This document shows positions 1 to 64,000 of a DNA stretch of 64,000 nucleotides, piece by piece. The number at the start of each line of letters is the position of its first letter. The first letter of the stretch is position 1. This DNA is from Bythopirellula goksoeyrii (GTDB lineage: Bacteria; Planctomycetota; Planctomycetia; Pirellulales; Lacipirellulaceae): contig NZ_CP042913.1 of NCBI RefSeq assembly GCF_008065115.1, positions 2,888,338 to 2,952,337 on the forward strand, given 5' to 3'. A model generated the notes under the pieces. It ran no database searches, was not told where the DNA came from, and saw only the letters and a list, made by a program, of their open reading frames with translations. The translations under genes were made by a program, and so were the position numbers.

Positions 1-3000
1 CAGACGATCAGCAGAAGTGCCGGCAATCGCGCCCACATGCTTGCTGTGATTGGCAGCCACGACGAGCTTGTCTTCGATGATCTCTAGAGATCCACCGGTA
101 CATTCAATGCAAGTTGGCAAACGGTCGGCGGCACTTAGCACCATATTCCATGAGTTTGATTGAGAGGCTTCTTGCAGTTGGGCAAGGGCGGACGGTACAT
201 CGGCCGCCTCGGACAGTAGTAGCTGCGTGAGCAGAGGATGCCGTTGCGGTGTGCTCTGGTTGGTGCCAAGAATCATACCGCTAGTCACAGCAAGTCCTTT
301 GGCATTGAGCCCGGATAGTGCGCCAGCACAGCCGGCGTACGTGACGGAGATAGAAGCAAAGCCATTCTTCGGCTGGCGAATTTGAACAACTGGCACTAGA
401 CAATCGGCTAGTCTTGAGCCCTGAGGCCTCTCGTCGCGAAGACCGTGGCGGACAGTTCTTCCGTTACGCTCGACTTCCACAGCGAACTGAATCGAAGAAC
501 TGCCGAGTTCTGCAAGCATCGCCAGGTTGAGGGCGACAATGTTCGCTACCGGTACCTGAATAGCATCGGCAATGCCTTCCAGTTCTGCCAACTGATCTTC
601 TGTGAAAGTCTGTTCGGGTTCCCCGGCAAACTTTGTCCATGAAGAGGCCACTTCGGATGTTGCCATGTCTGCTAAGCGATACAACGCGCGACGAATCTCT
701 GAGCCGAACGACTGACCATGCTTGACACCCATTTCGTAGGCAGAACCGGCAAGCAGCATTGTGCGAATTGCCTCGTTGGAGTGGGCAACTGTGACCTTCG
801 ATTGCCCGGCCGTTTGCACAACGGGAGCGACTCCCGCTGGCTCTGGAGTAGGCACTACGGGAGTAGGTGCGACGAATGCTGGTGCCGAGCTATCGAAAGA
901 TTCTTCCGTGGCGGGAGTGGGGGCCAAGTTGTTGGTCAAATACGAGACCACATGCCGCAATGTTGGGAAATCGTCGAGCGTTAGGTTTTCATCTGGAGTG
1001 ACGTCGAAATACTCCTGGAGCTCGCCGAATAGCTGGGCCTTCTTGATGCTGTCGATTCCCAGATCCGCTTCCAAGTCGGCATCAAGTTCGACCAGATCGG
1101 CCGGATAGCCAGTCTGCTCAACGACAAAGTTGACGAGGAACGCTTCGAGTTCGGCAGTGTTGGAACTGGACTCGGTCGTAGGTGGAGTTGGAGCAGCGGC
1201 AGGTAGAGCAGCCATGCTGGCCACAGGGGGCTCAGGCATAGGTGCCGGTGTAGTTGGCGTGTCGTAGGTGGCATTCTCCGATGGCGCGGACGAGGTCGTA
1301 GTTCGTGCGAGGAAATCGACCACGTGACGCAAAGTCGGGAAATCGTCGAGAGTGAGATTCTCATCTGGCGTGACATCGAAATACTCTTGCAGCTCGCCGA
1401 AAAGCTGGGCTTTTTTGATGCTGTCGATACCCAGATCGGCTTCCAAGTCGGCATCGAGTTCGACGAGCTCGGGTGGGTAGCCGGTTTGCTCGACGACAAA
1501 GTTCACTAGGAATGCTTCCAGCTCCGCAGTGCTTGTATTGGAAGTAGGAGTTGGCGTGACTTCTGCGGGTTCTGGGGACGCTGCCTCGTAGGCGGGAGTT
1601 GCAGTAGGTACCGGGGTGGACGTGGTTGTAGTCCGTGCCAGGAAGTCGACTACATGTCGCAGAGTTGGGAAATCGTCAAGTGTGAGATTCTCGTCTGGTG
1701 TGACATCGAAATACTCTTGTAATTCGCCAAATAACTGGGCTTTCTTGATACTGTCGATCCCCAGGTCGGCTTCCAAGTCGGCATCGAGTTCGACCACTTC
1801 CGGCGGATAGCCGGTCTGCTCAACTACGAAATTTATTAGAAATGCTTCCAGATCACTCGAATCGACACTTGAGCTAGCATCGGGAGCTTCCATGACTTGA
1901 ACTGCGCTCTCGACAGGCTGAGAGGCGAGTTGAGTCTCGACAGCGAACCCTTCTCCCACTTGCCACATATCCGAAGTACGAGGTTCTGAGACTTCCGCTG
2001 GTTTGACGGTACTACTTCCATTGGAATGGCCGTTTGAGTGGCCATTCGTATCGCCATTTGACCTGCCACTAGAATCACCATGACCGTTTTGGCCGTTGGG
2101 ATTCCACAAGAGGGCGTGGGAAAGAAGTTCGTTCGGATCCTGCGTTGAGGATGGAGTCGCTACGGGTGTTTTCTCGCTGGAGGCAGCCCGTCGCATTTTC
2201 TCAGTACGTCGCAGGGTGGCATCGAAGTGGACGATTTCATTGTGCATTGCATTCTGGACGGTAGGCACCTCGACAGGTTGCTCGTCGAGCGCACCGCAGC
2301 ATTCCAAGTGAGCACGTACACGGCAGATCTGTTCTAGTACTGAACCCTTAGGATTGTCGCTGGCGATGAAGCGAGCCTGCGCTCCGGTGAGAATCTGTTC
2401 ATTGAGGCGAGTGAGAGTTTGTTGGGGACCGACCTCGACAAAAACTGTTGGCCGTTCCTCGGCAAGTGACTGCACTGCGGCGGCATACAGCTGTGGCCGG
2501 GTCATGTGAGCTTCGAGATTCGCGCGGATGTCGTCGGCGCTGGTGATCTCGCGGTTGGTCACAAGGCTGAAAGTGGAGACGATAGGTCGTTTGATTTCGG
2601 CGTGACGAAGGGCATCGCTTAAAGATCCGCAAGAGTCGGCCATCAACGGAGTGTGAAAAGGAAAAGGCACCGGCAACTTGCGGGCCTGATGGCCGGCTTG
2701 CTCCAGACGTTTGACGGCAATTTCAAGCTGCTCGTCACTGCCACCGATAACCGTCTGTGTGGGAGCATTACTGATTGCGACATGCACATCGTGTCCTGCC
2801 CCGGCAAAAAGTTTATGGACTTGCGCTGGCGTGGCGGAAGTCGCGACAAGCCCACCCCGGGCGCTCTTGCATGCATCGATCCCCGCACAACGCGCCTGCG
2901 TGACGCGGAATGCTGTAGCGAGATTCCACGCACCGGTGGCGACCAGAGCAGAGTATTCGCCGTAGCTATGTCCCGCAACAATTTCAGGATTGATTCCTTC

Positions 3001-6000
3001 AGCACGTAGGACGGAATTAACGATATGGCTGGCGGCCATCATCGAAGCTTGGGTGGCCCATGCATCGCTGCCCAACATGCCTTTCCCATTCCAAGCCATT
3101 TGAGCAAAGCTAGGGGATCCGATTTCCGCCAAAGCCTGCTCGACCTCTCGATGGGCGTTTGCCGCTGCGGAGTGCGATTCGACGAGGCTTCGCAGCATCC
3201 CATCGTATTGCGAACCTTGGCCAGGGAATAGAAAAGCAATTCGTGGCCGTGTGACTTCGAGTGAGGTACAGAAGTAGATGCCTTGACGCTCCAGCGCGGC
3301 CAGCCCTGAGGGGTTATTGAGTTGTGAGTTGGCCAGTTGAACTCGTTTGAGGAGCGTTTCTCTACTATCAGCTACGATAGCCACTCGCGAACTATGCTGA
3401 CTCGCAAAAGAACTTGGGCTCGTGTCAAAACTATTGCCAGTTTCTGCAGTTAGTTGTCTTTGTAGATCTTCAAGAGAATCCGCACCGAATCGAATGATTC
3501 GCCAATTGTTTTCGACAGGTTGAGCATGAGTGGGTCCGGGAGCCGCAGTCGGCGCGCTTGGCGCGGGTTCAGCAATTCGAGATGGGGTTGACGTTACTGT
3601 CTGAGTCGGTGCAGGGTCGGGAGCCGGACTGCTGGACCTGTCTGTTGAACGTTCTAGGAACTTCACGACGTGCCGCAGAGTCGGGAAATCGTCAAGTGTG
3701 AGATTCTCATCGGGAGTCACATCAAAGTATTCTTGGAGTTCGCCGAAAAGCTGGGCTTTCTTGATGCTGTCGATGCCCAGATCCGCTTCAAGATCGGCGT
3801 CGAGTTCCACCACCTCGGCTGGATAGCCAGTTTGCTCGACAACGAAATTAATGAGAAACGCTTCGAGCTCTGTGGATGATGCGCCCGAAGAATGCTCGGC
3901 CATCGGTTCAGCCGAAGCGGGTGCTGCGTTGAGTGCGACTTCGTTTGTCTGCCGCTGAACGTCGGCGGTCGATCCAGAATCGCAAATCAAATGGTACGCC
4001 ATCCCGCGTCCGCAAGAGACAATTGAAGCCATGGACGCACCATCACCCATGGCTTGTGATACGTCGATTGTCTCATTCGCGATTCGCATCATGTTGGCAC
4101 GTTCAGAGGGAACCGTAGCAGGAACTTCTACACCGAAGGTGGCAGCAACTTGACCGTGCTCAAGTTCGAGTATCGCCTTGAGAAGGGAAGACATGCCTGA
4201 TGCACCGTGTGAGAAACCAACCAGACTTGCTGCTGAGCCAACGACGAGCGGCTGGCGACGGGTAGTTTGATTCTGAACAGTCGAGATAGCTTGAAGTTGC
4301 TCATCGGCCATTTTCCGCGAAAGCGAGTCGATCTCGATCACCGTTACTTTGTCTGGACTCTCACCGCTTGTTTGGAACGATCGCTCTAGTGCCATTTCAA
4401 GTGCTTCTTGGCCGGACTTCAGATGCGCGGCTCCAACTCCTCGAATAATCGCTCGGATATTGTCACCATCCCGACGAGCATCGGACAATCGTTTGAGAAG
4501 TACAACGCCAACTCCTTCTCCGGGAATGAAGCCGTTGCCACGGGCGTCGAGGGCTGTCGGGGCGCCGGTACCCGTGGAGAGGACGCCACCCATGGCAAGA
4601 CCCTCATACTCAGGCAGACCCATGCGGCGTTGACCGGCTGCGCAAATCATCATGTCGCAGTCGCCTGCCAGTAGCATATCGATACTGATCCCGACTGCCA
4701 TGAGCGAAGAGGCTTCGCCCGCGTCCAATGCGGCCGCCCCACCCATGAGATTCCACGTCTTTCCAGTGCGAGAGGCGAGAGAACTCGTGCTGAAACTGCC
4801 CGTTTCGTCGATCAGCGCTGGCCAGCGTTTCAGCAGCGCGCTTGTGAATTGGTCGGTGACCAGTTGAGATTGCTCAGCAGAGAGGTTCCGCTGGAAGAGA
4901 CTTCGCCCAATCACGCGTTTCATGTCTGGCAGACGAAGGCCCATTTGAAGTTGGAACGAAAAATCGCCACCGAACTCTGTGCCTACGAGCACTCCAACCT
5001 GGCCACGATCAAATGGTTTCTTGTCGTAGCCGGCATCAATGAGCGCCTGGTCTGCCGCTTCGAGAAGCATAAACTGCAGTGGATCGGCCTGGGCGATTTG
5101 CTTAGGCGGTACCTTATGGCGACGCCAATCGTATTCAAAACCGTGAATGAAACCGCCCAGAGGGGGTGCAGTCACATTCTCACCGTTACTCGGAGGGAGT
5201 AAATCGTAACGTAGTCGATCGGCGGGTGCTGGTGTCTTGGGGTCTCTTCCTGAAGTGAGTAGTTGCCAATATTCCTCAATGTTGGCGGCGCCTGGCAGGA
5301 TACAACCCATGCCTACTACGGCCACGGTGTCTATATCAGTCGGTTTTAATGCCGGTGCCGCGAGCTTGCGACTTGCTTCGGTAAACTCTTCGATCGCGAC
5401 ATGCATATTGAGCCCACCAATGCCAAAGGCATTGATACCCGCGAGTCGTGGTGAACCATCGGCAGGTGCTGACCAGGGCGCGGCAGCGGTTGGAACGTAG
5501 ATCGGCGCAGTCTCCCAATCGATCTTTGGATTGAGATGTTGGATGTTGATCGCTGGGGGAATCACGCCTGCGCGCATGCAAAGCACGGCCTTGATGACAC
5601 TGGCGATACCGGCGGTCTCTAACGAATGACCAATGTTCGCCTTCACACTGGTCACGGGGATTTTCTTGCCTGGAGGAAAGTGTTTCGAGAGGATTTCAGT
5701 GAGCGTATTGAGTTCAGTTGCATCGCCGAGTTGCGTGGCAGTCGAGTGGGCTTCGATATACTGCAGGTTTGAGATGTCAGGCCCTGCTCGATAGGCCCGC
5801 TTCATCGCCTCCACCTGACCTTCTTTGCGGGGCGCCCAAAGGCTCTTTCCTTTGCCGTCGGACGAAACACCCAGGCCACGGACGACGGCTTGAATGTTGT
5901 CGCCGTCAGCCAAAGCACGATCGAGTGTTTTGAGGACAACCGCTGCATATCCTTCTCCAACGACGAGCCCGTCAGCTTCGGAGTCGAAGGGACGGCTACC

Positions 6001-6807
6001 GGTTGAACTCATCGCCCGTGCAGCAGCAAACAAGACGAGGGAGTCGCCCTTGCAGTCACTCGCTCCACCGGCAATCGCCATGTCAATGCGTCCCAATTGG
6101 AGCGCACGAACAGCTAATAAGATCGATTGCAATGAGGAAGCACAGGCGGAATTGATCGCTCCATAAGGACCGGTGAGGTTGAATGCCTTCGCGATAGTGC
6201 CGGCAACCATCGAAGCAGATACGTCTGGGGATTCGAGTGAGATCTTAGGTTTGCGACTGCGTACATCGGCAATGAGTTCGCCGACAATCTCTTGTTGGTC
6301 TGCCGCTGAGAGCTTCTGGAATTCTTCGCTCTCACGCAAGAAGTCGGCGGCCTCTTCGATACACGTATGATAGGTATAGTCGCCTGCGAGGTCGCTTCCC
6401 TGTGCATGGCCGATAAACACGCCGCAATTGCGAACGCTTTCTGGTATCTCAAACGGATCGTAGCCTGCGTGAGAAAGTGCTGTGCCAGCTACTTCGCACA
6501 TGAGTAGATGTACCGGATCTGCAGCTTGGACGAGAGACTCCGGGATTGGACAATTCTGGTGATTGAATTCTCGACTAGAGATGAGCGCTCCGAGTTTTGA
6601 ATAGCATTTGCCGAGTTCGCCCACCTTGGGATCGAAGTAGAGTTCCCGATCAAGTCGGTCGTTGGGTAACTCGACAACCGCGCTACGGCCTTCGCTCAAG
6701 AGTTGCCAATATTGCTCTAGATTGTCTGCGCCTGGCAGTTTGCATGCCATACCAACAATTGCGATAGGGATGCTTTCAGGCTGTGGAGTAGAGGGCGTAG
6801 TAGACAC
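1..6807 (-). CDS. Type I polyketide/secondary-lipid synthase, KS-CLF-ACP-AT-ACP-ACP-ACP-C45 (3' end beyond window)
   Basis: One frame stays open from the GTG at 6807 to base 1 (2269 residues visible); a stop lies 15 bp upstream of the GTG and no ATG precedes the first domain. KS1 (about 15-470) has the active Cys222 in NSACASS, EAHSTAT and KANIGH. KS2 (about 490-920) has Glu698 where the Cys should be (LDAGEASSL) and lacks the normal His motifs, so it resembles a chain-length factor. ACP1 carries Ser1014. The AT has FLFPGQGSQ near 1195 and Ser1281 in GHSYGEY. After an Asn/Gly/His/Ser-rich linker come ACP2-4 with Ser1686, 1796 and 1920, all LGIDSIKKAQ as in PUFA-type synthases. From about 2010 a C45-like domain (acyl-CoA:6-APA acyltransferase family) has a YEMGVKHG motif and Cys2160 in GCAGALSGLN. 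No KR, DH or ER domain is seen. It is the last visible gene of the operon, and the product is unknown. Confidence 0.9.
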   Translation of the reverse strand, partial: MSTTPSTPQPESIPIAIVGMACKLPGADNLEQYWQLLSEGRSAVVELPNDRLDRELYFDPKVGELGKCYSKLGALISSREFNHQNCPIPESLVQAADPVHLLMCEVAGTALSHAGYDPFEIPESVRNCGVFIGHAQGSDLAGDYTYHTCIEEAADFLRESEEFQKLSAADQQEIVGELIADVRSRKPKISLESPDVSASMVAGTIAKAFNLTGPYGAINSACASSLQSILLAVRALQLGRIDMAIAGGASDCKGDSLVLFAAARAMSSTGSRPFDSEADGLVVGEGYAAVVLKTLDRALADGDNIQAVVRGLGVSSDGKGKSLWAPRKEGQVEAMKRAYRAGPDISNLQYIEAHSTATQLGDATELNTLTEILSKHFPPGKKIPVTSVKANIGHSLETAGIASVIKAVLCMRAGVIPPAINIQHLNPKIDWETAPIYVPTAAAPWSAPADGSPRLAGINAFGIGGLNMHVAIEEFTEASRKLAAPALKPTDIDTVAVVGMGCILPGAANIEEYWQLLTSGRDPKTPAPADRLRYDLLPPSNGENVTAPPLGGFIHGFEYDWRRHKVPPKQIAQADPLQFMLLEAADQALIDAGYDKKPFDRGQVGVLVGTEFGGDFSFQLQMGLRLPDMKRVIGRSLFQRNLSAEQSQLVTDQFTSALLKRWPALIDETGSFSTSSLASRTGKTWNLMGGAAALDAGEASSLMAVGISIDMLLAGDCDMMICAAGQRRMGLPEYEGLAMGGVLSTGTGAPTALDARGNGFIPGEGVGVVLLKRLSDARRDGDNIRAIIRGVGAAHLKSGQEALEMALERSFQTSGESPDKVTVIEIDSLSRKMADEQLQAISTVQNQTTRRQPLVVGSAASLVGFSHGASGMSSLLKAILELEHGQVAATFGVEVPATVPSERANMMRIANETIDVSQAMGDGASMASIVSCGRGMAYHLICDSGSTADVQRQTNEVALNAAPASAEPMAEHSSGASSTELEAFLINFVVEQTGYPAEVVELDADLEADLGIDSIKKAQLFGELQEYFDVTPDENLTLDDFPTLRHVVKFLERSTDRSSSPAPDPAPTQTVTSTPSRIAEPAPSAPTAAPGPTHAQPVENNWRIIRFGADSLEDLQRQLTAETGNSFDTSPSSFASQHSSRVAIVADSRETLLKRVQLANSQLNNPSGLAALERQGIYFCTSLEVTRPRIAFLFPGQGSQYDGMLRSLVESHSAAANAHREVEQALAEIGSPSFAQMAWNGKGMLGSDAWATQASMMAASHIVNSVLRAEGINPEIVAGHSYGEYSALVATGAWNLATAFRVTQARCAGIDACKSARGGLVATSATPAQVHKLFAGAGHDVHVAISNAPTQTVIGGSDEQLEIAVKRLEQAGHQARKLPVPFPFHTPLMADSCGSLSDALRHAEIKRPIVSTFSLVTNREITSADDIRANLEAHMTRPQLYAAAVQSLAEERPTVFVEVGPQQTLTRLNEQILTGAQARFIASDNPKGSVLEQICRVRAHLECCGALDEQPVEVPTVQNAMHNEIVHFDATLRRTEKMRRAASSEKTPVATPSSTQDPNELLSHALLWNPNGQNGHGDSSGRSNGDTNGHSNGHSNGSSTVKPAEVSEPRTSDMWQVGEGFAVETQLASQPVESAVQVMEAPDASSSVDSSDLEAFLINFVVEQTGYPPEVVELDADLEADLGIDSIKKAQLFGELQEYFDVTPDENLTLDDFPTLRHVVDFLARTTTTSTPVPTATPAYEAASPEPAEVTPTPTSNTSTAELEAFLVNFVVEQTGYPPELVELDADLEADLGIDSIKKAQLFGELQEYFDVTPDENLTLDDFPTLRHVVDFLARTTTSSAPSENATYDTPTTPAPMPEPPVASMAALPAAAPTPPTTESSSNTAELEAFLVNFVVEQTGYPADLVELDADLEADLGIDSIKKAQLFGELQEYFDVTPDENLTLDDFPTLRHVVSYLTNNLAPTPATEESFDSSAPAFVAPTPVVPTPEPAGVAPVVQTAGQSKVTVAHSNEAIRTMLLAGSAYEMGVKHGQSFGSEIRRALYRLADMATSEVASSWTKFAGEPEQTFTEDQLAELEGIADAIQVPVANIVALNLAMLAELGSSSIQFAVEVERNGRTVRHGLRDERPQGSRLADCLVPVVQIRQPKNGFASISVTYAGCAGALSGLNAKGLAVTSGMILGTNQSTPQRHPLLTQLLLSEAADVPSALAQLQEASQSNSWNMVLSAADRLPTCIECTGGSLEIIEDKLVVAANHSKHVGAIAGTSADRL
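945..1855 (-). repeat. Tandem ACP-coding repeats (three copies; a fourth at 3655-3875)
   Basis: Three near-identical modules of about 210 bp centred on 1050, 1420 and 1750 encode ACP4, ACP3 and ACP2 of the synthase. A fourth copy centred on 3768 encodes ACP1, before the AT. They share long blocks at nucleotide level from the NFVVEQTGYP segment through DFPTLRHVV, separated by variable Thr/Pro/Ala linkers. The similarity points to recent duplication or gene conversion. Copy number is therefore likely to vary between strains. Confidence 0.85.
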
Positions 6808-6873
6808 CGTTTGCTCACACTTTCATGGTTTTCAGAATCCATTCCTTGTTTGATGCTTTAGTAAATAAGTCAG

Positions 6874-8313
6874 TTAAACTGACACAAACTTCTCCAACGC
6901 GGTGGTAAGTGATTTGCGATCTTGGGCATTGCCCTCGAGCACAATCCTCCCTGCGCTAATCGAATCAGAGACCGTCAATTTGCCGTTCCGCAACAAACAG
7001 AACGTCGCCGAATTCATAGTGCACTTGTTGACTTCCTGGTTGCCGAGTCCACGCTCTATGCCGCTGAGTTGGTCGTCGTTAAGCAATATCTGCCATTGTC
7101 CGCCACCTGGTCCATTGACCAGGAAATTGCAAGACCTCGCTCCAGGCACCTGTAGGCCTTGCTTAAGTGACTTGGCTCGCAAGGACTGAGCGACATCGAA
7201 AGCTGGTTCGAGTCGCTTGAAGGAAGTCAGATTGAAGTTTCGTTCAATAGGAAAGCGGGCGATCCGCATAAGCGCCGCCTCGTCCATTAGAGGGCAAGGC
7301 AACTCGGGCAAGGCCGTGACTGTATTTGTGATGTCGAATTTAGGATCGTCACGCCAGTGCGATTGATAAACCTTCATGTATTCGTGAAAGAGTGATTCAT
7401 AAGTCGAGAGATCAACATTCCCTGGCGCACGTAGGGCTTTTGGGTGATATGTCTCGATTGCCTGTTGAATGATGCGCTGTATCGTGGCAACGGCAACAGG
7501 TTTTGGCGACGCGAGGTGATAAGTCTGGTTGTGAAGCCCAGGGCTCGAGACGATTGAGCCAATCGTCTTGGCAAGCCAATCCACGGGAACAAGGTTCTTC
7601 CCTTCGTTGCCAGCAAGTCCCAAGAGCCCCATGAATCGCTCGTTCATGTCGCCGACATAGATCTTGTCGGCCACGATATGTGCCAGTTGCAACGGGAGGT
7701 AGAATCCGTGTGTCGTTGTGACGAAACCAGTATGATAGTCGCCCACGACACTCGCTGGGCGATAAACGGTCAGGGAGTCGAAGTCGGCCTCACGAACTAG
7801 CTTCTCGGCACGGAGCTTGGACTGTTCGTATACGTTGCCTAGCTCCTGGCCCAGATCAACTTCTGATTCTAGAATTCGCCCATTGCGGAGACCGCAGATG
7901 TAGGCGGTCGATACATGGTGAAAACGCCTTATTCCCACCTCGCGGCAAAACTGGAGCATGTTTTCCATGCCGCCAACATTGGTACGGAAAGGTTCACCAT
8001 GTTGATCTTCACGGAAGACCATGCTCGCTCCAACGTGAATCACCCCATTGCAATGGGTAGCGATGCAGCGTCGATCTTCGTCGGAAAGTCCTAAACCGGG
8101 GGTGGTAAGATTGCCGTCCAAGACGACAGGCCGCGGAAGTGCGTAGCCAAGTTCGGCCTCCCAGTACCGCATAACTGCATCGAAGCGTTCGCTTGCCGTT
8201 TCAAGCTTGGAAGCGCGCACTACAACCGCCAAGTTGTGGCCCGATTCGAGCAGTTCTCGAACCAGATAACGCCCTACCAATCCGGTGGAACCTGTCAGTA
8301 GAAAATAACCCAT
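6874..8313 (-). CDS. Thioester-reductase-like extended SDR with C-terminal SCP2-like domain
   Basis: This is a 479-residue protein. Residues 7-14 (TGSTGLVG) form the NAD(P)-binding glycine motif, and Tyr162 and Lys166 (YEQSK) are the SDR catalytic pair. The body matches the NAD-binding-4/thioester reductase group that releases carrier-bound acyl chains as aldehydes or alcohols. The last 95 residues, with GGGQWQILLNDD, a hydrophobic strand pattern and a GRIVLEGNAQD end, look like a small SCP2-type lipid-binding domain. It ends 66 bp before the synthase start, so reductive release of a long acyl product held by the SCP2 fold is a reasonable inference. The SDR call is firm; the SCP2 call is moderate. 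Confidence 0.82.
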   Translation of the reverse strand: MGYFLLTGSTGLVGRYLVRELLESGHNLAVVVRASKLETASERFDAVMRYWEAELGYALPRPVVLDGNLTTPGLGLSDEDRRCIATHCNGVIHVGASMVFREDQHGEPFRTNVGGMENMLQFCREVGIRRFHHVSTAYICGLRNGRILESEVDLGQELGNVYEQSKLRAEKLVREADFDSLTVYRPASVVGDYHTGFVTTTHGFYLPLQLAHIVADKIYVGDMNERFMGLLGLAGNEGKNLVPVDWLAKTIGSIVSSPGLHNQTYHLASPKPVAVATIQRIIQQAIETYHPKALRAPGNVDLSTYESLFHEYMKVYQSHWRDDPKFDITNTVTALPELPCPLMDEAALMRIARFPIERNFNLTSFKRLEPAFDVAQSLRAKSLKQGLQVPGARSCNFLVNGPGGGQWQILLNDDQLSGIERGLGNQEVNKCTMNSATFCLLRNGKLTVSDSISAGRIVLEGNAQDRKSLTTALEKFVSV

Positions 8314-8424
8314 GTCTCAGCCCGTAAGTAATGCGAACGCACTCGAAAGTGCTACTGGCGAAACCTCGATTATGATCAAAATAGCAGAATAGTCAATTTA
8401 CGTAAACTGGGGTGGGTGTGGTAT

Positions 8425-10713
8425 TTAAGAAGAAAGTCCGGCTGTAGGGGTTACGATTTCTTCTTCACCTATAGCGGCTAATTTCTCCCCCATTTTGCTT
8501 CCCAATGAACTGCACAAAGCGGCGGGCAGTAAGACCAAATCTCCTATCAAACCTAGCACCAACATGATCGACATTACCGCTCCAAAACGGGCGATCGGAA
8601 TGAACGGGCTTGCAATGAAAACCAAGAGGCCAACTCCGCAGATGATTGATGTCTCAAGCATCGCAGTGGCGCAATGCTGGAAGGCAAACTCCACTCCTTT
8701 CGATGTGGTACCGTAACGTTGAAAGCCTCGGCGAAACCAGACCAGAAAATGCCACGTGTCATCATCGCAGATTCCCATGGCCACGCTGGCAGTCATCACT
8801 GTGCCGATGTCGATTGGCCAATCCATGAGCCCCATCACGCCAAACGCAGCCAGCACGGGGAATACGTTGGGAATGACAGAGAGTATTCCTCCGATGAGGC
8901 TTCTATTGAGTACGACCATGGTAAGGCCAACTAGAAAGAATGCCGTCATAAAACTCTTGATTAGGTCTTTGAGGAGTTGTTCCTGTGCCATGTAAATCAG
9001 AGGCACACCACCACAGACATTCGCGACGACGTTCACGTCGGACGTGCTGTCTTTGTTAAGTTCCTTGTGGATCAATCGATTGAGATCGGCAAGGAATTCG
9101 TCGTATTCTAGGTTTAGCGAATTGACTCGTGTGCTGATTCGCCAGTCCTGGGTGTCGTCGCTTGTATGGAGAAACTGCAACTCCTCCAAACGGTCGCGAT
9201 GTTTCTCCAAGCGAGTACCGATTACTCGTCGCATCAAGATGTTTCGTGCTCCTTCGGCTTGGGGCAAAGGAGGCGCGAAAGTCGTGGCAGCAATTGCGCC
9301 ATCGACTTCAGAAGACTCAATGATTTGCTGACGGAGTCGTTCGACGATCTCGGCCCGCTTGAGAAACTCCAATGCGTCGTCGTCCTGGGTACGCTCAAAG
9401 CGAAGTTCCACTTCAACAGGAGTGAGTGAGCCGATATGCTCTTGTAGCCATTCGTAGCTTTGAATTGCAGGAGAGCTGGGGGATATCAAGTCTCCAATTT
9501 GCGCTGAGGTTCGCAACTTTGAGATACCGTATCCACAGATGGGAACCATAAGAACGAACAGAATGAGCCACGTGTTTGGGTGCTTTGTTGCAATCGCATG
9601 CAGGGATCGCCACCATTGCGAAGGGATCGCTTTGGTATGTTTATCCGTGGTTCGCGGAGGCCAGATGCTAGAAAAAGCTGGCCAAAGCACAAGGACTGCG
9701 AAGATAATCAGTCCCATTGACACCGATGAGAAAAAACCAAACTTTCGTACCGGTACCAACTCGCTCACGAGTAGTGACCCAAGCCCAAAGGCAGTGGTGA
9801 CCTCAGCCAACACACAGGGTAGCCAACCACGGCGCATGGCCGTTGCTAACGCTTGCTCGTGAGTATCGGATTCTTCGAGGGCGTCGACATAGTAATTTGT
9901 GAAATGAATCGCGCCACATACAGCTAGCACGAATACCAGGGCAGGCATCAACAAGAGTACGGCGTCCATATTGGTGCCGCTAAGGTACACAAGCGAAAGT
10001 GCCCCGCTCCAGGCGAAGACGGCAGTCAGCATCACAATAGATACAAGCCGCCACGATTTCAAGAAACGCCAAGCGACCAGAAGCCCCAATAAGCATGAGG
10101 CGAGCGTCATTTCGCCAATCCGAGTGCTGCTTGCATGGTCGATAGCAACGGCGTTGGCCGTAGGTCCGCCGAGATGGGCGTCTTCCCAGGCGATGCCGTT
10201 GGACTCCAATACTTCGCGCACGAACTGCAGCGATTCGGTGCGATGCATTGAGCCAATTTCGGTGATGAGTGCCAAGGCACAGGTGGTTTCCCCATCGGGG
10301 CCCACCAGCCAGCCTCGCATTCGCTCGATAGCCTTGTCACGTGGTAGTTCCAGGGGTTCTGCGGTCAACTCATCAAGTGTTTGCCTTCCAGTAAATACAC
10401 GGCGGAAAACATCCACTCGATCGCCGGTCGGAGCGGTGATCGTCTTTACAAGGTCAGTGGCGACGCCGTCGAGTCGTTCGTCGTCAAGTGTGCAACCGTC
10501 CCAGCTGATGATGAGAATCTCGTCACTGCCAAACCGCTCGACGAATTCGTACAATCGCTGAGTTTCTGGAAAGTCCGCAGGAAGCCAGTCGAGAACGTTA
10601 TTCGTATTGGACCGGAATGCGCCAACGGCTCCGTACAACAGCAGGGGCAACAAGCAAAATGCAACGGCACAGATAAGCCTGTTGTAGCGGGAATAATAGG
10701 GCGGTGTATTCAA
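8425..10713 (-). CDS. RND/MMPL-family lipid or metabolite exporter
   Basis: A 762-residue membrane protein with the duplicated RND-like layout. A first helix at about 14-32 is followed by a large extracytoplasmic loop to about 205, a helix bundle at about 215-345, a helix near 385-405, a second large loop to about 595, and a final bundle to about 745 that includes the conserved GICDDDTWHFLVWFRR stretch after a TM segment. This family moves hydrophobic compounds such as hopanoids, mycolate precursors and glycolipids. Here it sits between the hydrolase (17 bp upstream) and the reductase (111 bp downstream), so it probably exports the cluster product. The start used is TTG at 10713; no strong ribosome site is visible. 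Confidence 0.85.
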   Translation of the reverse strand: MNTPPYYSRYNRLICAVAFCLLPLLLYGAVGAFRSNTNNVLDWLPADFPETQRLYEFVERFGSDEILIISWDGCTLDDERLDGVATDLVKTITAPTGDRVDVFRRVFTGRQTLDELTAEPLELPRDKAIERMRGWLVGPDGETTCALALITEIGSMHRTESLQFVREVLESNGIAWEDAHLGGPTANAVAIDHASSTRIGEMTLASCLLGLLVAWRFLKSWRLVSIVMLTAVFAWSGALSLVYLSGTNMDAVLLLMPALVFVLAVCGAIHFTNYYVDALEESDTHEQALATAMRRGWLPCVLAEVTTAFGLGSLLVSELVPVRKFGFFSSVSMGLIIFAVLVLWPAFSSIWPPRTTDKHTKAIPSQWWRSLHAIATKHPNTWLILFVLMVPICGYGISKLRTSAQIGDLISPSSPAIQSYEWLQEHIGSLTPVEVELRFERTQDDDALEFLKRAEIVERLRQQIIESSEVDGAIAATTFAPPLPQAEGARNILMRRVIGTRLEKHRDRLEELQFLHTSDDTQDWRISTRVNSLNLEYDEFLADLNRLIHKELNKDSTSDVNVVANVCGGVPLIYMAQEQLLKDLIKSFMTAFFLVGLTMVVLNRSLIGGILSVIPNVFPVLAAFGVMGLMDWPIDIGTVMTASVAMGICDDDTWHFLVWFRRGFQRYGTTSKGVEFAFQHCATAMLETSIICGVGLLVFIASPFIPIARFGAVMSIMLVLGLIGDLVLLPAALCSSLGSKMGEKLAAIGEEEIVTPTAGLSS

Positions 10714-10730
10714 GGGAGGCTCGTGAGAAA

Positions 10731-11585
10731 CTAGAGTGATTTGTTCGTGTCGATGGCGACATATTCACGCTTTGGATCACTGACGACGCGACTTATGACG
10801 GCGGTGGGATCGTGATTCCAAAGCATCCACCACTGGCCCTCGGCTGCATCAGCCAATAGCTGGGGCTTATTGCGGCGAGTGTCGAGTGGGAACACATCGT
10901 AGGACAAATGCCACATGCGGCGCAGATGGTACGTCGACGGACAAATGTCTCCAGGATAGCAAGCCGTTTGGCCATTGGAGCGAAACAGGAAGCTGAGATG
11001 GCCTTCGGTGTGCCCGCCAGTAAGTCGTGTTGTCAGCCCGGGAACAATCTCTTCACCGTCTTCAACCAGACGCAAACGGGCAAGTTCGCGGAGCGACATG
11101 ACATCTTGGTGGGAGTACGCAGTTACCAATTCTGGTAATCCGCTCGATGCATTCTCCCACTCGACCCGACTCACGACATGCTGGGCATTGGGGAAACTGA
11201 GTGTGGGTTGCTTGTCTGCGTCATGGCGTATGGCCCCGCCTACATGGTCGAAGTGTAGATGGCTGAAGACGACAAAATCTACTTCTTCCGTTGCCACACC
11301 AAGCTTTGCGAGACTAGTTGCCAAAGGATCGCCCGGTTCCATGTCGTAGAATTTGCGGTCCAATGGTGCATACTTCCCGCCATAGCCGGTGTCTACCAAG
11401 ACCGTGTGTTTGCCATCGCGGGCCAGCACGCAATGGTTTGCACAGAGGATACGATTCTGAGCGTCAGGTAGGGCAACATGTTTCCAAATCTGCTGCGGCA
11501 CGACACCGAACATCACGCCGCCATCGAGTCGAAACATCCCTCCGTTAACGGTATCGAGTTGCCAATTCCCGAGATTGAGGCTCAT
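10731..11585 (-). CDS. MBL-fold metallohydrolase, lactonase-like
   Basis: A 284-residue metallo-beta-lactamase-fold protein. HLHFDHVGG (about residues 108-116) is the HxHxDH zinc motif, GHTEGH (about 194) gives the next His, and CYPGDICPS supplies the bridging Asp. No signal peptide is seen. The arrangement resembles AHL-lactonase-type hydrolases, but members of this fold hydrolyse many thioesters, lactones and esters. In this operon it could act as a stand-alone thioesterase or lactonase on a carrier-bound intermediate, or as a self-protection enzyme. The gene follows the ligase by 45 bp. The family is certain, the substrate unknown. Confidence 0.85.
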   Translation of the reverse strand: MSLNLGNWQLDTVNGGMFRLDGGVMFGVVPQQIWKHVALPDAQNRILCANHCVLARDGKHTVLVDTGYGGKYAPLDRKFYDMEPGDPLATSLAKLGVATEEVDFVVFSHLHFDHVGGAIRHDADKQPTLSFPNAQHVVSRVEWENASSGLPELVTAYSHQDVMSLRELARLRLVEDGEEIVPGLTTRLTGGHTEGHLSFLFRSNGQTACYPGDICPSTYHLRRMWHLSYDVFPLDTRRNKPQLLADAAEGQWWMLWNHDPTAVISRVVSDPKREYVAIDTNKSL

Positions 11586-11630
11586 AGTGCTTGCCAGCTT
11601 TCCGAGTCTAAATAGATTTCGCCAATTGCG

Positions 11631-13100
11631 TCAGCTGGCCTGGATTTCTCGGACAACGGCCGAGCGAATGATCTTGCCGCTAGCCGTTCGTTCAAGTGAG
11701 GCAACGAATTCAACCTCTTGAGGGACTTTGAAATGGGCGAGCCGCTTGGCACAGAATTGCCGTAGCTCAACGGGGGTAGGGATCACTCGCGCCTCGGCAC
11801 GAGGAACGACTTGTGCGCAAGCAAACTCGCGTGCGTTCCCTTTTCGTGCAGCGAAAACAACAGCTTCCTCGATTGCCGGGTGCGTGTTGAGAACTTCTTC
11901 TACTTCACGGGGGAAAAATTTCATTCCGCCGACATTGATCATCTCACTTGCGCGGCCACGAATGTACAGCGAGCCTTCTTCGTCCATCTCACCCAGGTCG
12001 CCCGTGTAGAACCAGCCGTCCTGCATGATTTCACTTCGAGGTTGCCAAGGATCGTAGTAGGCGTCCAAGAATCCCTTGCCGCGAAAACCGATGCTGCTCA
12101 TGCCCCCTGCATCGTCGCGGTTCACTAGACGCACTCCAAAACTTGGTTGTGGCTGCCCTACAGAATCCAGTTTCTCACCCGCGTGGCAGAGGTTAATGCA
12201 AGGCAAGCCGATCTCGATGATCCCGTAGGCCTGTGTGAGCGGCACATCGAATCGCTCGTGGAAAGCTCGGGCTGTGTCTGCAGAAAGAGCGGTTGCCGTC
12301 GATATGGCAAGTCGCAAGTCTGGCAGTTCCCGTCCGCTACGGTCACGAGCCATCAACTCGTAGTGCGAGGGACTGCCGTAGATGACGGTCCCACGTTGTC
12401 CTGCTGCGTCTTCCACCAGCGCACGACCCAAGTCGATGGCGCGCTTATGCAATATGATAGTCGCTCCAAAGGTGAGATACGCGACAATTGACACGGCAAA
12501 GTGATAGGACATTGAAAGCAGCCACACAACCCGGTCGTCGGGCGTCAATTCTAATCCAGCATTAGCAGCATGGACGCGGTCGAAAATCGTTTCGTGAGAA
12601 AGCACCACGCCTTTGGCAGCACCCGTCGTGCCAGAACTGAAACGGATAAACGCTGCATTGACCGAGGTAAAGTCGGTGGGGTGCTGTCGAAGGGGAGTCA
12701 TGCGGATGATGCGGCATGACCCAACTCGGGCAATTTCATGGGCGTCGATGCCACTGAGAAAACCAACAGATCGATCGCTCGAGACAATCGTGTCGATCGC
12801 GATCCGCTGGCAGACTTGACGTTTCTCGCGCGGAGCAAGTTCCAACGGAATCGGCACGACACACGCGCCAAGTTTCCAGAGGGCGTACGTGCGGATGATG
12901 TAGTTGAGGCCACTGGCCACATGCAGACCCACGCAATCGCCTGGGACGATACCGGCTGCCCGGAAACGTTTGGCCAAACCGTCCACTCGACCCAGTAATT
13001 GCGCATAAGTCACGGTGCTACAATTCTCGCAGTCGGAGACCGCAATGTTTGCGGGCTGCCGCTCGGCAGTAGCTTTCAGGACTTGGTAGAGATTCGTCAT
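11631..13100 (-). CDS. AMP-binding acyl-CoA/acyl-ACP ligase
   Basis: A 489-residue adenylate-forming enzyme. FIRFSSGTTGAAKG (about residues 150-163) is the P-loop-like A3 motif, YTGDLGEMDEEG (about 360) is the A7 region with the ribose-binding Asp, and RTASGKIIR near the end carries the catalytic Lys. It is a little shorter than typical FadD proteins. It should activate a carboxylic acid as acyl-AMP and pass it to CoA or an ACP, for example a starter unit for the synthase or a substrate for a late tailoring step. The ATG at 13100 is the first in frame, and the gene follows the FAD oxidoreductase by 64 bp. Confidence 0.87.
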   Translation of the reverse strand: MTNLYQVLKATAERQPANIAVSDCENCSTVTYAQLLGRVDGLAKRFRAAGIVPGDCVGLHVASGLNYIIRTYALWKLGACVVPIPLELAPREKRQVCQRIAIDTIVSSDRSVGFLSGIDAHEIARVGSCRIIRMTPLRQHPTDFTSVNAAFIRFSSGTTGAAKGVVLSHETIFDRVHAANAGLELTPDDRVVWLLSMSYHFAVSIVAYLTFGATIILHKRAIDLGRALVEDAAGQRGTVIYGSPSHYELMARDRSGRELPDLRLAISTATALSADTARAFHERFDVPLTQAYGIIEIGLPCINLCHAGEKLDSVGQPQPSFGVRLVNRDDAGGMSSIGFRGKGFLDAYYDPWQPRSEIMQDGWFYTGDLGEMDEEGSLYIRGRASEMINVGGMKFFPREVEEVLNTHPAIEEAVVFAARKGNAREFACAQVVPRAEARVIPTPVELRQFCAKRLAHFKVPQEVEFVASLERTASGKIIRSAVVREIQAS

Positions 13101-13164
13101 AGTTAGTAAGTCAATGCAAGGGGTCTATATCTTCCATAGTAACATGCGGGAGATGAGAAATCTG

Positions 13165-14391
13165 CTAGGAGCTTGGATCGTTAGGAGCGAAATCGTGTGT
13201 CAACGCGTTGGAGACGATTTGGGTTGATGCAGCCTTGCCCACGGCTTCACCCATGGCCCAGCATTGGCCGACGACCCGAGCAGAAGACTGGGCTTTGTGG
13301 TCGGCAGAGAGGCATTTGCCCGCCGACCAGACGTTTTCGAGGCCGCTCACTTTGAGCGACCGGAGGGGAATTTCATAGGAACTGCCAGGGGGGAGATATT
13401 CAAGCTGCAGGCCTTGCGTGGGGTGCCAGTATTCGATCGGCCAACAGCAACGGCACGCCGCATCGTCGAAGCGACGGCAAGCGCGGACATCTTCCTCAGT
13501 GAGATAGTAATTGCCACGAATCCGACCCCCATCACGGATGCCTAGGGCACCGGTTTCGGTGAGTTGCGATTCGGCGAACTCGGGCCAGCTGCGCAACAGT
13601 TCAAGAACTTGTGATTGAACCTTGAGTGATTGCCGTGTCAGTAGGGAGAGTTGGTCAGAATTTCGCCAATCTTTTGGCAAAGGGACAAACAGTTTGACAA
13701 AGATCTCGTCGTCGAATGCTCCCTGGTCAAGCCAGGCGTGCTCGCAGGACGCTGGCAACCTGCCCTGTCGCGCTGCTTCGCGAAGTTTTTCTACCAGTGT
13801 GATGCTCTTGGGGAATGCCAGCGTGTTCGGTTTCACATTACGCAGCCGAAACATAAGTCCTCCCGCGGCCCGTTGGTCGTCATCGTGCACGTATTGGGAC
13901 CCAATCAGCCGCACAACTTCAGCGGTGCCGGTGGTGTCGATAACCGCTGTCGGACTGAAAGTGACAACGGTGTCCCCCCATTTCACTTTGCACACAGCGA
14001 CATACTCGCCTTGGACCTTCACCTGAGTAATGCTTGCATTGTAGATGTGTTCAATGCGAGTTTCTTCGGCGAGCCACTCCTCAACGACTTGACGATAAAC
14101 TTGCGGGCAGAGGTTAAGGCATTGCAATTTACCTATGCGGCGAACACGCGTGAGAGCACTCGCTCTGAACAGCCGGTCTGCAAGCTCCGCCGGAAGACCG
14201 CCGTTGAGTAATTGCTTATTGGCGTCATAAATCCCGCCGAGCGTATGGATGAGGGCATTTGCCACCGTGCCACCGGGACCAGGCATCCTCTCAACGAGTT
14301 TTACTTCTGCTCCAGCACGAGAAGCGGCAATCGCAGCAGACATCCCTGCTGCGCCAGCGCCGACGACTAGCACTTGTGCTTTTGTATTCAT
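13165..14391 (-). CDS. FAD-dependent oxidoreductase
   Basis: A 408-residue flavoprotein. The N-terminus VLVVGAGAAGMSAA followed by VKLVER is the dinucleotide-binding motif with the acidic residue after the second strand. The segment GLENVWSAGKCLSADHKAQSSARVVGQCWAMGEAVG is the C-terminal FAD motif seen in FAD-dependent (FAD_oxidored) enzymes. Its ATG overlaps the stop of the monooxygenase/methyltransferase gene by 4 bp, so the two are translationally coupled. It probably oxidises or desaturates an intermediate of the cluster product. No TM segment or signal is seen. Confidence 0.83.
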   Translation of the reverse strand: MNTKAQVLVVGAGAAGMSAAIAASRAGAEVKLVERMPGPGGTVANALIHTLGGIYDANKQLLNGGLPAELADRLFRASALTRVRRIGKLQCLNLCPQVYRQVVEEWLAEETRIEHIYNASITQVKVQGEYVAVCKVKWGDTVVTFSPTAVIDTTGTAEVVRLIGSQYVHDDDQRAAGGLMFRLRNVKPNTLAFPKSITLVEKLREAARQGRLPASCEHAWLDQGAFDDEIFVKLFVPLPKDWRNSDQLSLLTRQSLKVQSQVLELLRSWPEFAESQLTETGALGIRDGGRIRGNYYLTEEDVRACRRFDDAACRCCWPIEYWHPTQGLQLEYLPPGSSYEIPLRSLKVSGLENVWSAGKCLSADHKAQSSARVVGQCWAMGEAVGKAASTQIVSNALTHDFAPNDPSS

Positions 14392-16520
14392 GGCTGAGAT
14401 TTCTTGGCGACGAGGACATCGTAAACGCCGCCAGTCTCCAGGGTTTTTGTAACCGCGAAACCAGCGCGTTCGATCATTTGCTGTAGCTGGTCCCAGCGAT
14501 ATAGGTCGCCGTTGGGATTAATCAACATATGGATGTTGAAAAGCGTGGAGAGAGTGGAGTCCGTTCCTTCGTCTGAGACCATCCATTCTTGCACCAGCAG
14601 CACCCCTTGCGGGGACAGGTGCCTATGTGCGTTCTTCAGCATGGCCATAGCACCCGGCTTGTCGACCATGTGCAACACGTTGGAAAGCATGATCACGTCG
14701 TAGGTTTCTTGTAAATCCGCTGTGCAGAAGTCGCCGATGCGGAAGTGGACCCGTTCGTCGAGGCCTTCGCGCCGGACAATTTCGCAGGCAACATCGCTTA
14801 CTTCCGTCGAGTCGAGTATCGTAGCTTGCAACTCGGGATAGTGGCGACACATGACAATGCTATAAGTTCCCGGACCGCCGCCGACATCGAGTAGTGTGGC
14901 TGCCCCATGAAGAGGTTCGACGGTACTCAAAATATCGGCATGCCCTGCCATTGCCATCTGGTGCATCCCATCAATCCAGTTTTGTATCGAGGGGCGTCTG
15001 CTATCGAATGCGAAATCGCTCCAGTCCAAATCTAGGGGTTTCCCCGACTGAACATGTTCGGCCAGATGCTGCCAATTGCCCTTCATCATCATGTCCGCCC
15101 AGTGGGCGATCCAATCGGCGATGCAGTTGGGAGAATTGCGGTCGAGCATTTCACGGCTTTCGGCGGTGAGACGATACTCGCCATTCTCTTTGCTCAATAA
15201 TTCCAGGCTGGTGCATGCGTCAAGCAGTCGTTCGATACTGCGGGAATTGGTGCCAAGTTGTCGCCCAACATCGATCGATGTTTTTGTTTCCTTGCCGATC
15301 AAGGTGAATAAATCCAATTTATTGGCGGCAAACAGAACGCACGAGCGTGTGTAGCTGGTGGCCAGCTCAGTGATTCGGCGAGCTCGGGCGGCTGTAGTGA
15401 ACTCTGGTGCGGCTGATGAGAGAGGAATCGATTGACGTCGGACATGGATTTCAGGCCTCTTCGCTTGAGGAATTGTCTTGAAAGTCGGCATCACTTCTTC
15501 GGCGAACAATGTCATCTGATCGATGACCCGCTCGTGGGGTACGCCGCCATAGTTGATGTGGAACATCCAACCTGTGAGTCCACAGGCTGATGAAAGCTCA
15601 CCAATTCGGTCGATGCATTGCTGGGGAGTACCGACGACTGCTCGATTGTCGCGGAGTTCTTGGGCATCTTTCCAGAGCGTTTCACCCGACTCGTAAGCCG
15701 CATAATGTTTGGAGTCGAGATGCTGCTTCTGGTTGGTTTGAACGGAGTTGAGGAAGTTGAGATACTGAAAAATGTGGCCATCCACTTGTTCGGATTGCTG
15801 TTCATCTTCGAAAAGAGCGAGATGGTAGTTGCCAAGGATTTGAAAATCGCGGACGTCGTGTCCCGCCTTGGTGAGTGATTCGCGGTAGAGGTCGAGGTAT
15901 TCAGCCTGTTGCGCGGTCGACTTAAGAAGAAACGGTGCAACCATCAAATGGCAACCATTTTCACCGGCCCATTGGTACGACTCCGGAGTGGCGATGCAAG
16001 CGACGTAGACCGGCGGAGTCGGCTGTTGCAGCGGCCGCGGACCTAGCGTGTGGTCTTCGAACGACCAATATTTGCCATTGTGGGTAACTTGTTTTTCCGA
16101 CCAGAGTCGGCGGATCACTTCCCAAGCTTCTTGGAATCGTTCGCGGGATTCGCTCGACGGGACGCCCACAGCCGCAAAGTCATAGGCAAGTATGCCACGA
16201 CCGATGCCAAAGTTGAGTCGACCATTACTCAACAGATCAACCGTCGCCCAATCCTCTGCGGCGAGTACGGGGTGTCGTTGTGTAATCAGTGAGACGGCCG
16301 TTCCGATGCGAATCCTTTCAGTGCGGTCGGCAATCGCCTGCGCGACCACAGGCGTGGAGCAGAAGCCGTAGCCCGCCAAACGATGTTCAGCGATCCATAG
16401 GGCATCGTACCCCAGCGCATCGGCCGTTCCCCATTCATGAAGGAGGCGCCGATACCATGCGGAGTATGAGCCATGCAGGCTTTCGTAGTAATCAGGAATG
16501 TAGCAAAAACCAAATTGCAT
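14388..16520 (-). CDS. Fusion of luciferase-like flavin monooxygenase and SAM methyltransferase
   Basis: A 710-residue two-domain enzyme and the first gene of the biosynthetic operon. Residues 1-340 match luciferase-like monooxygenases: the opening QFGFCYIPDYYES, IRIGTAVSLITQRHPVLAAEDWATVDLLSNGRLNFGIGRG as the conserved barrel segment, then the NYGGVPHERVIDQM end; it resembles the natural-product subgroup with MupA-like domains. Residues from about 380 form an O-methyltransferase with an N-terminal winged-helix dimerisation part and the SAM motif LLDVGGGPGTYS near 545, then MLSNVLHMVDKPGA and VQEWMV. Oxygenation and methylation are thus placed on one chain. The 4-bp overlap with the next gene is of the ATGA type. 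Confidence 0.87.
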   Translation of the reverse strand: MQFGFCYIPDYYESLHGSYSAWYRRLLHEWGTADALGYDALWIAEHRLAGYGFCSTPVVAQAIADRTERIRIGTAVSLITQRHPVLAAEDWATVDLLSNGRLNFGIGRGILAYDFAAVGVPSSESRERFQEAWEVIRRLWSEKQVTHNGKYWSFEDHTLGPRPLQQPTPPVYVACIATPESYQWAGENGCHLMVAPFLLKSTAQQAEYLDLYRESLTKAGHDVRDFQILGNYHLALFEDEQQSEQVDGHIFQYLNFLNSVQTNQKQHLDSKHYAAYESGETLWKDAQELRDNRAVVGTPQQCIDRIGELSSACGLTGWMFHINYGGVPHERVIDQMTLFAEEVMPTFKTIPQAKRPEIHVRRQSIPLSSAAPEFTTAARARRITELATSYTRSCVLFAANKLDLFTLIGKETKTSIDVGRQLGTNSRSIERLLDACTSLELLSKENGEYRLTAESREMLDRNSPNCIADWIAHWADMMMKGNWQHLAEHVQSGKPLDLDWSDFAFDSRRPSIQNWIDGMHQMAMAGHADILSTVEPLHGAATLLDVGGGPGTYSIVMCRHYPELQATILDSTEVSDVACEIVRREGLDERVHFRIGDFCTADLQETYDVIMLSNVLHMVDKPGAMAMLKNAHRHLSPQGVLLVQEWMVSDEGTDSTLSTLFNIHMLINPNGDLYRWDQLQQMIERAGFAVTKTLETGGVYDVLVAKKSQP

Positions 16521-17000
16521 CGGTTACGCTGGGCGAGAGTTGACAAGCGCTGAAGCAAAGCCACTTGCATAGAGGGGAGAAAGTAGCGCCGCGTCGGCTA
16601 CCGACATGGTATTCGCTACCAGTTTTCCACACTAAGTACGAACGAGTGGAATGTCAATTTTTCAAAGTAGATATCAGTCAGAGCATGCGCGGCGGTGCCA
16701 ATCGGCGTAGTACAATCGTCCTGATCGTCAGAAGTGACATCATGCAATGAACGGGGCCCACTGATCACTGTGTAGCAGCGTTATATCTTTGAGACACGCA
16801 CCTCGCTGCCTCGCAGAACTTGGCAGGTGTCGTGGCAATCGGGGAATGTATATTGAGTCGCTCTGCCCTTCTCGTGATAAAACGGCCCAGGGCCGGGGAA
16901 ACGAGGAATTTTCAAAGGGATATTTTCCCAGCTGCCCGAATCGGTTATCTTTTGCATTGTAGACACATGTTCAGCATCAAAGACATGAATGGAGTCAGGC
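16521..17000. other. Divergent intergenic region
   Basis: This region lies between the biosynthetic operon (left, minus) and the mrfAB-like pair (right, plus). It should hold both promoters, but I could not place a convincing -35/-10 pair. A 72-codon minus-strand reading frame (16781-17002) has a protein-like composition but overlaps the start of the plus gene; it is listed separately at low confidence. Confidence 0.5.
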
Positions 17001-17002
17001 AT
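16781..17002 (-). CDS. Possible small hypothetical protein
   Basis: This is a 73-residue frame beginning MPDSIHVFDAEHVSTMQK and ending SEVRVSKI, with FPGPGPFYHEKG and PDCHDTCQV in the middle. The composition looks more like a real soluble protein than the usual shadow. However, its start would overlap the start of the divergent helicase gene by two bases, and no ribosome site is evident. I do not recognise the family. It could be a true short gene starting at an internal Met or a chance frame. Confidence 0.25.
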   Translation of the reverse strand: MPDSIHVFDAEHVSTMQKITDSGSWENIPLKIPRFPGPGPFYHEKGRATQYTFPDCHDTCQVLRGSEVRVSKI

Positions 17003-19451
17003 GCCTACGGACCCGCTTACGGAGTATTTGCATCGGCAGTTTTCCCAGAACATAGCTGCCCATACTTCGCTTGATTCAATCTCCGGTCAATACAGCCAGT
17101 TTCCCTCGCAACTAGAACCGAGGCTCGCTGCAGCTCTTCGACAATCCGGGATCAAGCAGCTCTATTCTCACCAGATCGAAGCCTTTGATTCGATTGGCTC
17201 GGGAAAGGACACGGTTCTCGTTTCACGCACTGCCAGCGGGAAGACGCTTTCTTTCCTACTGCCAATCCTCAATGACTATACGCAATGCGAGGCACCCTTT
17301 GGAACGATGCTGCTCTATCCTACGAAGGCGTTGTCTCGCGATCAGGAAGGGACCCTCGGTAAACTCCTTTCGGCAAGCGGAGCAAACACACGACTTGGCA
17401 CCTACGATGGAGATACCCCGCGCGAGGAGCGGAATCGCATTCAGTCGCAAGCAGATTTTATGATCACCAATCCCGACATGCTTCACTCGGGAATTCTTCC
17501 GAATCACAATCGACGCTGGCGCACTTTTCTCTCACGACTTCGCTACATTGTCATCGACGAGGTCCACAACTATCGCGGTGCTTTCGGTTCGCATGTGGCA
17601 AATGTCATGAGGCGCTTGCTCAGAGTATGTGAAATGCACGGAAGTCGGCCCACGTTTGTTTGCTCATCTGCAACAATCGGGAACCCTGGCGAGCACGTCG
17701 AGGCATTGCTCCAGCGACCGTTTCAGGTCGTAAGCAGCGAAGGTGCCCCTCGGCCACGTCGCGAGCTATATATGATTAATCCTTCGGTTGTCCAAAGCCA
17801 TGGCCATAGCCTTTATCGGAAGGGGACAAGCTCGGTCAGTATTCCATTGATCCGAGAAGCGGCACGACTTGGAGTCCGCACCATCTGTTTTTGTCGGGCA
17901 CGCCAGCAAGTTGAACGACTGTGCCGAGCAGTGACTGACGGACACCCCGAACTGCGTGAAAAGGTCAAACCCTATCGCGGCGGACTATTGCCAAACGAAC
18001 GACGCCAATTGGAGAGAGACTTGGCCAGCGGCAAGGTGAATACGATTATCAGCACTAATGCATTGGAACTCGGAATCGATATTGGTGATTTGGAGCTTTG
18101 CATACTCAGCGGTCATCCTGGCTCGATGGCCAGCTTTTGGCAACAGGCAGGTCGCGTTGGTAGGCGAGGTAACCGAGCGGTCATTGCCTATGTCGCACGG
18201 GATACGCCAATTGACCAGTATCTGGTAAACCACTCTGAGTTTGTCACCCAGGCTCCGATCGAGCGTGCCTGGCTGAGTGCTGACAACCCTTACATTCTCT
18301 TACAGCATTTGCCTTGTGCGGCACATGAGCATCCGCTCAGGGAAGATGAACCGCAATTTTCTGAGCCAGCATATCCTGCCGCACTTGAAATACTTAGGGA
18401 AGACAACACTCTCGTCGAATACCACGGCAACTACCGGTATGCCTTGCGTGATTACCCTTCCAAAGGCGTCAATCTGCGCGGCATGACTGACTTCAACGTG
18501 GATATCTACTGTGGCACGGAAGTGATTGGAGAACTTGATCCCATCGGTGCCCGAGGGACATTGTACAAAGATGCCATCTATCAGCATCTTGGCAAGCGTT
18601 ATATGTCGATGGAGTTGGATCTTGAACAAAAGCTCTGCCGCGTGGAGCCTGTGGAGGTTGACTATTACACCGAGGCGGTTTGGGATAGTCGCGTCACCTT
18701 AACGGAGTCTTACGACCGGCGGCAACTTAATGGGACTGAGCTGGAATTCGGATCGATAAATGTCAATCGGCAGCCCAAGCTTTACAAGAAAATCCGCGAG
18801 CGGAGCCTGGAGAATATTGGGTATGGTCCCATCACGCTGGATCCATTTATCTACGATACGACCGGCTTTAGCCTCCATGCGCCTGATGATTGGTGTAGAG
18901 CGATTGGGGGCATTGATAAGAGGCACATAGGCGCTGCTCTCTATGGTTTGAGTTATATTCTGAAACGAACGGCCCCCAGTCTCTGCCTTGGTGATATTCA
19001 GAACATTGAGACCGATGTCTCGTTAACGGAACTGAGACCGGGAGAATGGGAAAGTGCCTTGTATCTCTACGATACGATCGAAGGGGGGGTAGGCTATGCC
19101 GAAAAGATTCTTGAGGTCTTCACCCAAGCACTGGAGCTCTGCCAGACGATCATCGACGATTGCAGTTGCGAGGCAGGCTGTCCATCTTGTGTGACCTCTC
19201 TACCTCCAGGCATCGAATCGATTGAAATGGAGCAATTACTTATCGAGTCGAATGCATCTGTCGCATGTACTCGAAGCTTGCTGGCAATGCTTCTTTCAGG
19301 TGAGATTATCTTGCCGGAGGTCAAGTTTCATGAAGTTCCCGTGCTGAGTGGCGTCACGGTATCCGAACCAGATGCGGACTTGGAGCGATTGCGAAACCGC
19401 CTAGGCAAGGCTAATTCCATCCTCAAGCAAAAGAGGACGCGAATTCATTGA
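17001..19451 (+). CDS. DEAD/DEAH-box helicase with DUF1998 zinc domain, MrfA/YprA-like
   Basis: A superfamily 2 helicase of 816 residues from this start. RTASGKTLSF (about 78-87) is motif I, IDEVHNYRG (about 185) is motif II, CSSATIGNP is motif III, and QQAGRVGRRGNRA (about 381) is motif VI. The C-terminal cluster CSCEAGCPSC (about 721-730) is the four-Cys zinc site of DUF1998. MrfA of Bacillus works with the exonuclease MrfB in mitomycin-crosslink repair. The next gene here is the MrfB homologue, overlapping by 4 bp. I chose the ATG at 17001 because GGAG lies 6 bases upstream; an ATG at 16989 is in frame and has no ribosome site. Confidence 0.88.
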   Translation: MPTDPLTEYLHRQFSQNIAAHTSLDSISGQYSQFPSQLEPRLAAALRQSGIKQLYSHQIEAFDSIGSGKDTVLVSRTASGKTLSFLLPILNDYTQCEAPFGTMLLYPTKALSRDQEGTLGKLLSASGANTRLGTYDGDTPREERNRIQSQADFMITNPDMLHSGILPNHNRRWRTFLSRLRYIVIDEVHNYRGAFGSHVANVMRRLLRVCEMHGSRPTFVCSSATIGNPGEHVEALLQRPFQVVSSEGAPRPRRELYMINPSVVQSHGHSLYRKGTSSVSIPLIREAARLGVRTICFCRARQQVERLCRAVTDGHPELREKVKPYRGGLLPNERRQLERDLASGKVNTIISTNALELGIDIGDLELCILSGHPGSMASFWQQAGRVGRRGNRAVIAYVARDTPIDQYLVNHSEFVTQAPIERAWLSADNPYILLQHLPCAAHEHPLREDEPQFSEPAYPAALEILREDNTLVEYHGNYRYALRDYPSKGVNLRGMTDFNVDIYCGTEVIGELDPIGARGTLYKDAIYQHLGKRYMSMELDLEQKLCRVEPVEVDYYTEAVWDSRVTLTESYDRRQLNGTELEFGSINVNRQPKLYKKIRERSLENIGYGPITLDPFIYDTTGFSLHAPDDWCRAIGGIDKRHIGAALYGLSYILKRTAPSLCLGDIQNIETDVSLTELRPGEWESALYLYDTIEGGVGYAEKILEVFTQALELCQTIIDDCSCEAGCPSCVTSLPPGIESIEMEQLLIESNASVACTRSLLAMLLSGEIILPEVKFHEVPVLSGVTVSEPDADLERLRNRLGKANSILKQKRTRIH

Positions 19452-20332
19452 TCAACGAGGCACTTCAGCACTGTTCTGGTATCGGTCCTGTCCGCCTTGC
19501 GCACCTGCACGATGAAGGTATCAAGACATGGCAGGATGTTTTGCAGTTCCCCCAGCGGATTCCAGCAACCTATCGCAACACTATGATGGAAGAATGTCGG
19601 AGATGTCAGGCCGCATTGGAGCTTGACGATATCCAATATTTCATCGATCGATTAGCACCTGTGGATAAATGGCGAATTTTGGCTCACTATTTTCCCGATA
19701 CCACATTCTTCGATATTGAAACTCTCGGACTCAGTTCTGCCGATCCGATCACGGTGATCGTCACTTGGTATGGCGGAGAGTTCAATACTTTTGTTGAGCA
19801 TGAAAACCTCGATGGTTTCTTGGAGTTGCTTGATCGAGTCAAGCTCCTCGTCTCATTTAACGGGAGCACGTTTGATGTGCCACGCGTCTTAGATGCTTTC
19901 CATATCCCATCGCTCCCTTGTCCGCATCTTGATCTTCGCTGGATCGCCTACCGACGTGGTCTCGTAGGCGGAATCAAAGAAATTGCTAGAAAACAAGGAA
20001 TCGCACGTCCTGTCGACCTTGATAATGTTTCGGGTGAGCATGCTATTCTGCTATGGCAAGAATGGAGAGCAAAGCAGGATCATGCAGCCCGCGAGCACTT
20101 GATCCGTTATTGTGCAGCCGATGTCCTATTGTTGCGCTTCTTAGCTGAGCGGTTGATAGGAATGGACAATACTGATAACGCTCTGCTCTGGGATTCGCTC
20201 CCACCAGCTACGGGTCGACCTCCAGTGCATCGGGGTAGGGCACTTCAACTCACAGCTCCAACTTTGAGCTCTGATAAACGTCGTTTGAACAGAAACCGAT
20301 TGCTCTTGTCAAAACGGTGGAGTCCGAGATGA
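19448..20332 (+). CDS. RNase H-like exonuclease, MrfB/YprB-like
   Basis: A 294-residue protein starting at TTG (19448), which overlaps the helicase stop as TTGA. After a helical N-terminus, FFDIETLGL gives the first Asp-x-Glu pair, LLVSFNGSTFDVPR the second Asp, HLDLRWIAYRRG follows, and RYCAADVLLL supplies the Tyr-x3-Asp of a DEDDy exonuclease. The YprB family is a 3'-5' exonuclease acting after the MrfA helicase in interstrand-crosslink repair. The overlapping order of the two genes supports the assignment. The tail is basic and probably disordered. Confidence 0.85.
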   Translation: MINEALQHCSGIGPVRLAHLHDEGIKTWQDVLQFPQRIPATYRNTMMEECRRCQAALELDDIQYFIDRLAPVDKWRILAHYFPDTTFFDIETLGLSSADPITVIVTWYGGEFNTFVEHENLDGFLELLDRVKLLVSFNGSTFDVPRVLDAFHIPSLPCPHLDLRWIAYRRGLVGGIKEIARKQGIARPVDLDNVSGEHAILLWQEWRAKQDHAAREHLIRYCAADVLLLRFLAERLIGMDNTDNALLWDSLPPATGRPPVHRGRALQLTAPTLSSDKRRLNRNRLLLSKRWSPR

Positions 20333-20547
20333 GTCAGGACTTTCATAACTCGATTCTTAAGGAAGGTCAACGACGACTACACAATATATTGACTTCTTTA
20401 AAAGCGATTACTTTTTGTTGGCTGACACTACTAATCACTTTCATTTCATCATGGAATCTCTATAGTGCTCTGGTAGTATGGGACAAGTCATTACAACTTC
20501 ATGGTCCCAATCGACCTCATTTGATTAGGTTTCACTCACGCGTTTGA
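20329..20547 (+). CDS. Small single-pass membrane protein overlapping the exonuclease gene
   Basis: The ATG at 20329 overlaps the exonuclease stop as ATGA, the usual sign of translational coupling. The 72-residue product has a charged N-terminus, one hydrophobic segment (ITFCWLTLLITFISSWNLYSAL, given here only by its edges ITFCW and LYSAL, about residues 28-49) and a short polar tail. I recognise no family. It may be a real third member of the repair operon or a read-through frame; the overlap is the main argument for it. Confidence 0.4.
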   Translation: MSQDFHNSILKEGQRRLHNILTSLKAITFCWLTLLITFISSWNLYSALVVWDKSLQLHGPNRPHLIRFHSRV

Positions 20548-20586
20548 TGATTTTTCTAAGAGACTGAAAGCATCGGTGGCAGCTTG

Positions 20587-21747
20587 ATGGAGATTACTAG
20601 CACGGAGGGCGTATTAACCACTCTGGTGGGAGTTTGTGCGTTCTTTTTCTGGTTGGAAAAGGCAACGAAGAGTAGGCTTTTTAGCTACCTGCCTCCGCTA
20701 ATCTTCATTTATCTGACTCCCGTTCTCTTGGCCGCCCAAGGAATTTTGCCTGAGAAGTCCCCTGTTTACGAAAGTATTGGCTCACTAGTACTGCCTATGA
20801 TGCTAGTGCTTTTGATGCTCAAGGTGAATGTGAGGGGAGCGCTCCGTGTGCTGGGTAGGGGGGTGGGCGTAATGCTCTTTGGCACCCTGGGAGTGATAGT
20901 TGGCGCGCCGATCGGATTCTTGGCCGTCAAACCTTGGCTGGAACCCGACGCCTGGAAGGCGTTTGGAACACTAGCAGGAAGCTGGATCGGCGGCACTGGC
21001 AATATGGCTGCGGTCAGTCAAATGATTGATGCCAGTGGCACCGACGTCGGACTTGCTGTGATCGGCGACTCGGTGATCTATCTGTTCTGGCTTCCAATTC
21101 TGCTCGGATCAAAACTCTTTGCCGATCGATTTGCCGTATTTACTGGAGTTGATGCAAACCGGGTCGCCACGATGACCGCTGCCGCTCAAGCCGAGGCTAC
21201 TGACGCGACGGCCCCTACGACGCCAGATATTCTCGGGCTGCTGACGGTCGCATTATTCTCTAGCTGGATGGCAGAATTGATCTCCCACATTTTGCCGACT
21301 ATCGACCCCTACCTAAGTGCATCAGCGTGGAAGATTATGCTCATCACCGCTCTAGGAATTGGCCTCTCGTTCACCCGGCTGAGCAAGCTCCCCGGCAGCC
21401 ACGAACTTGCGATGGCCCTGGTCTATCTATTTGTCGCGCGGATGGGTGCCCAGACGAATTTGGCCAGTGCAGCAGGACAAGCTTTGCCATTTCTCGTGGG
21501 GGCCACGATCTGGATATTCATTCACGGGGCCTTCTGCCTGCTGGGTGCCAAGCTGCTGAAGGTCGATGTCCATACTGCTGCGATCGCCAGTGCAGCAAAC
21601 ATCGGGGGGGCTGCATCGGCATCGATCGTTGCCACTCACCACCAGGAGAGCCTGGTGCCGGCAAGTATTCTTATGGCTCTGATCGGATACGCCATCGGCA
21701 ACTTTGCTGCCTACGCGACGGCTTTGCTCTGTTGGCTGGTGTCCTAG
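20587..21747 (+). CDS. DUF819 family integral membrane protein
   Basis: A 386-residue protein with about ten hydrophobic segments. TLAGSWIGGTGNMAAVSQ, then VGLAVIGDSVIYLFW in the middle, and ANIGGAASASIVA plus SILMALIGYAIGN near the end, are the paired signatures of the DUF819 (YjcL-like) family, whose transport substrate is not established. I use the ATG at 20587; a TTG directly before it is also possible. It is co-directional with the repair pair but separated from it, and I see no functional link. Confidence 0.82.
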   Translation: MEITSTEGVLTTLVGVCAFFFWLEKATKSRLFSYLPPLIFIYLTPVLLAAQGILPEKSPVYESIGSLVLPMMLVLLMLKVNVRGALRVLGRGVGVMLFGTLGVIVGAPIGFLAVKPWLEPDAWKAFGTLAGSWIGGTGNMAAVSQMIDASGTDVGLAVIGDSVIYLFWLPILLGSKLFADRFAVFTGVDANRVATMTAAAQAEATDATAPTTPDILGLLTVALFSSWMAELISHILPTIDPYLSASAWKIMLITALGIGLSFTRLSKLPGSHELAMALVYLFVARMGAQTNLASAAGQALPFLVGATIWIFIHGAFCLLGAKLLKVDVHTAAIASAANIGGAASASIVATHHQESLVPASILMALIGYAIGNFAAYATALLCWLVS

Positions 21748-21753
21748 CCCGAC

Positions 21754-22908
21754 CTACCAGAGACGCTTGCCAAACACGAACGAAGCATCCCGCTTGGGGG
21801 AGTAATTCTCGTGTTCTCTGTTGAAACTGCTGATTGTGACCCGAGGCATTTCCGCCTCCAGAAATTGGTCGTCTCCCAAATAGAGAGCCGTGTGACGAAT
21901 TTTGCCGTGCGGGCCGACAAAATAGAGCGTATCCCCGCGTCTTAGTTGCGAGCGGTGCCACCGGGTTGCCACGAGTTGCCCCAGATAAAACTGCTGATAC
22001 GAATCGCGGGGGAGATTCAGACCGATCGACGCGAAAGCGACCTGCACTAAGCCGGAGCAATCGATCCCCTCAACGGTCTTGCCACCCCAGTGGTATGGCG
22101 TTCCCAGCAACTGGCTCGCTCGGGCGATGGCCTGCTCGATGTTGTCGCTGGGGAGCTCGGTTGCTTCGCATTTGGCAGACGGAACCTCGACCACTTCTCC
22201 CGTAGGCAATGCAATCATCACTCGATCCTGATTGTCGGGAATTCTTTTCAGCACAGCCCCCAAGGGAAGCATCAATCCCGAATCCAGCTGATGGTCTGCT
22301 ACGATCCGGACACTCGACTCGGTAGGATAGCGGTCAAAGGCCTCCGGCCCAACGCGATGCACATCGGCCGCCGCGACATAGCCGACATAGCCATCCTGCG
22401 AGTGGACCAATAAATAATCACCCTCTTGCCGGAGGAGGTAAAGCGGCTCTCCCAGCATGCAATCGGTGACCACATCGTGCGGGATTTTTGGGCGATCGTA
22501 ACTCAGCGTGTGCGCTGTCTTGACGAAGCCGAACCGCTGTTCGCCAAGTTCGGCCGAGGGTAGTGTTTCCAATTCGTTCTCGATTTCATCAAATCCGAGC
22601 ACTCTGAGAAAAGACTCAAGTCCCTCACGCGTTTCAGGAAACTCGACAAATCCCTTAAGGACGACCGGGCCATCATCACCTTGTGTGGCGGCGACCTCGA
22701 AGGCGAACAGCGTCTTGTCATTGGCTAACTGGGCACGAAAGTATTCAACGTACTGTGAGAGTCGATCTGTGCGGCCCTGGAGTTCGGGTTCAATCTGTCG
22801 AGCTAACCGTGTGAGGCGGTCTGAACTGTCAGGAGGGGCCAATGTAGCCGGTTGAGCCCGCAGGCCTTCACAGAAAATTATCAGTATTAGGATCAAAACA
22901 AATCTCAT
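21754..22908 (-). CDS. Secreted SH3-domain NlpC/P60 cell-wall hydrolase
   Basis: From the ATG at 22908 this is a 384-residue protein; a TTG 24 bases upstream is also in frame. MRFVLILILIIFCEGLRAQ is a clear signal peptide. A middle SH3-like region (CMLGEPLYLLRQEGDYLLVHSQDG, read by its edges) precedes a C-terminal NlpC/P60 domain with Cys284 in IDCSGLVQ, the His in IRHTALYLG, and YHWGGK at its start. The family cleaves gamma-D-Glu-diaminopimelate bonds in peptide stems. Planctomycetes have peptidoglycan, so this is plausible housekeeping. It is convergent with the DUF819 gene, with 6 bp between the stops. Confidence 0.85.
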   Translation of the reverse strand: MRFVLILILIIFCEGLRAQPATLAPPDSSDRLTRLARQIEPELQGRTDRLSQYVEYFRAQLANDKTLFAFEVAATQGDDGPVVLKGFVEFPETREGLESFLRVLGFDEIENELETLPSAELGEQRFGFVKTAHTLSYDRPKIPHDVVTDCMLGEPLYLLRQEGDYLLVHSQDGYVGYVAAADVHRVGPEAFDRYPTESSVRIVADHQLDSGLMLPLGAVLKRIPDNQDRVMIALPTGEVVEVPSAKCEATELPSDNIEQAIARASQLLGTPYHWGGKTVEGIDCSGLVQVAFASIGLNLPRDSYQQFYLGQLVATRWHRSQLRRGDTLYFVGPHGKIRHTALYLGDDQFLEAEMPRVTISSFNREHENYSPKRDASFVFGKRLW

Positions 22909-23348
22909 CGCTTGTCTCGTTCTTTTCAGCAAACTAGTAATTTGAGGTAGGTTTCGAAAGTCGGCTTGTTACCTCAGCATAAAGTGCCGCGACTTTTTAC
23001 AACAGGGGCACGACCAGGCAATTGCTGGGGCGGAAGTTGTACCATTTATTTGGAGCAGCGACAGTAGAATGGTGGCTATGCAGTACTTTTCTCCAACCAC
23101 CAACAAGCACTTCTAGAAGGTGTCCGTATCTCTCCATATACCATGCGTTGGATTGGCGTTAACGGTCAGAATACGGTGCTCCCTTGTCCCTCTTCACAAA
23201 TAGTGGCTCTGCTCCCAGTTTGGCCACTCGTGATGTTTTGATCCCCAAACGCTTGAAACACCGGTCAACTGCTTGCACCACATGTTTTGAATGAGCTAGA
23301 ATTGAGTAGTCTTCCAAGGCGTCCGTTTCAGTGCAGCTCGGGGATATT
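22909..23348. other. Divergent intergenic region without a recognised gene
   Basis: This lies between the NlpC/P60 gene and the kinase gene, which are transcribed away from each other. It should contain both promoters. I see no RNA gene, repeat or convincing short ORF; the minus-strand frame 23159-23407 overlaps the kinase start and looks like a shadow. Confidence 0.4.
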
Positions 23349-26300
23349 ATGTCTGAGCCGAACAATCCCAACGGAGATCTCGCGGCGCGAGTTCGCGATG
23401 TGATCAACGATTGCCTTCAGCGGCGCGCCACTGGGGAGGATATCGTCGATGACGAAATCATTGCTGCTCACACCGAGTTAATGCCTAAACTTGGGGAAGA
23501 GCTGCGCAACTTGTCTTGCAATGCGGCGCTTCGCGATAAAACGGCTCCGTCTATGCCCGTCCTGGCTGAGACTGTTTCGTTTGGCGGTTCCTCTACTGGC
23601 AGTGGCCGCCTCGAAGTCCGCTGCCCCAACTGCCACGCGCCTACTGAAGTTGCGGTGGACACGACACTCACCGATTTAGTTTGCAGCATTTGTGGAAGCC
23701 ATTTTAGTTTGGTGGACCAAAGCAAATCCAGTAGGATGGCTCCATCGCTAGTTAAGCTAGGCCATTTTGAATTGATAGAGCGTGTCGGTGTCGGCAGCTT
23801 TGGAAGCGTTTGGAAGGCTCGCGACAAAGATCTCGATCGAACGGTCGCCATCAAAATTCCCCGCGCCGGCTGCATGACAGCCGACGAACAGGAAAAGTTT
23901 TTCCGCGAAGCCCGCGCCGCGGCTCAGTTACGTCACCCCAATATCGTGAGTGTCCACGAAGTCGGTCGCGATGGAGAGAGCGTCTATATTGTTAGCGACT
24001 TTGTCCGCGGTGTGACTCTCGGCGACTGGCTTACTGGTCAGCAGTTTACAAACCGCGAAGCTGCTGAGCTATGCGTGCAAATTACCAATGCACTGCAACA
24101 CGCTCACGATCACGGTGTGATACATAGAGATCTAAAACCTGCCAATATCATCATAGATTTTGATGGGCAGCCCCATTTAATGGATTTTGGCATCGCCCGA
24201 CGCGAATCTGGCGAAATAACAATTACAATGGACGGACAAGTGTTGGGAACTCCGGCTTACATGTCACCTGAACAAGCTCAAGGTGAAGCTCACACTGCTG
24301 ATCGACGTAGCGACATATATTCGTTAGGAGTCATCCTCTTCCAGCTTCTCACCGGCGAGCTTCCCTTCCGTGGTAACGCACGAATGCTCATCAAGCAGGT
24401 AATTCAAGACGCGCCGCCTAGCCCGAGAAAGCTCAATGCAAATGTCGAACGGGATCTGGAGACGATTACACTCAAATGCTTGGAAAAGGATTCCGCAAGA
24501 CGCTATCAAACAGCACGCGATCTGAGTAGCGATTTGAAATGCTATTTGTCCGGGGAGCCGATCAAGGCAAGACCTGTCAGCCGAATGGAGCATGTGTGGC
24601 GCTGGTGCAAGCGACATCCAGATGTCGCGTCGCTATCAGCGGCATTGCTGCTGCTATTGTTAGGCCTGGCAGTCGGAGCAGGAATTGTCGCTGCAATGCA
24701 AGCAAGGAGTTACCGAGCGTTACAGAACCAAGTCGCTCACAATCTTTTCCAGCGCGCCAATCAAGAACATGACGCGGGAAGAATTGACCAAGGAATTGCG
24801 TTGCTTTCCCGATCATACGATTTCGCTCGTCGAGCAGACTCTGACACACGTCTGCAGAGTTCTATTCGAACTTTACTAGCAGGTTGGGTCGAACATGGGG
24901 GGCAGCCCGTTGTACAAAACCGCGCCGTGCTAGCGGCTACGTTCAGTCCCGATGGTGAAACGATGCTCATTGGTGGACACGATCCACAATGCCGTGCGTC
25001 CTTTTGGGACGCAAGCACCCTTTCACCTCTCGGTGAACCAATTCAGCATGACGGAGCAGTTCGAGCTGTCGCATATAGTCCGGATGGCAGTCTTGCGATT
25101 ACAGGCAGCGAAGATGGTACCGCCGCGCTTTGGGATACCCAATCGAGAATTGCGGTTGGTAAAACACTACTACACGCTCAGAAGCCAAGCAAAAATCTCG
25201 TGCTAGGAGTCGCATTTGGCCTTGAAGGAATAGTTGCCACCGGTGGCACCGACGGAATGGTTCGATTGTGGCAGGCTCCAGATGGCGAGCCCATCGGCAA
25301 TCCGCTGCATCACAACGGACGCGTGTCCACTGTTGCGTTTCATCCGAATGGCCATGCGATCCTGACAGGATGCTATGACGGGACAGTACAGTTATGGAGA
25401 CTTGAGTCGCAAGACCGCTTGGGGGCTCCCTTCCGAGTCAAAAAGCGACCAGTATATGCAGCACGATTCAGCCCTGACGGCAGCAAGATTCTGACTGGTT
25501 GTTCAAACGGATTCGCTCAGTTGTGGGATAGCAAAACCGGTATGCCAATAGGCGAACTTTCCGGACATACCAATGAAGTTTATTCAGTAGCATTCAGTCC
25601 TGATGGTCGAAGCATCCTGACGGGCAGCCACGATAACACGGCCCAATTGTGGGATACAAAGACCCTGAAGCGGATAGGGCCACCTCTGAGGCACGGCGGC
25701 TGGGTGATGAGCGTCGATTTCAGTCCCGACGGCCAGACATTGATAACTAGCGGCGCTGATCAAACCGTGCGACTTTGGGACATCTTTGATAGCGATGGCA
25801 GGATTCTGCGACACAAGGGCAACATTGTTGGAATGAGTTTCAGCTCAAATGGCCAATTCGTGGCGACTATTGGCGACGATGCGACGGCTCGCATTTGGGA
25901 TGCTCATACGGCTCAGCCACTGGGAACGCCAATGGTACACGACGCACCCATACAAACAATGGCAATCAGTCAGGACGGTAAAACCTTGGTAACGGGCAGT
26001 ACAGATAAAGTGCTGCGTTGGAACACTGAATCTGGTGTACTTCTGGGGGATCCGTGGGTGTCTAGTGGAGAAGTGCGAAAGGTCGAATTCTCGGCCGACG
26101 GAACGATGTTGCTCGTTTATTGCGTGAATGAGAAAAATCGTACTGTTGAATTGCGAGGCTTTCCGCAGGGCGAAGCTCGAGTAAAACCACTAGACTTCGA
26201 CACCAACAGTTTGCTGTTGGCGAGCTCTTCTGATAAACATTCGATTGTCATGGGGCATCGCTACGGGCCGTTAATTTCCACGGCGCGAATTTGGAGAGTT

Positions 26301-26978
26301 TTCCCACAAGCAGCTCCGCAACACATGCTAAAACATGAATCTTTGGTTGCGGATGCCGCGTTCAGTCGCGACGGTCGTCGTATCGTGACAGGTGGACGTG
26401 ATCAGTGCGTTAGAGTGTGGAACACCCGCACGGGCGATGAGAAAATCGTGTACAAGCAGCATAACGGTGTTGTAAATGCAGTGAGTATAAGTGACGACGG
26501 CGGCCTAATACTTAGTGGTAGTGATGACATGACGGCACGCTTGTGGGACGTTCGTACCAACTCGGCCCTAGGGTCTCCCTTACAACATGCGGATCGTGTC
26601 TTGAAAGTAGCGATAACACCAGACAGTCGTCTTGCCGTTACGATTTGCGACGATGGCAGCGCATACCTATGGGACGTTTTTACTTGCAAGCTGGTAACGC
26701 AACCAATGTTGTTCGAAATCGGCGTCGTAGACTGCGATATCCGGCCAGACAGTTCGGCGATTCTGTTTCGCTGCGTTGACGGTAGCGCGCGACTTTATGA
26801 CATTCCCCCACCAGTACCGGACAAACCAGAGTTGATCCGCGCTTGGGCGCTCGCGCATAGTGGTTTCGAAGTGGACGACTCATTCGAACCTCGGCAATTC
26901 TCACAGGCAGAATGGTTGAATGCTCTGAAAGAGTTGCATTTACTGGAGAATATCGGAACTGCCGGTAGCTTACGCTAG
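23349..26978 (+). CDS. Serine/threonine protein kinase with WD40 repeats
   Basis: The product has 1209 residues from the ATG at 23349, with a GGGAT upstream; a GTG 18 bases earlier is also open. A zinc-ribbon-like segment (CPNC ... CSIC, about 91-119) precedes a Hanks-type kinase starting near 137: VGVGSFGSVW glycine loop, VAIKIPR Lys, HRDLKPAN near 258, DFGIARR and GTPAYMSPEQ. A TM helix at about 425-448 separates it from an external or periplasmic C-terminus with about 12-14 WD40 repeats (RFSPDGSKILTG, TAQLWDTKT and similar) to about 1150. Such receptor-like kinases are frequent in planctomycetes; the ligand is unknown. It ends with a 9-bp convergent overlap with the next gene. Confidence 0.9.
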   Translation: MSEPNNPNGDLAARVRDVINDCLQRRATGEDIVDDEIIAAHTELMPKLGEELRNLSCNAALRDKTAPSMPVLAETVSFGGSSTGSGRLEVRCPNCHAPTEVAVDTTLTDLVCSICGSHFSLVDQSKSSRMAPSLVKLGHFELIERVGVGSFGSVWKARDKDLDRTVAIKIPRAGCMTADEQEKFFREARAAAQLRHPNIVSVHEVGRDGESVYIVSDFVRGVTLGDWLTGQQFTNREAAELCVQITNALQHAHDHGVIHRDLKPANIIIDFDGQPHLMDFGIARRESGEITITMDGQVLGTPAYMSPEQAQGEAHTADRRSDIYSLGVILFQLLTGELPFRGNARMLIKQVIQDAPPSPRKLNANVERDLETITLKCLEKDSARRYQTARDLSSDLKCYLSGEPIKARPVSRMEHVWRWCKRHPDVASLSAALLLLLLGLAVGAGIVAAMQARSYRALQNQVAHNLFQRANQEHDAGRIDQGIALLSRSYDFARRADSDTRLQSSIRTLLAGWVEHGGQPVVQNRAVLAATFSPDGETMLIGGHDPQCRASFWDASTLSPLGEPIQHDGAVRAVAYSPDGSLAITGSEDGTAALWDTQSRIAVGKTLLHAQKPSKNLVLGVAFGLEGIVATGGTDGMVRLWQAPDGEPIGNPLHHNGRVSTVAFHPNGHAILTGCYDGTVQLWRLESQDRLGAPFRVKKRPVYAARFSPDGSKILTGCSNGFAQLWDSKTGMPIGELSGHTNEVYSVAFSPDGRSILTGSHDNTAQLWDTKTLKRIGPPLRHGGWVMSVDFSPDGQTLITSGADQTVRLWDIFDSDGRILRHKGNIVGMSFSSNGQFVATIGDDATARIWDAHTAQPLGTPMVHDAPIQTMAISQDGKTLVTGSTDKVLRWNTESGVLLGDPWVSSGEVRKVEFSADGTMLLVYCVNEKNRTVELRGFPQGEARVKPLDFDTNSLLLASSSDKHSIVMGHRYGPLISTARIWRVFPQAAPQHMLKHESLVADAAFSRDGRRIVTGGRDQCVRVWNTRTGDEKIVYKQHNGVVNAVSISDDGGLILSGSDDMTARLWDVRTNSALGSPLQHADRVLKVAITPDSRLAVTICDDGSAYLWDVFTCKLVTQPMLFEIGVVDCDIRPDSSAILFRCVDGSARLYDIPPPVPDKPELIRAWALAHSGFEVDDSFEPRQFSQAEWLNALKELHLLENIGTAGSLR

Positions 26979-27788
26979 TTGAAGTTCTTCATGCGACTTC
27001 GTCGCCCGATCGTGCAACTCGATAATTGGACTGATCCGGTTGTGGGTCTCGTCGGGGCCAACGTGCTTCAAGAATTGGCAAGTCGCCAGGTTCCTGCAAG
27101 CGACTTCGTATTTTTCAAGCCATTCTGAAAAGGAACGGCGCTCTGCTGCTGAGCGACGAGGGAATTGGTTTGGGGGCTCCGTCGCACCGCACCGCCAAGG
27201 TTTGGGTGTTAGACGGGCTCGAAAGGTTTTTTGCGTGTCACAAAAACGAACAAATTGGCTATCAGCGCCAACAGATCTCATCAAATCATTGGCACATGCT
27301 GACCCAGGTTCGAACTCTTGAGTGGTAACCAAAACACGGAATCCTGCGGCAGTTCGATAAACCCGAAAACCTGTACGCCGTTCACTTGCCAATACTGTGC
27401 AAAGATCATTGAATACTCCTTGCCATTCATGTGGAACGCCGTAGCGCGACGAGTTGCCGTACCGTGAAGGATTGCTCGACCCAGGCATATCGACGTCAAT
27501 GAAAAGAGCGTGGTATGCGTTCAGAACCATGCTGCCGTAGTGATTTCGCGTGACGATGGCATCGAGCGGCCCGTTGCATTCAGGGTCGTCGATCGTCTCT
27601 TCGGCAGACCGTTTGATTGGATAATAAATCTCGCTACGAGGGGCTTTGTCCTGCTGAGATCGTCGTTGAGAATCCGACAATCTGGCCTTTGCCGCAGTCA
27701 ACGTGTCTCTTTCAATTAGGATGCTTTCACTGGGATTAGACCGTAGCACAGGCATTTTAGACCTAGTCAAAAAATGTAAGGGTATCAT
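26970..27788 (-). CDS. Conserved hypothetical protein, possible primase-like fold
   Basis: A 272-residue protein I recognise only as a recurrent bacterial family of unknown function. Visible conserved-looking blocks are HALFIDVDMP (about 93-102), RTGFRVYRTAAGFRVLVTT (about 137-155) and QFVRFCDTQKTFRARLTPKPWRCG (about 178-201). The order of an acidic D-x-D strand, a strand-rich His/Arg segment and a later acidic strand loosely recalls archaeo-eukaryotic primases, but this is only a structural guess. No signal or TM segment is present. An alternative start at 27755 has AGG six bases upstream. The stop overlaps the kinase gene by 9 bp. Confidence 0.65.
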   Translation of the reverse strand: MIPLHFLTRSKMPVLRSNPSESILIERDTLTAAKARLSDSQRRSQQDKAPRSEIYYPIKRSAEETIDDPECNGPLDAIVTRNHYGSMVLNAYHALFIDVDMPGSSNPSRYGNSSRYGVPHEWQGVFNDLCTVLASERRTGFRVYRTAAGFRVLVTTQEFEPGSACANDLMRSVGADSQFVRFCDTQKTFRARLTPKPWRCGATEPPNQFPRRSAAERRSFSEWLEKYEVACRNLATCQFLKHVGPDETHNRISPIIELHDRATKSHEELQLA

Positions 27789-27907
27789 GTTTTACACTTC
27801 CGAATTGGCGAGCTTCTATTCTTGAGAGTAAGCAGCAGTCATTCGATTCGTGCACGTAACGAAGTAACTGCTGGCTATCAATCATGACACTTGCGCTGCC
27901 TTAAATG

Positions 27908-28300
27908 TCACCAGGTTTGCACACAGTTTTGCCTGTCAGGGTCTAATGTTGGCAAGTCGGCAGGGTCCGGGCGAGGCCACGGACCTGGGAGTATGTCCAC
28001 AATCAATTTAACTTTAAAGCACCTCCAACCAGGTGGCGCATGGGGAGGCGGACCAGTGTCAGGCTTATACTGCCATGCAAGGAGCCTTTGATTTCCAATT
28101 GGAGGAGGGCTGGCACTGGGACTTTGATCCGAACCAGCGAGATAAGGAACGATCGAGACAACTTTGGTACCGGGGCCCGGTACATCATATTTTATCTTGA
28201 TTTCCGTCCCACCATTGAGATTGATACTGCCGACGCCAGCGGGACCGGGAGCACCACCAAGTTCCTCAATCTTTGTCCTGATATCATCGTACTCCGACAT
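27908..28300 (-). CDS. Hypothetical Pro/Gly-rich protein
   Basis: The ATG at 28300 follows AAAGGAC at a normal distance, giving 130 residues; an upstream Met at 28417 would add 39 residues of poor quality. The sequence begins MSEYDDIRTKIEELGG, has a strand-rich middle (EIKIKYDVPGPGTKVVSIVPYL, read by its edges) and a Pro-rich end with PDTGPPPHAPPGW and GPWPRPDPADLP. No signal peptide or known domain was found. It lies 0.5 kb outside the integrative element. Confidence 0.5.
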   Translation of the reverse strand: MSEYDDIRTKIEELGGAPGPAGVGSINLNGGTEIKIKYDVPGPGTKVVSIVPYLAGSDQSPSASPPPIGNQRLLAWQYKPDTGPPPHAPPGWRCFKVKLIVDILPGPWPRPDPADLPTLDPDRQNCVQTW

Positions 28301-28810
28301 GGCACAGGTCCTTTTATAGTGAGAAGACCGATCGCTCGAAGAATCTATCAGAAACCATAAACCGGCTTGTGGCCGGGGCAGGTGGTCTTTCGAATTCAGA
28401 GTACTCTTGAGATCCACCTGCGCGCGGATTTTACTCCTTCTTTAGCGCATTGCAAGTAGTAAGTAAGAAAAAAATGAAAGTTCCGACAAGTCTTCAGAGG
28501 GCCGACTTGTCAATCGAAATGCTTCTACTTTATCAATCGTGGGAATGCCGAGAACCTGCCAATACTCGTTTTTTTGACAACGAGAGCAGGATAATTATCT
28601 GCCCAGACAGCTTGTAAGTGCTCCTCCGTCCTCGCGGAGTTTCGACACTCACTCGGGCTGACGTTTAATGGAATCGTGCAGATCACTATCCGAAGCCAAA
28701 GATTACCCACAATCTGTTGAAACAGAGCGCAAACCAGTGCAAGAAAGGCTTGGGGCTTTGCTAGCCCAAGCAAAAAAGTGCGAGAAGCTTGATAATCTTG
28801 CAAGAGATTC
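28301..28810. other. Left flank of the integrative element, no gene seen
   Basis: About 500 bases between the Pro-rich hypothetical gene and the left attachment core. If the att model is right, the part next to 28811 is chromosomal DNA that originally lay downstream of a tRNA-Val gene. The minus frame 28525-28803 has no ribosome site and weak protein character, so I leave it out. Confidence 0.4.
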
Positions 28811-28832
28811 TTAGTGGGCGATGAGGGACTCG
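28811..28832. repeat. Left attachment core (attL), 22 bp
   Basis: It is identical over 22 bp to 39794-39815; the bases on either side differ (C versus A before, C versus A after). It contains GGGCGATGAGGGACTCG, the reverse complement of a tRNA acceptor and T-arm 3' strand. To the right the sequence stops resembling a tRNA and becomes the orphan integrase tail. Confidence 0.75.
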
Positions 28833-29014
28833 CATCTCACCCTCAAAACCCGGAGAAAACACCTCTTTCCGAGAGAGTGTATGCTCAGGTGCAAGTAAAT
28901 TCGCCAAATACTGATCCAGGATTGGCCATTCTGATCGAAGCTTGGTCGACTCTAGACGAGGAGACCAAGGCAAGCATCCTGGCCATGATCGAGAATGACT
29001 GTGAGGCCGGCTGA
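28814..29014 (+). pseudogene. Detached integrase C-terminal tail
   Basis: This open frame starts in the att core with VGDEGL, the same six residues in the same frame as integrase residues 424-429, and continues for 60 residues (LASHPQNPEKTPLSERV ... LAILIEAWSTLDEETKASIL ... CEAG) to a stop. The end has a conserved-looking amphipathic helix, and I recall similar tails on planctomycete integrases. It has no start or ribosome site of its own worth trusting. In the excised circle it would be the natural C-terminus of the integrase; in the integrated state it is unlikely to be translated. Confidence 0.6.
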
Positions 29015-29697
29015 ATAATCACCTGCCCAAGTTGCCATGGATCATGTCATGGGCCATGCCAGTATCCCAAGGAATGCTCACTTCCCAGAACGGATCAGAG
29101 GGTAGCGGCGCCTGGCTGTGTCAAGTTTTGTACGAGAGCATCTCAATCCTGATACAGAGAATTGATATTTATGATAGTTGCTTGCTCTCGCAGACGGAGG
29201 AGTCGAAATAAATCATTTTGACCATGATCGAGATTTACTGACGCTTTTGCTCCAGACTTTAATTCGCCTCCACCCCTTCAGGTACCATCGGTATAGCGTA
29301 CTGGCTCACCTGCTCCCATTCAGAGGGTTTTCCACCCCAGCGGACAGTAAATTAGTGGCCACCATGAGAGGACTTGGGGGGCTCTATTGCCAACCACTAA
29401 GTAGCGGCGGTCGATAAAACCCCGGAACTTAGCGAAGTTCAGCTATCGACTTCGGCTGTGCACTCCGTCGCTAGATAGTGTCACTTTTTGCCTGGCGGAG
29501 TCGTAAGTTCTAGTTTGCCTAGTGGTTGCAGTGATTTGCCATGGCAAACTAATGGATTGTCGGAGATTAGCAAGGTAATGTCCCTTAGAGAATTTGTAGT
29601 ACACCATGATGTGCAGCCTGTTACAATGAGGGGCATTCCAAATGGCTCGCTGTCAAATCGGCGGAAAATGGGCATCTGTTTTCCAAGAGGAGAAAAC
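29015..29697. other. Non-coding stretch after attL, holds dispersed repeat copy 1
   Basis: No convincing gene is present. The frame 29178-29417 covers the dispersed repeat and lacks a ribosome site. The frame that begins at 29488 is the upstream extension of the next gene, whose true start is at 29698. Confidence 0.5.
29252..29336 (+). repeat. Dispersed intergenic repeat, copy 1
   Basis: About 85 bp. It shares CCAGAyTTTAATyC, CTTCAGGTACCATCGGTA, TAGCGTACTGG and CTCCCATTCAGAGG blocks with copy 2 at 40198-40284, and a weaker form with copy 3 at 44318-44382. TACCATCGGTA inside it is a short inverted repeat. All three copies lie in the same orientation and outside genes. Confidence 0.7.
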
Positions 29698-30519
29698 GTG
29701 AAAGAAACTTTAATTCGGGTCGTCCTTTTTCTGACATTCCTGGCTAGCTGCGAATTTGAAACGCAGGCGGCCATCATTATCACCAGGGTTGAAACGACAG
29801 GCTACGCTTCTGCGCTTTCCGGACTCGGCTACCAAGATTGGAATGAAATGGCTATAGGGAATTTTGAGGAGGTTTTCGGAGACTACTCCGCCTATGCAAT
29901 GGCGCATAGCGACATTGATCCCGGTGGAGACCACAATGCCAGTTCTTTGGGAAGCTTGAGTTACGATGAGCTGAACTCAGCGTTTCTATTATCGGGGACA
30001 GCTGCTGCCGACTCCCCAACGAAACAGCTATATACGAGCAGTTCTTCTCGCATTGAGATTGATCTGACACTTGATAATTCCTATTCATTTTCGCTCAGTG
30101 GTTCGAGTTCGAATCCCCAAGTCCCATTTGTGGGTTTGACTCTGCTTCCAGACGTTGCTAATGAGAGATATTACGTTGGCGACTCAGGTACTATTGGTCC
30201 GGGCAACTACAGGCTCCAGGGATATGTATCCGTTTCCGCTCTAGTGGAAGACGCATCGGAGTCCGATTGGTATTCGGCAACCTTATTGTTTTCTGCGGTT
30301 CCTAGTGATGCTGACTTCGACGATGACGGCGACGTAGACGGCCACGACTTTCTTGTTTGGCAAACTAACTACGGAGTATCCACTGACGGTGACGATCTCC
30401 TGACATGGCATTCTCAATACGGCACGAATGTGCCACCGTATACGGCATCGACTGCTGTTCCAGAACCGAATACTCTAATCCTGCTGCTAGGGATATTGGT
30501 GCCCGTGCTGCGACGCTGA
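29698..30519 (+). CDS. Exported protein with dockerin-like repeat and PEP-CTERM anchor
   Basis: The GTG at 29698 has AAGAGGAG five bases upstream and opens a signal peptide (KETLIRVVLFLTFLASC, then QA). The 273-residue product has a strand-rich body of unknown function, a dockerin-type Ca-binding loop (DADFDDDGDVDGHDFLVWQ) with a second partial copy (DGDDLLTWHSQYG), and a C-terminal PEP-CTERM signal: VPEPNTL, hydrophobic helix, then RR. Such proteins are exported and processed by exosortase in planctomycetes. The longer ATG-initiated frame upstream lacks protein character. Confidence 0.75.
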   Translation: MKETLIRVVLFLTFLASCEFETQAAIIITRVETTGYASALSGLGYQDWNEMAIGNFEEVFGDYSAYAMAHSDIDPGGDHNASSLGSLSYDELNSAFLLSGTAAADSPTKQLYTSSSSRIEIDLTLDNSYSFSLSGSSSNPQVPFVGLTLLPDVANERYYVGDSGTIGPGNYRLQGYVSVSALVEDASESDWYSATLLFSAVPSDADFDDDGDVDGHDFLVWQTNYGVSTDGDDLLTWHSQYGTNVPPYTASTAVPEPNTLILLLGILVPVLRR

Positions 30520-30797
30520 TACAAATTACTTGTTAGGGCATCGAATCGCTTTAGACGGCATTCTGTGCGACCGATTTTTGGGAGTGTGTAATTAGCGGCG
30601 GCGTGCCAAACCTCCGCTAGGAACGGACGCAAACAGAAGTCTCTCTGGCTGCCCCTTCTACGCAAGCAATCCGCTTGTGGCACACTTTCTTGCTACTTCA
30701 GCACAAGATGTCACCAGCGGGCATCCTAGGGCTTGCAGGTGGTCATCCGTACACGTATGGTAATTGCGGACAATCCCGACACCTTGGAGGCAGAGCG

Positions 30798-30998
30798 ATG
30801 GAAACCAGTACAATGATCCAATCTATGGAAGAAAAAGGCTTTGAAGTGGAGTTGAGCGAGACCGGACGAAAGGACGTCGACCAATGGGCTTGCTATGTGT
30901 CCCGGGCCAATTGCGGGAAGGGGTTCTTCGGGAGGAGCGAATCGGCCGCACTCAAGAAAGCCGTTGAGGCCGTGGAAGCTGGGGAAGTGGGGTGGTGA
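30798..30998 (+). CDS. Small hypothetical soluble protein
   Basis: The ATG at 30798 is preceded by GGAGG with 7 bases between, giving 66 residues starting METSTMIQSMEEKGFEVEL and ending EAVEAGEVGW. It is predicted to fold as strands plus a C-terminal helix (SAALKKAVEAVEAG). I do not recognise the family. The clear ribosome site is the main support. Confidence 0.5.
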   Translation: METSTMIQSMEEKGFEVELSETGRKDVDQWACYVSRANCGKGFFGRSESAALKKAVEAVEAGEVGW

Positions 30999-31094
30999 AA
31001 TCGAAGAGCACTACTAGAGCTTTGCAGTTTGCCCCCACGACTTCGCGGTTCGGAAGTAGTGGTACTAGTCCCTGCATTTCTGGCCAGGGTACTT

Positions 31095-32045
31095 TCAAAG
31101 AATTGTGTTTAGATTTTCTTCCAGTTCTTTAGTCGGTGGGGATTTAAACCAAAAAGCTGCTGAAAGCATAATTGTGCCTGCGACTAAATCGAATTCAGAC
31201 CATGCATGTCGGCTAAAATGAAACGGCACAAGTGGGTTGAATAGGCCTGCTAGGATTCCAAAGCCCCAAGGCATCCATGTATATCCCCATCGATAAGCGT
31301 AAATGGAGAGCATGATGGCAGTCGCAGAAACGAGGACGCGGAGAACCTGGTAGAACACGTAAGGATGTGTTTCATCGCGAGCAACGAAAAGCATGCACGC
31401 AGAAGCTGCGCAAAGAATCACGATTGGAAAACGCTCAAATGGTGTGATGTCTAGTTTAATGCGCTGTGACTCGTTGCTAAACCACTTTTTTGTTTCTTCA
31501 GTGTAGCCAAGCGAAAAGAAAAGTAATCCCAAAAATCCAAGAAGAAAGACAAGCATTATTCCGGTTCCGTCCCTTCTTCGATCTCCAGTCACACGATTTA
31601 TTTTAGGATCGGACTGAAGGTATTCAATTTCAAGCAGTTCGTCCTCTAGGATATCCATATTTGAGCGCCCTACATATTCTTTCCCGTTTCGTGCCCTAAA
31701 AGAGTACTCAGTTAAATAAGGGTCTTCCCCGCCCCCCCCGACATAAGTGATCTCACCTCTTGTCTTTGTAGCGGTCTTGTCCAATGATCGCGTTTCTTGC
31801 CAGTTCTGAAGATAATTGAATGATTGGAGGATGGTTCCAGCAAACATGACAACACTCCACCCGAGCATGCTCCAGTCTCGTTGAATTCTCCACCAATTAG
31901 CCATTTTCAGTGCTTCTTGCATTGCATATTCAAAGGTTACACCAAGCATTCTGACCACGAATCTGGCATCTAGCAAGAATTGGCCAAATAGAGCTAGCCA
32001 GAACGCCAGCAAAACACTTGTGCCAACTCTTTGCCTCTCCGACAC
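31095..32045 (-). CDS. Multi-pass membrane protein with DUF3592-like segment
   Basis: A 316-residue protein with about seven hydrophobic segments. Between the second and third hydrophobic regions, about residues 90-150, a soluble part reads TRGEITYVGGGG, YSFRARNGKEYVGRSNM and LLEIEYLQSDPKINRV, which follows the DUF3592 pattern (extracytoplasmic strand-rich insert ending in an L.Y..DP.I..V motif). Function is unknown. It is divergent from the tiny zinc-ribbon gene at 32129. Confidence 0.65.
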   Translation of the reverse strand: MSERQRVGTSVLLAFWLALFGQFLLDARFVVRMLGVTFEYAMQEALKMANWWRIQRDWSMLGWSVVMFAGTILQSFNYLQNWQETRSLDKTATKTRGEITYVGGGGEDPYLTEYSFRARNGKEYVGRSNMDILEDELLEIEYLQSDPKINRVTGDRRRDGTGIMLVFLLGFLGLLFFSLGYTEETKKWFSNESQRIKLDITPFERFPIVILCAASACMLFVARDETHPYVFYQVLRVLVSATAIMLSIYAYRWGYTWMPWGFGILAGLFNPLVPFHFSRHAWSEFDLVAGTIMLSAAFWFKSPPTKELEENLNTIL

Positions 32046-32128
32046 AATTTAACGCCAGAGGGCTTCCAGGGGATTGTTAGTATTCATCTGTATATGTATC
32101 TTAGATTGCTCACCCTGGAGCCAAAACC

Positions 32129-32266
32129 ATGTTATCAGACGAGCAAAACCGTATAGAGCACGAGACTCATGACCAGTCCGTTGAAGAGGAAATGAGGGAG
32201 AGGTACGAGGAACAGCAGCGGCGACTGGCTTGCCCGAGTTGTGGGGAGGAAGCGTTTACGGGGTAG
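32129..32266 (+). CDS. 45-residue CPxCG zinc-knuckle protein
   Basis: The ATG at 32129 follows GGAG by 8 bases. The product begins MLSDEQNRIEHETHDQ, has a charged helix rich in Glu and Arg, and ends LACPSCGEEAFTG. The single CPSCG knuckle suggests zinc binding as a dimer or with a partner. Many planctomycetes carry tiny proteins of this kind with no known role. It lies divergent to the DUF3592-like gene. Confidence 0.5.
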   Translation: MLSDEQNRIEHETHDQSVEEEMRERYEEQQRRLACPSCGEEAFTG

Positions 32267-32703
32267 ACGCGTCCATGTCGGCCTCATGTCGTAAAACACA
32301 ATCTATGGTCAGGCTACGTCCCAGAGGATTACTTGCTCTCTTTCCTTCGCTCCGGGCAAGTCTTTACCCGTGTAAAAGAGTTCCGGTGTGGATTCCGCAG
32401 AAACAACCTCAGGCACTGGTTCTACGCAGAACAGTGATCGCTGCCCCGGAAGGTACTTGGGAGTTCGATTACCTACTCTGCTGTTATCCATTTGAGTTTG
32501 CCGAGAGTGGGAATCGGTCATCTTCGTTCCTCCTGATTGCGAAGACTTCGGCGGATCTTGATTGGCGCGGGTCGGTTATATCGTCCCGAAAGTGCGACCG
32601 GCAAGATGTACATCGGTGCGCTTAAAAATGCAGGGAAAGCTAGGAACCTGGCAAGGAGGAGGGATCTCTCGCAAAGGTAATCTAATTTTGTGTCTTGCTC
32701 CCA
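32267..32703. other. Cargo gap without a recognised gene
   Basis: Overlapping frames on both strands (such as 32230-32625 plus) have no ribosome site and unconvincing composition. The segment could be decayed coding sequence: the stretch around 32340-32440 has several short frames with Cys/Trp-rich products. Confidence 0.35.
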
Positions 32704-33753
32704 CTACTTCGAGTGATTGTTGCAGTGGTACCAATCCCGTCGCTGTCGGACACGCAACATATTTAAAGAGTTGCAAATTAGAACCAATATGATTGTGCTG
32801 GGTTCGGGAATAGCACTTGCAATACGAAAGCCATTAGCCCCGCTGTTTTCAGAGGATGGTTCCCCGCTTCCCCTTGTCGATGCCAACAAAGTAAAAGAGG
32901 CCTCATCCCATCCACCACCCCGAACAACTCTCTGATTAGAGTCATAAATCGTATCAGTCCACTCTCTTACATTGCCCCCTTGGTCAAAAGTACCGTAGGG
33001 ACTGAAGGCCAGCGAATATGCACCTACTTCAGACAGGTGATTGGCAGTGGAATTATTGGGTCCGGGGATTGCGAAGAAGTCGTTGTATCCGTTCGCAATG
33101 CCGTCATCCTTAATAAAATTTGCCACATTTGAGTTGTCAGGACTGTTCAGGCTAGTTGGATCGTCTGAATAAGGCTCGGTATCAGTGGAAGTCGGATAAT
33201 CCCAGTAGTTGCCCGTGTTGCCATCATTCTTGTGGTAGGCCGCTTTGTACCATTCGTTTTCACTGGGGATAAAGTAAGAAGCCGATTGACTGCGGACTTC
33301 GCTCAGGCCGTCCGAGATAGTATAAACGCCCGTTTCAGTGTCGCCACTGCCTTGATTGTTTTCTAGCCAGTTCACGAACCGCATCGAATCTAGAAAAGAA
33401 ACAAAAACTACCGGATACTCTCCATAGTTCGGTTTGACGACATACTTCATTCCAGGTGGTTGATTAGAGTCGAAAAGAATTCCGCCAGCCCCTTCGGTAG
33501 TCATGTTTGGATTGTATAGAGCTAACAAGTTCTCGCCATTTGAATCAACTGAGTTAAGAAAATTAGTGTATTGAGTGTTCGTTACTTCGTATTTGCTGAT
33601 GCGGTACGTGTAGGTCACATCGCCGAATCCAGTCGAGTCTGATTGATTGCCTGGATTGCCAACTGTGACCCAGTCGAAAGCAACTTCTCCTCTTGTGGAG
33701 AGGATACAGGAGGTAAATGGCACAAGAAAAGAGATTATTGCAGCACGAAACAT
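32704..33753 (-). CDS. Secreted formylglycine-generating-enzyme-like (SUMF1) protein with PEP-type tail
   Basis: A 349-residue protein. A signal peptide (FRAAIISFLVPFTSCILS) leads into an FGE-sulfatase fold: YRISKYEVTNTQYTNFL, YPVVFVSFLDSMRFVNWLE, YFIPSENEWYKAAYH, FDQGGNVREWTDT and RVVRGGGWDE, in the standard order. IPEPSTIILVLICNSL near the end resembles a PEP-CTERM signal, followed by an Arg-rich tail. The N-terminal placement and lack of catalytic Cys pair suggest a carbohydrate- or ligand-binding relative rather than a sulfatase-maturing enzyme. The longer tail after the anchor is odd for this signal. Confidence 0.78.
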   Translation of the reverse strand: MFRAAIISFLVPFTSCILSTRGEVAFDWVTVGNPGNQSDSTGFGDVTYTYRISKYEVTNTQYTNFLNSVDSNGENLLALYNPNMTTEGAGGILFDSNQPPGMKYVVKPNYGEYPVVFVSFLDSMRFVNWLENNQGSGDTETGVYTISDGLSEVRSQSASYFIPSENEWYKAAYHKNDGNTGNYWDYPTSTDTEPYSDDPTSLNSPDNSNVANFIKDDGIANGYNDFFAIPGPNNSTANHLSEVGAYSLAFSPYGTFDQGGNVREWTDTIYDSNQRVVRGGGWDEASFTLLASTRGSGEPSSENSGANGFRIASAIPEPSTIILVLICNSLNMLRVRQRRDWYHCNNHSK

Positions 33754-34188
33754 AATCTAGCCTCTAGAATGCGAAAGGACTGCTCTTCATTGCTGCCGTA
33801 TTGTAGCTAGTTACTTTCCTTATTTCTAAACAATTCCCTCAGAATTGAGAAAGTTCAAGGATTAGTGGGTTTTCTGGCAGTATTTTCACCCCCTCTACCG
33901 ATTCCGAATCTCTGGTATAATCAGCGGTGGGTACTTTGTCTCAAACTGAAGAGACCTTTCATGCGTTTCCTAATTCCCCCTCATTTTGTTCTGGGAATGG
34001 CTAGAGTAGACCGCAAACTTCGCCGGTAACTGAGCGGTCGTAAGGTCCCCTCAGTCCGCAGCAAGGCTATCCTGGCCTTGAATGAGGCATTGAATACACA
34101 TCGCTTCCGCGACATAACTGGCTCTCCTGATAGATAAATCGACAAGGCTTCTACACCTTATCAGGCTGTCCAGATTTCGGAGTCGTCC
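33754..34188. other. Cargo gap without a recognised gene
   Basis: A plus-strand frame from ATG 33961 (MRFLIPPHFVLGMARVDRK) stops after 22 codons, and a second open stretch follows in the same frame (GRKVPSVRSKAILALNEAL). This looks like a decayed short gene. I cannot identify its origin. Confidence 0.35.
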
Positions 34189-34401
34189 TCAATCAAAAGC
34201 AACTGCCTGAGAGTCGCTTTCTTTGACTGTTCTCCCAGAACGTGTCCATCGGAGTTCGCCACTGGATGTGTTCACAATTGTGCGACCATCGCCCGAAGGC
34301 TTCCATTCCCCAACAAATAGTTGATAAAAAAGGATCGTTACGGCTATGCCAGCCGCAAAGGCAATTGCTGCAATTCTGATGTCATTTTTGCCATGTATCA
34401 T
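34189..34401 (-). CDS. Small single-pass membrane protein
   Basis: A 70-residue protein: short charged N-terminus (MIHGKNDIR), one TM helix (IAAIAFAAGIAVTILFYQLF, about residues 10-29) and a polar extracytoplasmic tail. No family is recognised. It has no close operon partner. Confidence 0.42.
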   Translation of the reverse strand: MIHGKNDIRIAAIAFAAGIAVTILFYQLFVGEWKPSGDGRTIVNTSSGELRWTRSGRTVKESDSQAVAFD

Positions 34402-34562
34402 TTGAAACTCACTGCATCTTGCAAGTTGAGAAACTGGATTTATACCAGAATCTAGTTGCTTTCCTTTGCATATAATGAAGTTTGATTTCTTGGATTCAGT
34501 ATCTCACAGAAGATCACGAACTTGCAACTACTTCAATTCATACTAACGGAGCATTATGGACC

Positions 34563-35057
34563 ATGCAGGAATCTAAAGCTTTAATCATGGAACGGCTGCG
34601 TCGGGAAGGCCGCTGGGATGAGGCATCCCTCTTCAAGGATCAAACGATCAAGGAACTCCGGGCAGCTGGCAAGACTCGCAGGGAGGCTGGAGAACTCGCC
34701 TGGGCGGAGATGGCAAGAAAGTATCCTCCTGTTAATCAAGCGAACGAGGGCAGCGATCTAGGGGTTCTGGACCCTACTGAGGAAGATCTGCCCAATAGCT
34801 CACCAGCTACGTTTGTCGGGGATGCGTTCTGGGTCTACAACTCGATTGGCAGGGCGACTGTGGTATCTGCAAGTGCGCCAAGTGCTGGGGCCTGGGCCTT
34901 GCTCAGATGGGCCAAGCGGAATGAGGATCGATTCTTTGAGCAGATTCTGCCCAAGGCCTTACAGCTCAGCACTAAGCTTGAGTCGGAGCAAGAATCCCTC
35001 GATCAGGAGGATAAAGAGTTGGGCGAACTCGAAGAACTGCTGGGGTGTTCTGTCTGA
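34563..35057 (+). CDS. Hypothetical protein of integrative-element type
   Basis: From ATG 34563 this is 164 residues; the open frame extends upstream to 34482 without a better start. The N-terminus (IMERLRREGRWDEASLFKDQ, then KTRREAGELAWAEM) is a helical, charged module that I recall near integrases in planctomycete islands. The C-terminus is helical and acidic (ESEQESLDQEDKELGELEE). No catalytic motif is seen. It is likely to be an accessory gene of the element. Confidence 0.55.
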   Translation: MQESKALIMERLRREGRWDEASLFKDQTIKELRAAGKTRREAGELAWAEMARKYPPVNQANEGSDLGVLDPTEEDLPNSSPATFVGDAFWVYNSIGRATVVSASAPSAGAWALLRWAKRNEDRFFEQILPKALQLSTKLESEQESLDQEDKELGELEELLGCSV

Positions 35058-35530
35058 GGAGCAGCAAGGGGCATGGCGTAGGTGTCGCGCGATTGCTCCA
35101 GACGGTAGATCCCCTACTCATCAGGGCGCGGGCGCGTATAGATTGTACCCAAGGCTAAACTTTTGGTCAAAGACCTCGGTGCATACTTGACAGTGCGAGC
35201 ACATTCCGCTAGGATGAGGGTATATTCCAAGTCGGACGGGAACGAACAAATCAGCGATGTAACCTTGAGCCGCTGCTTGTCTCCTGGTGATCTGACTGGA
35301 TGGCTACCTTAGCGTCAGGCAACTGAGCCGTTGACAAGGAGCGGAAAGCTCAGGTAGGGATAGAGGCTGATTTGGCGACCGATTCATCCGTCAAATAAAC
35401 AGTGCCTATCAACAGTTGAAAGGGTGGATGCGCGAAGTGTGCATTCATTTACAAACTTTCCGTTGTTGATTAGCGCTGTATTTTTTTGCGCTCTTCCACA
35501 GCGGGTGAACCCCCGTTTCGGAGAAACGCA
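35058..35530. other. Gap upstream of the excisionase gene
   Basis: No convincing ORF or RNA gene is present. The AT-rich part near 35440-35500 probably contains the promoter for the rightward replication/integration operon, but I cannot assign boxes. Confidence 0.35.
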
Positions 35531-35749
35531 ATGTCTTCAAAAAGCCCAACGATTCTTCTCACCCGCCGACAAGTGGCTGAGGCAATGAATCTATCAGAGC
35601 GTTATGTTTTCACACTAACAAAACGCGGTGTGCTCCCCCAAATTCGGCTCGGTAGATCCGTGCGCTACCGTGTAAAAGATGTCGAAAAGGCTACATCGTT
35701 ACTGATTGCAGAGCAGCAGGATTCGCAAGGAGGACACAATGAGTATTAG
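35531..35749 (+). CDS. Excisionase/AlpA-type helix-turn-helix protein
   Basis: The ATG at 35531 follows GGAG by 7 bases. The 72-residue product has a winged HTH of the MerR/excisionase kind: LLTRRQVAEAMNLSERYVF, then LTKRGVLPQIRLGRSVRYRVKDVEKA (read by its ends). Such proteins bend att DNA to favour excision or regulate the integrase. It overlaps the next HTH gene by 11 bp. Role inferred from family and place. Confidence 0.72.
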   Translation: MSSKSPTILLTRRQVAEAMNLSERYVFTLTKRGVLPQIRLGRSVRYRVKDVEKATSLLIAEQQDSQGGHNEY

Positions 35750-35963
35750 CATCGAATCAAGTTCAATTGAACAACAATCCATACCGTCAGCACTTTTGAA
35801 CGAACATCAAGTCTGCCGCTATTTGGGCAATGTTTCTGCCAAGCATCTCTACAACCTACGGAAACGCGGCGACCTGCCATTCGTCTCTGTCGGACGCAGG
35901 ATCTTGTATAGCCGAATCGCTCTTGATAGATGGATAGAAGAGCGTCAGCAGCAAAGTAAATAA
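35739..35963 (+). CDS. Second excisionase-like helix-turn-helix protein
   Basis: This has a strong AGGAGG site eight bases before the ATG at 35739. The 74-residue protein reads LLNEHQVCRYLGNVSAKHLYNL, then RKRGDLPFVSVGRRILYSRIALDRWIEER (each given by ends), the same HTH type as the gene before it. Two tandem excisionase-like genes may act as a heterodimer, or one may be the regulator. It is coupled by overlap to the preceding gene. Confidence 0.72.
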   Translation: MSISIESSSIEQQSIPSALLNEHQVCRYLGNVSAKHLYNLRKRGDLPFVSVGRRILYSRIALDRWIEERQQQSK

Positions 35964-36046
35964 CCAATTCACCTTCCCGTTGTGGGCCAAAGGAAATGGG
36001 CCGGCTGTGACGGCAGCAACGGGCCAAGTAAAAGGAGCACAAGGAC

Positions 36047-36307
36047 GTGCGCGAATATTATACACAATCACGGAAGAAACCACCAACTAATGGGCAAAAA
36101 AGAGAATCGGGTCTTGTCCCATTTCCACTTTCCAAGATCAAGCCGTCGCCTGAGAACGACAAGCTTTATCGGCAGACTGATCCTAATGGTGCCGACAACG
36201 CAGAGATCGAAGCCGAGCGGAAAGACGCAAGGTTTCTGGCAGGCGTATGGGAGACCGTCAAAGATGTCCTGCAAGACATCGACTTTGACATGGAGGGCGC
36301 AGCATGA
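36047..36307 (+). CDS. Truncated ParB/Srx-like N-terminus fused to an unrelated tail
   Basis: An 86-residue product from GTG 36047, with AAAGGAG upstream. The segment LVPFPLSKIKPSPENDKLYR followed by QTDPNG closely matches the start of ParB-like nuclease domains, which normally continue into the catalytic GHRR region. Here it switches abruptly to AEIEAERKDARFLAGVWETVKDVLQ, a short acidic helix. The catalytic part is absent, so it is probably a deletion derivative that is still translated, because the next ATG overlaps its stop as ATGA. Confidence 0.5.
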   Translation: MREYYTQSRKKPPTNGQKRESGLVPFPLSKIKPSPENDKLYRQTDPNGADNAEIEAERKDARFLAGVWETVKDVLQDIDFDMEGAA

Positions 36308-36609
36308 TCGACCTCGTTTCCATCACCGCCAAGTTGCGAACAATCGAAAAAGCTGGGCTGCTTCCTGAATTAGAGCACGAACTATCCCACCAACGGCGGC
36401 AGATTCCCGACGATCCCTTTCAAGCTGACCCGTGGTTGCGATGCAATGCCGATTACTTGGCACGCACTACCAGCAGGATCACCGGAGAATCTTTATATCG
36501 CTGCCGTAATGCTGCGGTAGAAGTTCTGGCCAATACTAAGGCATCCCATGCGGCAAAGTTGATCGACCGATTCTATCAACGCGTCAGTGGCAGGAGGCAG
36601 GCACTATGA
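36304..36609 (+). CDS. Hypothetical element protein
   Basis: A 101-residue, probably helical protein beginning MIDLVSITAKLRTIEKAGLL. Its start overlaps the previous stop by 4 bp and its stop overlaps the ATPase start by 4 bp, so it belongs to the replication operon. I recognise no domain. The composition (NADYLARTTSRITGESLYRC) is that of a soluble, possibly DNA- or partner-binding protein. Confidence 0.6.
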   Translation: MIDLVSITAKLRTIEKAGLLPELEHELSHQRRQIPDDPFQADPWLRCNADYLARTTSRITGESLYRCRNAAVEVLANTKASHAAKLIDRFYQRVSGRRQAL

Positions 36610-37943
36610 CCGACCTCCTGAAAATCAAAGTTGGCGGCGATGCTGACTACAAAGGGCATCGTACTGTCTTGCTGACATACGGCGTGTTTGTCCATCGGGA
36701 CAAGTTTGACTTGGACTCTGAGTTCCAGCGAGACAAGTATCTTGATCGAGTTGTGCCGAAAATTGAACGGCTCATGGATCAAGCCGAGCTATACAAGAAC
36801 TGTTCGTTTCAAGGGACTCAGACGAATCAGAATTCCCCGGTTGGAATCGAGATCAAGCAAAAGCTGATCGAGGCGCTCGAAGATGCGGAGAATAATCCGC
36901 AATCGCTCTGGCAACCCGAGATGACCAGCATGGCCGACATTGCACCAATCGAGCCTGAATGGTTCTGGACTGACTACATCCCCGCCGGCGCTATCACAGT
37001 TCTGGATGGTGACCCCGGTCTAGGGAAGTCACAAGCGACTATCGACATCACGGCACGTTGTACCCGTGGCGATGCGATGCCACCCCTATCGGCACCTGAT
37101 CTGACCTATCCGCCTGGATGCGTGTTGCTCACCAATTGCGAAGATGACCCCGCTAGGGTTATTCGTCCGCGACTTGATGCAGCAGGTGCAAGGATTGATC
37201 GTGTCCACCTGCTGCGTGAGATGGATGGATTCGACGGCGCAGAGAAACGACCCGTTTCACTACCGGGAGACCTGGCGACAATCGAAGTGCTGATCGTCGA
37301 GAAGAAAATCATTCTCTGGGTAATTGATCCCTGGGTAGCTTACCTGGACGGCAAACTATCCATGAACAACGACTCGGACGTGAGGCGATGCCTTGGACAA
37401 TTGGCGGCAATGGCAGAGCGGACGGGCGTTGCTGTTCTCTTGGTGAGGCATCTCAATAAGAAAACGGGATCACATGCTATCTATCGTGGCGGCGGTTCCA
37501 TCGGGATCACGGGCGCGGCGAGAAGCGTGCTCATGGTTGGACAAGATCCAGCCGACAGCGATAGCCGCATATTGGCGCCAGTGAAGTCGAATCTTGGACC
37601 AGAGCCACCTAGCCTACGGTTCTCTATCGAATCACTCGAAGGCACATCCCGCGTTGTCTGGGGTGACTCCTGCGACGTGAAAGCATGTGACCTACTCAAG
37701 CAGGATGGCAAGCCGTCTGGCGGTTCCAAGCAGCAGCAGGCGGAAAGCATCATCAACGACATTCTGGGCAATGGCCCCCGTGGAGAAAACGAAGTATTGC
37801 AAGCCTGTGAGGATGCTGGAATTAGCAAGGCGACCTACTGGCGAGCGCGTCAGAAGCTGGAAGTTCAATCTGAGAAAGTCGGTTTCAACGATGGCTGGAT
37901 GCTGAGTCTACCTAGCAATAACGGAGTCTGCCATGAGTTCTAA
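36606..37943 (+). CDS. RepA-like AAA ATPase (AAA_25 type), probable replication helicase
   Basis: A 445-residue ATPase. GDPGLGKS (135-142) is the Walker A motif, IILWVIDPWVAY the Walker B strand, and VLLVRHLNKKTGS followed by RGGGSIGITGAARSVL the conserved RepA/DnaB-like end of the AAA_25 domain. The C-terminal 90 residues form a winged-helix-like region (ISKATYWRARQKL). Homologues in mobile elements unwind origin DNA or load primases. The downstream coding region carries an iteron-like cluster (37961-38106), which supports a replication role. Confidence 0.8.
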   Translation: MTDLLKIKVGGDADYKGHRTVLLTYGVFVHRDKFDLDSEFQRDKYLDRVVPKIERLMDQAELYKNCSFQGTQTNQNSPVGIEIKQKLIEALEDAENNPQSLWQPEMTSMADIAPIEPEWFWTDYIPAGAITVLDGDPGLGKSQATIDITARCTRGDAMPPLSAPDLTYPPGCVLLTNCEDDPARVIRPRLDAAGARIDRVHLLREMDGFDGAEKRPVSLPGDLATIEVLIVEKKIILWVIDPWVAYLDGKLSMNNDSDVRRCLGQLAAMAERTGVAVLLVRHLNKKTGSHAIYRGGGSIGITGAARSVLMVGQDPADSDSRILAPVKSNLGPEPPSLRFSIESLEGTSRVVWGDSCDVKACDLLKQDGKPSGGSKQQQAESIINDILGNGPRGENEVLQACEDAGISKATYWRARQKLEVQSEKVGFNDGWMLSLPSNNGVCHEF

Positions 37944-38280
37944 GTCACGAAGAATATCAACGAAGGCTATCACCGATGAGAGCCTTCGGAAGCGAAGAGT
38001 ATCACGAGAGAGTGTTAATGATATCCTTCGATTAAATCAGCGGTTTCACGCAAATAGCAATGAGAGCCTTCGGGGGGCTGAGACTGACGATGCAGCGAAG
38101 GCTCTCAAGTCTCACACCCCCCCGGGAACTGACCGGGAAGCCGATCGTCTGGCACGTATCGAACGACTGCTCGGTGACCCTCGGCAAAGCAGTGTCATAG
38201 CACGATACTTCGATGATAAGGCTTATCGCGAAGCAACAGTGATTGCTCAAAGAACCAACTCGAACCCACCTAGCAAATAA
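37933..38280 (+). CDS. Hypothetical protein over an iteron-like repeat cluster
   Basis: A 115-residue basic protein starting at ATG 37933, overlapping the ATPase stop by 11 bp. Its first half has a 14-residue pattern (DESLRKRRVSRESV, NDILRLNQRFHANS, NESLRGAETDDAAK) caused by the DNA repeats. The second half (READRLARIERLLGDPRQ) is helical. No family is recognised. The protein may be real or simply an open frame tolerated over a cis-acting site. Confidence 0.5.
   Translation: MSSKSRRISTKAITDESLRKRRVSRESVNDILRLNQRFHANSNESLRGAETDDAAKALKSHTPPGTDREADRLARIERLLGDPRQSSVIARYFDDKAYREATVIAQRTNSNPPSK
37961..38106. repeat. Iteron-like cluster of five 11-mers
   Basis: GAGAGCCTTCG occurs at 37978 and 38062, the variant GATATCCTTCG at 38020, and inverted forms CGAAGGCTATC at 37961 and CGAAGGCTCTC at 38096. 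The three direct copies are spaced exactly 42 bp, four helical turns, so all face the same side of the DNA. Inverted copies flank the array. Placement directly after the RepA-like gene suggests an origin, or a binding site for a replication initiator or the XRE protein. Confidence 0.55.
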
Positions 38281-38321
38281 TAATACTTGACAAATAACAA
38301 GCACATCCCGATACTACTGTA

Positions 38322-38525
38322 ATGGCAAGACTTATATCAGAGCAGTTGAAAGCAGCAGTGCTCAGGGCGGATTGCAGTTGTTATGCGATTCATCAAGCAA
38401 CGGGCGTCGATGAGGCCGCTTTGTCTCGGTTCCTCAGTGGCGAACGCGGCCTTTCATTGGCTACAGTCGATAAGCTTGCCGATTTTTTGAACCTGGAATT
38501 AGTCGAGAGAAAACGAAAGGGCTAA
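38322..38525 (+). CDS. XRE-family DNA-binding regulator
   Basis: A 67-residue protein consisting almost entirely of a Cro/CI-type HTH: YAIHQATGVDEAALSRFLSG, then ERGLSLATVDKLADFLNLEL (given in two parts). It sits 2 bp before the integrase gene and is probably co-transcribed with it. It is expected to repress the integrase or the replication operon. Size and motif order are normal for stand-alone regulators of this kind. Confidence 0.78.
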   Translation: MARLISEQLKAAVLRADCSCYAIHQATGVDEAALSRFLSGERGLSLATVDKLADFLNLELVERKRKG

Positions 38526-38527
38526 CC

Positions 38528-39839
<1,312 letters not shown>

Positions 39840-40197
39840 CCCAGACTGATCGAAACGCATTAGTGCCATTTCCTTCGGGAATAACAGTACTTTACACACT
39901 TTTCGGGTGCATTGCAATCCCTTGCAACCGGTTGCGTTCTTTCTCGGGAAAATGCGGTACTTCAGCCAGACCCTAAAAGTTAAAACGGTACATACCGGAT
40001 TATCTGGGAAGCAAAGTAGGCGATTGCATCACTCGCCTTCGATCTTGTCCCCACCCTCCTTTGCGGTGTCGGCACATCGATGATGGCTATCGACTGCGAA
40101 TCATGTCGGGTTTGGAATCACATTGGACTACCGCTGGAGACTTGAGGTGTTCACGTCCAACGACGATCTAACGATTGAATTTGCCAGAGGGTTGAGG

Positions 40198-40284
40198 CCA
40201 GATTTTAATCCCGGTGCCCGGGCTTCAGGTACCATCGGTATAGCGTACTGGTTCAGCTACTCCCATTCAGAGGATTTTCCAGCC
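40198..40284 (+). repeat. Dispersed intergenic repeat, copy 2
   Basis: Same 85-bp unit as 29252-29336, with about a dozen scattered differences. It starts at CCAGATTTTAATCC and ends near TTTTCCAGCC. Copies 1 and 2 each lie about 400-450 bp to the right of an att core, although the DNA between core and repeat is unrelated. Confidence 0.7.
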
Positions 40285-40461
40285 AAGTGAAAAGCTCTTT
40301 GCCAATAACGATTATTCTGTTATTAAAAGTATGTCTTTTCTGCGTTATTTGTCTGCTAGTAAACTCGATGGCTACTATTTGATCGGATTTCACTTGACTT
40401 TGGCCTGCCGACATACGATACTTCCAATAGCTCATCCACCTAGTTGTGGAAGGAGTAACTG

Positions 40462-40482
40462 GGCCGTCCCTTTGGGGCGGCC
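40462..40482 (-). terminator. Hairpin, possible terminator of the DUF3800 pair
   Basis: GGCCGTCCC, a TTT loop and GGGGCGGCC form a nine-pair stem with one mismatch. It lies 18 bp past the stop of the 157-residue gene, in the right place for a terminator. No T-run follows on the minus strand, so intrinsic termination is uncertain. Confidence 0.4.
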
Positions 40483-40499
40483 TCGGTCATTCTCTGCTA

Positions 40500-40973
40500 T
40501 TACTTAGCTGAATTCTTCATTTGCTTTTCTAGCTTAACCCTTTGGTGAGATCGCTCTAGATCATAGGCTGTGACGAGAAATGCGCCGCCACTACGTAAGT
40601 CAAGTACAGTAAGATAGGAAAAATCTGGAAGGGTAATTAAAGCTCGCAGTTTTCCTCTATGCGTTTCTTCCCAAGAAAGCACATCATTAGATCCGCAATG
40701 GTTTATCATTGCACGTGGCCACAGTATTCGCTGACATCGCTCTGGACGGATATTCCTAAGGTCTTCTGGTCCAGATCCGTTTGATATGATGTGCCAAAAG
40801 CCAGAGTGGCGACCATTGATTGGTTGCCCATTGTTCAACCTGACTTTTTTCCCTTTGTAAACGGCTGTATTTGAAATGAAATCGTTACAGAAGTGATTAA
40901 AGAGAATGTCCTCGTATTGCTGCCATTTCATATCTCCCTGGTGAACAAGGTCGGGTAGCCAATTGAGTAACAA
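40500..40973 (-). CDS. Partner of DUF3800 protein, possible BECR-fold nuclease
   Basis: A 157-residue soluble protein starting MLLNWLPDLVHQGDM. The layout GFWHIIS, RCQRILWPRAMI, WEETHRGKLRALITLP and FSYLTVLDLRSGGAFLVTAYDLE (the last by its ends) follows a strand-turn pattern that reminds me of phage-related BECR (barnase/EndoU/ColicinE5/RelE-like) domains; the family call is inference. It begins 3 bp after the DUF3800 stop, so the two are one module. I cannot say which, if either, is toxic. Confidence 0.6.
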   Translation of the reverse strand: MLLNWLPDLVHQGDMKWQQYEDILFNHFCNDFISNTAVYKGKKVRLNNGQPINGRHSGFWHIISNGSGPEDLRNIRPERCQRILWPRAMINHCGSNDVLSWEETHRGKLRALITLPDFSYLTVLDLRSGGAFLVTAYDLERSHQRVKLEKQMKNSAK

Positions 40974-40976
40974 GTG

Positions 40977-41681
40977 CTATACCTCTTTGCCGCACCAATG
41001 AAATATGTTGACTTTCTGCTCTCGAAGAAGCGTAGGCCGCATTAGATCGTACCCGGATTTCCGACGTACTTGCTCAAGAATCGCTAATTTCGCCTCACTA
41101 GTTTCCAATTTTCGGTTTGCATATCCAACACAACCTACCAAAAGATCTGCAAGTTGAAGTTGTTCGATCTCATGAGACCTGACGATTTGGACTCTTTCAA
41201 TTATGTCTCTGCAGAAATCATAATTTGCGTTTCCAAGGACTTCTTTCAACTTCCGGACTTTAGGGCCGCCCCTTGAATCCTTTATGTCAATGTATATGTG
41301 GTATCGCGAAGAGGGGCTAAACAAAACCTTGAGCATGTCAAAGTACATTTTATAGTACCACTGATCGTGGTCTTGGCCGAAGTCGCCATGTCGAAGGTTG
41401 GTTTTGTCTGCAACTAATGCACGGAAATGTAGATTTCCTTGCTGAAAAAAATAGTCGATCAACGACAAATAGAAATCCACTTTTGAAGGTGTGACTTTAG
41501 TCCACTTGATTTCAAACCAAGGAGGCAAATCATGTTTTACTTTGATTTCCCTAATCTCGCTTGCGATCATGGATGCCTCTCTTAGTGGGCACCAGATAGC
41601 ACCTAACACCATAGCGCAAGCACCATCGCTTTCTAAATGGCAACTTTCATCGCAGTAGATGTTGAATGTCTGCTTCTGCAT
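40977..41681 (-). CDS. DUF3800 family protein
   Basis: A 234-residue protein from Met at 41681; an upstream Met at 41783 is open but adds a non-conserved stretch. FNIYCDESCH is the N-terminal DUF3800 signature with the acidic pair, followed by GAIWCPLREA, YHIYIDIKDSRGG as a second acidic strand and LQLADLLVGCVGY as the conserved end helix. The family has an RNase H-like fold and is common in mobile and defence-rich regions, but its reaction is not established. It forms a two-gene unit with the downstream 157-residue protein. Confidence 0.78.
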   Translation of the reverse strand: MQKQTFNIYCDESCHLESDGACAMVLGAIWCPLREASMIASEIREIKVKHDLPPWFEIKWTKVTPSKVDFYLSLIDYFFQQGNLHFRALVADKTNLRHGDFGQDHDQWYYKMYFDMLKVLFSPSSRYHIYIDIKDSRGGPKVRKLKEVLGNANYDFCRDIIERVQIVRSHEIEQLQLADLLVGCVGYANRKLETSEAKLAILEQVRRKSGYDLMRPTLLREQKVNIFHWCGKEV

Positions 41682-42148
41682 AAATATCTTCTGGAGAGCG
41701 ACTAGCATCTCTGTTGATGCAAGAGTCCTATAATTTGATTTGAGTCGATCTTTCGTGTGAGTTCGACTACTCCCAGTCTTCATTTACTTTGAACGCGGCG
41801 TTTGACAGCCCTTGGAAGTACGTCCCTTGCTCAAGTACAGGCCTTACCTTCAGCGACAATGTTACTTCGGCCCTTTCCACTCTAGTTGGCCTAATGGGAA
41901 GTTAGGACGCTCATGCGCACTTCGGGGGGGATCTAAGGTGCTCCGCGTTTTTTTACCATTGGATTATCGTATTTCACAAAAACGTTCGTCAACCCTATTG
42001 CAGCGTCGATGAAATGCATTGCAATAAATACTTTTTTCGCAAAGAATAAAGCACTTCTTAGGAACTCCAACCGTTACTCGTTTGCACGTTCCCGCATACC
42101 ACGACTATACAGAGCGGCAGTACGTTAAGTGCATTAGTGGGATTCTCG
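41682..42148. other. Intergenic gap without a recognised gene
   Basis: Between the DUF3800 unit and the SRAP gene. Up to 100 bases at the left may be N-terminal coding sequence of the DUF3800 gene if the upstream Met is used. The remaining short frames on the plus strand lack ribosome sites. Confidence 0.35.
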
Positions 42149-42769
42149 TCACGATTTCTCACCAAACAGAAACGTCCCATCGGCTGACGGTAGCAACAGG
42201 CCGTTCAATGGCTCTCGTTCAACTACCTCCGAATCGAGCCAAGATGCTTGATCGACCTCCTCTATGAGAACGACCGGCATTCTGTGATGCCCCACCTCTC
42301 TGATTTCAGCGTTCGGATTTGTAGTAACTATTGTGCAACTCTCGATAACCTCACCGTCCCCCTGCCAGTGCTCCCACAATCCAGCAAAGACAAACGGCTC
42401 GTTGTCTGGCAGGTAGAAGTAGTGGCCCCTTTCCATGAACTCAGTGGCAGGAATCAGACATCGGCGACTCTTGAAAGCAGCCCGAAAAGTTGGCTTCGAG
42501 TGGATAGTCTCCCCTCGGGCATTGAAGCATTTTCGCTGAAAGGCTTTGCGGGAAGTCTTCCGGCCTGAGGGTTTCCACCAGAACGGCAGCAGCCCCCACT
42601 CCATTGGCACAATCTCACGGTTGCCTGAATCATCTAAGCGAATCACGGGAATTTGGCTGAGCGGGTAGAAGTCGCCAAAGGGCAGGGGGAGTTGGTCGTC
42701 GGCAATGGTAGCCTTGAACTGCTTGGCGAGTTGCCGGGCCTCGTTCAGTAGTCGGAAGTGGTGACACAT
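42149..42769 (-). CDS. SRAP-domain protein (YedK/HMCES family)
   Basis: A 206-residue SRAP protein. Cys2 follows the initiator Met (MCHHF), as required for the thiazolidine crosslink to abasic sites. FNARGETI gives the conserved Asn and Arg, RCLIPATEFME the Glu, and VGHHRMPVVL the active His. This family shields abasic sites in single-stranded DNA. The gene follows the LuxR-type gene by 9 bp; some mobile elements carry SRAP genes, so it may be cargo here. Confidence 0.87.
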   Translation of the reverse strand: MCHHFRLLNEARQLAKQFKATIADDQLPLPFGDFYPLSQIPVIRLDDSGNREIVPMEWGLLPFWWKPSGRKTSRKAFQRKCFNARGETIHSKPTFRAAFKSRRCLIPATEFMERGHYFYLPDNEPFVFAGLWEHWQGDGEVIESCTIVTTNPNAEIREVGHHRMPVVLIEEVDQASWLDSEVVEREPLNGLLLPSADGTFLFGEKS

Positions 42770-42778
42770 AAACGATAC

Positions 42779-43087
42779 TCAGTTCCACCCATCGTCCTTA
42801 CGCCCGCACTTCCGCTTCTCTCTGAGAGTTAGCTTGTCGTTGATCGACGTGAAGCCGTGCTTGATTGCCACTCTTGTTAGCAAGGCGGCTTTGTGGGTGC
42901 CAAAGGCTTCCATAGCGGCTGCTCTGTGTTGGAGTACGGTGTGTTTTGAAATGCCGAGAATGGCGGCAGTCTCGGTGACATCACAACCAAGGCTTCTCAG
43001 TCTCACTACTTCGGCTTGCCGAGGGGATAAATGCGGTTTCATGCGATTGCTGTCAGCCTCCACAGATCCCGCAAGGCTTGCCCTCAT
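42779..43087 (-). CDS. LuxR/GerE-type helix-turn-helix protein
   Basis: A 102-residue protein with a single GerE-like domain: HLSPRQAEVVRLRSLGCDV, then TETAAILGISKHTVLQHRAA (two parts). No receiver or ligand domain is present. Starting at 43087 it overlaps the S1/P1 gene by 35 bp; a start at Met 43042 avoids the overlap and leaves the domain intact. It probably regulates the S1/P1-SRAP unit or acts as a small orphan regulator. Confidence 0.7.
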   Translation of the reverse strand: MRASLAGSVEADSNRMKPHLSPRQAEVVRLRSLGCDVTETAAILGISKHTVLQHRAAAMEAFGTHKAALLTRVAIKHGFTSINDKLTLREKRKCGRKDDGWN

Positions 43088-44201
43088 CTGGTCTGCAATG
43101 CCTGCCGCGTTTAGTATTCTTGAAGTTCGTACAACTTGGATTGTGCCGGACGTTTGAACTTGTATTGAGCCAATAGCCGGTTGTAGGAGAAGACGAGATG
43201 TCAGCCTTGGCGTTTACCCTGCTGGTCGGTTCAGCAGCAAGCGGACTCCGGTCCTCCACCTCAGAATCATACGCTGGCTCAGTTGTCTGATTCTTAGCAA
43301 TGTGTTCTTGCTTGCCCCCGAGCATGGCACCTAAACGCAACCCGGCAGCAACTACCCTAGCCCTGGCGTGTTCACCTGCCTGCTTGTAGTAAGATTCTGG
43401 AAGTACAATCGGCGGTATATCTTCAGTCCCTTCGATCGCATTCAGGATTGCATCGTCGTAGGCATACTCCACTGCAAGCTTGTGGCTCTCTTGAATCCAA
43501 TCGAAAATATTCCCGGTCGTATCGACTTCCCAGAATTCAGGCTGAGACTTTAGTTGGAATACCTTCAGTCTCACGTTGTTTAGTGTGTGAGATCGACCGA
43601 TGAAGTTATCCCAAACGGAATGAAGGTTTTGGCCTTTCGCAAGCTTGATCGAGTTGCCTCCTCGATCACCTTTGGAGAATCGCTCCGAGAATAAGGCCGT
43701 CGAGTGCATCGGCTGGTGAGCATCGCCAACCAGGTGCAAGAGCCAAGAGTAGGCGAGGGCCTTTTCTTGTGGGGGAGCTTCGCTGTTGATGACGCTTTCA
43801 CAGAAGTTGGTGGCCTGCATCACATTCCAAGAAATCGACTTGGAATCCTTGGGATTAGTCGCAAGGTTTGTTTTCCCTTCCCCGATTGGAAAGTTCACAT
43901 AGTGCCAGATTGGCTTATCGAACTTGTCGCGATCTGGCCCTCGAATCCCTCGGGCAATATCCGGCCACGTTGCTGCATGTAGGAATATCTCTTGATCGGT
44001 TTCCAGGTCTCTGAAGTCTTCAGCGTAACGGGGATGGCGTTTGAGAGTGTCGGCAATCTCAGATTGCTTCTCTGGCGAGAGAGTTTGCCAAGCTATTTCG
44101 GCAATGACTTTGTGGCCGAGAGCGTTCCAGGCGTGTGCAACCGGGGGGCAGAACGCCAGAGTGGCTATCAGACTGGTAATTATTCGTTGAAGGGGACTCA
44201 T
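43053..44201 (-). CDS. Secreted S1/P1-type zinc nuclease with Cys-rich C-terminal segment
   Basis: From Met 44201 the protein has a signal peptide ending PVAHA and the mature chain begins WNALGHKV, so the N-terminal Trp needed for zinc binding is created by cleavage. Further zinc ligands appear in HAATWPDIARG, IWHYVNFP, LLHLVGDAHQPMHS and LHSVWDNFIG. After a variable region, the end (YWLNTSSNVRHNPSC, then GRHCRPDEGKPCGICGG) carries Cys residues that form a small conserved-looking module I recall from planctomycete proteins. The family degrades single-stranded DNA and RNA outside the cell. Confidence 0.85.
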   Translation of the reverse strand: MSPLQRIITSLIATLAFCPPVAHAWNALGHKVIAEIAWQTLSPEKQSEIADTLKRHPRYAEDFRDLETDQEIFLHAATWPDIARGIRGPDRDKFDKPIWHYVNFPIGEGKTNLATNPKDSKSISWNVMQATNFCESVINSEAPPQEKALAYSWLLHLVGDAHQPMHSTALFSERFSKGDRGGNSIKLAKGQNLHSVWDNFIGRSHTLNNVRLKVFQLKSQPEFWEVDTTGNIFDWIQESHKLAVEYAYDDAILNAIEGTEDIPPIVLPESYYKQAGEHARARVVAAGLRLGAMLGGKQEHIAKNQTTEPAYDSEVEDRSPLAAEPTSRVNAKADISSSPTTGYWLNTSSNVRHNPSCTNFKNTKRGRHCRPDEGKPCGICGG

Positions 44202-44635
44202 GCTCACCATTCTCAACACGATCAGGGCGTATCGCAAGAATCAAACGCATAGTATCAGCCGTAATGCAAGCTAACGCCTTGCGCAGTCTCTCAGGACGCA
44301 AAACACAAGATTTTGCAAAACCTTATTTCCACCTGCATTCCTTCGGTTACCATCGCTATAGCGTATTATTTCACCTGTCGGTTTTAACGCGGCCATCATT
44401 GGCCAATTCCAAAGCGCGCGCTGACAGCTCTCCCTAGACTTCCATTGTCTACCACTTACCTCCGTAGTAGCATTCCGACCTTATCTTCCTTATGGGACTC
44501 GTGTTAGTCGCTAGAGGCATCCATCTTCGCATTCTTAGATACGTAGTCGGAGAAGAAGACCTACTTGAATTCACTTGGGGGACTAATACATATATCATAA
44601 CTATCCATAGTACTTGCATGTGAGCAAGTTTCGGA
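44202..44635. other. Intergenic gap with dispersed repeat copy 3
   Basis: No gene seen. It separates the accessory block from the twelve-gene minus-strand system on its right. Confidence 0.4.
44318..44382 (+). repeat. Dispersed intergenic repeat, copy 3 (diverged)
   Basis: It aligns to copies 1 and 2 over about 65 bp (ACCTTATTTCCACCTGCATT, CTTCGGTTACCATCGCTATA, then GCGTATTATTTCACCTG). The core CGCTATAGCG is a perfect palindrome in this copy. The right third of the repeat is not recognisable. Confidence 0.55.
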
Positions 44636-45325
44636 TCAAGGACGGTAGCCATCCACTGTTTCTTTTACGTGTTCTGGGTTCTTGATGCCTTTGACCATGA
44701 TCTCCACTTCACCGTGCCCTGCGCTGGCTATCGAGAGACTTCCGACACTCAACAGACGCTGAATCATGGACTGATCGATCTGTAGTAGTCGCACGTCAGA
44801 GTGCCTCACTTCCCGCGTTCGTTTTGATAAAATACCGTGCCTTAGAATAGAACGCCTGTTTGTGATCTTAAGCGAAGTAGTGAGTTTCTCGAAGTGCCAT
44901 TTTGCGAGAAGCAACAACCCAGCAGCCGGAATTCCCCACACCCAAGGCAAAGACTGACCCGTACTCGGATCTTCCGCTACCGAAGCCAGGACAATTCCTA
45001 TAAAGATCAAGAAACATACAAGGACGTATTTGATCGGTCTTGTGCGAAAAGTAGATGGCCTGACCACCAATAAGTCCTGTTCCTTTGCCGTATTGCCTCG
45101 ACCAGAATCACTGAACACTTCCTGGACGACTTGTTGCTTTGGTGGATCAGGTAGAGGTGGCGCAGACGGCTCGACCGTTGCCGCTATTGGAATAGGAGGC
45201 ATAGCAGTCAACTCAGGAATTCTCAACACGTTACCACAACCAGGGCATTTTGCTTTTTGGCCAGCGTACTTGTCGGAAGCCTTGATCGTTTTGTCGCAAT
45301 TCAGGCAATTCACTTTGATCGGCAT
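44636..45325 (-). CDS. Zinc-ribbon and bacterial PH-domain membrane protein
   Basis: A 229-residue protein, the last gene of the GTPase-centred operon. N-terminal zinc ribbon with Cys pairs CLNC and CPGC (about residues 8-31), Pro-rich linker, two TM helices (about 105-122 and 130-145), and a bPH2/DUF304-like domain (SLKITNRRSILRHGILSKRT, VRLLQIDQSMIQRLL, VGSLSIASAG). Such proteins are membrane-bound adaptors. Its start lies 90 bp after the PDZ gene. Confidence 0.78.
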   Translation of the reverse strand: MPIKVNCLNCDKTIKASDKYAGQKAKCPGCGNVLRIPELTAMPPIPIAATVEPSAPPLPDPPKQQVVQEVFSDSGRGNTAKEQDLLVVRPSTFRTRPIKYVLVCFLIFIGIVLASVAEDPSTGQSLPWVWGIPAAGLLLLAKWHFEKLTTSLKITNRRSILRHGILSKRTREVRHSDVRLLQIDQSMIQRLLSVGSLSIASAGHGEVEIMVKGIKNPEHVKETVDGYRP

Positions 45326-45416
45326 GACCAGCTTTCTTTATGTTGAAAAGTTCACTTTAATTGGATACTCGCACCAACGCAAAACTGCCTGAAACTAACA
45401 ATGAGCAGTTGCCATC

Positions 45417-46322
45417 TTAATTACCACGCTGATATTGAAGATACTCTAAAAGTACTTTAATCTCAGATAATTCTGTGTGACTTAATTCGTGCTCTTCCCT
45501 AAACTTCTTGCCGTGATAGAAAATAGATGCCGATTCACAGTCTTGAAGCAATTTGCAGATTTCCCATATCGAATCGGTGGGTGAATCTGGGTTTCCTACC
45601 AAATTGACCCATTCCCAACAAAACTCGTGTGTATTTTCGCGAGTAAATTCGCTGTATTCCGGATCGACTTCTATCTTTTTGCCATCTACAAGAAATGTGA
45701 GTGAATCTACAAACAACCAGGTATCCCCTCGATACATGACTTTTATTACTGGGATTTGTATTCCCTCCTTTGATGCAAGCTTCAAAGAGACTCTGTTTGT
45801 AGTAAGACCTTGATCAGCATCTTTGTGCGATGTGTACCTAAGCCCAGATAATTTGTCATTACTAGTTACGAGTTGCTTCTTAATCAATTCGAGATAACTT
45901 TGAACTGTGATCTCGACTCCCTTTAGAACCCATTTGATTCTACCACCCGAAAACTCTGGGTAGCGAAACACAAGTCGAATCTCATCTCCCACCTTTACTT
46001 TCTTAAGCGACGAGTTGACGTCAGTGGCTGACTTTATTTTGACCTTCCCAATCTGAACTATTAGATCACCTATCCTGATCTTTTCTGCAGCTGCATTACT
46101 GCCATCGAGTACGTTTACGACCACTGCTCCTTGTCTTCCTGGCCAGTGCATTTGTGTTGGACTTTTTAAAGCTTTAGTGAATAATCTGATTAAGTCAGGG
46201 TCTTGTGGAATATCTACAACTGTCATTCCCAGAGCGGGGCGGTTGATGTCATCTTGTTCAGCCGAGCATGGCAGTATTAAGAAGCAAAAAAGACTTGATA
46301 TGTACAATGCTGTTCTTTTCAT
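45417..46322 (-). CDS. Secreted PDZ-domain protein
   Basis: I choose Met 46322 (AAGG eight bases upstream), giving 301 residues; a Met 21 bases upstream is also open. It starts with a signal peptide (TALYISSLFCFLILPCSA). A PDZ domain follows at about 60-110: AVVVNVLDGSNAAAEKIRIG, then DLIVQIGKVKIKSATDVNSS. The C-terminal half is a strand-rich region with WLFVDSLTFLVDGKKIEV and no motif I know. No protease domain is present, so it likely recognises exposed C-termini in the periplasm and serves the neighbouring membrane system. Confidence 0.75.
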   Translation of the reverse strand: MKRTALYISSLFCFLILPCSAEQDDINRPALGMTVVDIPQDPDLIRLFTKALKSPTQMHWPGRQGAVVVNVLDGSNAAAEKIRIGDLIVQIGKVKIKSATDVNSSLKKVKVGDEIRLVFRYPEFSGGRIKWVLKGVEITVQSYLELIKKQLVTSNDKLSGLRYTSHKDADQGLTTNRVSLKLASKEGIQIPVIKVMYRGDTWLFVDSLTFLVDGKKIEVDPEYSEFTRENTHEFCWEWVNLVGNPDSPTDSIWEICKLLQDCESASIFYHGKKFREEHELSHTELSEIKVLLEYLQYQRGN

Positions 46323-46379
46323 CTGGATTACCTTTATGAACAAGCGACGCTTTGTGCAGCTAAATTACCAATGTACTAG

Positions 46380-47273
46380 TTACTGAACCTGCGGATTCGG
46401 CACATACCCCTCGACTACTTCGTCTCCCTGAGAAACCGCGATTAGACGATATTCAAAGCCGCGCTCTACCAAGTAATCGCGGAGGTGTTGAAATTCGAGA
46501 TAGGAATCATCCCAAATAGAAATCTCAATATGTTTACTCGCAGGATTCTGCTTGCTCAAGTATTCGAGAAGTCTTTTTGAAAGTTTGCCTCCTTGGACTA
46601 TGGGAATCCCACGATATGGCTTTGGAGTGATCGTCAAGTATTTTCCTGAATTATCTAGCACAACAAAATCATCGAGATTGAATTCACCATCTGGGTCACG
46701 AGATAGGTACCATCTGCCATATCGAACAGTTGCTGGAATGTGCGCTTTAGAACTGGCTTTTTCTTCAGGGAAAGGAGAATTTATCTTTCGTCTCGCTCGT
46801 TCTTCTTCAAGACTTTTTTGGGTGATCTCCAATGCAGATCCCAATTCCTCGATCTCCGCTTCCAATAGTTCGCCTTTCTCATCAAGTGAGTTTAGTTGAC
46901 CTTGTAAGCGTGAGATAGTTTCGAGAATTGAGGATTTATCCCTGATCAACTCGCTTTTTGATTGCCTTAGTGCAGCGAGCTTCGATAGCGTAGATTCTAA
47001 GGTGGGATCAGCAAGATTAGAGGCTATTGCTTCGCGCGCTTCGACTTCCAGGTTCAGTGAGGATACTTTTGCTTCAATATCTTGAAGAGTACTACGGAGC
47101 TCAGACAGAGTGGCTTGGCTGATGTTAGGTACATCTTCGTGAACCTTACTGGTGTTTTGCAATAGTACGACAACTAGGAGGGCTAAGAATAGAATGCCAC
47201 CAAACGCATTGGTGATCGTATCCAACAGCAGTTCGAGACTGCTGTCGTTGTGAAAGTATCGTCGTTGTGCCAT
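46380..47273 (-). CDS. ExbD/ZorB-like stator protein with coiled coil (second copy)
   Basis: A 297-residue protein: short cytoplasmic N-terminus, then LLLDTITNAFGGILFLALLV with an Asp at the membrane entry, as in ExbD, TolR and MotB. A long coiled coil (about 50-165) and an alpha/beta C-terminal domain follow (KHIEISIWDDSYLEFQHLRDYL by ends, then ERGFEYRL), without OmpA peptidoglycan-binding features that I can see. It starts 3 bp after the paired gene. It probably forms the proton-using stator with the TolQ-like protein. Confidence 0.72.
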   Translation of the reverse strand: MAQRRYFHNDSSLELLLDTITNAFGGILFLALLVVVLLQNTSKVHEDVPNISQATLSELRSTLQDIEAKVSSLNLEVEAREAIASNLADPTLESTLSKLAALRQSKSELIRDKSSILETISRLQGQLNSLDEKGELLEAEIEELGSALEITQKSLEEERARRKINSPFPEEKASSKAHIPATVRYGRWYLSRDPDGEFNLDDFVVLDNSGKYLTITPKPYRGIPIVQGGKLSKRLLEYLSKQNPASKHIEISIWDDSYLEFQHLRDYLVERGFEYRLIAVSQGDEVVEGYVPNPQVQ

Positions 47274-47276
47274 GAT

Positions 47277-48083
47277 TCACCCCGCGCCCTGTTCAGCATC
47301 AATGGCAATTTTATCAGCAGGCAACAAATCGTAACCAATCTTGAACCCCTTGTCCTTTAACTTCTGGGAAAGAGTTCTGAAAGAATCGGTTGTCCCAGGA
47401 TGGACGATGATCACAAATCGGACTCGAGAAGATGATTGCCTACCAGCCCAACTAAGAAAAGCGGACTCTGCTCCTGGGCTGGGAAATCTCTCTGGCGGAG
47501 ATTTCTTTCCTGCCTGGGCTGCTAGAATATCCGATCCAAACAGTTCCACTAAGTAGACTTGACGACCACCAACATCCGATTGGTTATAAAAGACACGTTG
47601 TGAATTCTTCAATTCGGTCAGCTCCGCCTCAACTGCCGCCAGTTCCTTCTGTTTTGTTTTCAGAGATTCGACTTCAGGGTTTCGATTTGTCCAATCAGCT
47701 TTCGCCGTCTTTAACAAGTCCCGCAACTCTGTTTCTTGCGAATGCAATTGAGAAATCTTATTTCGCAACAGAGTGCTTTCTTCCGAGAGTGCTGCCAATT
47801 CAGAAGTAGCCGATCGATTCGTGAAATTTCCCAAATCGCTATCCAAACCGCTGTGCGAGTTAAGGTAACTCGTCAAACTCGACAACCGAGTTTCGGCGTT
47901 ATTGATGTCTTCTTTCAGCTGAGCCGCTTCCTTCGCATTTGTTGCCGAAGGTTTGGCAAGTGTTCGAGTTGTAAGCTCAAGAGCCAACAACAAAGTCATC
48001 AACATTATTACTCCTGTAACAGAAGTAATAATGTCCTGAAAAGAGAACAAGGAAAACGGCGGTTGGTAGCGTTTACGTTTCAT
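47277..48083 (-). CDS. ExbD/ZorB-like stator protein with coiled coil (first copy)
   Basis: A 268-residue protein with the same plan as the next gene: basic N-terminus (MKRKRYQPPFSLFSF), then QDIITSVTGVIMLMTLLLAL with the membrane-entry Asp, a coiled coil (about 50-165) and an alpha/beta end (VRFVIIVHPGTTDSFRTLSQ, then KLKDKGFKIGYDLLP). It overlaps the TolQ-like gene by 11 bp, strong evidence of one complex. Two unequal stator partners in tandem are unusual; they may form a heterodimer. Confidence 0.72.
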   Translation of the reverse strand: MKRKRYQPPFSLFSFQDIITSVTGVIMLMTLLLALELTTRTLAKPSATNAKEAAQLKEDINNAETRLSSLTSYLNSHSGLDSDLGNFTNRSATSELAALSEESTLLRNKISQLHSQETELRDLLKTAKADWTNRNPEVESLKTKQKELAAVEAELTELKNSQRVFYNQSDVGGRQVYLVELFGSDILAAQAGKKSPPERFPSPGAESAFLSWAGRQSSSRVRFVIIVHPGTTDSFRTLSQKLKDKGFKIGYDLLPADKIAIDAEQGAG

Positions 48084-48930
48084 CTGAATGGAACGGCATG
48101 ATGCGCAAGCGGTTTACGATGTTGCGTTGACAGTACTCAGTACAGCTATCCAAAAACTCTTCTTCGTTCTTATGTAAAAAGGTGGTCGCCAATTGCAGAC
48201 AGAGAGCTGCCACAAGGGCAACCAAGGTCGTGTCAAAGGCGGTCGCCAAACCAGAAGTTACCCCCTTTAGTGCAGTTGTAATTTCGCCCATGTCTTCCGT
48301 TGCAGCCATGACTCCCCCAAACCCACTGATGGCATCAGAAAGTCCCAAGACGGTTCCAATAAAACCCAGCACCGGAACTGCCCAAATAAGCCCTCGAATT
48401 AACGAGTAGCTGGACTCCATTATGGATTCGTCGTGCTCTGCTTGACTGCGAAGAATCTCATCAACATCCGTGACACGGCCAAGATTGCGCAAATTGGAAA
48501 GTGCCACTGCGATTCGATTGAACAAGACAAAATGCTTTGGATCGTCCACTATTTTGTAGATATTCTCGAAGACATCTTCGACCGTCGTCGTGGAAAGTAC
48601 GAAGTCGCTCTCTTGGGGAACGATGACATGATCGAGGCATTTTTGTTGTAGCTTAAGCTTCAGCCCCTTGACGATAAGTATGGCGACTCCCCAACTAGTG
48701 GCGAAAACGGAGAAGTACTGTATCGGTCCCCGATTGCAGAAAATATCAACCACGGGGCTTAAATTAGACGGCAGAAACCTAATTCCCATGTAAAACAAGA
48801 TAGTAAGCAACAGGGCTATCATTCCTGTAAATAAGGATGATGTCCTCGTAAACCGAGCACCTTTCAAACCCAATCGGCACTCTGGGTCAGACCGAAGCCA
48901 AGACAGCTTTGCGGGGAGATTATTGTTCAT
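48073..48930 (-). CDS. MotA/TolQ/ExbB-type proton channel subunit
   Basis: A 285-residue membrane protein. Helices near 35-55 and 75-92 precede a cytoplasmic region, then the family signature GLIWAVPVLGFIGTVLGLSD, AISGFGGV, LKGVTSGLATAFDTTLVALV closes the two last helices. This is the conserved pore-lining part of TolQ, ExbB, MotA and ZorA. It should use the proton gradient with the two downstream Asp-bearing single-pass proteins. It lacks the very long cytoplasmic tail of ZorA. Confidence 0.82.
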   Translation of the reverse strand: MNNNLPAKLSWLRSDPECRLGLKGARFTRTSSLFTGMIALLLTILFYMGIRFLPSNLSPVVDIFCNRGPIQYFSVFATSWGVAILIVKGLKLKLQQKCLDHVIVPQESDFVLSTTTVEDVFENIYKIVDDPKHFVLFNRIAVALSNLRNLGRVTDVDEILRSQAEHDESIMESSYSLIRGLIWAVPVLGFIGTVLGLSDAISGFGGVMAATEDMGEITTALKGVTSGLATAFDTTLVALVAALCLQLATTFLHKNEEEFLDSCTEYCQRNIVNRLRIMPFHSDET

Positions 48931-48990
48931 GGGATGTTAGTTGCCTTAGCGATGGAAGATGTACTAGGGATGTTTGATTACTAAATCTGG

Positions 48991-50376
48991 TCAATGAACA
49001 TTGGCAGGCTTCGGCTCGTAGGAGCTAACTCGGTCAATCATAGTATCCTCGGATCGAAGGTAGCCCACTAACAGCGCGAGAGAGGTTGCCGCAGCAGCAA
49101 TGGCCACCCAGGAGTAACTCTCGTCACCAGCGCCAAGATCGTAGAGGCCATGTAAAACAGCGGCAATCAAAACACCTCGAAGTACCCAGCCCCAAGAGTT
49201 GTGGCGAGCGTAATAACTAAGGCCCAAGAAATACCCCGCAAGTCCGGCCCAGACCGCATGCAGCAACGGCAAGCTCAGCCAACGCAGCATGAACAAGAAC
49301 AGCAGCACTCCATATGTTTGAGAACTTGGGTCTGTCGAATTCTCATGCTGGGCTACGTAACCATGGGTGTACGCGACCGCTTCGATCGTGCCAAAAGCTA
49401 ACCCACTAACAACGCCTAAGAAGCAGTAGGTCCTGGGAAGTTTATCAACTTTCAGGTGTGAGGCGACCACGAGCAGAGCGAGTAGCTTGCCTGATTCTTC
49501 TGTAAGTCCCACCCCGAATGTCCAGCCCACGAATCGCTTCAGAAATGATGCCTCACTTGGATTCGTCAAGAAATCTCCCAAAAAGGGCATCACTATCATG
49601 CTGCCAATCACAGCACCGAGCATGCCAAGCGTGGCAGTAAAGAGCCAAACTCCAGCCATTCTCCAGGGACTGATGCGACTGGGATCGATGCACCAATGAA
49701 AGAACGCAGTCCAGAGCAAAGAGAAATAGAGCGAGAAGGTCAGGGCAGCCCAAGTAAGCTCAAGAGTCTCGATTCCGTGGTACTCCAATGCCACCAACGG
49801 AAACAATAATGCAACGGCCAGGCACTGCACCCAGGCCAAGGTCCAACTTCCATCGTTTAATACACCAAACACAGGAAATAGCTCACCCCAACTCATCGCT
49901 GACGTGCTGTTTGGAGAGCCAATTCCGCTAGAAGAAATACTTTTTCCTGAGTTGTTGATTAGATCTGTGATGTCAGCAGCAGCCAACCAGTCTGTCATGC
50001 CTTGTTTCCATACAAGCGTCGTACTGGCTACCTCCCCGGCGGATGCTTTTGATTGCAGGGCTGCCCATGTGACGGGACCTTTCCGATTGCCGTCGACGGC
50101 ATAATACCACTCAGCAGGTGGAGGTTGTGGCTGAGGGAGCACTGCCGCTCGATTTCCAGTTTCTTGAGCTTTGGGAATAGTTTTTTGTGGAGATTCAGTC
50201 TGCTTCGGCTTCACGAACAAATGGGCAATACTACCGGCATCAGACCAAGTGTATCCATCCAAAGAAACTTCATGCGATCTGCCTAGTTGGCCACGCTGGA
50301 CGAGCTCGGCGAGTTTTTTTTCATCAAAAGGGCCGTTGACCCTCCCTCGAATTCGCACGTAATAAGAATCGCCCAT
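48991..50376 (-). CDS. Two GYF_2 domains fused to a PrsW-type intramembrane protease
   Basis: A 461-residue protein. Residues 1-55 (YYVRIRGRVNGPFDEKKLAE) and about 88-140 (EWYYAVDGNRKGPVTWAALQ) are two GYF_2 modules. From about 185 there are eight or so TM helices with the PrsW motifs GLTEESGKLLALL (EExxK), FGTIEAVAY, LLHAVWAG and LHGLYD, the metal-binding His and Glu residues. PrsW cleaves membrane anti-sigma factors in Bacillus. Here it may process a partner in the operon; the GYF domains likely bind Pro-rich segments in neighbours. Confidence 0.85.
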   Translation of the reverse strand: MGDSYYVRIRGRVNGPFDEKKLAELVQRGQLGRSHEVSLDGYTWSDAGSIAHLFVKPKQTESPQKTIPKAQETGNRAAVLPQPQPPPAEWYYAVDGNRKGPVTWAALQSKASAGEVASTTLVWKQGMTDWLAAADITDLINNSGKSISSSGIGSPNSTSAMSWGELFPVFGVLNDGSWTLAWVQCLAVALLFPLVALEYHGIETLELTWAALTFSLYFSLLWTAFFHWCIDPSRISPWRMAGVWLFTATLGMLGAVIGSMIVMPFLGDFLTNPSEASFLKRFVGWTFGVGLTEESGKLLALLVVASHLKVDKLPRTYCFLGVVSGLAFGTIEAVAYTHGYVAQHENSTDPSSQTYGVLLFLFMLRWLSLPLLHAVWAGLAGYFLGLSYYARHNSWGWVLRGVLIAAVLHGLYDLGAGDESYSWVAIAAAATSLALLVGYLRSEDTMIDRVSSYEPKPANVH

Positions 50377-50405
50377 CTCAAGTGGCCTTTTATGAAGAGT
50401 AAATG

Positions 50406-53288
50406 TTAAGGACTAGCTGTGACGGGGAGTTCGGTTCGTAAAAACAACGGCGTGCCTAGCGGTTCAAGACTCTCTTTTGCAATGCTCCATGTTACCTTTC
50501 CAGAATTCACTCTAGCAACTTGCTTCAATTGTGCTTTCTTGTTGCCTGACGTAGTTGCGATATACAGCTTTCCCTCAGAGGTCTCGGGGAGAAGTGGATA
50601 GCATTCCCATTCCGAGCCCTGCTTGCGGCCTAGCACAGCAACCCAGGTGAGTGAATAGCTAGGGGGTAGACAATTGGAACGAAAGAACTCTTTCTTAGAC
50701 TTTACAAGTTCGTCAAAACCAACGAATCCTGCGACGACTGCTTGAGCATCACGTCGCGCTGCCTGGGCATCATTGTCGTCGGGAAGGTACCACGCTACGG
50801 AAAAGTCAATTCCCGAGTTATCGATCTCCTCGATGACTCCTTCGAATGCCTCTTGAAACTGGTAACTTCCGTCACAGCCCGTCTGTAAAACTCTACGAAG
50901 CAAATCCAGGCCCAAAACAGCGTCCAGCGGATGCTCCTGTTTTAGCTTTTCGCGGATATTGCTGGCGAGGAGATAGAAGGTTTTGTCCCAGTTCTCAGTC
51001 GGCAGTTGGTCTAGTTTGTTTTTCGATTCCTCTGCAATGTCTGATTGAGGTGCGCGACCATGCCAGATAACACTGCTTGCCTGTAGGGCTCTCGACTTAG
51101 GAGGATTGGATGAGTCTATTAGGTACTTAAATCTCAATTCTTTACCTGAACCGACTTCCTGAGGAGCTTCGGGACAGTAGAAGCGAGTGTTTTCCTTGTC
51201 GACCACCATCCAGAGGTTGTACATGAACTTGTTTTGCACGAGTGAGTATTTGAGTTCTGCCAAATTGATGTCCTTCCGAGCGACCACCTTATCTAAATAA
51301 GGCTTGCGTTTCTCAAATTCTTTGCTGAGAACATTCTCCAAAGTCTGTTGCTCTAGCTCATTGCCTAAGTCAAGTGTCTCGGTAGCCTCCATTGCAGTTT
51401 GCGTTGTCCAATTGGGTCTCACCTCAGACCAAAAACGATCCCATTTGATTACGGAAAGCCAGGCTTCCTTCTCCCCTATTACCTGTCTCGCATTCGAGGC
51501 AGCAAGAGAGTCAGGCTGCTCTCTTACCACATCAGCCAGTGCTTTCTCAAATACATCGATACGGCCGGCAGACTTGTATACTGCATTCATCAACCGACGT
51601 TCTTTATCGGCTTCACTTTGTTGCCGGATAATAGTACGCAGCTTATTCTCAAGCACATCGCCACGGTTGCGGAGACTAGAGGAAACTCCTGAGTGACTTG
51701 CAAGGTCTTCTTGCAACTTCGTTAGGAGTGACCAAGTCTCCGTTTCATCCGAGCTGCCATTCCGTTCGAGAACGGCTAGTTTTTCGCTCCACTTCTTGAC
51801 GGCTGCCAGGAATGCTTTGTCACGAACCACTTGCTGTTGTTGGTCGTACTTGCGAAGCTTGAACTCGAGATTGGCGAGGCGTTGCTTCTCATCTTCAGTC
51901 TCTGCGAGTTCTCTAATCTGGTCCAAAATCGCTTTGTCGAGATTTTCGACACTTTGAGATTCTGCATAGTCTAGCAGCTCAGCAATTGCTTGAGCCCGAC
52001 TTTGTTCCTCACTAACTCCCTTTGCAACTTGTGAATGCAGCGATTGAATCTTGGCGTCCTCTTGGAAGTCTTGAGGTAGCCCACTAAAATAGCTCTCCGC
52101 TTGGGTCCAGCTCTCTTCGTCAACCAACTCGGAAAAGGCCGTGCGGTGCTCAAGTAAAGTCTCTCGCTGTTGCTGCACTCTCCAGTAGGCAAAGCTTGCA
52201 ACCGCTATCACTATCAGTGATGCAACGATTGAGGCACCAATCAACCGACCGCGGCGGTGTGAATGAGCCGACTGTGTTGCAATGCGATCCTGCACGCGAG
52301 TCAGAAGGCCTTCGGGAATCGGAAGGTCAAATCGTTGCGTCTTGTGTAGGAGGGATTCTAGTTTCTGCTTAGGATCATCTCGTTCGAGCGCTGTTTCCAG
52401 TGACTGAAGTCTAGCCTCGAATTCACGTTGTCGATCTGCCGTTCTGAGCTGCTCGTTGACCCACTCAATCGCTTCGCCTGATCGTTGGGCTAAGGGGTCT
52501 TGTGGGGAAAGGCTCACAAGCTGAGCATACTCGTTCCATCTAGTAGTCAATTCAGCTGCGCGTGGGACATCGAACTCGCTGTATGCTTGATCGAGTTGAG
52601 GCACCAACTCTTCCAATTGTTGGCGTGCGTCGCGATGTTCGAGGGAGCGATAGCCTTCCCTAATCTCCTTCACTAGATCGGGTGAGACCTCACTGGACCA
52701 TTTCGCATTGTTCAGCTCAGCTTGCAATTCGGAAAGTCTGGCGAGATCACCATTGAGAGTCGCTTCCGCAGCCTCCGACTTAATCTGACGCAATCGTAAT
52801 CGTTCGTAGTCAGCAAGGTCAGTTTGCCACGAAAAGTTAAGCTCATCGAGAGCAGTGAGTTTTCTCAACACTTCAATGCGTGCCGACAAGGGTGCCCGAG
52901 CCAGGGCCAAAAGCCGATGTTGCCTGAGTAACTGCTCAAGGGGACGTATCTCGGCATAGGCCACGTTGAGTCGCTTGGCAGCATCGAGTTCTAACTGAGG
53001 TGGTAGTTGCAGATTCCATTGCGCAAGCATCCCTTGCCATTCTTCCAGGAAGGGGAAATCAAGATCTGCGACGTGATTCAGTAATGGGGGTTCTAGCTCG
53101 GCCGACTGGATCGCCTCGCTCCGCAAGCCATCTCGCAGCAGTTTGTCGACCTGCCTCAAACGCTTATTCGCTTCGCGACAAGATTCGTTATAGGCAATCG
53201 ACGCCTCACGGACCAAATCGGGGTCCGCAGTCTCCGGTGCGTTTACCGCATCACGTATGTCATCCAGAAACCAGAGGTCGGTGCTCAT
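50406..53288 (-). CDS. Large coiled-coil single-pass membrane protein
   Basis: A 960-residue protein, highly helical and acidic. The first 340 residues form cytoplasmic coiled coils (EAELNNAKWSSEVSPDLVKE, EYAQLVSLSP), one TM helix lies at about 343-362 (IVASLIVIAVASFAYW), and a second long helical region and a globular C-terminus follow (WYLPDDND, LTWVAVLGRKQGSEWECYPL). I know no family for it. Its start lies 6 bp after the GAP1-like gene, and its size suggests a scaffold connecting the GTPase module with the stator complex. Confidence 0.68.
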   Translation of the reverse strand: MSTDLWFLDDIRDAVNAPETADPDLVREASIAYNESCREANKRLRQVDKLLRDGLRSEAIQSAELEPPLLNHVADLDFPFLEEWQGMLAQWNLQLPPQLELDAAKRLNVAYAEIRPLEQLLRQHRLLALARAPLSARIEVLRKLTALDELNFSWQTDLADYERLRLRQIKSEAAEATLNGDLARLSELQAELNNAKWSSEVSPDLVKEIREGYRSLEHRDARQQLEELVPQLDQAYSEFDVPRAAELTTRWNEYAQLVSLSPQDPLAQRSGEAIEWVNEQLRTADRQREFEARLQSLETALERDDPKQKLESLLHKTQRFDLPIPEGLLTRVQDRIATQSAHSHRRGRLIGASIVASLIVIAVASFAYWRVQQQRETLLEHRTAFSELVDEESWTQAESYFSGLPQDFQEDAKIQSLHSQVAKGVSEEQSRAQAIAELLDYAESQSVENLDKAILDQIRELAETEDEKQRLANLEFKLRKYDQQQQVVRDKAFLAAVKKWSEKLAVLERNGSSDETETWSLLTKLQEDLASHSGVSSSLRNRGDVLENKLRTIIRQQSEADKERRLMNAVYKSAGRIDVFEKALADVVREQPDSLAASNARQVIGEKEAWLSVIKWDRFWSEVRPNWTTQTAMEATETLDLGNELEQQTLENVLSKEFEKRKPYLDKVVARKDINLAELKYSLVQNKFMYNLWMVVDKENTRFYCPEAPQEVGSGKELRFKYLIDSSNPPKSRALQASSVIWHGRAPQSDIAEESKNKLDQLPTENWDKTFYLLASNIREKLKQEHPLDAVLGLDLLRRVLQTGCDGSYQFQEAFEGVIEEIDNSGIDFSVAWYLPDDNDAQAARRDAQAVVAGFVGFDELVKSKKEFFRSNCLPPSYSLTWVAVLGRKQGSEWECYPLLPETSEGKLYIATTSGNKKAQLKQVARVNSGKVTWSIAKESLEPLGTPLFLRTELPVTASP

Positions 53289-53294
53289 GTCGGT

Positions 53295-55943
53295 TTACTT
53301 CTTGGAACTTCGAAAGGGACGAGTGTTAACTGTGGATTCAAAAATGATTTCTCCTGCCCCATACTCTTCATAAGTAGTGGGATCGTAAGTCTTTAGTGCT
53401 GTTCCAAGCTCACAGTCGCATTCAACCTTCTTCAAATCCTTTAAACACATTTCCGGATCGAAATTGTCAGGAAACTCTTTTGAATTGTGTTCAATATCCA
53501 GCTTATTGAATCTCTCTTGAACCGCTCTACGATCTTTCTCGTCTCCTTTCAAGAGGGCTTCTTTTTCAGCAGTTGTTCCTTTTCTAAGGATATCAACTGC
53601 CGACTGCCAACCTGAAGAATCTTCGAGCAGATCTTCATTTTTACAAAATTTCTTGAATGCATTGGCTGCAATAATCCAGTCACTTATGATTTTGAACGAT
53701 ATCTTTTTGGGTTCCTGTTTTGTTTCCGTTGCAACCCAAGTCAACGTCGTGTTGAAATCTCCGTTAACAGAGTTCTGGTTTGTGTAATTAGGCCTTAGTT
53801 CGAGTGATATTTGAAACCAGAGATTTCTCCAGCTGCCAAAAGTTACCAGAAGCGGCGAAGTCTCATCTGAAGCAAAGTTTTTACTCTCGGAATTGGAATC
53901 AACGAAGCTAAGATAGTAACGAGAACTTGGATCGGTATCCGAAATGGTCCATTTTGCGCAAAGCAACTCTCTTGTATTAAGCTGCTGCTCCCAAGGCTTG
54001 GAATCATCAATCAACTTAATAGTGGGCGCGACCTTCCTTCTCTTGCGAAGTGACAAAAGACAATGATGCGTCTCAGAAGAACCATCACTGGAGGCAGAAA
54101 GATCAATAACACAATGAGACAAATACCTCCTGAATTTTTCCTTTTGCCCTTGCTTTGATAGTTTTAACGAAAGGAATGTTCCTTCAGGGTTTAGCTCCAA
54201 GATCGCTGGCAGGCGTGGTTTCATATGGGAGCCACGTTCCTCCGAAGGGCATAACTTAAGCGGATTCTGATCATCAAATTGCAAAGTCGAGCCAGGAATC
54301 TTTCCTTCGTTATCTTCTGACTTCAGAATTTCAGGATAATAACACTTAGCTTTCAGGTCTCTTTCTTGTAATTCTGAATTTAGAGGGATTCTCCACTCAA
54401 ATCGTGTTAGCCTTTTGTTTTCATCTAGCTCCAACAAATCGATTGTCTCGATATGATTCTTAAACGGATTTACATCCTTGGATATATTTCCGGTTGCGTT
54501 CTCGGGCGTAACATTTGCATCTGATGCAGCAACGGGAATTGTATGTGTTGCTTGATTCGGCTCATTCTTGCTTAAGGAGGCTCCTAAATGCGATTCTGTT
54601 ATTGTGTTGGGAATATCGGGAGATCCTGATGTATCTAGTTCCAATTTGCTTTCTTGTATTATATTTGTTGGACGCGCTTCATCAGCAATCTCACCTGATT
54701 TGGGCAGCCGCTGCTCTTTCACTGCCGGTGTCTTTTTCTCATCTACACCCTTTTCCTCTGATGCGGCGCCCGTTGCAACTGGATCACTAGACTCTTCGCT
54801 CTTTGGTGGGGAAATCGAACTGTGCTCCGCAACCTGGCTGGCTACCTTGGTGAACCAATCCTTTTTGAACCCATAGTAGAGGGCAAAGGAGCTAGCAACT
54901 AAGAAAAGTAACACGGCCAATGCGCCTGCCAAGAGCCAGGCGCTCTTTCGTTCTGCAGATTCTCCCTGCGAATGAAAACGGGACTGTGTTTTGGGTTCAA
55001 ATCGTCTAGGTAAAGGAGGAGGAGCAGAAGTCACGACGTCTGCTAAGTTGACTTCGTAGGCATCCTCATCCACCAGCTCTACTTCGTCAGAGTCTGAAAT
55101 CAAAACCGAAGGCAAATCCGGATGACTAGCCTCTGGTACGTCACCTGTGCGAGCAGCAGTCGTGAAGGCACCTTCCGAAGGAGATCCCAATTTCTGGCAG
55201 AGATCCAAGACTTTTAGTTCATAACGTTTGCGAAGCTGCTCGGCTTCAGGGGTTCCATCAACAGCAAATCGAACCCGACAATCAATCCCGGGAGGGATCT
55301 TGGTATAAAACGTGGTGTAGGTGGTCTGCCATCGTATGGCAGGTGGCAGCAAAGCCAGCGACTCTTCAAGAAGTCGCAGCGGCTCGACTCCTAAAGGATA
55401 GATGATCCATTGCTCGTTATCCCTGCTGCGGAGCAACCGCTCGGCGAGGACGCCTCCCCATCCTGCGTCTCCCGTGACCTCCTGCCAATAATCACAGACA
55501 GCAGGATTCAATTCTGTTGTTGGTAGGTCCCTCGGACGTTCTATGAGGTGGGGTTCACCGCTCCAGGATATTTCATGGAATCCGGAGTAGCCCTGGATGG
55601 CTGTTGGTCCTAGATCAGGAAGTTTCACTGAGCTAAGTACTACGTGGTGTGCCAGCTTATTGGTACGCCCTGAGTAATCCAATCCTGCATCCGCAACCCG
55701 TGAGAGAATCTGGAGGCTGCGTCCCCCCAAGCGAACTTTCAGGTGGCTGTAGACGACCGGGTTTCGCGCAGAATCTGCTGATCCAGGCTCGGCGAGGTGC
55801 CGATAACCGCTCAGTGATTCAAGCAAGCCCACCAGATTGGCGGCCATCCCTGCCGTGCTAGCTACGGTACAGAATCCCTTGCTCCCAGGCTTAAGCCCTT
55901 GAGGTGATGAAGTGTAAATGAGTTCCTCGATCATGGACTTCAA
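53295..55943 (-). CDS. GAP1-N2-like GTPase-associated membrane protein
   Basis: An 882-residue protein. Residues 1-235 (ELIYTSSPQGLKPGSKGFCT, VASTAGMAANLVGLLESLSG, then the NKLAHHVVL segment) match what I recall of the GAP1-N2 domain, the N-terminal part of GTPase-associated protein 1 in proposed NTP-dependent conflict systems. A Pro-rich linker, a TM helix at about 337-358 (WLLAGALAVLLFLVASSFAL), a low-complexity segment and a strand-rich C-terminus follow. The gene starts 9 bp after the GTPase stop, the expected partnership. The canonical GAP1 middle and C-terminal domains seem to be replaced by the TM region. Confidence 0.72.
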   Translation of the reverse strand: MKSMIEELIYTSSPQGLKPGSKGFCTVASTAGMAANLVGLLESLSGYRHLAEPGSADSARNPVVYSHLKVRLGGRSLQILSRVADAGLDYSGRTNKLAHHVVLSSVKLPDLGPTAIQGYSGFHEISWSGEPHLIERPRDLPTTELNPAVCDYWQEVTGDAGWGGVLAERLLRSRDNEQWIIYPLGVEPLRLLEESLALLPPAIRWQTTYTTFYTKIPPGIDCRVRFAVDGTPEAEQLRKRYELKVLDLCQKLGSPSEGAFTTAARTGDVPEASHPDLPSVLISDSDEVELVDEDAYEVNLADVVTSAPPPLPRRFEPKTQSRFHSQGESAERKSAWLLAGALAVLLFLVASSFALYYGFKKDWFTKVASQVAEHSSISPPKSEESSDPVATGAASEEKGVDEKKTPAVKEQRLPKSGEIADEARPTNIIQESKLELDTSGSPDIPNTITESHLGASLSKNEPNQATHTIPVAASDANVTPENATGNISKDVNPFKNHIETIDLLELDENKRLTRFEWRIPLNSELQERDLKAKCYYPEILKSEDNEGKIPGSTLQFDDQNPLKLCPSEERGSHMKPRLPAILELNPEGTFLSLKLSKQGQKEKFRRYLSHCVIDLSASSDGSSETHHCLLSLRKRRKVAPTIKLIDDSKPWEQQLNTRELLCAKWTISDTDPSSRYYLSFVDSNSESKNFASDETSPLLVTFGSWRNLWFQISLELRPNYTNQNSVNGDFNTTLTWVATETKQEPKKISFKIISDWIIAANAFKKFCKNEDLLEDSSGWQSAVDILRKGTTAEKEALLKGDEKDRRAVQERFNKLDIEHNSKEFPDNFDPEMCLKDLKKVECDCELGTALKTYDPTTYEEYGAGEIIFESTVNTRPFRSSKK

Positions 55944-55952
55944 CTCGTCAGC

Positions 55953-57245
55953 CTATTGTGAATTGGTGGCTCGTTGGCAGGTGGGAACTAATCCCCCCGT
56001 CGTACAAGCCAATGCCGTCAAGAAGGGAACCTCGCACCACATGGGATTTATATTCTTTGGTTTTACGCCCCACTGCTCCTTTCCTTCGACCGTGCCCATG
56101 TACTCCGGAGCGCTGCCTGTAGCGCTCACGGGGATAAACCACGTCTGGTGACTGAATTCTTCTGCCGCACTCACGAGCTCAGGCGTCACTTGACTCAATA
56201 AGCCTCGAATGGCATCAGACACTTTCTTAACCAAATCCATGTCCAGGCAAGACAATCCTTTGTTTCCAACTGGACGCCATGGGGTTGGAAGTCGCTCATA
56301 GTGATTCAGTGGCCACCAAGCATCGTATTTGGTGACCATAACGATAAGGGGTTGCTGCCTGCGTTCGGTCTGCTTGAGGCCTGAGTGGTGGCGAACTCGA
56401 TGCACAAGCTCATGCAATACAGTCTCTTGTCGGGCGGTCACAGGTGCCTTGGAAATCTGGTAATCGTCGGTACGGCCTTGACAAGCCTCTCGAAAACGAG
56501 GGTCTTGAGTCGGATCGAAGCAAAACAAAATTGCGTGAGATTGCGAGAGGTGCCGTGTTACAGGGGAGGCAACCGTATCTGCCCCTGGAAGGAAAGACTC
56601 TCCGGCGTTGTCATAGACACATAGGATTCTTGATACCTTGCTGGCATTCTCAGCAGAAGGATGCTTCTGTGTAGTGCGAAGGGTAAATAGAAAAGGTCGA
56701 GGATAGCTAATTCTCTGTTCTCCATATTGGACAATGTCATAAGCATCACCTTGTTCCTCAGTCTTCTTCAGTTTAACGATCTGATCAGAACTCGGATTGT
56801 GAAATTGATCTTCTTCATATTTGTTTAGGATGCTGTTGGAGGTTGGATCTGCATCGGAGAAGCTGAGGAGAAAATTCCTGGGCAGGGTTTGCCTAAGCGT
56901 CCACGTCATCGCAGCTAGATAATAGCTCTTCCCACAGGAAGGAGTCCCAGCAATCGACATGAATACTGGGGGAAGTTCCAGCAGCTCGCGAGGGATAGTC
57001 AGGTGGCAACGAGGGCAAGCAAGTTCCTGGCAAACCATGCCACGAATATCAATGGCATTCCCCTCAGCATTGAATCGTGTCGGCAAGAACCTCTGATGCT
57101 TATCAGGCCCAAGCCTCGGGTCATTAAGGAGATCTGGGTGCGTAGCAACCCAGAGTACATCCTCGGATGCAAATGCTTCCCAGCAATGGGGACAGTTTAT
57201 ACGTGTGCGTAGACCTATGCGGATTTTTTTGGAGACCACAGACAT
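55953..57245 (-). CDS. P-loop GTPase of the GAP1-linked class, with split zinc ribbon
   Basis: A 430-residue protein. NCPHCWEAF (about 18-26) and ELACPRCHL (about 72-82) form a zinc ribbon interrupted by a 50-residue insert. AGTPSCGKSYYL (about 98-109) is Walker A, CVYDNAGESFLPG the Walker B/G3 with DNAG, and VMVTKYDAW (about 302) the TKxD base-recognition motif. This order fits the TRAFAC-type GTPases encoded beside GAP1 proteins. No TM segment is present. It is the likely switch of the operon: nucleotide state would control the membrane partners. Confidence 0.8.
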   Translation of the reverse strand: MSVVSKKIRIGLRTRINCPHCWEAFASEDVLWVATHPDLLNDPRLGPDKHQRFLPTRFNAEGNAIDIRGMVCQELACPRCHLTIPRELLELPPVFMSIAGTPSCGKSYYLAAMTWTLRQTLPRNFLLSFSDADPTSNSILNKYEEDQFHNPSSDQIVKLKKTEEQGDAYDIVQYGEQRISYPRPFLFTLRTTQKHPSAENASKVSRILCVYDNAGESFLPGADTVASPVTRHLSQSHAILFCFDPTQDPRFREACQGRTDDYQISKAPVTARQETVLHELVHRVRHHSGLKQTERRQQPLIVMVTKYDAWWPLNHYERLPTPWRPVGNKGLSCLDMDLVKKVSDAIRGLLSQVTPELVSAAEEFSHQTWFIPVSATGSAPEYMGTVEGKEQWGVKPKNINPMWCEVPFLTALACTTGGLVPTCQRATNSQ

Positions 57246-57254
57246 TCAGCTGTC

Positions 57255-57929
57255 TCATTTGATTTTCAGAGGTTTACCGATGATAGGAATGCCTTTAGCT
57301 CCAAGTCCTTCTCCATATTTCTCTAAGTCTTTTAAGAGATCTTCCGATAATTCATCGCACGCTTTGTCGGCCAGGTGAGGCTGAAGCGATTGCCACCCTT
57401 GCAGAGCCTGCTCATAGGCTTCAGCATTGTCGCCACTCTTCGATAGTTCAGAAGACTTCTCACGTTGACGGTTTGCATAAGCCAAAGCATCCTCAGGCGA
57501 ATCAAACTTTGGCGAGGGCATTGTTGGCTGGGATACACCGCCTGTGCCTGTAGCTGAATCACCGGCTCCAGATGGTGCGTTAGCAGGTGAGCCATTTCCT
57601 GAGCCCCCGCCATTCCCATTGGAACTTTCATTTCCTTCGCCAGAAGCCCCTCCGGTTTCAGAATCGCCAGCTTGCCCCGCATCTCCTTTTTTATCTGAAG
57701 TTTCCGATTCATTCTCACCACCGCTTGGCCCTCCTTCGCTCTCTTCGCTCTCAGTACTGCCAGATTCTGAGGAAGCTTCTTCTCCCTGAGTACCCTGAGA
57801 AGTTGAGTCATCAGCTTCTTGTTGGGCAGGTTGGCTCGGAGAGCTTGAGCTTTCTCTGCATCCTTGGCAGCCGGATGAAATGCTGAGGAGAGTTACTACC
57901 AAAGAAGAACAGAGAAAAGTGTGGACCAT
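57255..57929 (-). CDS. Lipoprotein with acidic low-complexity linker
   Basis: A 224-residue protein. A signal peptide with a lipobox-like end (LLSISSGC, lipidated Cys) is followed by about 110 residues of Ser, Glu and Gly (SESEESEGGPSGGENES, NGNGGGSGNG), then a helical C-terminal domain (FDSPEDALAYANRQREKSSE, ACDELSEDLLKDL). The linker could span the periplasm. It ends 9 bp before the GTPase start, so both are in one transcript. No known family. Confidence 0.7.
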   Translation of the reverse strand: MVHTFLCSSLVVTLLSISSGCQGCRESSSSPSQPAQQEADDSTSQGTQGEEASSESGSTESEESEGGPSGGENESETSDKKGDAGQAGDSETGGASGEGNESSNGNGGGSGNGSPANAPSGAGDSATGTGGVSQPTMPSPKFDSPEDALAYANRQREKSSELSKSGDNAEAYEQALQGWQSLQPHLADKACDELSEDLLKDLEKYGEGLGAKGIPIIGKPLKIK

Positions 57930-58035
57930 GGTCTGGACAGCCTCTACATTGAAAGAGCGTGAAGTAGGTAGGCCAAACCATCCATATTAGCCCAGAAGTA
58001 TTCCAAGAGCAAGTCTATGGAATTTGTGGATACTA

Positions 58036-58722
58036 CTATGGTTCAGATTGTTGCCTATGTGGCATCGGAGATTTTTCGACAGCCATTTGCTCAAGTAACT
58101 CTTGGGATGCGAAAGTATTTCGCTCAATCTGAATACCGAGGCGAATAATGTTAGAAATGAACAGCAGGACTAAATTGACTAATCCGACACCGACGCACAA
58201 TCGGAAAATATAAAAAAGAAATCCGCTAAGGTTCTGGCCGGAGCTGACACGGTTTTCTGAATACTCATAACACAGAATCGCAATTGCAATAGCCGCAAGA
58301 ACGACAAAAATAATTGCTAAGAATTCAAGGGTCCTCGCTATGATACGTAACGCCCAATAATCCCTCGAAGGAGTCGCGGTGTTTCGTAACCATCGATTCT
58401 CAGTGTCGGGGGCAATGGCTGTGGTGCTTGAATCCTCATGCTTGAATTCTGGAGGCGAGGGAGGTACTGGGGGGACATTAGCGACATCATTCCGCGACTG
58501 AGTAGGCCCATCAAAGTCAATGTCAAAGGAATCTGGATTTACTGCTGCACTCTTGACTGGCGGTTTTTCTATCACAACTGGGGTAGCAGGGACTTCGGCA
58601 AGTACAAAACGCTCTCCACATTTCGTACAACGTGTACGTTTGCCGATAACGGCTTGAGCGACTTGAAACCGGGCAGAGCAGTGAGGACAAGCGGTAGTGA
58701 CTTGCATATTAATTGGATCCAT
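58036..58722 (-). CDS. MJ0042-type zinc-ribbon membrane protein
   Basis: A 228-residue protein. Its N-terminal zinc ribbon has TACPHCSARFQVAQAV and RCTKCGERFVLAE. A Pro-rich linker follows, then two TM helices (about 130-150 and 172-192) and a short basic tail. It belongs to the group of planctomycete adaptor-like membrane proteins without a known role. It lies about 100 bp before the lipoprotein gene and in the same direction, so it is probably part of the operon. Confidence 0.68.
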   Translation of the reverse strand: MDPINMQVTTACPHCSARFQVAQAVIGKRTRCTKCGERFVLAEVPATPVVIEKPPVKSAAVNPDSFDIDFDGPTQSRNDVANVPPVPPSPPEFKHEDSSTTAIAPDTENRWLRNTATPSRDYWALRIIARTLEFLAIIFVVLAAIAIAILCYEYSENRVSSGQNLSGFLFYIFRLCVGVGLVNLVLLFISNIIRLGIQIERNTFASQELLEQMAVEKSPMPHRQQSEP

Positions 58723-58977
58723 GGATCTCGGCAGAAAGCCACTAAATCATCTTCTCGAATATTGGGCAGAGTAGTGTTATGTCCTCACTAGGCCGAGTCT
58801 AATTGCCCAAGTGACGGCTTTCAACTAAATCCATGAGTAATCCATGGACAAAATGAGAATACTGCAGAAAACGTTCAAACTCAGGCCACATTGCCTGCAA
58901 GAAATGACCCAGGCACATTGGTGGGTTCAGGTAGAGTTTGAGAAGTGAGGCAATTGCGATAAGTTTCAGCTGGGAAA

Positions 58978-59793
58978 CTATATGCTTGCTAGGCGTACAA
59001 ACATTATCAACAAAGACAAGCCAGCAAGAATCATTCCACCAGTTCGCATACCTCCGCCACCTAATGAGGGATTTCGCATGAGGCTGTTCGTGGAGACAGT
59101 TCCGCATACTAGCGCCATCGGTGCGAAAAGGATTGGCAGGATTAGTAGTGATAAGATGCCGGAAATCAATGTAAGCACAGCGAAAGGATCTGTTCCCGTG
59201 ATCTTGGGGTTGTTTGGAACATACTCCTGTTTGAACTCTGCGCTACTTAGTGGAGCGCCACAATTGGGGCAGGTTGTCGCTCGCCTGGATATGGTAGCGC
59301 CGCAATCAGGACATTGAGTTAAAGACTCTTTTCGGGAAGTAGATGGATGTGATGCACGAGTGTGCCCGGTCTCTTTGTCTCTATGCCCCAAGTCTCCCGG
59401 GGAATCATTGGCCCCCGACTGCTTCGCTATCTCAAGTAATCCTGGAATCGCATCTGCAGCCAGCCAATTTGGGAACTTGTTTGTCCAGACCAATGTGCTT
59501 GGCGCGACCTGCCCAGACAAATTGCGTTCGCTAAATTCGGAGAAAGAGATCGGACCAATAGTCTCTCCCATCGATTGGAAATACCAGTCAGAAGTGAGGC
59601 AGTCACTAACTGAGGGAATTCCATCCGACGCTAGTGTTTGGTCAGAGGATTGTTCGAGACTCAGATTCTTTTCAATAGTAAAAGCTTTGCCGCATTTGGT
59701 ACATTTCGTATTTTTCCCCAGCAGCCGAGACGGCATGTTGAAAGTAGCCCCACAATTTGGGCAATCCACTTCTATGGCTGAGTTAGCAGGCAT
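58978..59793 (-). CDS. GYF_2 and double zinc-ribbon membrane protein (DUF4190-like end)
   Basis: From Met 59793 this is 271 residues; a Met at 59904 is open but adds poor sequence. Order: zinc ribbon (DCPNCGATF ... CTKCGKAF), GYF_2 domain (DWYFQSMGETIGPISFSEF, about 75-125), second zinc ribbon (CPDCGATI ... CPNCGAPL) and two TM helices with FAVLTLISGILSLLILPIL, like DUF4190. The first gene of the minus-strand system. The promoter should lie in 59794-60100. The frame 58799-59107 overlapping its end is treated as a shadow. Confidence 0.7.
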   Translation of the reverse strand: MPANSAIEVDCPNCGATFNMPSRLLGKNTKCTKCGKAFTIEKNLSLEQSSDQTLASDGIPSVSDCLTSDWYFQSMGETIGPISFSEFSERNLSGQVAPSTLVWTNKFPNWLAADAIPGLLEIAKQSGANDSPGDLGHRDKETGHTRASHPSTSRKESLTQCPDCGATISRRATTCPNCGAPLSSAEFKQEYVPNNPKITGTDPFAVLTLISGILSLLILPILFAPMALVCGTVSTNSLMRNPSLGGGGMRTGGMILAGLSLLIMFVRLASI

Positions 59794-60119
59794 GGCATTG
59801 TGTCTAGATTGCGACGGTATAAATAGCTTTCTTGCCTCGCAACAATCTGGAGACCTCGGAGAATTGTTACCGAACGTCCCCATTCCCAAAAAGGTTGCAC
59901 TCAAATCAGTATAGCTTCGCTGAGAGCCGCAATGAATGCCTGTGCAATATAATACATGAGCTTGAAGCTCCTGATCCTAGGAAGCTGGAAAGGTTTCCCC
60001 TCACAATCCGCCAAATGATACCAGTCTCCGCCAAGGTGAGAGTCTGGCGGAGTGTGGCGAGACTGTGGCGGGGTGTGACATAGAGCTTGTGACGAGATTG
60101 AGGCTAGAATTGGCTACCC
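59794..60119. other. Intergenic region upstream of the minus-strand operon
   Basis: Expected to hold the promoter of the GYF-zinc-ribbon gene. A duplicated CCGCCA...GGCGGAGTGTGGCG segment near 60030-60080 gives short direct repeats (TGGCGGAGTGTGGCG and TGTGGCGGGGTGTG). No gene is seen. Confidence 0.35.
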
Positions 60120-60628
60120 AGAGGAGGATACCGCGATGCGATGGCATGTGATATTGATGTGACTTCTTCTCCAAACGGGCAATCTGCCGACGGGGAATCA
60201 AGCAGTTATTTGCGATGGTGCACTTAAATGTGGCGACCAGAAATGTATGGATTTCACCAAGTACGGCCAAACCGACTCCCGAGTGGGTGAAAGAGCAATC
60301 CAAAGCAATTTTAGCTTACGCTTCACGGGAGGATCTTTCGGTCGACCTTGTAACTCGTGACCGGGATAACCTTTATCGAAAAGTGTTCGACGAGACGTGT
60401 ACCAAACAGGGAGTCCGAGTCAAGACGCTGAGCTATCGCTCTCCCGTTCTCAACGCTTACGTGGAACGCTTTATTCAGTCGATTCAGGTGGAATGTTTGG
60501 ACCATTTTCTGATCTTTGGCGAACCGCACCTGGATTATTTGGTTCGGGAATACGTCGAGCACTATCACTGGGAGCGGCCGCACCAGGGACTCGATAATCG
60601 GTTGATTTCAGGACAGCCACTGCCATGA
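60120..60628 (+). pseudogene. Decayed transposase, DDE integrase-core fragment
   Basis: The open part (60215-60628) encodes TRNVWISPSTAKPTPEWV, LVTRDRDNLYRKVFDE, LNAYVERFIQSIQVECLDHF and YYHWERPHQGLDNR-like sequence, the second half of an rve-type transposase with the Asp of TRDRD and the Glu of YVERF. Upstream in the same frame DFFSKRAICRRGIKQLFAM is still readable, but stops precede it at about 60155, and the N-terminal half is missing. No terminal inverted repeats were found. It is a dead IS remnant between the system and the right-hand genes. Confidence 0.7.
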
Positions 60629-60878
60629 TAACGTCCTAATTATTGCGCAGATTGAGAGGGCAGCACCTGCTTGGTAGGAATAATGACTGCCAATTCCACA
60701 ACAAATCACCCATTACGAGCGAATGGATCAGGCTCGAAATTCCAATTTGCTCTGAACCAGGACGAAAGCCCAAGCCAAACTGAGATCCCAGAGAAATCAG
60801 TGTGTTTGATAGATGGCTTGAGTTTTCTAAGAAAAGCCATTACTTGTTCGTCCTGCACCACAGGCTTCATAGTCAGAA

Positions 60879-61889
60879 TCATTCTGGGATTCCCGAATAA
60901 ACAATCTTGCCGTTATTTGTCCCTCCGACAATCGCCTTATGAGTGGGCTCGTTGATAAAGATCGCATGATCGATCCAGTCTTCCTTGCAATCGTGAAAAA
61001 TGTTACCCAACGAAATCCACGAAGCCCCTAGATTCTCGGACAGGTAGAGTAATCTTGATCCGGCATATGTAGAGTAAAGCACATTCTCACCTCCAGCCCA
61101 AACAAAATCGTCAGCGAATGGAGCTAAGTGTCCTTGGTCTTTCCAGGTTTCACCATTGTCATTGCTGGTAAGGATTATGCCTTTCTCCGTTCCAACTAGA
61201 ATGGTATGGGGAGGGATATATTCAAATGCATACAGTTCGGAATTTGCCAAATGTCCCAGATCCTTCCAAGTCAATCCATCATCCTTTGACTTGTATACGT
61301 GTCCAGCCCACCCGTTAGCAACTACTCCATCTCCGACTTCCAAGAGACGATAAAGTGGCTTTGAAGAAATGGGACCGAGATCTGTCCACGAGTTGCCATT
61401 ATCAAGCGATCGGTAAATATGTCCGCCCCGAGGTGCTGTATCCGTTACTATCAGAGTTCCCTTTGACGTAACAAGTAGACCGTAGGCATTGGCGAAAACA
61501 GGATTCTGAGCTCCCGACACCTTCCCCAAGTCTTCCCAAGTTTCTCCATAGTCTTCTGTACGCCAGACATGTGCTTGGTTGCCAGTCAGAAGAAAGCCAA
61601 CGCCATCATGCCCGCTGGCTAAACATGTTATCAAGTCGGTACCGGTGATATTGCCAACTCTAGCCCAAGTAATCCCATAATCTGAGCTTCGATAGATAAC
61701 GCCTGGATCCGGGGCGCGGGTACCGGCCAGTACTACACCATTGCCGAAGTAGGCAATTGCATCGATTCTTGAGCTAGGGCATATTTCGATAGACTTGAAC
61801 TTGATCTCTGCACAATCGGCTGGGGAAGTGCAAGGCAGAACTAACACACAGAGAAGTAGGAGGGCTCGAAGTGCACAATAGACCATCAT
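60879..61889 (-). CDS. Secreted Asp-box beta-propeller protein
   Basis: A 336-residue protein with a signal peptide (ALRALLLLCVLVLPCTSPAD) and at least five Asp-box repeats of the form SxDxGxTW: RSSDYGITW, RTEDYGETW, RSLDNGNSW, KSKDDGLTW, TSNDNGETW and LSENLGASW. This is the sialidase/YCF48-like propeller fold. The catalytic residues of sialidases are not evident, so ligand binding or an unknown hydrolase is possible. It follows the DUF4434 gene by 34 bp in the same direction. Confidence 0.8.
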   Translation of the reverse strand: MMVYCALRALLLLCVLVLPCTSPADCAEIKFKSIEICPSSRIDAIAYFGNGVVLAGTRAPDPGVIYRSSDYGITWARVGNITGTDLITCLASGHDGVGFLLTGNQAHVWRTEDYGETWEDLGKVSGAQNPVFANAYGLLVTSKGTLIVTDTAPRGGHIYRSLDNGNSWTDLGPISSKPLYRLLEVGDGVVANGWAGHVYKSKDDGLTWKDLGHLANSELYAFEYIPPHTILVGTEKGIILTSNDNGETWKDQGHLAPFADDFVWAGGENVLYSTYAGSRLLYLSENLGASWISLGNIFHDCKEDWIDHAIFINEPTHKAIVGGTNNGKIVYSGIPE

Positions 61890-61923
61890 TGACTCGCTAT
61901 TTGCCCAACCTTTGCTACTACTT

Positions 61924-63375
61924 CTACTTCAGTTCGAGTTTCTTCTTCATTTTTAGATAGTACTCTCGATACGAATCATAGAGCTTGACTGCTTTTGGGC
62001 CACCAAGTTCGACCTCTGCTGAGGGACTTTCCATGTAGCCGAGAACTGTGTAGGTCGAGATGACATCGACGTACTTCTTCTCTATTTCAAGTTGTTGAAA
62101 AACACGGTCGAAACTAGGTGGATACGAATTGCCGTATGCTGGGCCATCCATTTGCCAGATTTCAAGGTTGGTCCAAAGGTGTTTATCAGTTCCGCGGTGG
62201 GCATTGGCGTAGGTAGAGTACACCTCTTCAAGTGTCTCGATTCGACGTTGGGGATCAAAAGTATTTTCGTAAGGCACGTAGCCAGATCCCACGGCATCCT
62301 GGTAGGCAATAATATCAACATCCGAGTCTTCGAGAGCCCCAGGAGGCAGGAGGGGGGTTCCTGAAGGTGAAATGAGTACTGGCTTGTCCGCCTCAAAAGT
62401 TCGCAGAAACTTAGTAATCGGGTTGTAGTATGATTTACTCGCTTGAGCGATATCGTTGGCCTCGTGCGAAAGATACCAACCGTAAAACGATGGCTCGTGC
62501 TTATAAAGAGCCCACAATTCGGTGGCGATTTTCATGCTATGGGCTAGAGCGGCCTCATTTCGTTCACGATCATCGAATCCAGTCCACGTCAGCAGTAAGT
62601 CCGGACCTCGGCCTAAACCGACGATCACATGTTGTCCATTTTTCGAAGCTTGGTTGAGAATCGTCCCCACTACGTCGAATGAGACGGTACTGTCATCTTC
62701 CTCAAAAACCTGGCTGGGGTAATACATCCCATTATTGAGATAGACTGCCTCAGGATAGGAGATTATCAGACTGGTCATCCCAATCTTGTAACAGCTATCA
62801 ATAGCATCTCGTAGATCCTGTTCAGTAGGTGGTCGCCGTTGTGACAATGCATCGGGGGTCATCACGCCCGGATCGATCCAACCTACCTGAAGCAATGGCA
62901 CGGCAATAGAATCGCAAGCCACCACAGACAAAGGCCACTCGTCCGATTGAACGAGACCCTCAGGACCAGTGACACGGCAAGTGATTTTGTTATCGCCAAC
63001 GTAATCGGCGGTTGAAAGTCGATAGGAAAAGAGTTCTTGGCCATGGGCATTTACTTCTAACGGAGTTCCGACTAGAGGACGTATCTCTCCGTCGGCCATT
63101 TCAAGCGATAACACGAGATTGACAATCGTGGAAGTCGTGGAGTGATTCCGAACAGCGACCCGAATCTCGATCTCCACCTTGTCCGAGACCAGCGCAGGAG
63201 GGATAACTGTCATGCTTGAACTGAACGTTGGCTTTTCCTTGGACTCTTTATTAGGTTGTTCGGCTAAGCAGTTCTGGATGACATAGAACGAAATAGCGAG
63301 GAAAGAGAGCCTCAGAACCGACCAAGGTGATCGACAAACAAACTTTTCCAAACCATTCATATGCGAAAAAACCAT
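61924..63375 (-). CDS. Secreted DUF4434 glycosidase-like protein
   Basis: A 483-residue protein with an N-terminal signal segment (LRLSFLAISFYVIQNCLA). Residues 50-165 form a strand-rich domain; the C-terminal 300 residues resemble the DUF4434 TIM barrel (SLIISYPEAVYL, FYGWYLSHEANDI, DSDVDIIAYQDAVGSGYVPY, HLWTNLEIWQMDG). The Glu in SHEAND and in NLEIW sit at the expected ends of strands of a glycoside-hydrolase-like barrel. Substrate unknown. It is probably co-transcribed with the propeller gene and perhaps with the PEP-CTERM protein to its right. Confidence 0.75.
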   Translation of the reverse strand: MVFSHMNGLEKFVCRSPWSVLRLSFLAISFYVIQNCLAEQPNKESKEKPTFSSSMTVIPPALVSDKVEIEIRVAVRNHSTTSTIVNLVLSLEMADGEIRPLVGTPLEVNAHGQELFSYRLSTADYVGDNKITCRVTGPEGLVQSDEWPLSVVACDSIAVPLLQVGWIDPGVMTPDALSQRRPPTEQDLRDAIDSCYKIGMTSLIISYPEAVYLNNGMYYPSQVFEEDDSTVSFDVVGTILNQASKNGQHVIVGLGRGPDLLLTWTGFDDRERNEAALAHSMKIATELWALYKHEPSFYGWYLSHEANDIAQASKSYYNPITKFLRTFEADKPVLISPSGTPLLPPGALEDSDVDIIAYQDAVGSGYVPYENTFDPQRRIETLEEVYSTYANAHRGTDKHLWTNLEIWQMDGPAYGNSYPPSFDRVFQQLEIEKKYVDVISTYTVLGYMESPSAEVELGGPKAVKLYDSYREYYLKMKKKLELK

Positions 63376-63402
63376 TATCGATTTTTCAGATGCTGCAAAA
63401 GA

Positions 63403-64000
63403 TCAAACCAAGTTCTCCCGCCCCGAACGACTTGGTGCTAGAAAAGCAATAGCCAGTCCGAACAGCAGCATGAAACTCGCTGGCTCTGGGACCACGGTCA
63501 AGTTAGTCAAAGGAAGCAATGAACTTCCCAAGTTTCTCTGCCACACCAGGAAGTCCGCAGCATCGGTATCGCCGTCGTCGTCAGCATCCGATCCGTTGCC
63601 ATTTCCATAGTCCGATTGCCATTTCAGTAAGTCGGCGTCGTCGACGACGAAATCACCGTTAAAGTCGCCTGGGAGTTCTGGAAAATCAGGTCCGACCAGT
63701 GAGACTCCGTCAATCAAATAGTGTCCCGTTCCCACCCCAAATGAATTGTCTTGGATGGCAAACACGAGTCTCGCAATGGTGGCACCAGCCGGGGCGGTTA
63801 TGAACGCACTCTGCAGGTCCCATTCAGTATCACTAAACAAGAGAGATGTGGAATCGAGGATCGTGGCTGAACCTGAATCAGAAAGCATCCAGACCTGAGC
63901 TGCCAGCCAACCGTCGGAAGGATCACTTACAAGTTCTTTAACAAAAGCAGAAAACTTATATTCTGCACCGGCCAGAACAGAGAAGTCCTGAGTGAGCCAG
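63403..64000 (-). CDS. PEP-CTERM protein with dockerin-like repeats (5' end beyond window)
   Basis: The reading frame is open to the right edge, so the N-terminus is missing; the internal Met at 63888 is not the start. Visible order: a strand-rich, carbohydrate-binding-like domain (AGAEYKFSAFVKELV, LVFAIQDNSFGVG), two dockerin-type calcium loops (DFNGDFVVDDADLLKWQ and DADDDGDTDAADFLVWQR), then PEP-CTERM (VVPEPASFMLLFGLAIAFL and a basic end). It should be exported and anchored or processed at the surface. Its stop lies 27 bp before the DUF4434 start codon. Confidence 0.8.
   Translation of the reverse strand, partial: WLTQDFSVLAGAEYKFSAFVKELVSDPSDGWLAAQVWMLSDSGSATILDSTSLLFSDTEWDLQSAFITAPAGATIARLVFAIQDNSFGVGTGHYLIDGVSLVGPDFPELPGDFNGDFVVDDADLLKWQSDYGNGNGSDADDDGDTDAADFLVWQRNLGSSLLPLTNLTVVPEPASFMLLFGLAIAFLAPSRSGRENLV

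Follow-up and report, generated by a model that had tools for sequence, protein, structure and literature searches.

A conserved bacterial gene cluster joining a zinc-ribbon GTPase and a GAP1 protein to an ExbB-ExbD1-ExbD2 unit: a candidate GTPase-controlled envelope machine

Do the GTPase, the GAP1-like protein, and the proton-channel subunits encoded side by side in Bythopirellula goksoeyrii belong to one system, and what might such a system do? Within the 64,000-nucleotide stretch of DNA analysed here (the window), the locus comprises 12 open reading frames, all on the minus strand, that span 44.6-59.9 kb. The first-pass annotation had described these genes as overlapping or very closely spaced at the core. 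The ExbD1 and ExbB genes overlap by 11 bp, and the intergenic gaps are 3 bp (ExbD2-ExbD1), 6 bp (GAP1-CC), 9 bp (both GTPase-GAP1 and lipoprotein-GTPase), 29 bp (CC-GYF/PrsW), 36 bp (PDZ-ExbD2), 60 bp (GYF/PrsW-ExbB), and 91 bp (PH-PDZ). The description holds for the core. The two upstream genes follow at wider gaps of 106 bp (ZnR-2TM) and 255 bp (ZnR-GYF). Because of this looser spacing, the ZnR-GYF gene (58978-59904) may form a unit of its own.

Gene order was compared across bacteria, with phylum-wide relatives of ExbB gathered by single-sequence search. The order GTPase-GAP1-CC-GYF-ExbB-ExbD1-ExbD2 recurs far above chance in Planctomycetota, Lentisphaerota, Verrucomicrobiota, and Desulfamplus, confirming that the core genes are conserved together, also outside Planctomycetota. 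Upstream sequence of at least 9 kb was available for 41 ExbB loci, of which 33 carry the GTPase, 34 GAP1, 37 CC, and 32 the GYF protein; exactly two ExbD-like genes adjoin ExbB in 57 of the 65 loci with at least 3 kb downstream. We conclude that the conserved core consists of these seven genes in this order. The PDZ, PH, and ZnR-2TM genes, which the first-pass annotation had included in the system, lie outside it and were not borne out as conserved members by the other neighbourhoods.

The GTPase (55953-57245; 430 residues) is DO-GTPase2-like and cytoplasmic. Its motifs are a G1 loop, GTPSCGKS, at residue 100, DNAGE at 212, TKYD at 305, and PVSATG at 372, and CxxC pairs at residues 18 and 77 form a split zinc ribbon, in agreement with the initial description of a P-loop GTPase with that feature. 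DNAGE and both CxxC pairs are invariant or nearly so across 31 GTPase sequences. The window protein thus has the make-up expected of the GTPase in a DO-GTPase/GAP1-N2 system, a TRAFAC-type enzyme with a conserved Glu after the Walker B/DxxG motif and an N-terminal zinc ribbon. It scored 16.6-17.4 bits against the DO-GTPase Pfam models, under the cut-off of 27, and DO-GTPase2 (PF19993) was matched by 26 of the 31 family members at E values up to 0.01 (best, 1e-8). A search of the GTPase profile against the PDB gave a weak match to the GTPase Der (E 0.002). In three Desulfamplus loci (L149, L160, and L181) a GYF domain is fused to the GTPase, and these loci have no separate GYF gene beside ExbB.

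The GAP1 protein (53295-55943; 882 residues) consists of GAP1-N2 and GAP1-M domains, one transmembrane helix, and a periplasmic part of low conservation. GAP1-N2 (PF20013; E 1.5e-26, 93.5 bits) and GAP1-M (PF20014; E 3.5e-9, 37.2 bits) both exceed the Pfam cut-off of 24 and were each matched by 30 of 30 family members, so that the proposed GAP1-N2 assignment survives profile search and places the locus among the DO-GTPase/GAP1-N2 systems. The AF2 model is confident over residues 1-270. The best VIA matches to the model of residues 1-285 were DENND10 (Z 8.0), DENND1A-Rab35 (Z 7.7), and TagF (Z 7.6), with DENN proteins at Z 7.3-8.0 over 218-233 residues. Rows 1-24 contained only DENN, longin, roadblock-longin, or TagF proteins, and the first unrelated row stood at Z 3.8. 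On the basis of this predicted model, GAP1 1-285 best resembles the DENN/longin GTPase regulators and TagF; Z values of 8.0 or less may also arise from a common arrangement, and a fold does not establish activity. At the sequence level no match was detectable between GAP1 and DENN/longin proteins, nor between GAP1 and TagF in Pfam, and the family profile search found no roadblock match in the GTPase or GAP1. Sequence-profile searches of the PDB with GAP1, CC, and ExbD1 returned only coiled-coil or low-complexity noise. Pfam detected no FNIII repeats in the window proteins; these repeats, said to evolve fast, are typical of the DO-GTPase/GAP1-N2 type but are not a classifying trait. One GAP1 homologue has Ig-like Big_13/Big_6 matches. 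PPPLP-type motifs, a possible GYF ligand, precede the transmembrane helix in 11 of 60 GAP1 proteins compared with 3.1 in shuffles, a minority signal.

The GYF protein (48991-50376; 461 residues) carries two GYF domains (PF14237; GYF_2 E 1.7e-25) and a PrsW intramembrane protease (PF13367; E 4.8e-22) in which the EESGK, FGTIEA, HAVWAG, and HGLYD motifs are all found. Of the 56 homologues, 55 contain a GYF domain, 4 carry PrsW, and 1 carries trypsin; the tails attached to the constant GYF head include PrsW, DUF4190, TM2, RDD, and trypsin. The protein is therefore a constant GYF head with a variable membrane tail, and the suggestion that the protease could be the effector is ruled out in so far as a conserved effector is meant. 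Accessory genes in other loci encode additional GYF-trypsin and FHA-trypsin proteins.

The CC protein (50406-53288; 960 residues; mean pLDDT 85.9 in the AF2 model) has a helical cytoplasmic half (residues 1-350), a transmembrane helix at about 347-373, a helical rod in the periplasm, and an alpha/beta region at the C terminus. It is full length in all 52 loci that carry both the GTPase and ExbB. In three GTPase-GAP1 loci without ExbB (L030, L075, and L093) it ends just past the transmembrane helix, and in five motor loci without the GTPase (L148, L153, L157, L174, and L234) it lacks the N-terminal ∼290 residues. The truncated forms represent few independent events, and there are exceptions, namely full-length CC without an adjoining ExbB in L028, L083, L089, and L094, and in L135 a GYF gene beside the motor without a GTPase. 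CC is modular: the cytoplasmic half goes with GTPase and GAP1, the periplasmic half with the motor. Its tree distances correlate at 0.86 with those of the GTPase and at 0.72-0.77 with those of the motor proteins, whereas the correlation between the GTPase and the motor proteins (0.64-0.69) is below those of CC with either. For the helical parts of CC, Foldseek and VIA found nothing beyond generic helical matches; residues 689-755 match small SH3-like YgdR-type lipoproteins (Z ∼7).

The ExbB/TolQ-type channel subunit (48073-48930; 285 residues) matches MotA_ExbB (PF01618; E 1.8e-11, 44.3 bits versus a cut-off of 22.9). The stretches GFIGTV and GLxxAFxTT are invariant in 16 homologues, as are the channel threonines T193, T234, and T235, and the profile gave a weak TolQ match in the PDB (E 0.07). 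ExbD-like protein 1 (47277-48083; 268 residues) and ExbD-like protein 2 (46380-47273; 297 residues) each have a single transmembrane helix with an invariant Asp, Asp17 in an FQD motif that is invariant in 15 of 15 sequences and Asp18 in an LxLLLD motif whose Asp is likewise invariant in 15 of 15. They form distinct orthologous groups, with 2 of 74 sequences misplaced. They are called ExbD-like because Pfam ExbD (PF02472) was unmatched by the window proteins and by 15 ExbD2 homologues at E values up to 0.1. The conserved Thr and transmembrane Asp residues uphold the reading of these three genes as a proton-channel-type unit, a TolQ/ExbB protein with two ExbD-like stators.

The conserved gene set and motifs, the truncation of CC by modules, the fusions of GYF to the GTPase, and the fold predicted for GAP1 together make it reasonably probable that the locus specifies a proton-driven machine of the envelope under GTPase control, in which a switch and a longin-DENN-like regulator act through CC on an ExbB-ExbD1-ExbD2 motor. 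Points against this reading are the exceptions to the CC pattern and its few independent events, the modest GAP1 Z scores, the missing Pfam ExbD match, the lack of a transducer or outer-membrane target among the genes found, and a patchy distribution among organisms. In such a physical complex the cytoplasmic zinc-ribbon GTPase would be the switch, and the membrane-anchored GAP1, with its predicted longin-DENN-like cytoplasmic head, would set the nucleotide state of the GTPase by exchange or GAP activity. The GYF adaptor, which goes with the GTPase side, would recruit membrane or periplasmic modules that vary between loci, in this case the PrsW protease. Signalling would run along the single-span CC, whose cytoplasmic half would receive from GTPase-GAP1 and whose periplasmic half would pass the signal to the motor. 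ExbB and the heterologous ExbD1/ExbD2 pair would act as the proton channel and motor, and proton flow would yield an output in the periplasm or at the outer membrane, a force on the envelope as in Agl-Glt or Tol/Ton. We hold more tentatively, with slightly less than even confidence, that a small GTPase, regulated by a longin-DENN-like protein, acts as a switch gating a 5:2-type proton motor via one transmembrane coupler that can come apart in evolution into switch and motor halves, which would make the locus an unrecognised class of GTPase-controlled envelope motor in PVC bacteria and a case of DENN-type GTPase regulation in bacteria. Should the GAP1 fold be borne out, the PVC phylum group, noted above all for its unusual internal membranes, would possess a bacterial relative of the longin-DENN proteins that regulate membrane traffic in eukaryotes.

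The GTPase-switch half and the proton-motor half have previously been described separately and not joined. In the DO-GTPase/GAP1-N2 systems of Kaur et al. (2020, eLife; PMC7159879), the gene for a GAP1-N2 plus GAP1-M protein with a transmembrane helix likewise follows, in the downstream direction, that of a TRAFAC GTPase bearing a zinc ribbon and a DNAGE-type motif, and planctomycete members with a double GYF fused to trypsin or to a transmembrane-rich region were noted. The main text of that paper names no MotA, ExbB, TolQ, ExbD, TolR, PrsW, proton channel, longin, or DENN fold, whereas the present loci conserve a motor and a two-part coupler within a core of seven genes; we found no paper in the literature linking these systems to a proton motor. 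The force-transducer clusters of PVC bacteria (TPR-TolQ-TolR-TolR-vWA; PMC12204202, 2025) resemble some collected loci that encode a transmembrane-anchored periplasmic vWA protein, and their description names no GTPase or GYF. The SHLS motif of those transducers (SxxxHxxxxxxLxxxS) occurs in no transmembrane segment of any open reading frame in the collected loci, and a TonB/TolA-like SHLS transducer was accordingly rejected as an operon component; no outer-membrane target was found. If the proposed reading is correct, two orphan predictions, the GAP1-N2 GTPase systems and the PVC TolQ/TolR-pair motors, would come together in a single machine whose order of action can be tested. The eukaryotic DENN/longin regulators (DENND1A-Rab35, FLCN-FNIP2, and C9orf72-SMCR8; PMC3521125) and bacterial TagF are like the predicted GAP1 1-285 fold, but the former lack a detectable sequence match to GAP1, whose partner GTPase is of a bacterial TRAFAC family.

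The Agl-Glt machine with MglA/MglB in Myxococcus xanthus (PMC3169522, PMC5349195, and PMC9389320) likewise combines one TolQ-like with two TolR/ExbD-like proteins bearing a transmembrane Asp, and it shares in outline a small GTPase, a roadblock/longin-class regulator, FHA, helical envelope proteins, and a lipoprotein. These parallels, together with the periplasmic vWA accessory protein encoded in L032, could point to surface motility or adhesion, in which the motor would move or pull outer-membrane adhesins while the GTPase set position or polarity. This is a narrower form of the envelope-machine reading, and we consider it rather unlikely. The GTPase is DO-GTPase2-like and the predicted regulator longin-DENN-like instead of roadblock, no GltG/GltJ TonB-like transducer or homologous Glt protein was found at the locus, the operon encodes no outer-membrane barrel, and a vWA gene is missing from the window locus. 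The best reading is that the two machines are analogous rather than homologous. If the proposed control by the GTPase is correct, ours would be a second, independent case of a TolQR-class motor under the direction of a GTPase. Most carriers of the core are not known to glide, which also counts against motility. An envelope-stress or quality-control system, in which the GTPase and GYF protein would recruit PrsW or trypsin-like proteases, ExbB/ExbD would maintain the outer membrane, and the PDZ protein would serve as periplasmic sensor, is an unlikely alternative as well. Although protease tails and protease accessory genes recur and a few psp operons connect DO-GTPase with membrane stress (PMC11237479), most loci lack a protease in the GYF-tail slot, Tol-Pal-like duties usually fall to other genes, and the PDZ gene was found at the window locus alone.

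The first-pass annotation had raised a conflict or phage-defence role, with envelope remodelling as an equal alternative. In a defence system, infection or envelope damage would be sensed, the GTPase would fire, and the channel or PrsW would be the effector, much as in ZorAB. A conflict role has been proposed for the DO-GTPase/GAP1 family to which GAP1-N2 assigns the locus (PMC7159879), occurrence among 59 relatives is patchy (GAP1-N2 in 22, ExbB matches in 9, some of the latter from the distant family that lacks the GTPase), an integrase adjoins at 38.5-39.8 kb, and the GYF tails vary. Yet the motor core stays constant while the supposed effector tail varies, no nuclease or toxin lies within the operon, and the ExbB tree follows the phyla with few transfers and about the least possible number of changes. 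PADLOC gave only weak, generic coiled-coil or MotA-type scores on the operon, including Zor, and matched about 4 of 100 flanking genes at 1e-15, with at least as many matches among 100 control genes. Zorya ZorAB (PMC11890865) belongs to the 5:2-type channel family, in which the present unit falls by sequence, and likewise has a transmembrane Asp in the B subunit, which is essential in Zorya. It differs in its peptidoglycan-binding domain on ZorB, the long cytoplasmic tail of ZorA, and further defence partners; the present locus has two ExbDs, no OmpA-type or peptidoglycan-binding Pfam match, an ExbB of only 285 residues, and no ZorC/D/E. Positive support for defence is thus lacking and we judge that role improbable; the envelope role stands, no longer as an equal but as the better supported of the two. 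Chance placement of an independent ExbB-ExbD1-ExbD2 transporter beside a GAP1 system is very improbable. Some GAP1-N2 systems do lack ExbB, and a related planctomycete ExbB-ExbD-ExbD family occurs without any GTPase (L227-L233 and L241), but seven genes kept in order over several phyla, the correlation between the trees, and the way CC splits argue against it.

The remaining genes are accessory to differing degrees. The secreted PDZ protein (45417-46343; 308 residues; PDZ_2 E 1.1e-8) is lineage-specific, with no full-length homologue in the other collected neighbourhoods. The PH protein (44636-45325; 229 residues; bPH_2 E 1.6e-14), which combines a zinc ribbon, a membrane helix, and a bacterial PH domain, has profile hits in some other loci at no fixed position. 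The ZnR-2TM protein (58036-58722; 228 residues), a zinc ribbon (Zn_ribbon_4 E 0.00017, below cut-off) with two transmembrane helices, is an occasional accessory with a homologue upstream of the GTPase in L076. The low-complexity lipoprotein (57255-57929; 224 residues; lipobox SSGC) is a recurrent upstream neighbour of the GTPase, with profile hits there in L029, L081, L087, L112, L125, L138, L142, and L144. The ZnR-GYF protein (308 residues, with an alternative ATG start at 59793) is arranged as zinc ribbon-GYF-zinc ribbon followed by a DUF4190-like membrane tail (GYF_2 E 1.5e-12; Zn_ribbon_3 E 3.8e-10; DUF4190 E 6.1e-6, below cut-off) and, at 255 bp from the operon, is probably a second GYF adaptor.

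The twelve minus-strand ORFs described in the first-pass annotation are real and closely packed in the core. The GAP1-N2 match passed at 93.5 bits in Pfam (cut-off of 24), GAP1-M, MotA_ExbB, PDZ, a bacterial PH domain, and two GYF_2 domains with PrsW were likewise recovered by Pfam, and the P-loop GTPase with a split zinc ribbon contains the P-loop GTPSCGKS, the motifs DNAGE, TKYD, and PVSATG, and two CxxC pairs ∼60 residues apart. The surrounding genome comprises 6.47 Mb in a single contig. GAP1-N2 neighborhoods were gathered from relatives and the phylum, and ExbB neighborhoods were taken from one genome per species for the best 80 of 496 relatives found by scan. In six-frame profile searches of these loci the order GTPase-GAP1-CC-GYF-ExbB-ExbD1-ExbD2 recurred (CC is the coiled-coil protein proposed as the coupler), and the gene-order tabulation suggested by the annotation confirmed that these core genes are kept together. 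Among the 41 loci with 9 kb or more of DNA upstream, ExbB was preceded by the GTPase in 33, GAP1 in 34, CC in 37, and a GYF gene in 32; the GTPase counts are conservative because L156 and L168, scored as lacking an upstream GTPase, have it downstream. Exactly two ExbD-like genes were present in 57 of the 65 loci with at least 3 kb downstream of ExbB.

The truncations of CC (50406-53288, minus strand, in the window) follow the membrane. All 52 loci that combine the GTPase with ExbB have the full-length protein (median of 984 residues, TM near 354). It stops just past the TM, at 377 to 439 residues, in three loci with GTPase, GAP1, and GYF genes and without ExbB (L030, L075, and L093), and it lacks the N-terminal ∼290 residues, starting shortly before the TM, in L148, L153, L157, L174, and L234, where the motor is present and GTPase and GAP1 are absent from the fetched DNA (1.1 kb upstream for L174). 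The exceptions, L028, L083, L089, and L094, have full CC but no neighboring ExbB, and since four of the five motor-only loci form one tight clade, the independent truncation events are few. Tree-distance correlations were 0.86 for CC and GTPase and 0.72 to 0.77 for CC and ExbB or the ExbDs, both above the 0.64 to 0.69 for GTPase and the motor proteins. In the AF2 model (mean pLDDT of 85.9) the arms on the two sides of the membrane, cytoplasmic and periplasmic, are helical, and the C-terminal region is alpha/beta. Judged from its sequences, CC is divided along the membrane into two halves.

In ExbB, key positions of PVLGFIGTVLGL and GLATAFETT are invariant, including Thr193, Thr234, and Thr235. 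The single TM helix opens with an invariant FQD in ExbD1 and an invariant LxLLLD in ExbD2, the same place that is occupied by the proton-carrying Asp of MotB/ExbD/TolR (PMC9389320). ExbD1 and ExbD2 form separate orthologous groups (2 of 74 misplaced), so the pair is ancient; we call them ExbD-like because neither matches the Pfam ExbD model. A second planctomycete ExbB-ExbD-ExbD family (L227-L233 and L241) is 31 to 37% identical, has an ExbB of 480 to 680 residues, and lacks the GTPase, GAP1, and CC genes. The N-terminus of that ExbB matches the profile of the window's PH/zinc-ribbon protein.

GYF_2 was found in 55 of the 56 proteins of the slot before ExbB, with tails of DUF4190 (9), TM2 (6), PrsW (4), RDD (2), or trypsin (1). 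PrsW is one cargo among several: the domain is present in the window protein (48991-50376, minus strand), with all four motif regions typical of the family, but only those 4 of 56 proteins carry it, so it is not a conserved effector. The GTPase itself is fused to GYF in 5 of 31 cases, and FHA occurs on 5 of 31. Three Desulfamplus loci (L149, L160, and L181) have the GYF-GTPase fusion without a separate GYF gene before ExbB; GYF is thus tied to the GTPase side. Accessory genes of relatives encode, among others, TM-vWA, GYF-TM-trypsin, FHA-TM-trypsin, and GYF-TM-squalene-cyclase-like repeat proteins, a Ser/Thr kinase, and Sel1 repeats. In two TM proteins, one with GYF (L111:4867-6708 and L116:13574-15184), the membrane helix is followed by a domain of squalene-cyclase-like helical repeats; both belong to an accessory cluster that recurs in 11 loci.

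The model of GAP1 (53295-55943, minus strand) was confident for residues 1 to 270, corresponding to GAP1-N2 and GAP1-M, whereas most of the stretch beyond the TM was modeled unreliably. TagF was its only Foldseek hit below 0.001. The top VIA matches of residues 1 to 285 were DENND10 (Z of 8.0, 233 aligned, 4.5 Å), DENND1A-Rab35 (7.7, 229), TagF (7.6, 226), DENND1B (7.3, 218), and a Lokiarchaeal roadblock-longin protein (5.7); rows 1 to 24 were all longin, DENN, roadblock-longin, TagF, or their complexes, with the first other fold at 3.8. Our best guess is that the modeled head has a longin-DENN-like fold, for which the Z values alone are insufficient and the uniform match list and domain-wide coverage are the grounds. 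DENN modules and longin/roadblock domains have small GTPases as binding partners (PMC3521125). Use of GAP1-N2 in the open-access literature searched is confined to a single paper, and longin, DENN, and roadblock go unmentioned in Kaur et al. (PMC7159879). TagF, of type VI secretion, ranks beside DENN proteins in this comparison, which suggests that it too may be longin-DENN-like. A second GAP1-like gene lies upstream of the GTPase in L029, L079, L080, L081, and L085; heterodimers are a common working form of DENN-type regulators.

What the sequences show is the set of parts, the conservation of their order, and the half-and-half behavior of CC. In the proposed mechanism GAP1 would control the GTPase, the state of which would be relayed across the membrane by CC (and GYF) to ExbB-ExbD1-ExbD2, where proton flow would drive work, either periplasmic or at the outer membrane; candidate outputs are adhesion or motility, envelope maintenance, and defense. 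MglA/MglB with Agl-Glt, likewise using one TolQ and two TolRs (PMC3169522, PMC5349195), is the best functional analog; the window's system lies outside that family. A 2025 paper on PVC force transducers (PMC12204202) reports TolQ and two TolR genes alongside vWA transducers and mentions no GTPase. No paper joining a GYF domain, ExbD, and a GTPase was found in the open-access literature; reports may exist elsewhere.

Carriers belong to Planctomycetota, Lentisphaerota, Verrucomicrobiota, and Desulfamplus (Thermodesulfobacteriota), and the ExbB tree sorts by phylum, with 4 changes where 3 would be the fewest possible. The Desulfamplus loci (L143, L145, L149, L160, L171, and L181) form one clade adjoining Lentisphaerota and likely reflect a single transfer. 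Of the remaining genomes sampled from the window's genus, G010 alone combines a GAP1-N2 match with a close ExbB, and G027, of the same family, retains just an isolated ExbB fragment (L239, G027:C1:4672300-4692200; 62% identical to residues 131-273), so losses are frequent. No ExbD or GTPase was found near this fragment, a probable relic of the system. Such patchiness, together with the assignment of GAP1 systems to conflict systems in the literature and the integrase element adjoining the operon, would fit the defense role raised in the first-pass annotation. We nevertheless consider that role unlikely: PADLOC scores are weak, the flanks are not enriched in defense genes relative to control regions, inheritance is phylum-wise in the ExbB tree, and the operon contains no nuclease or toxin gene, as had been noted from the start. 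The adjoining element is small and mobile and lies on the opposite strand (36606-39838, plus), with an AAA_25 (RepA-like) ATPase and a tyrosine integrase. An S1/P1 nuclease gene (43053-44237, minus strand) follows closely on the downstream side of the operon, at a distance of 398 bp from the PH gene, and beyond it are genes for a SRAP protein (42149-42769) and then a DUF3800 protein (40977-41783).
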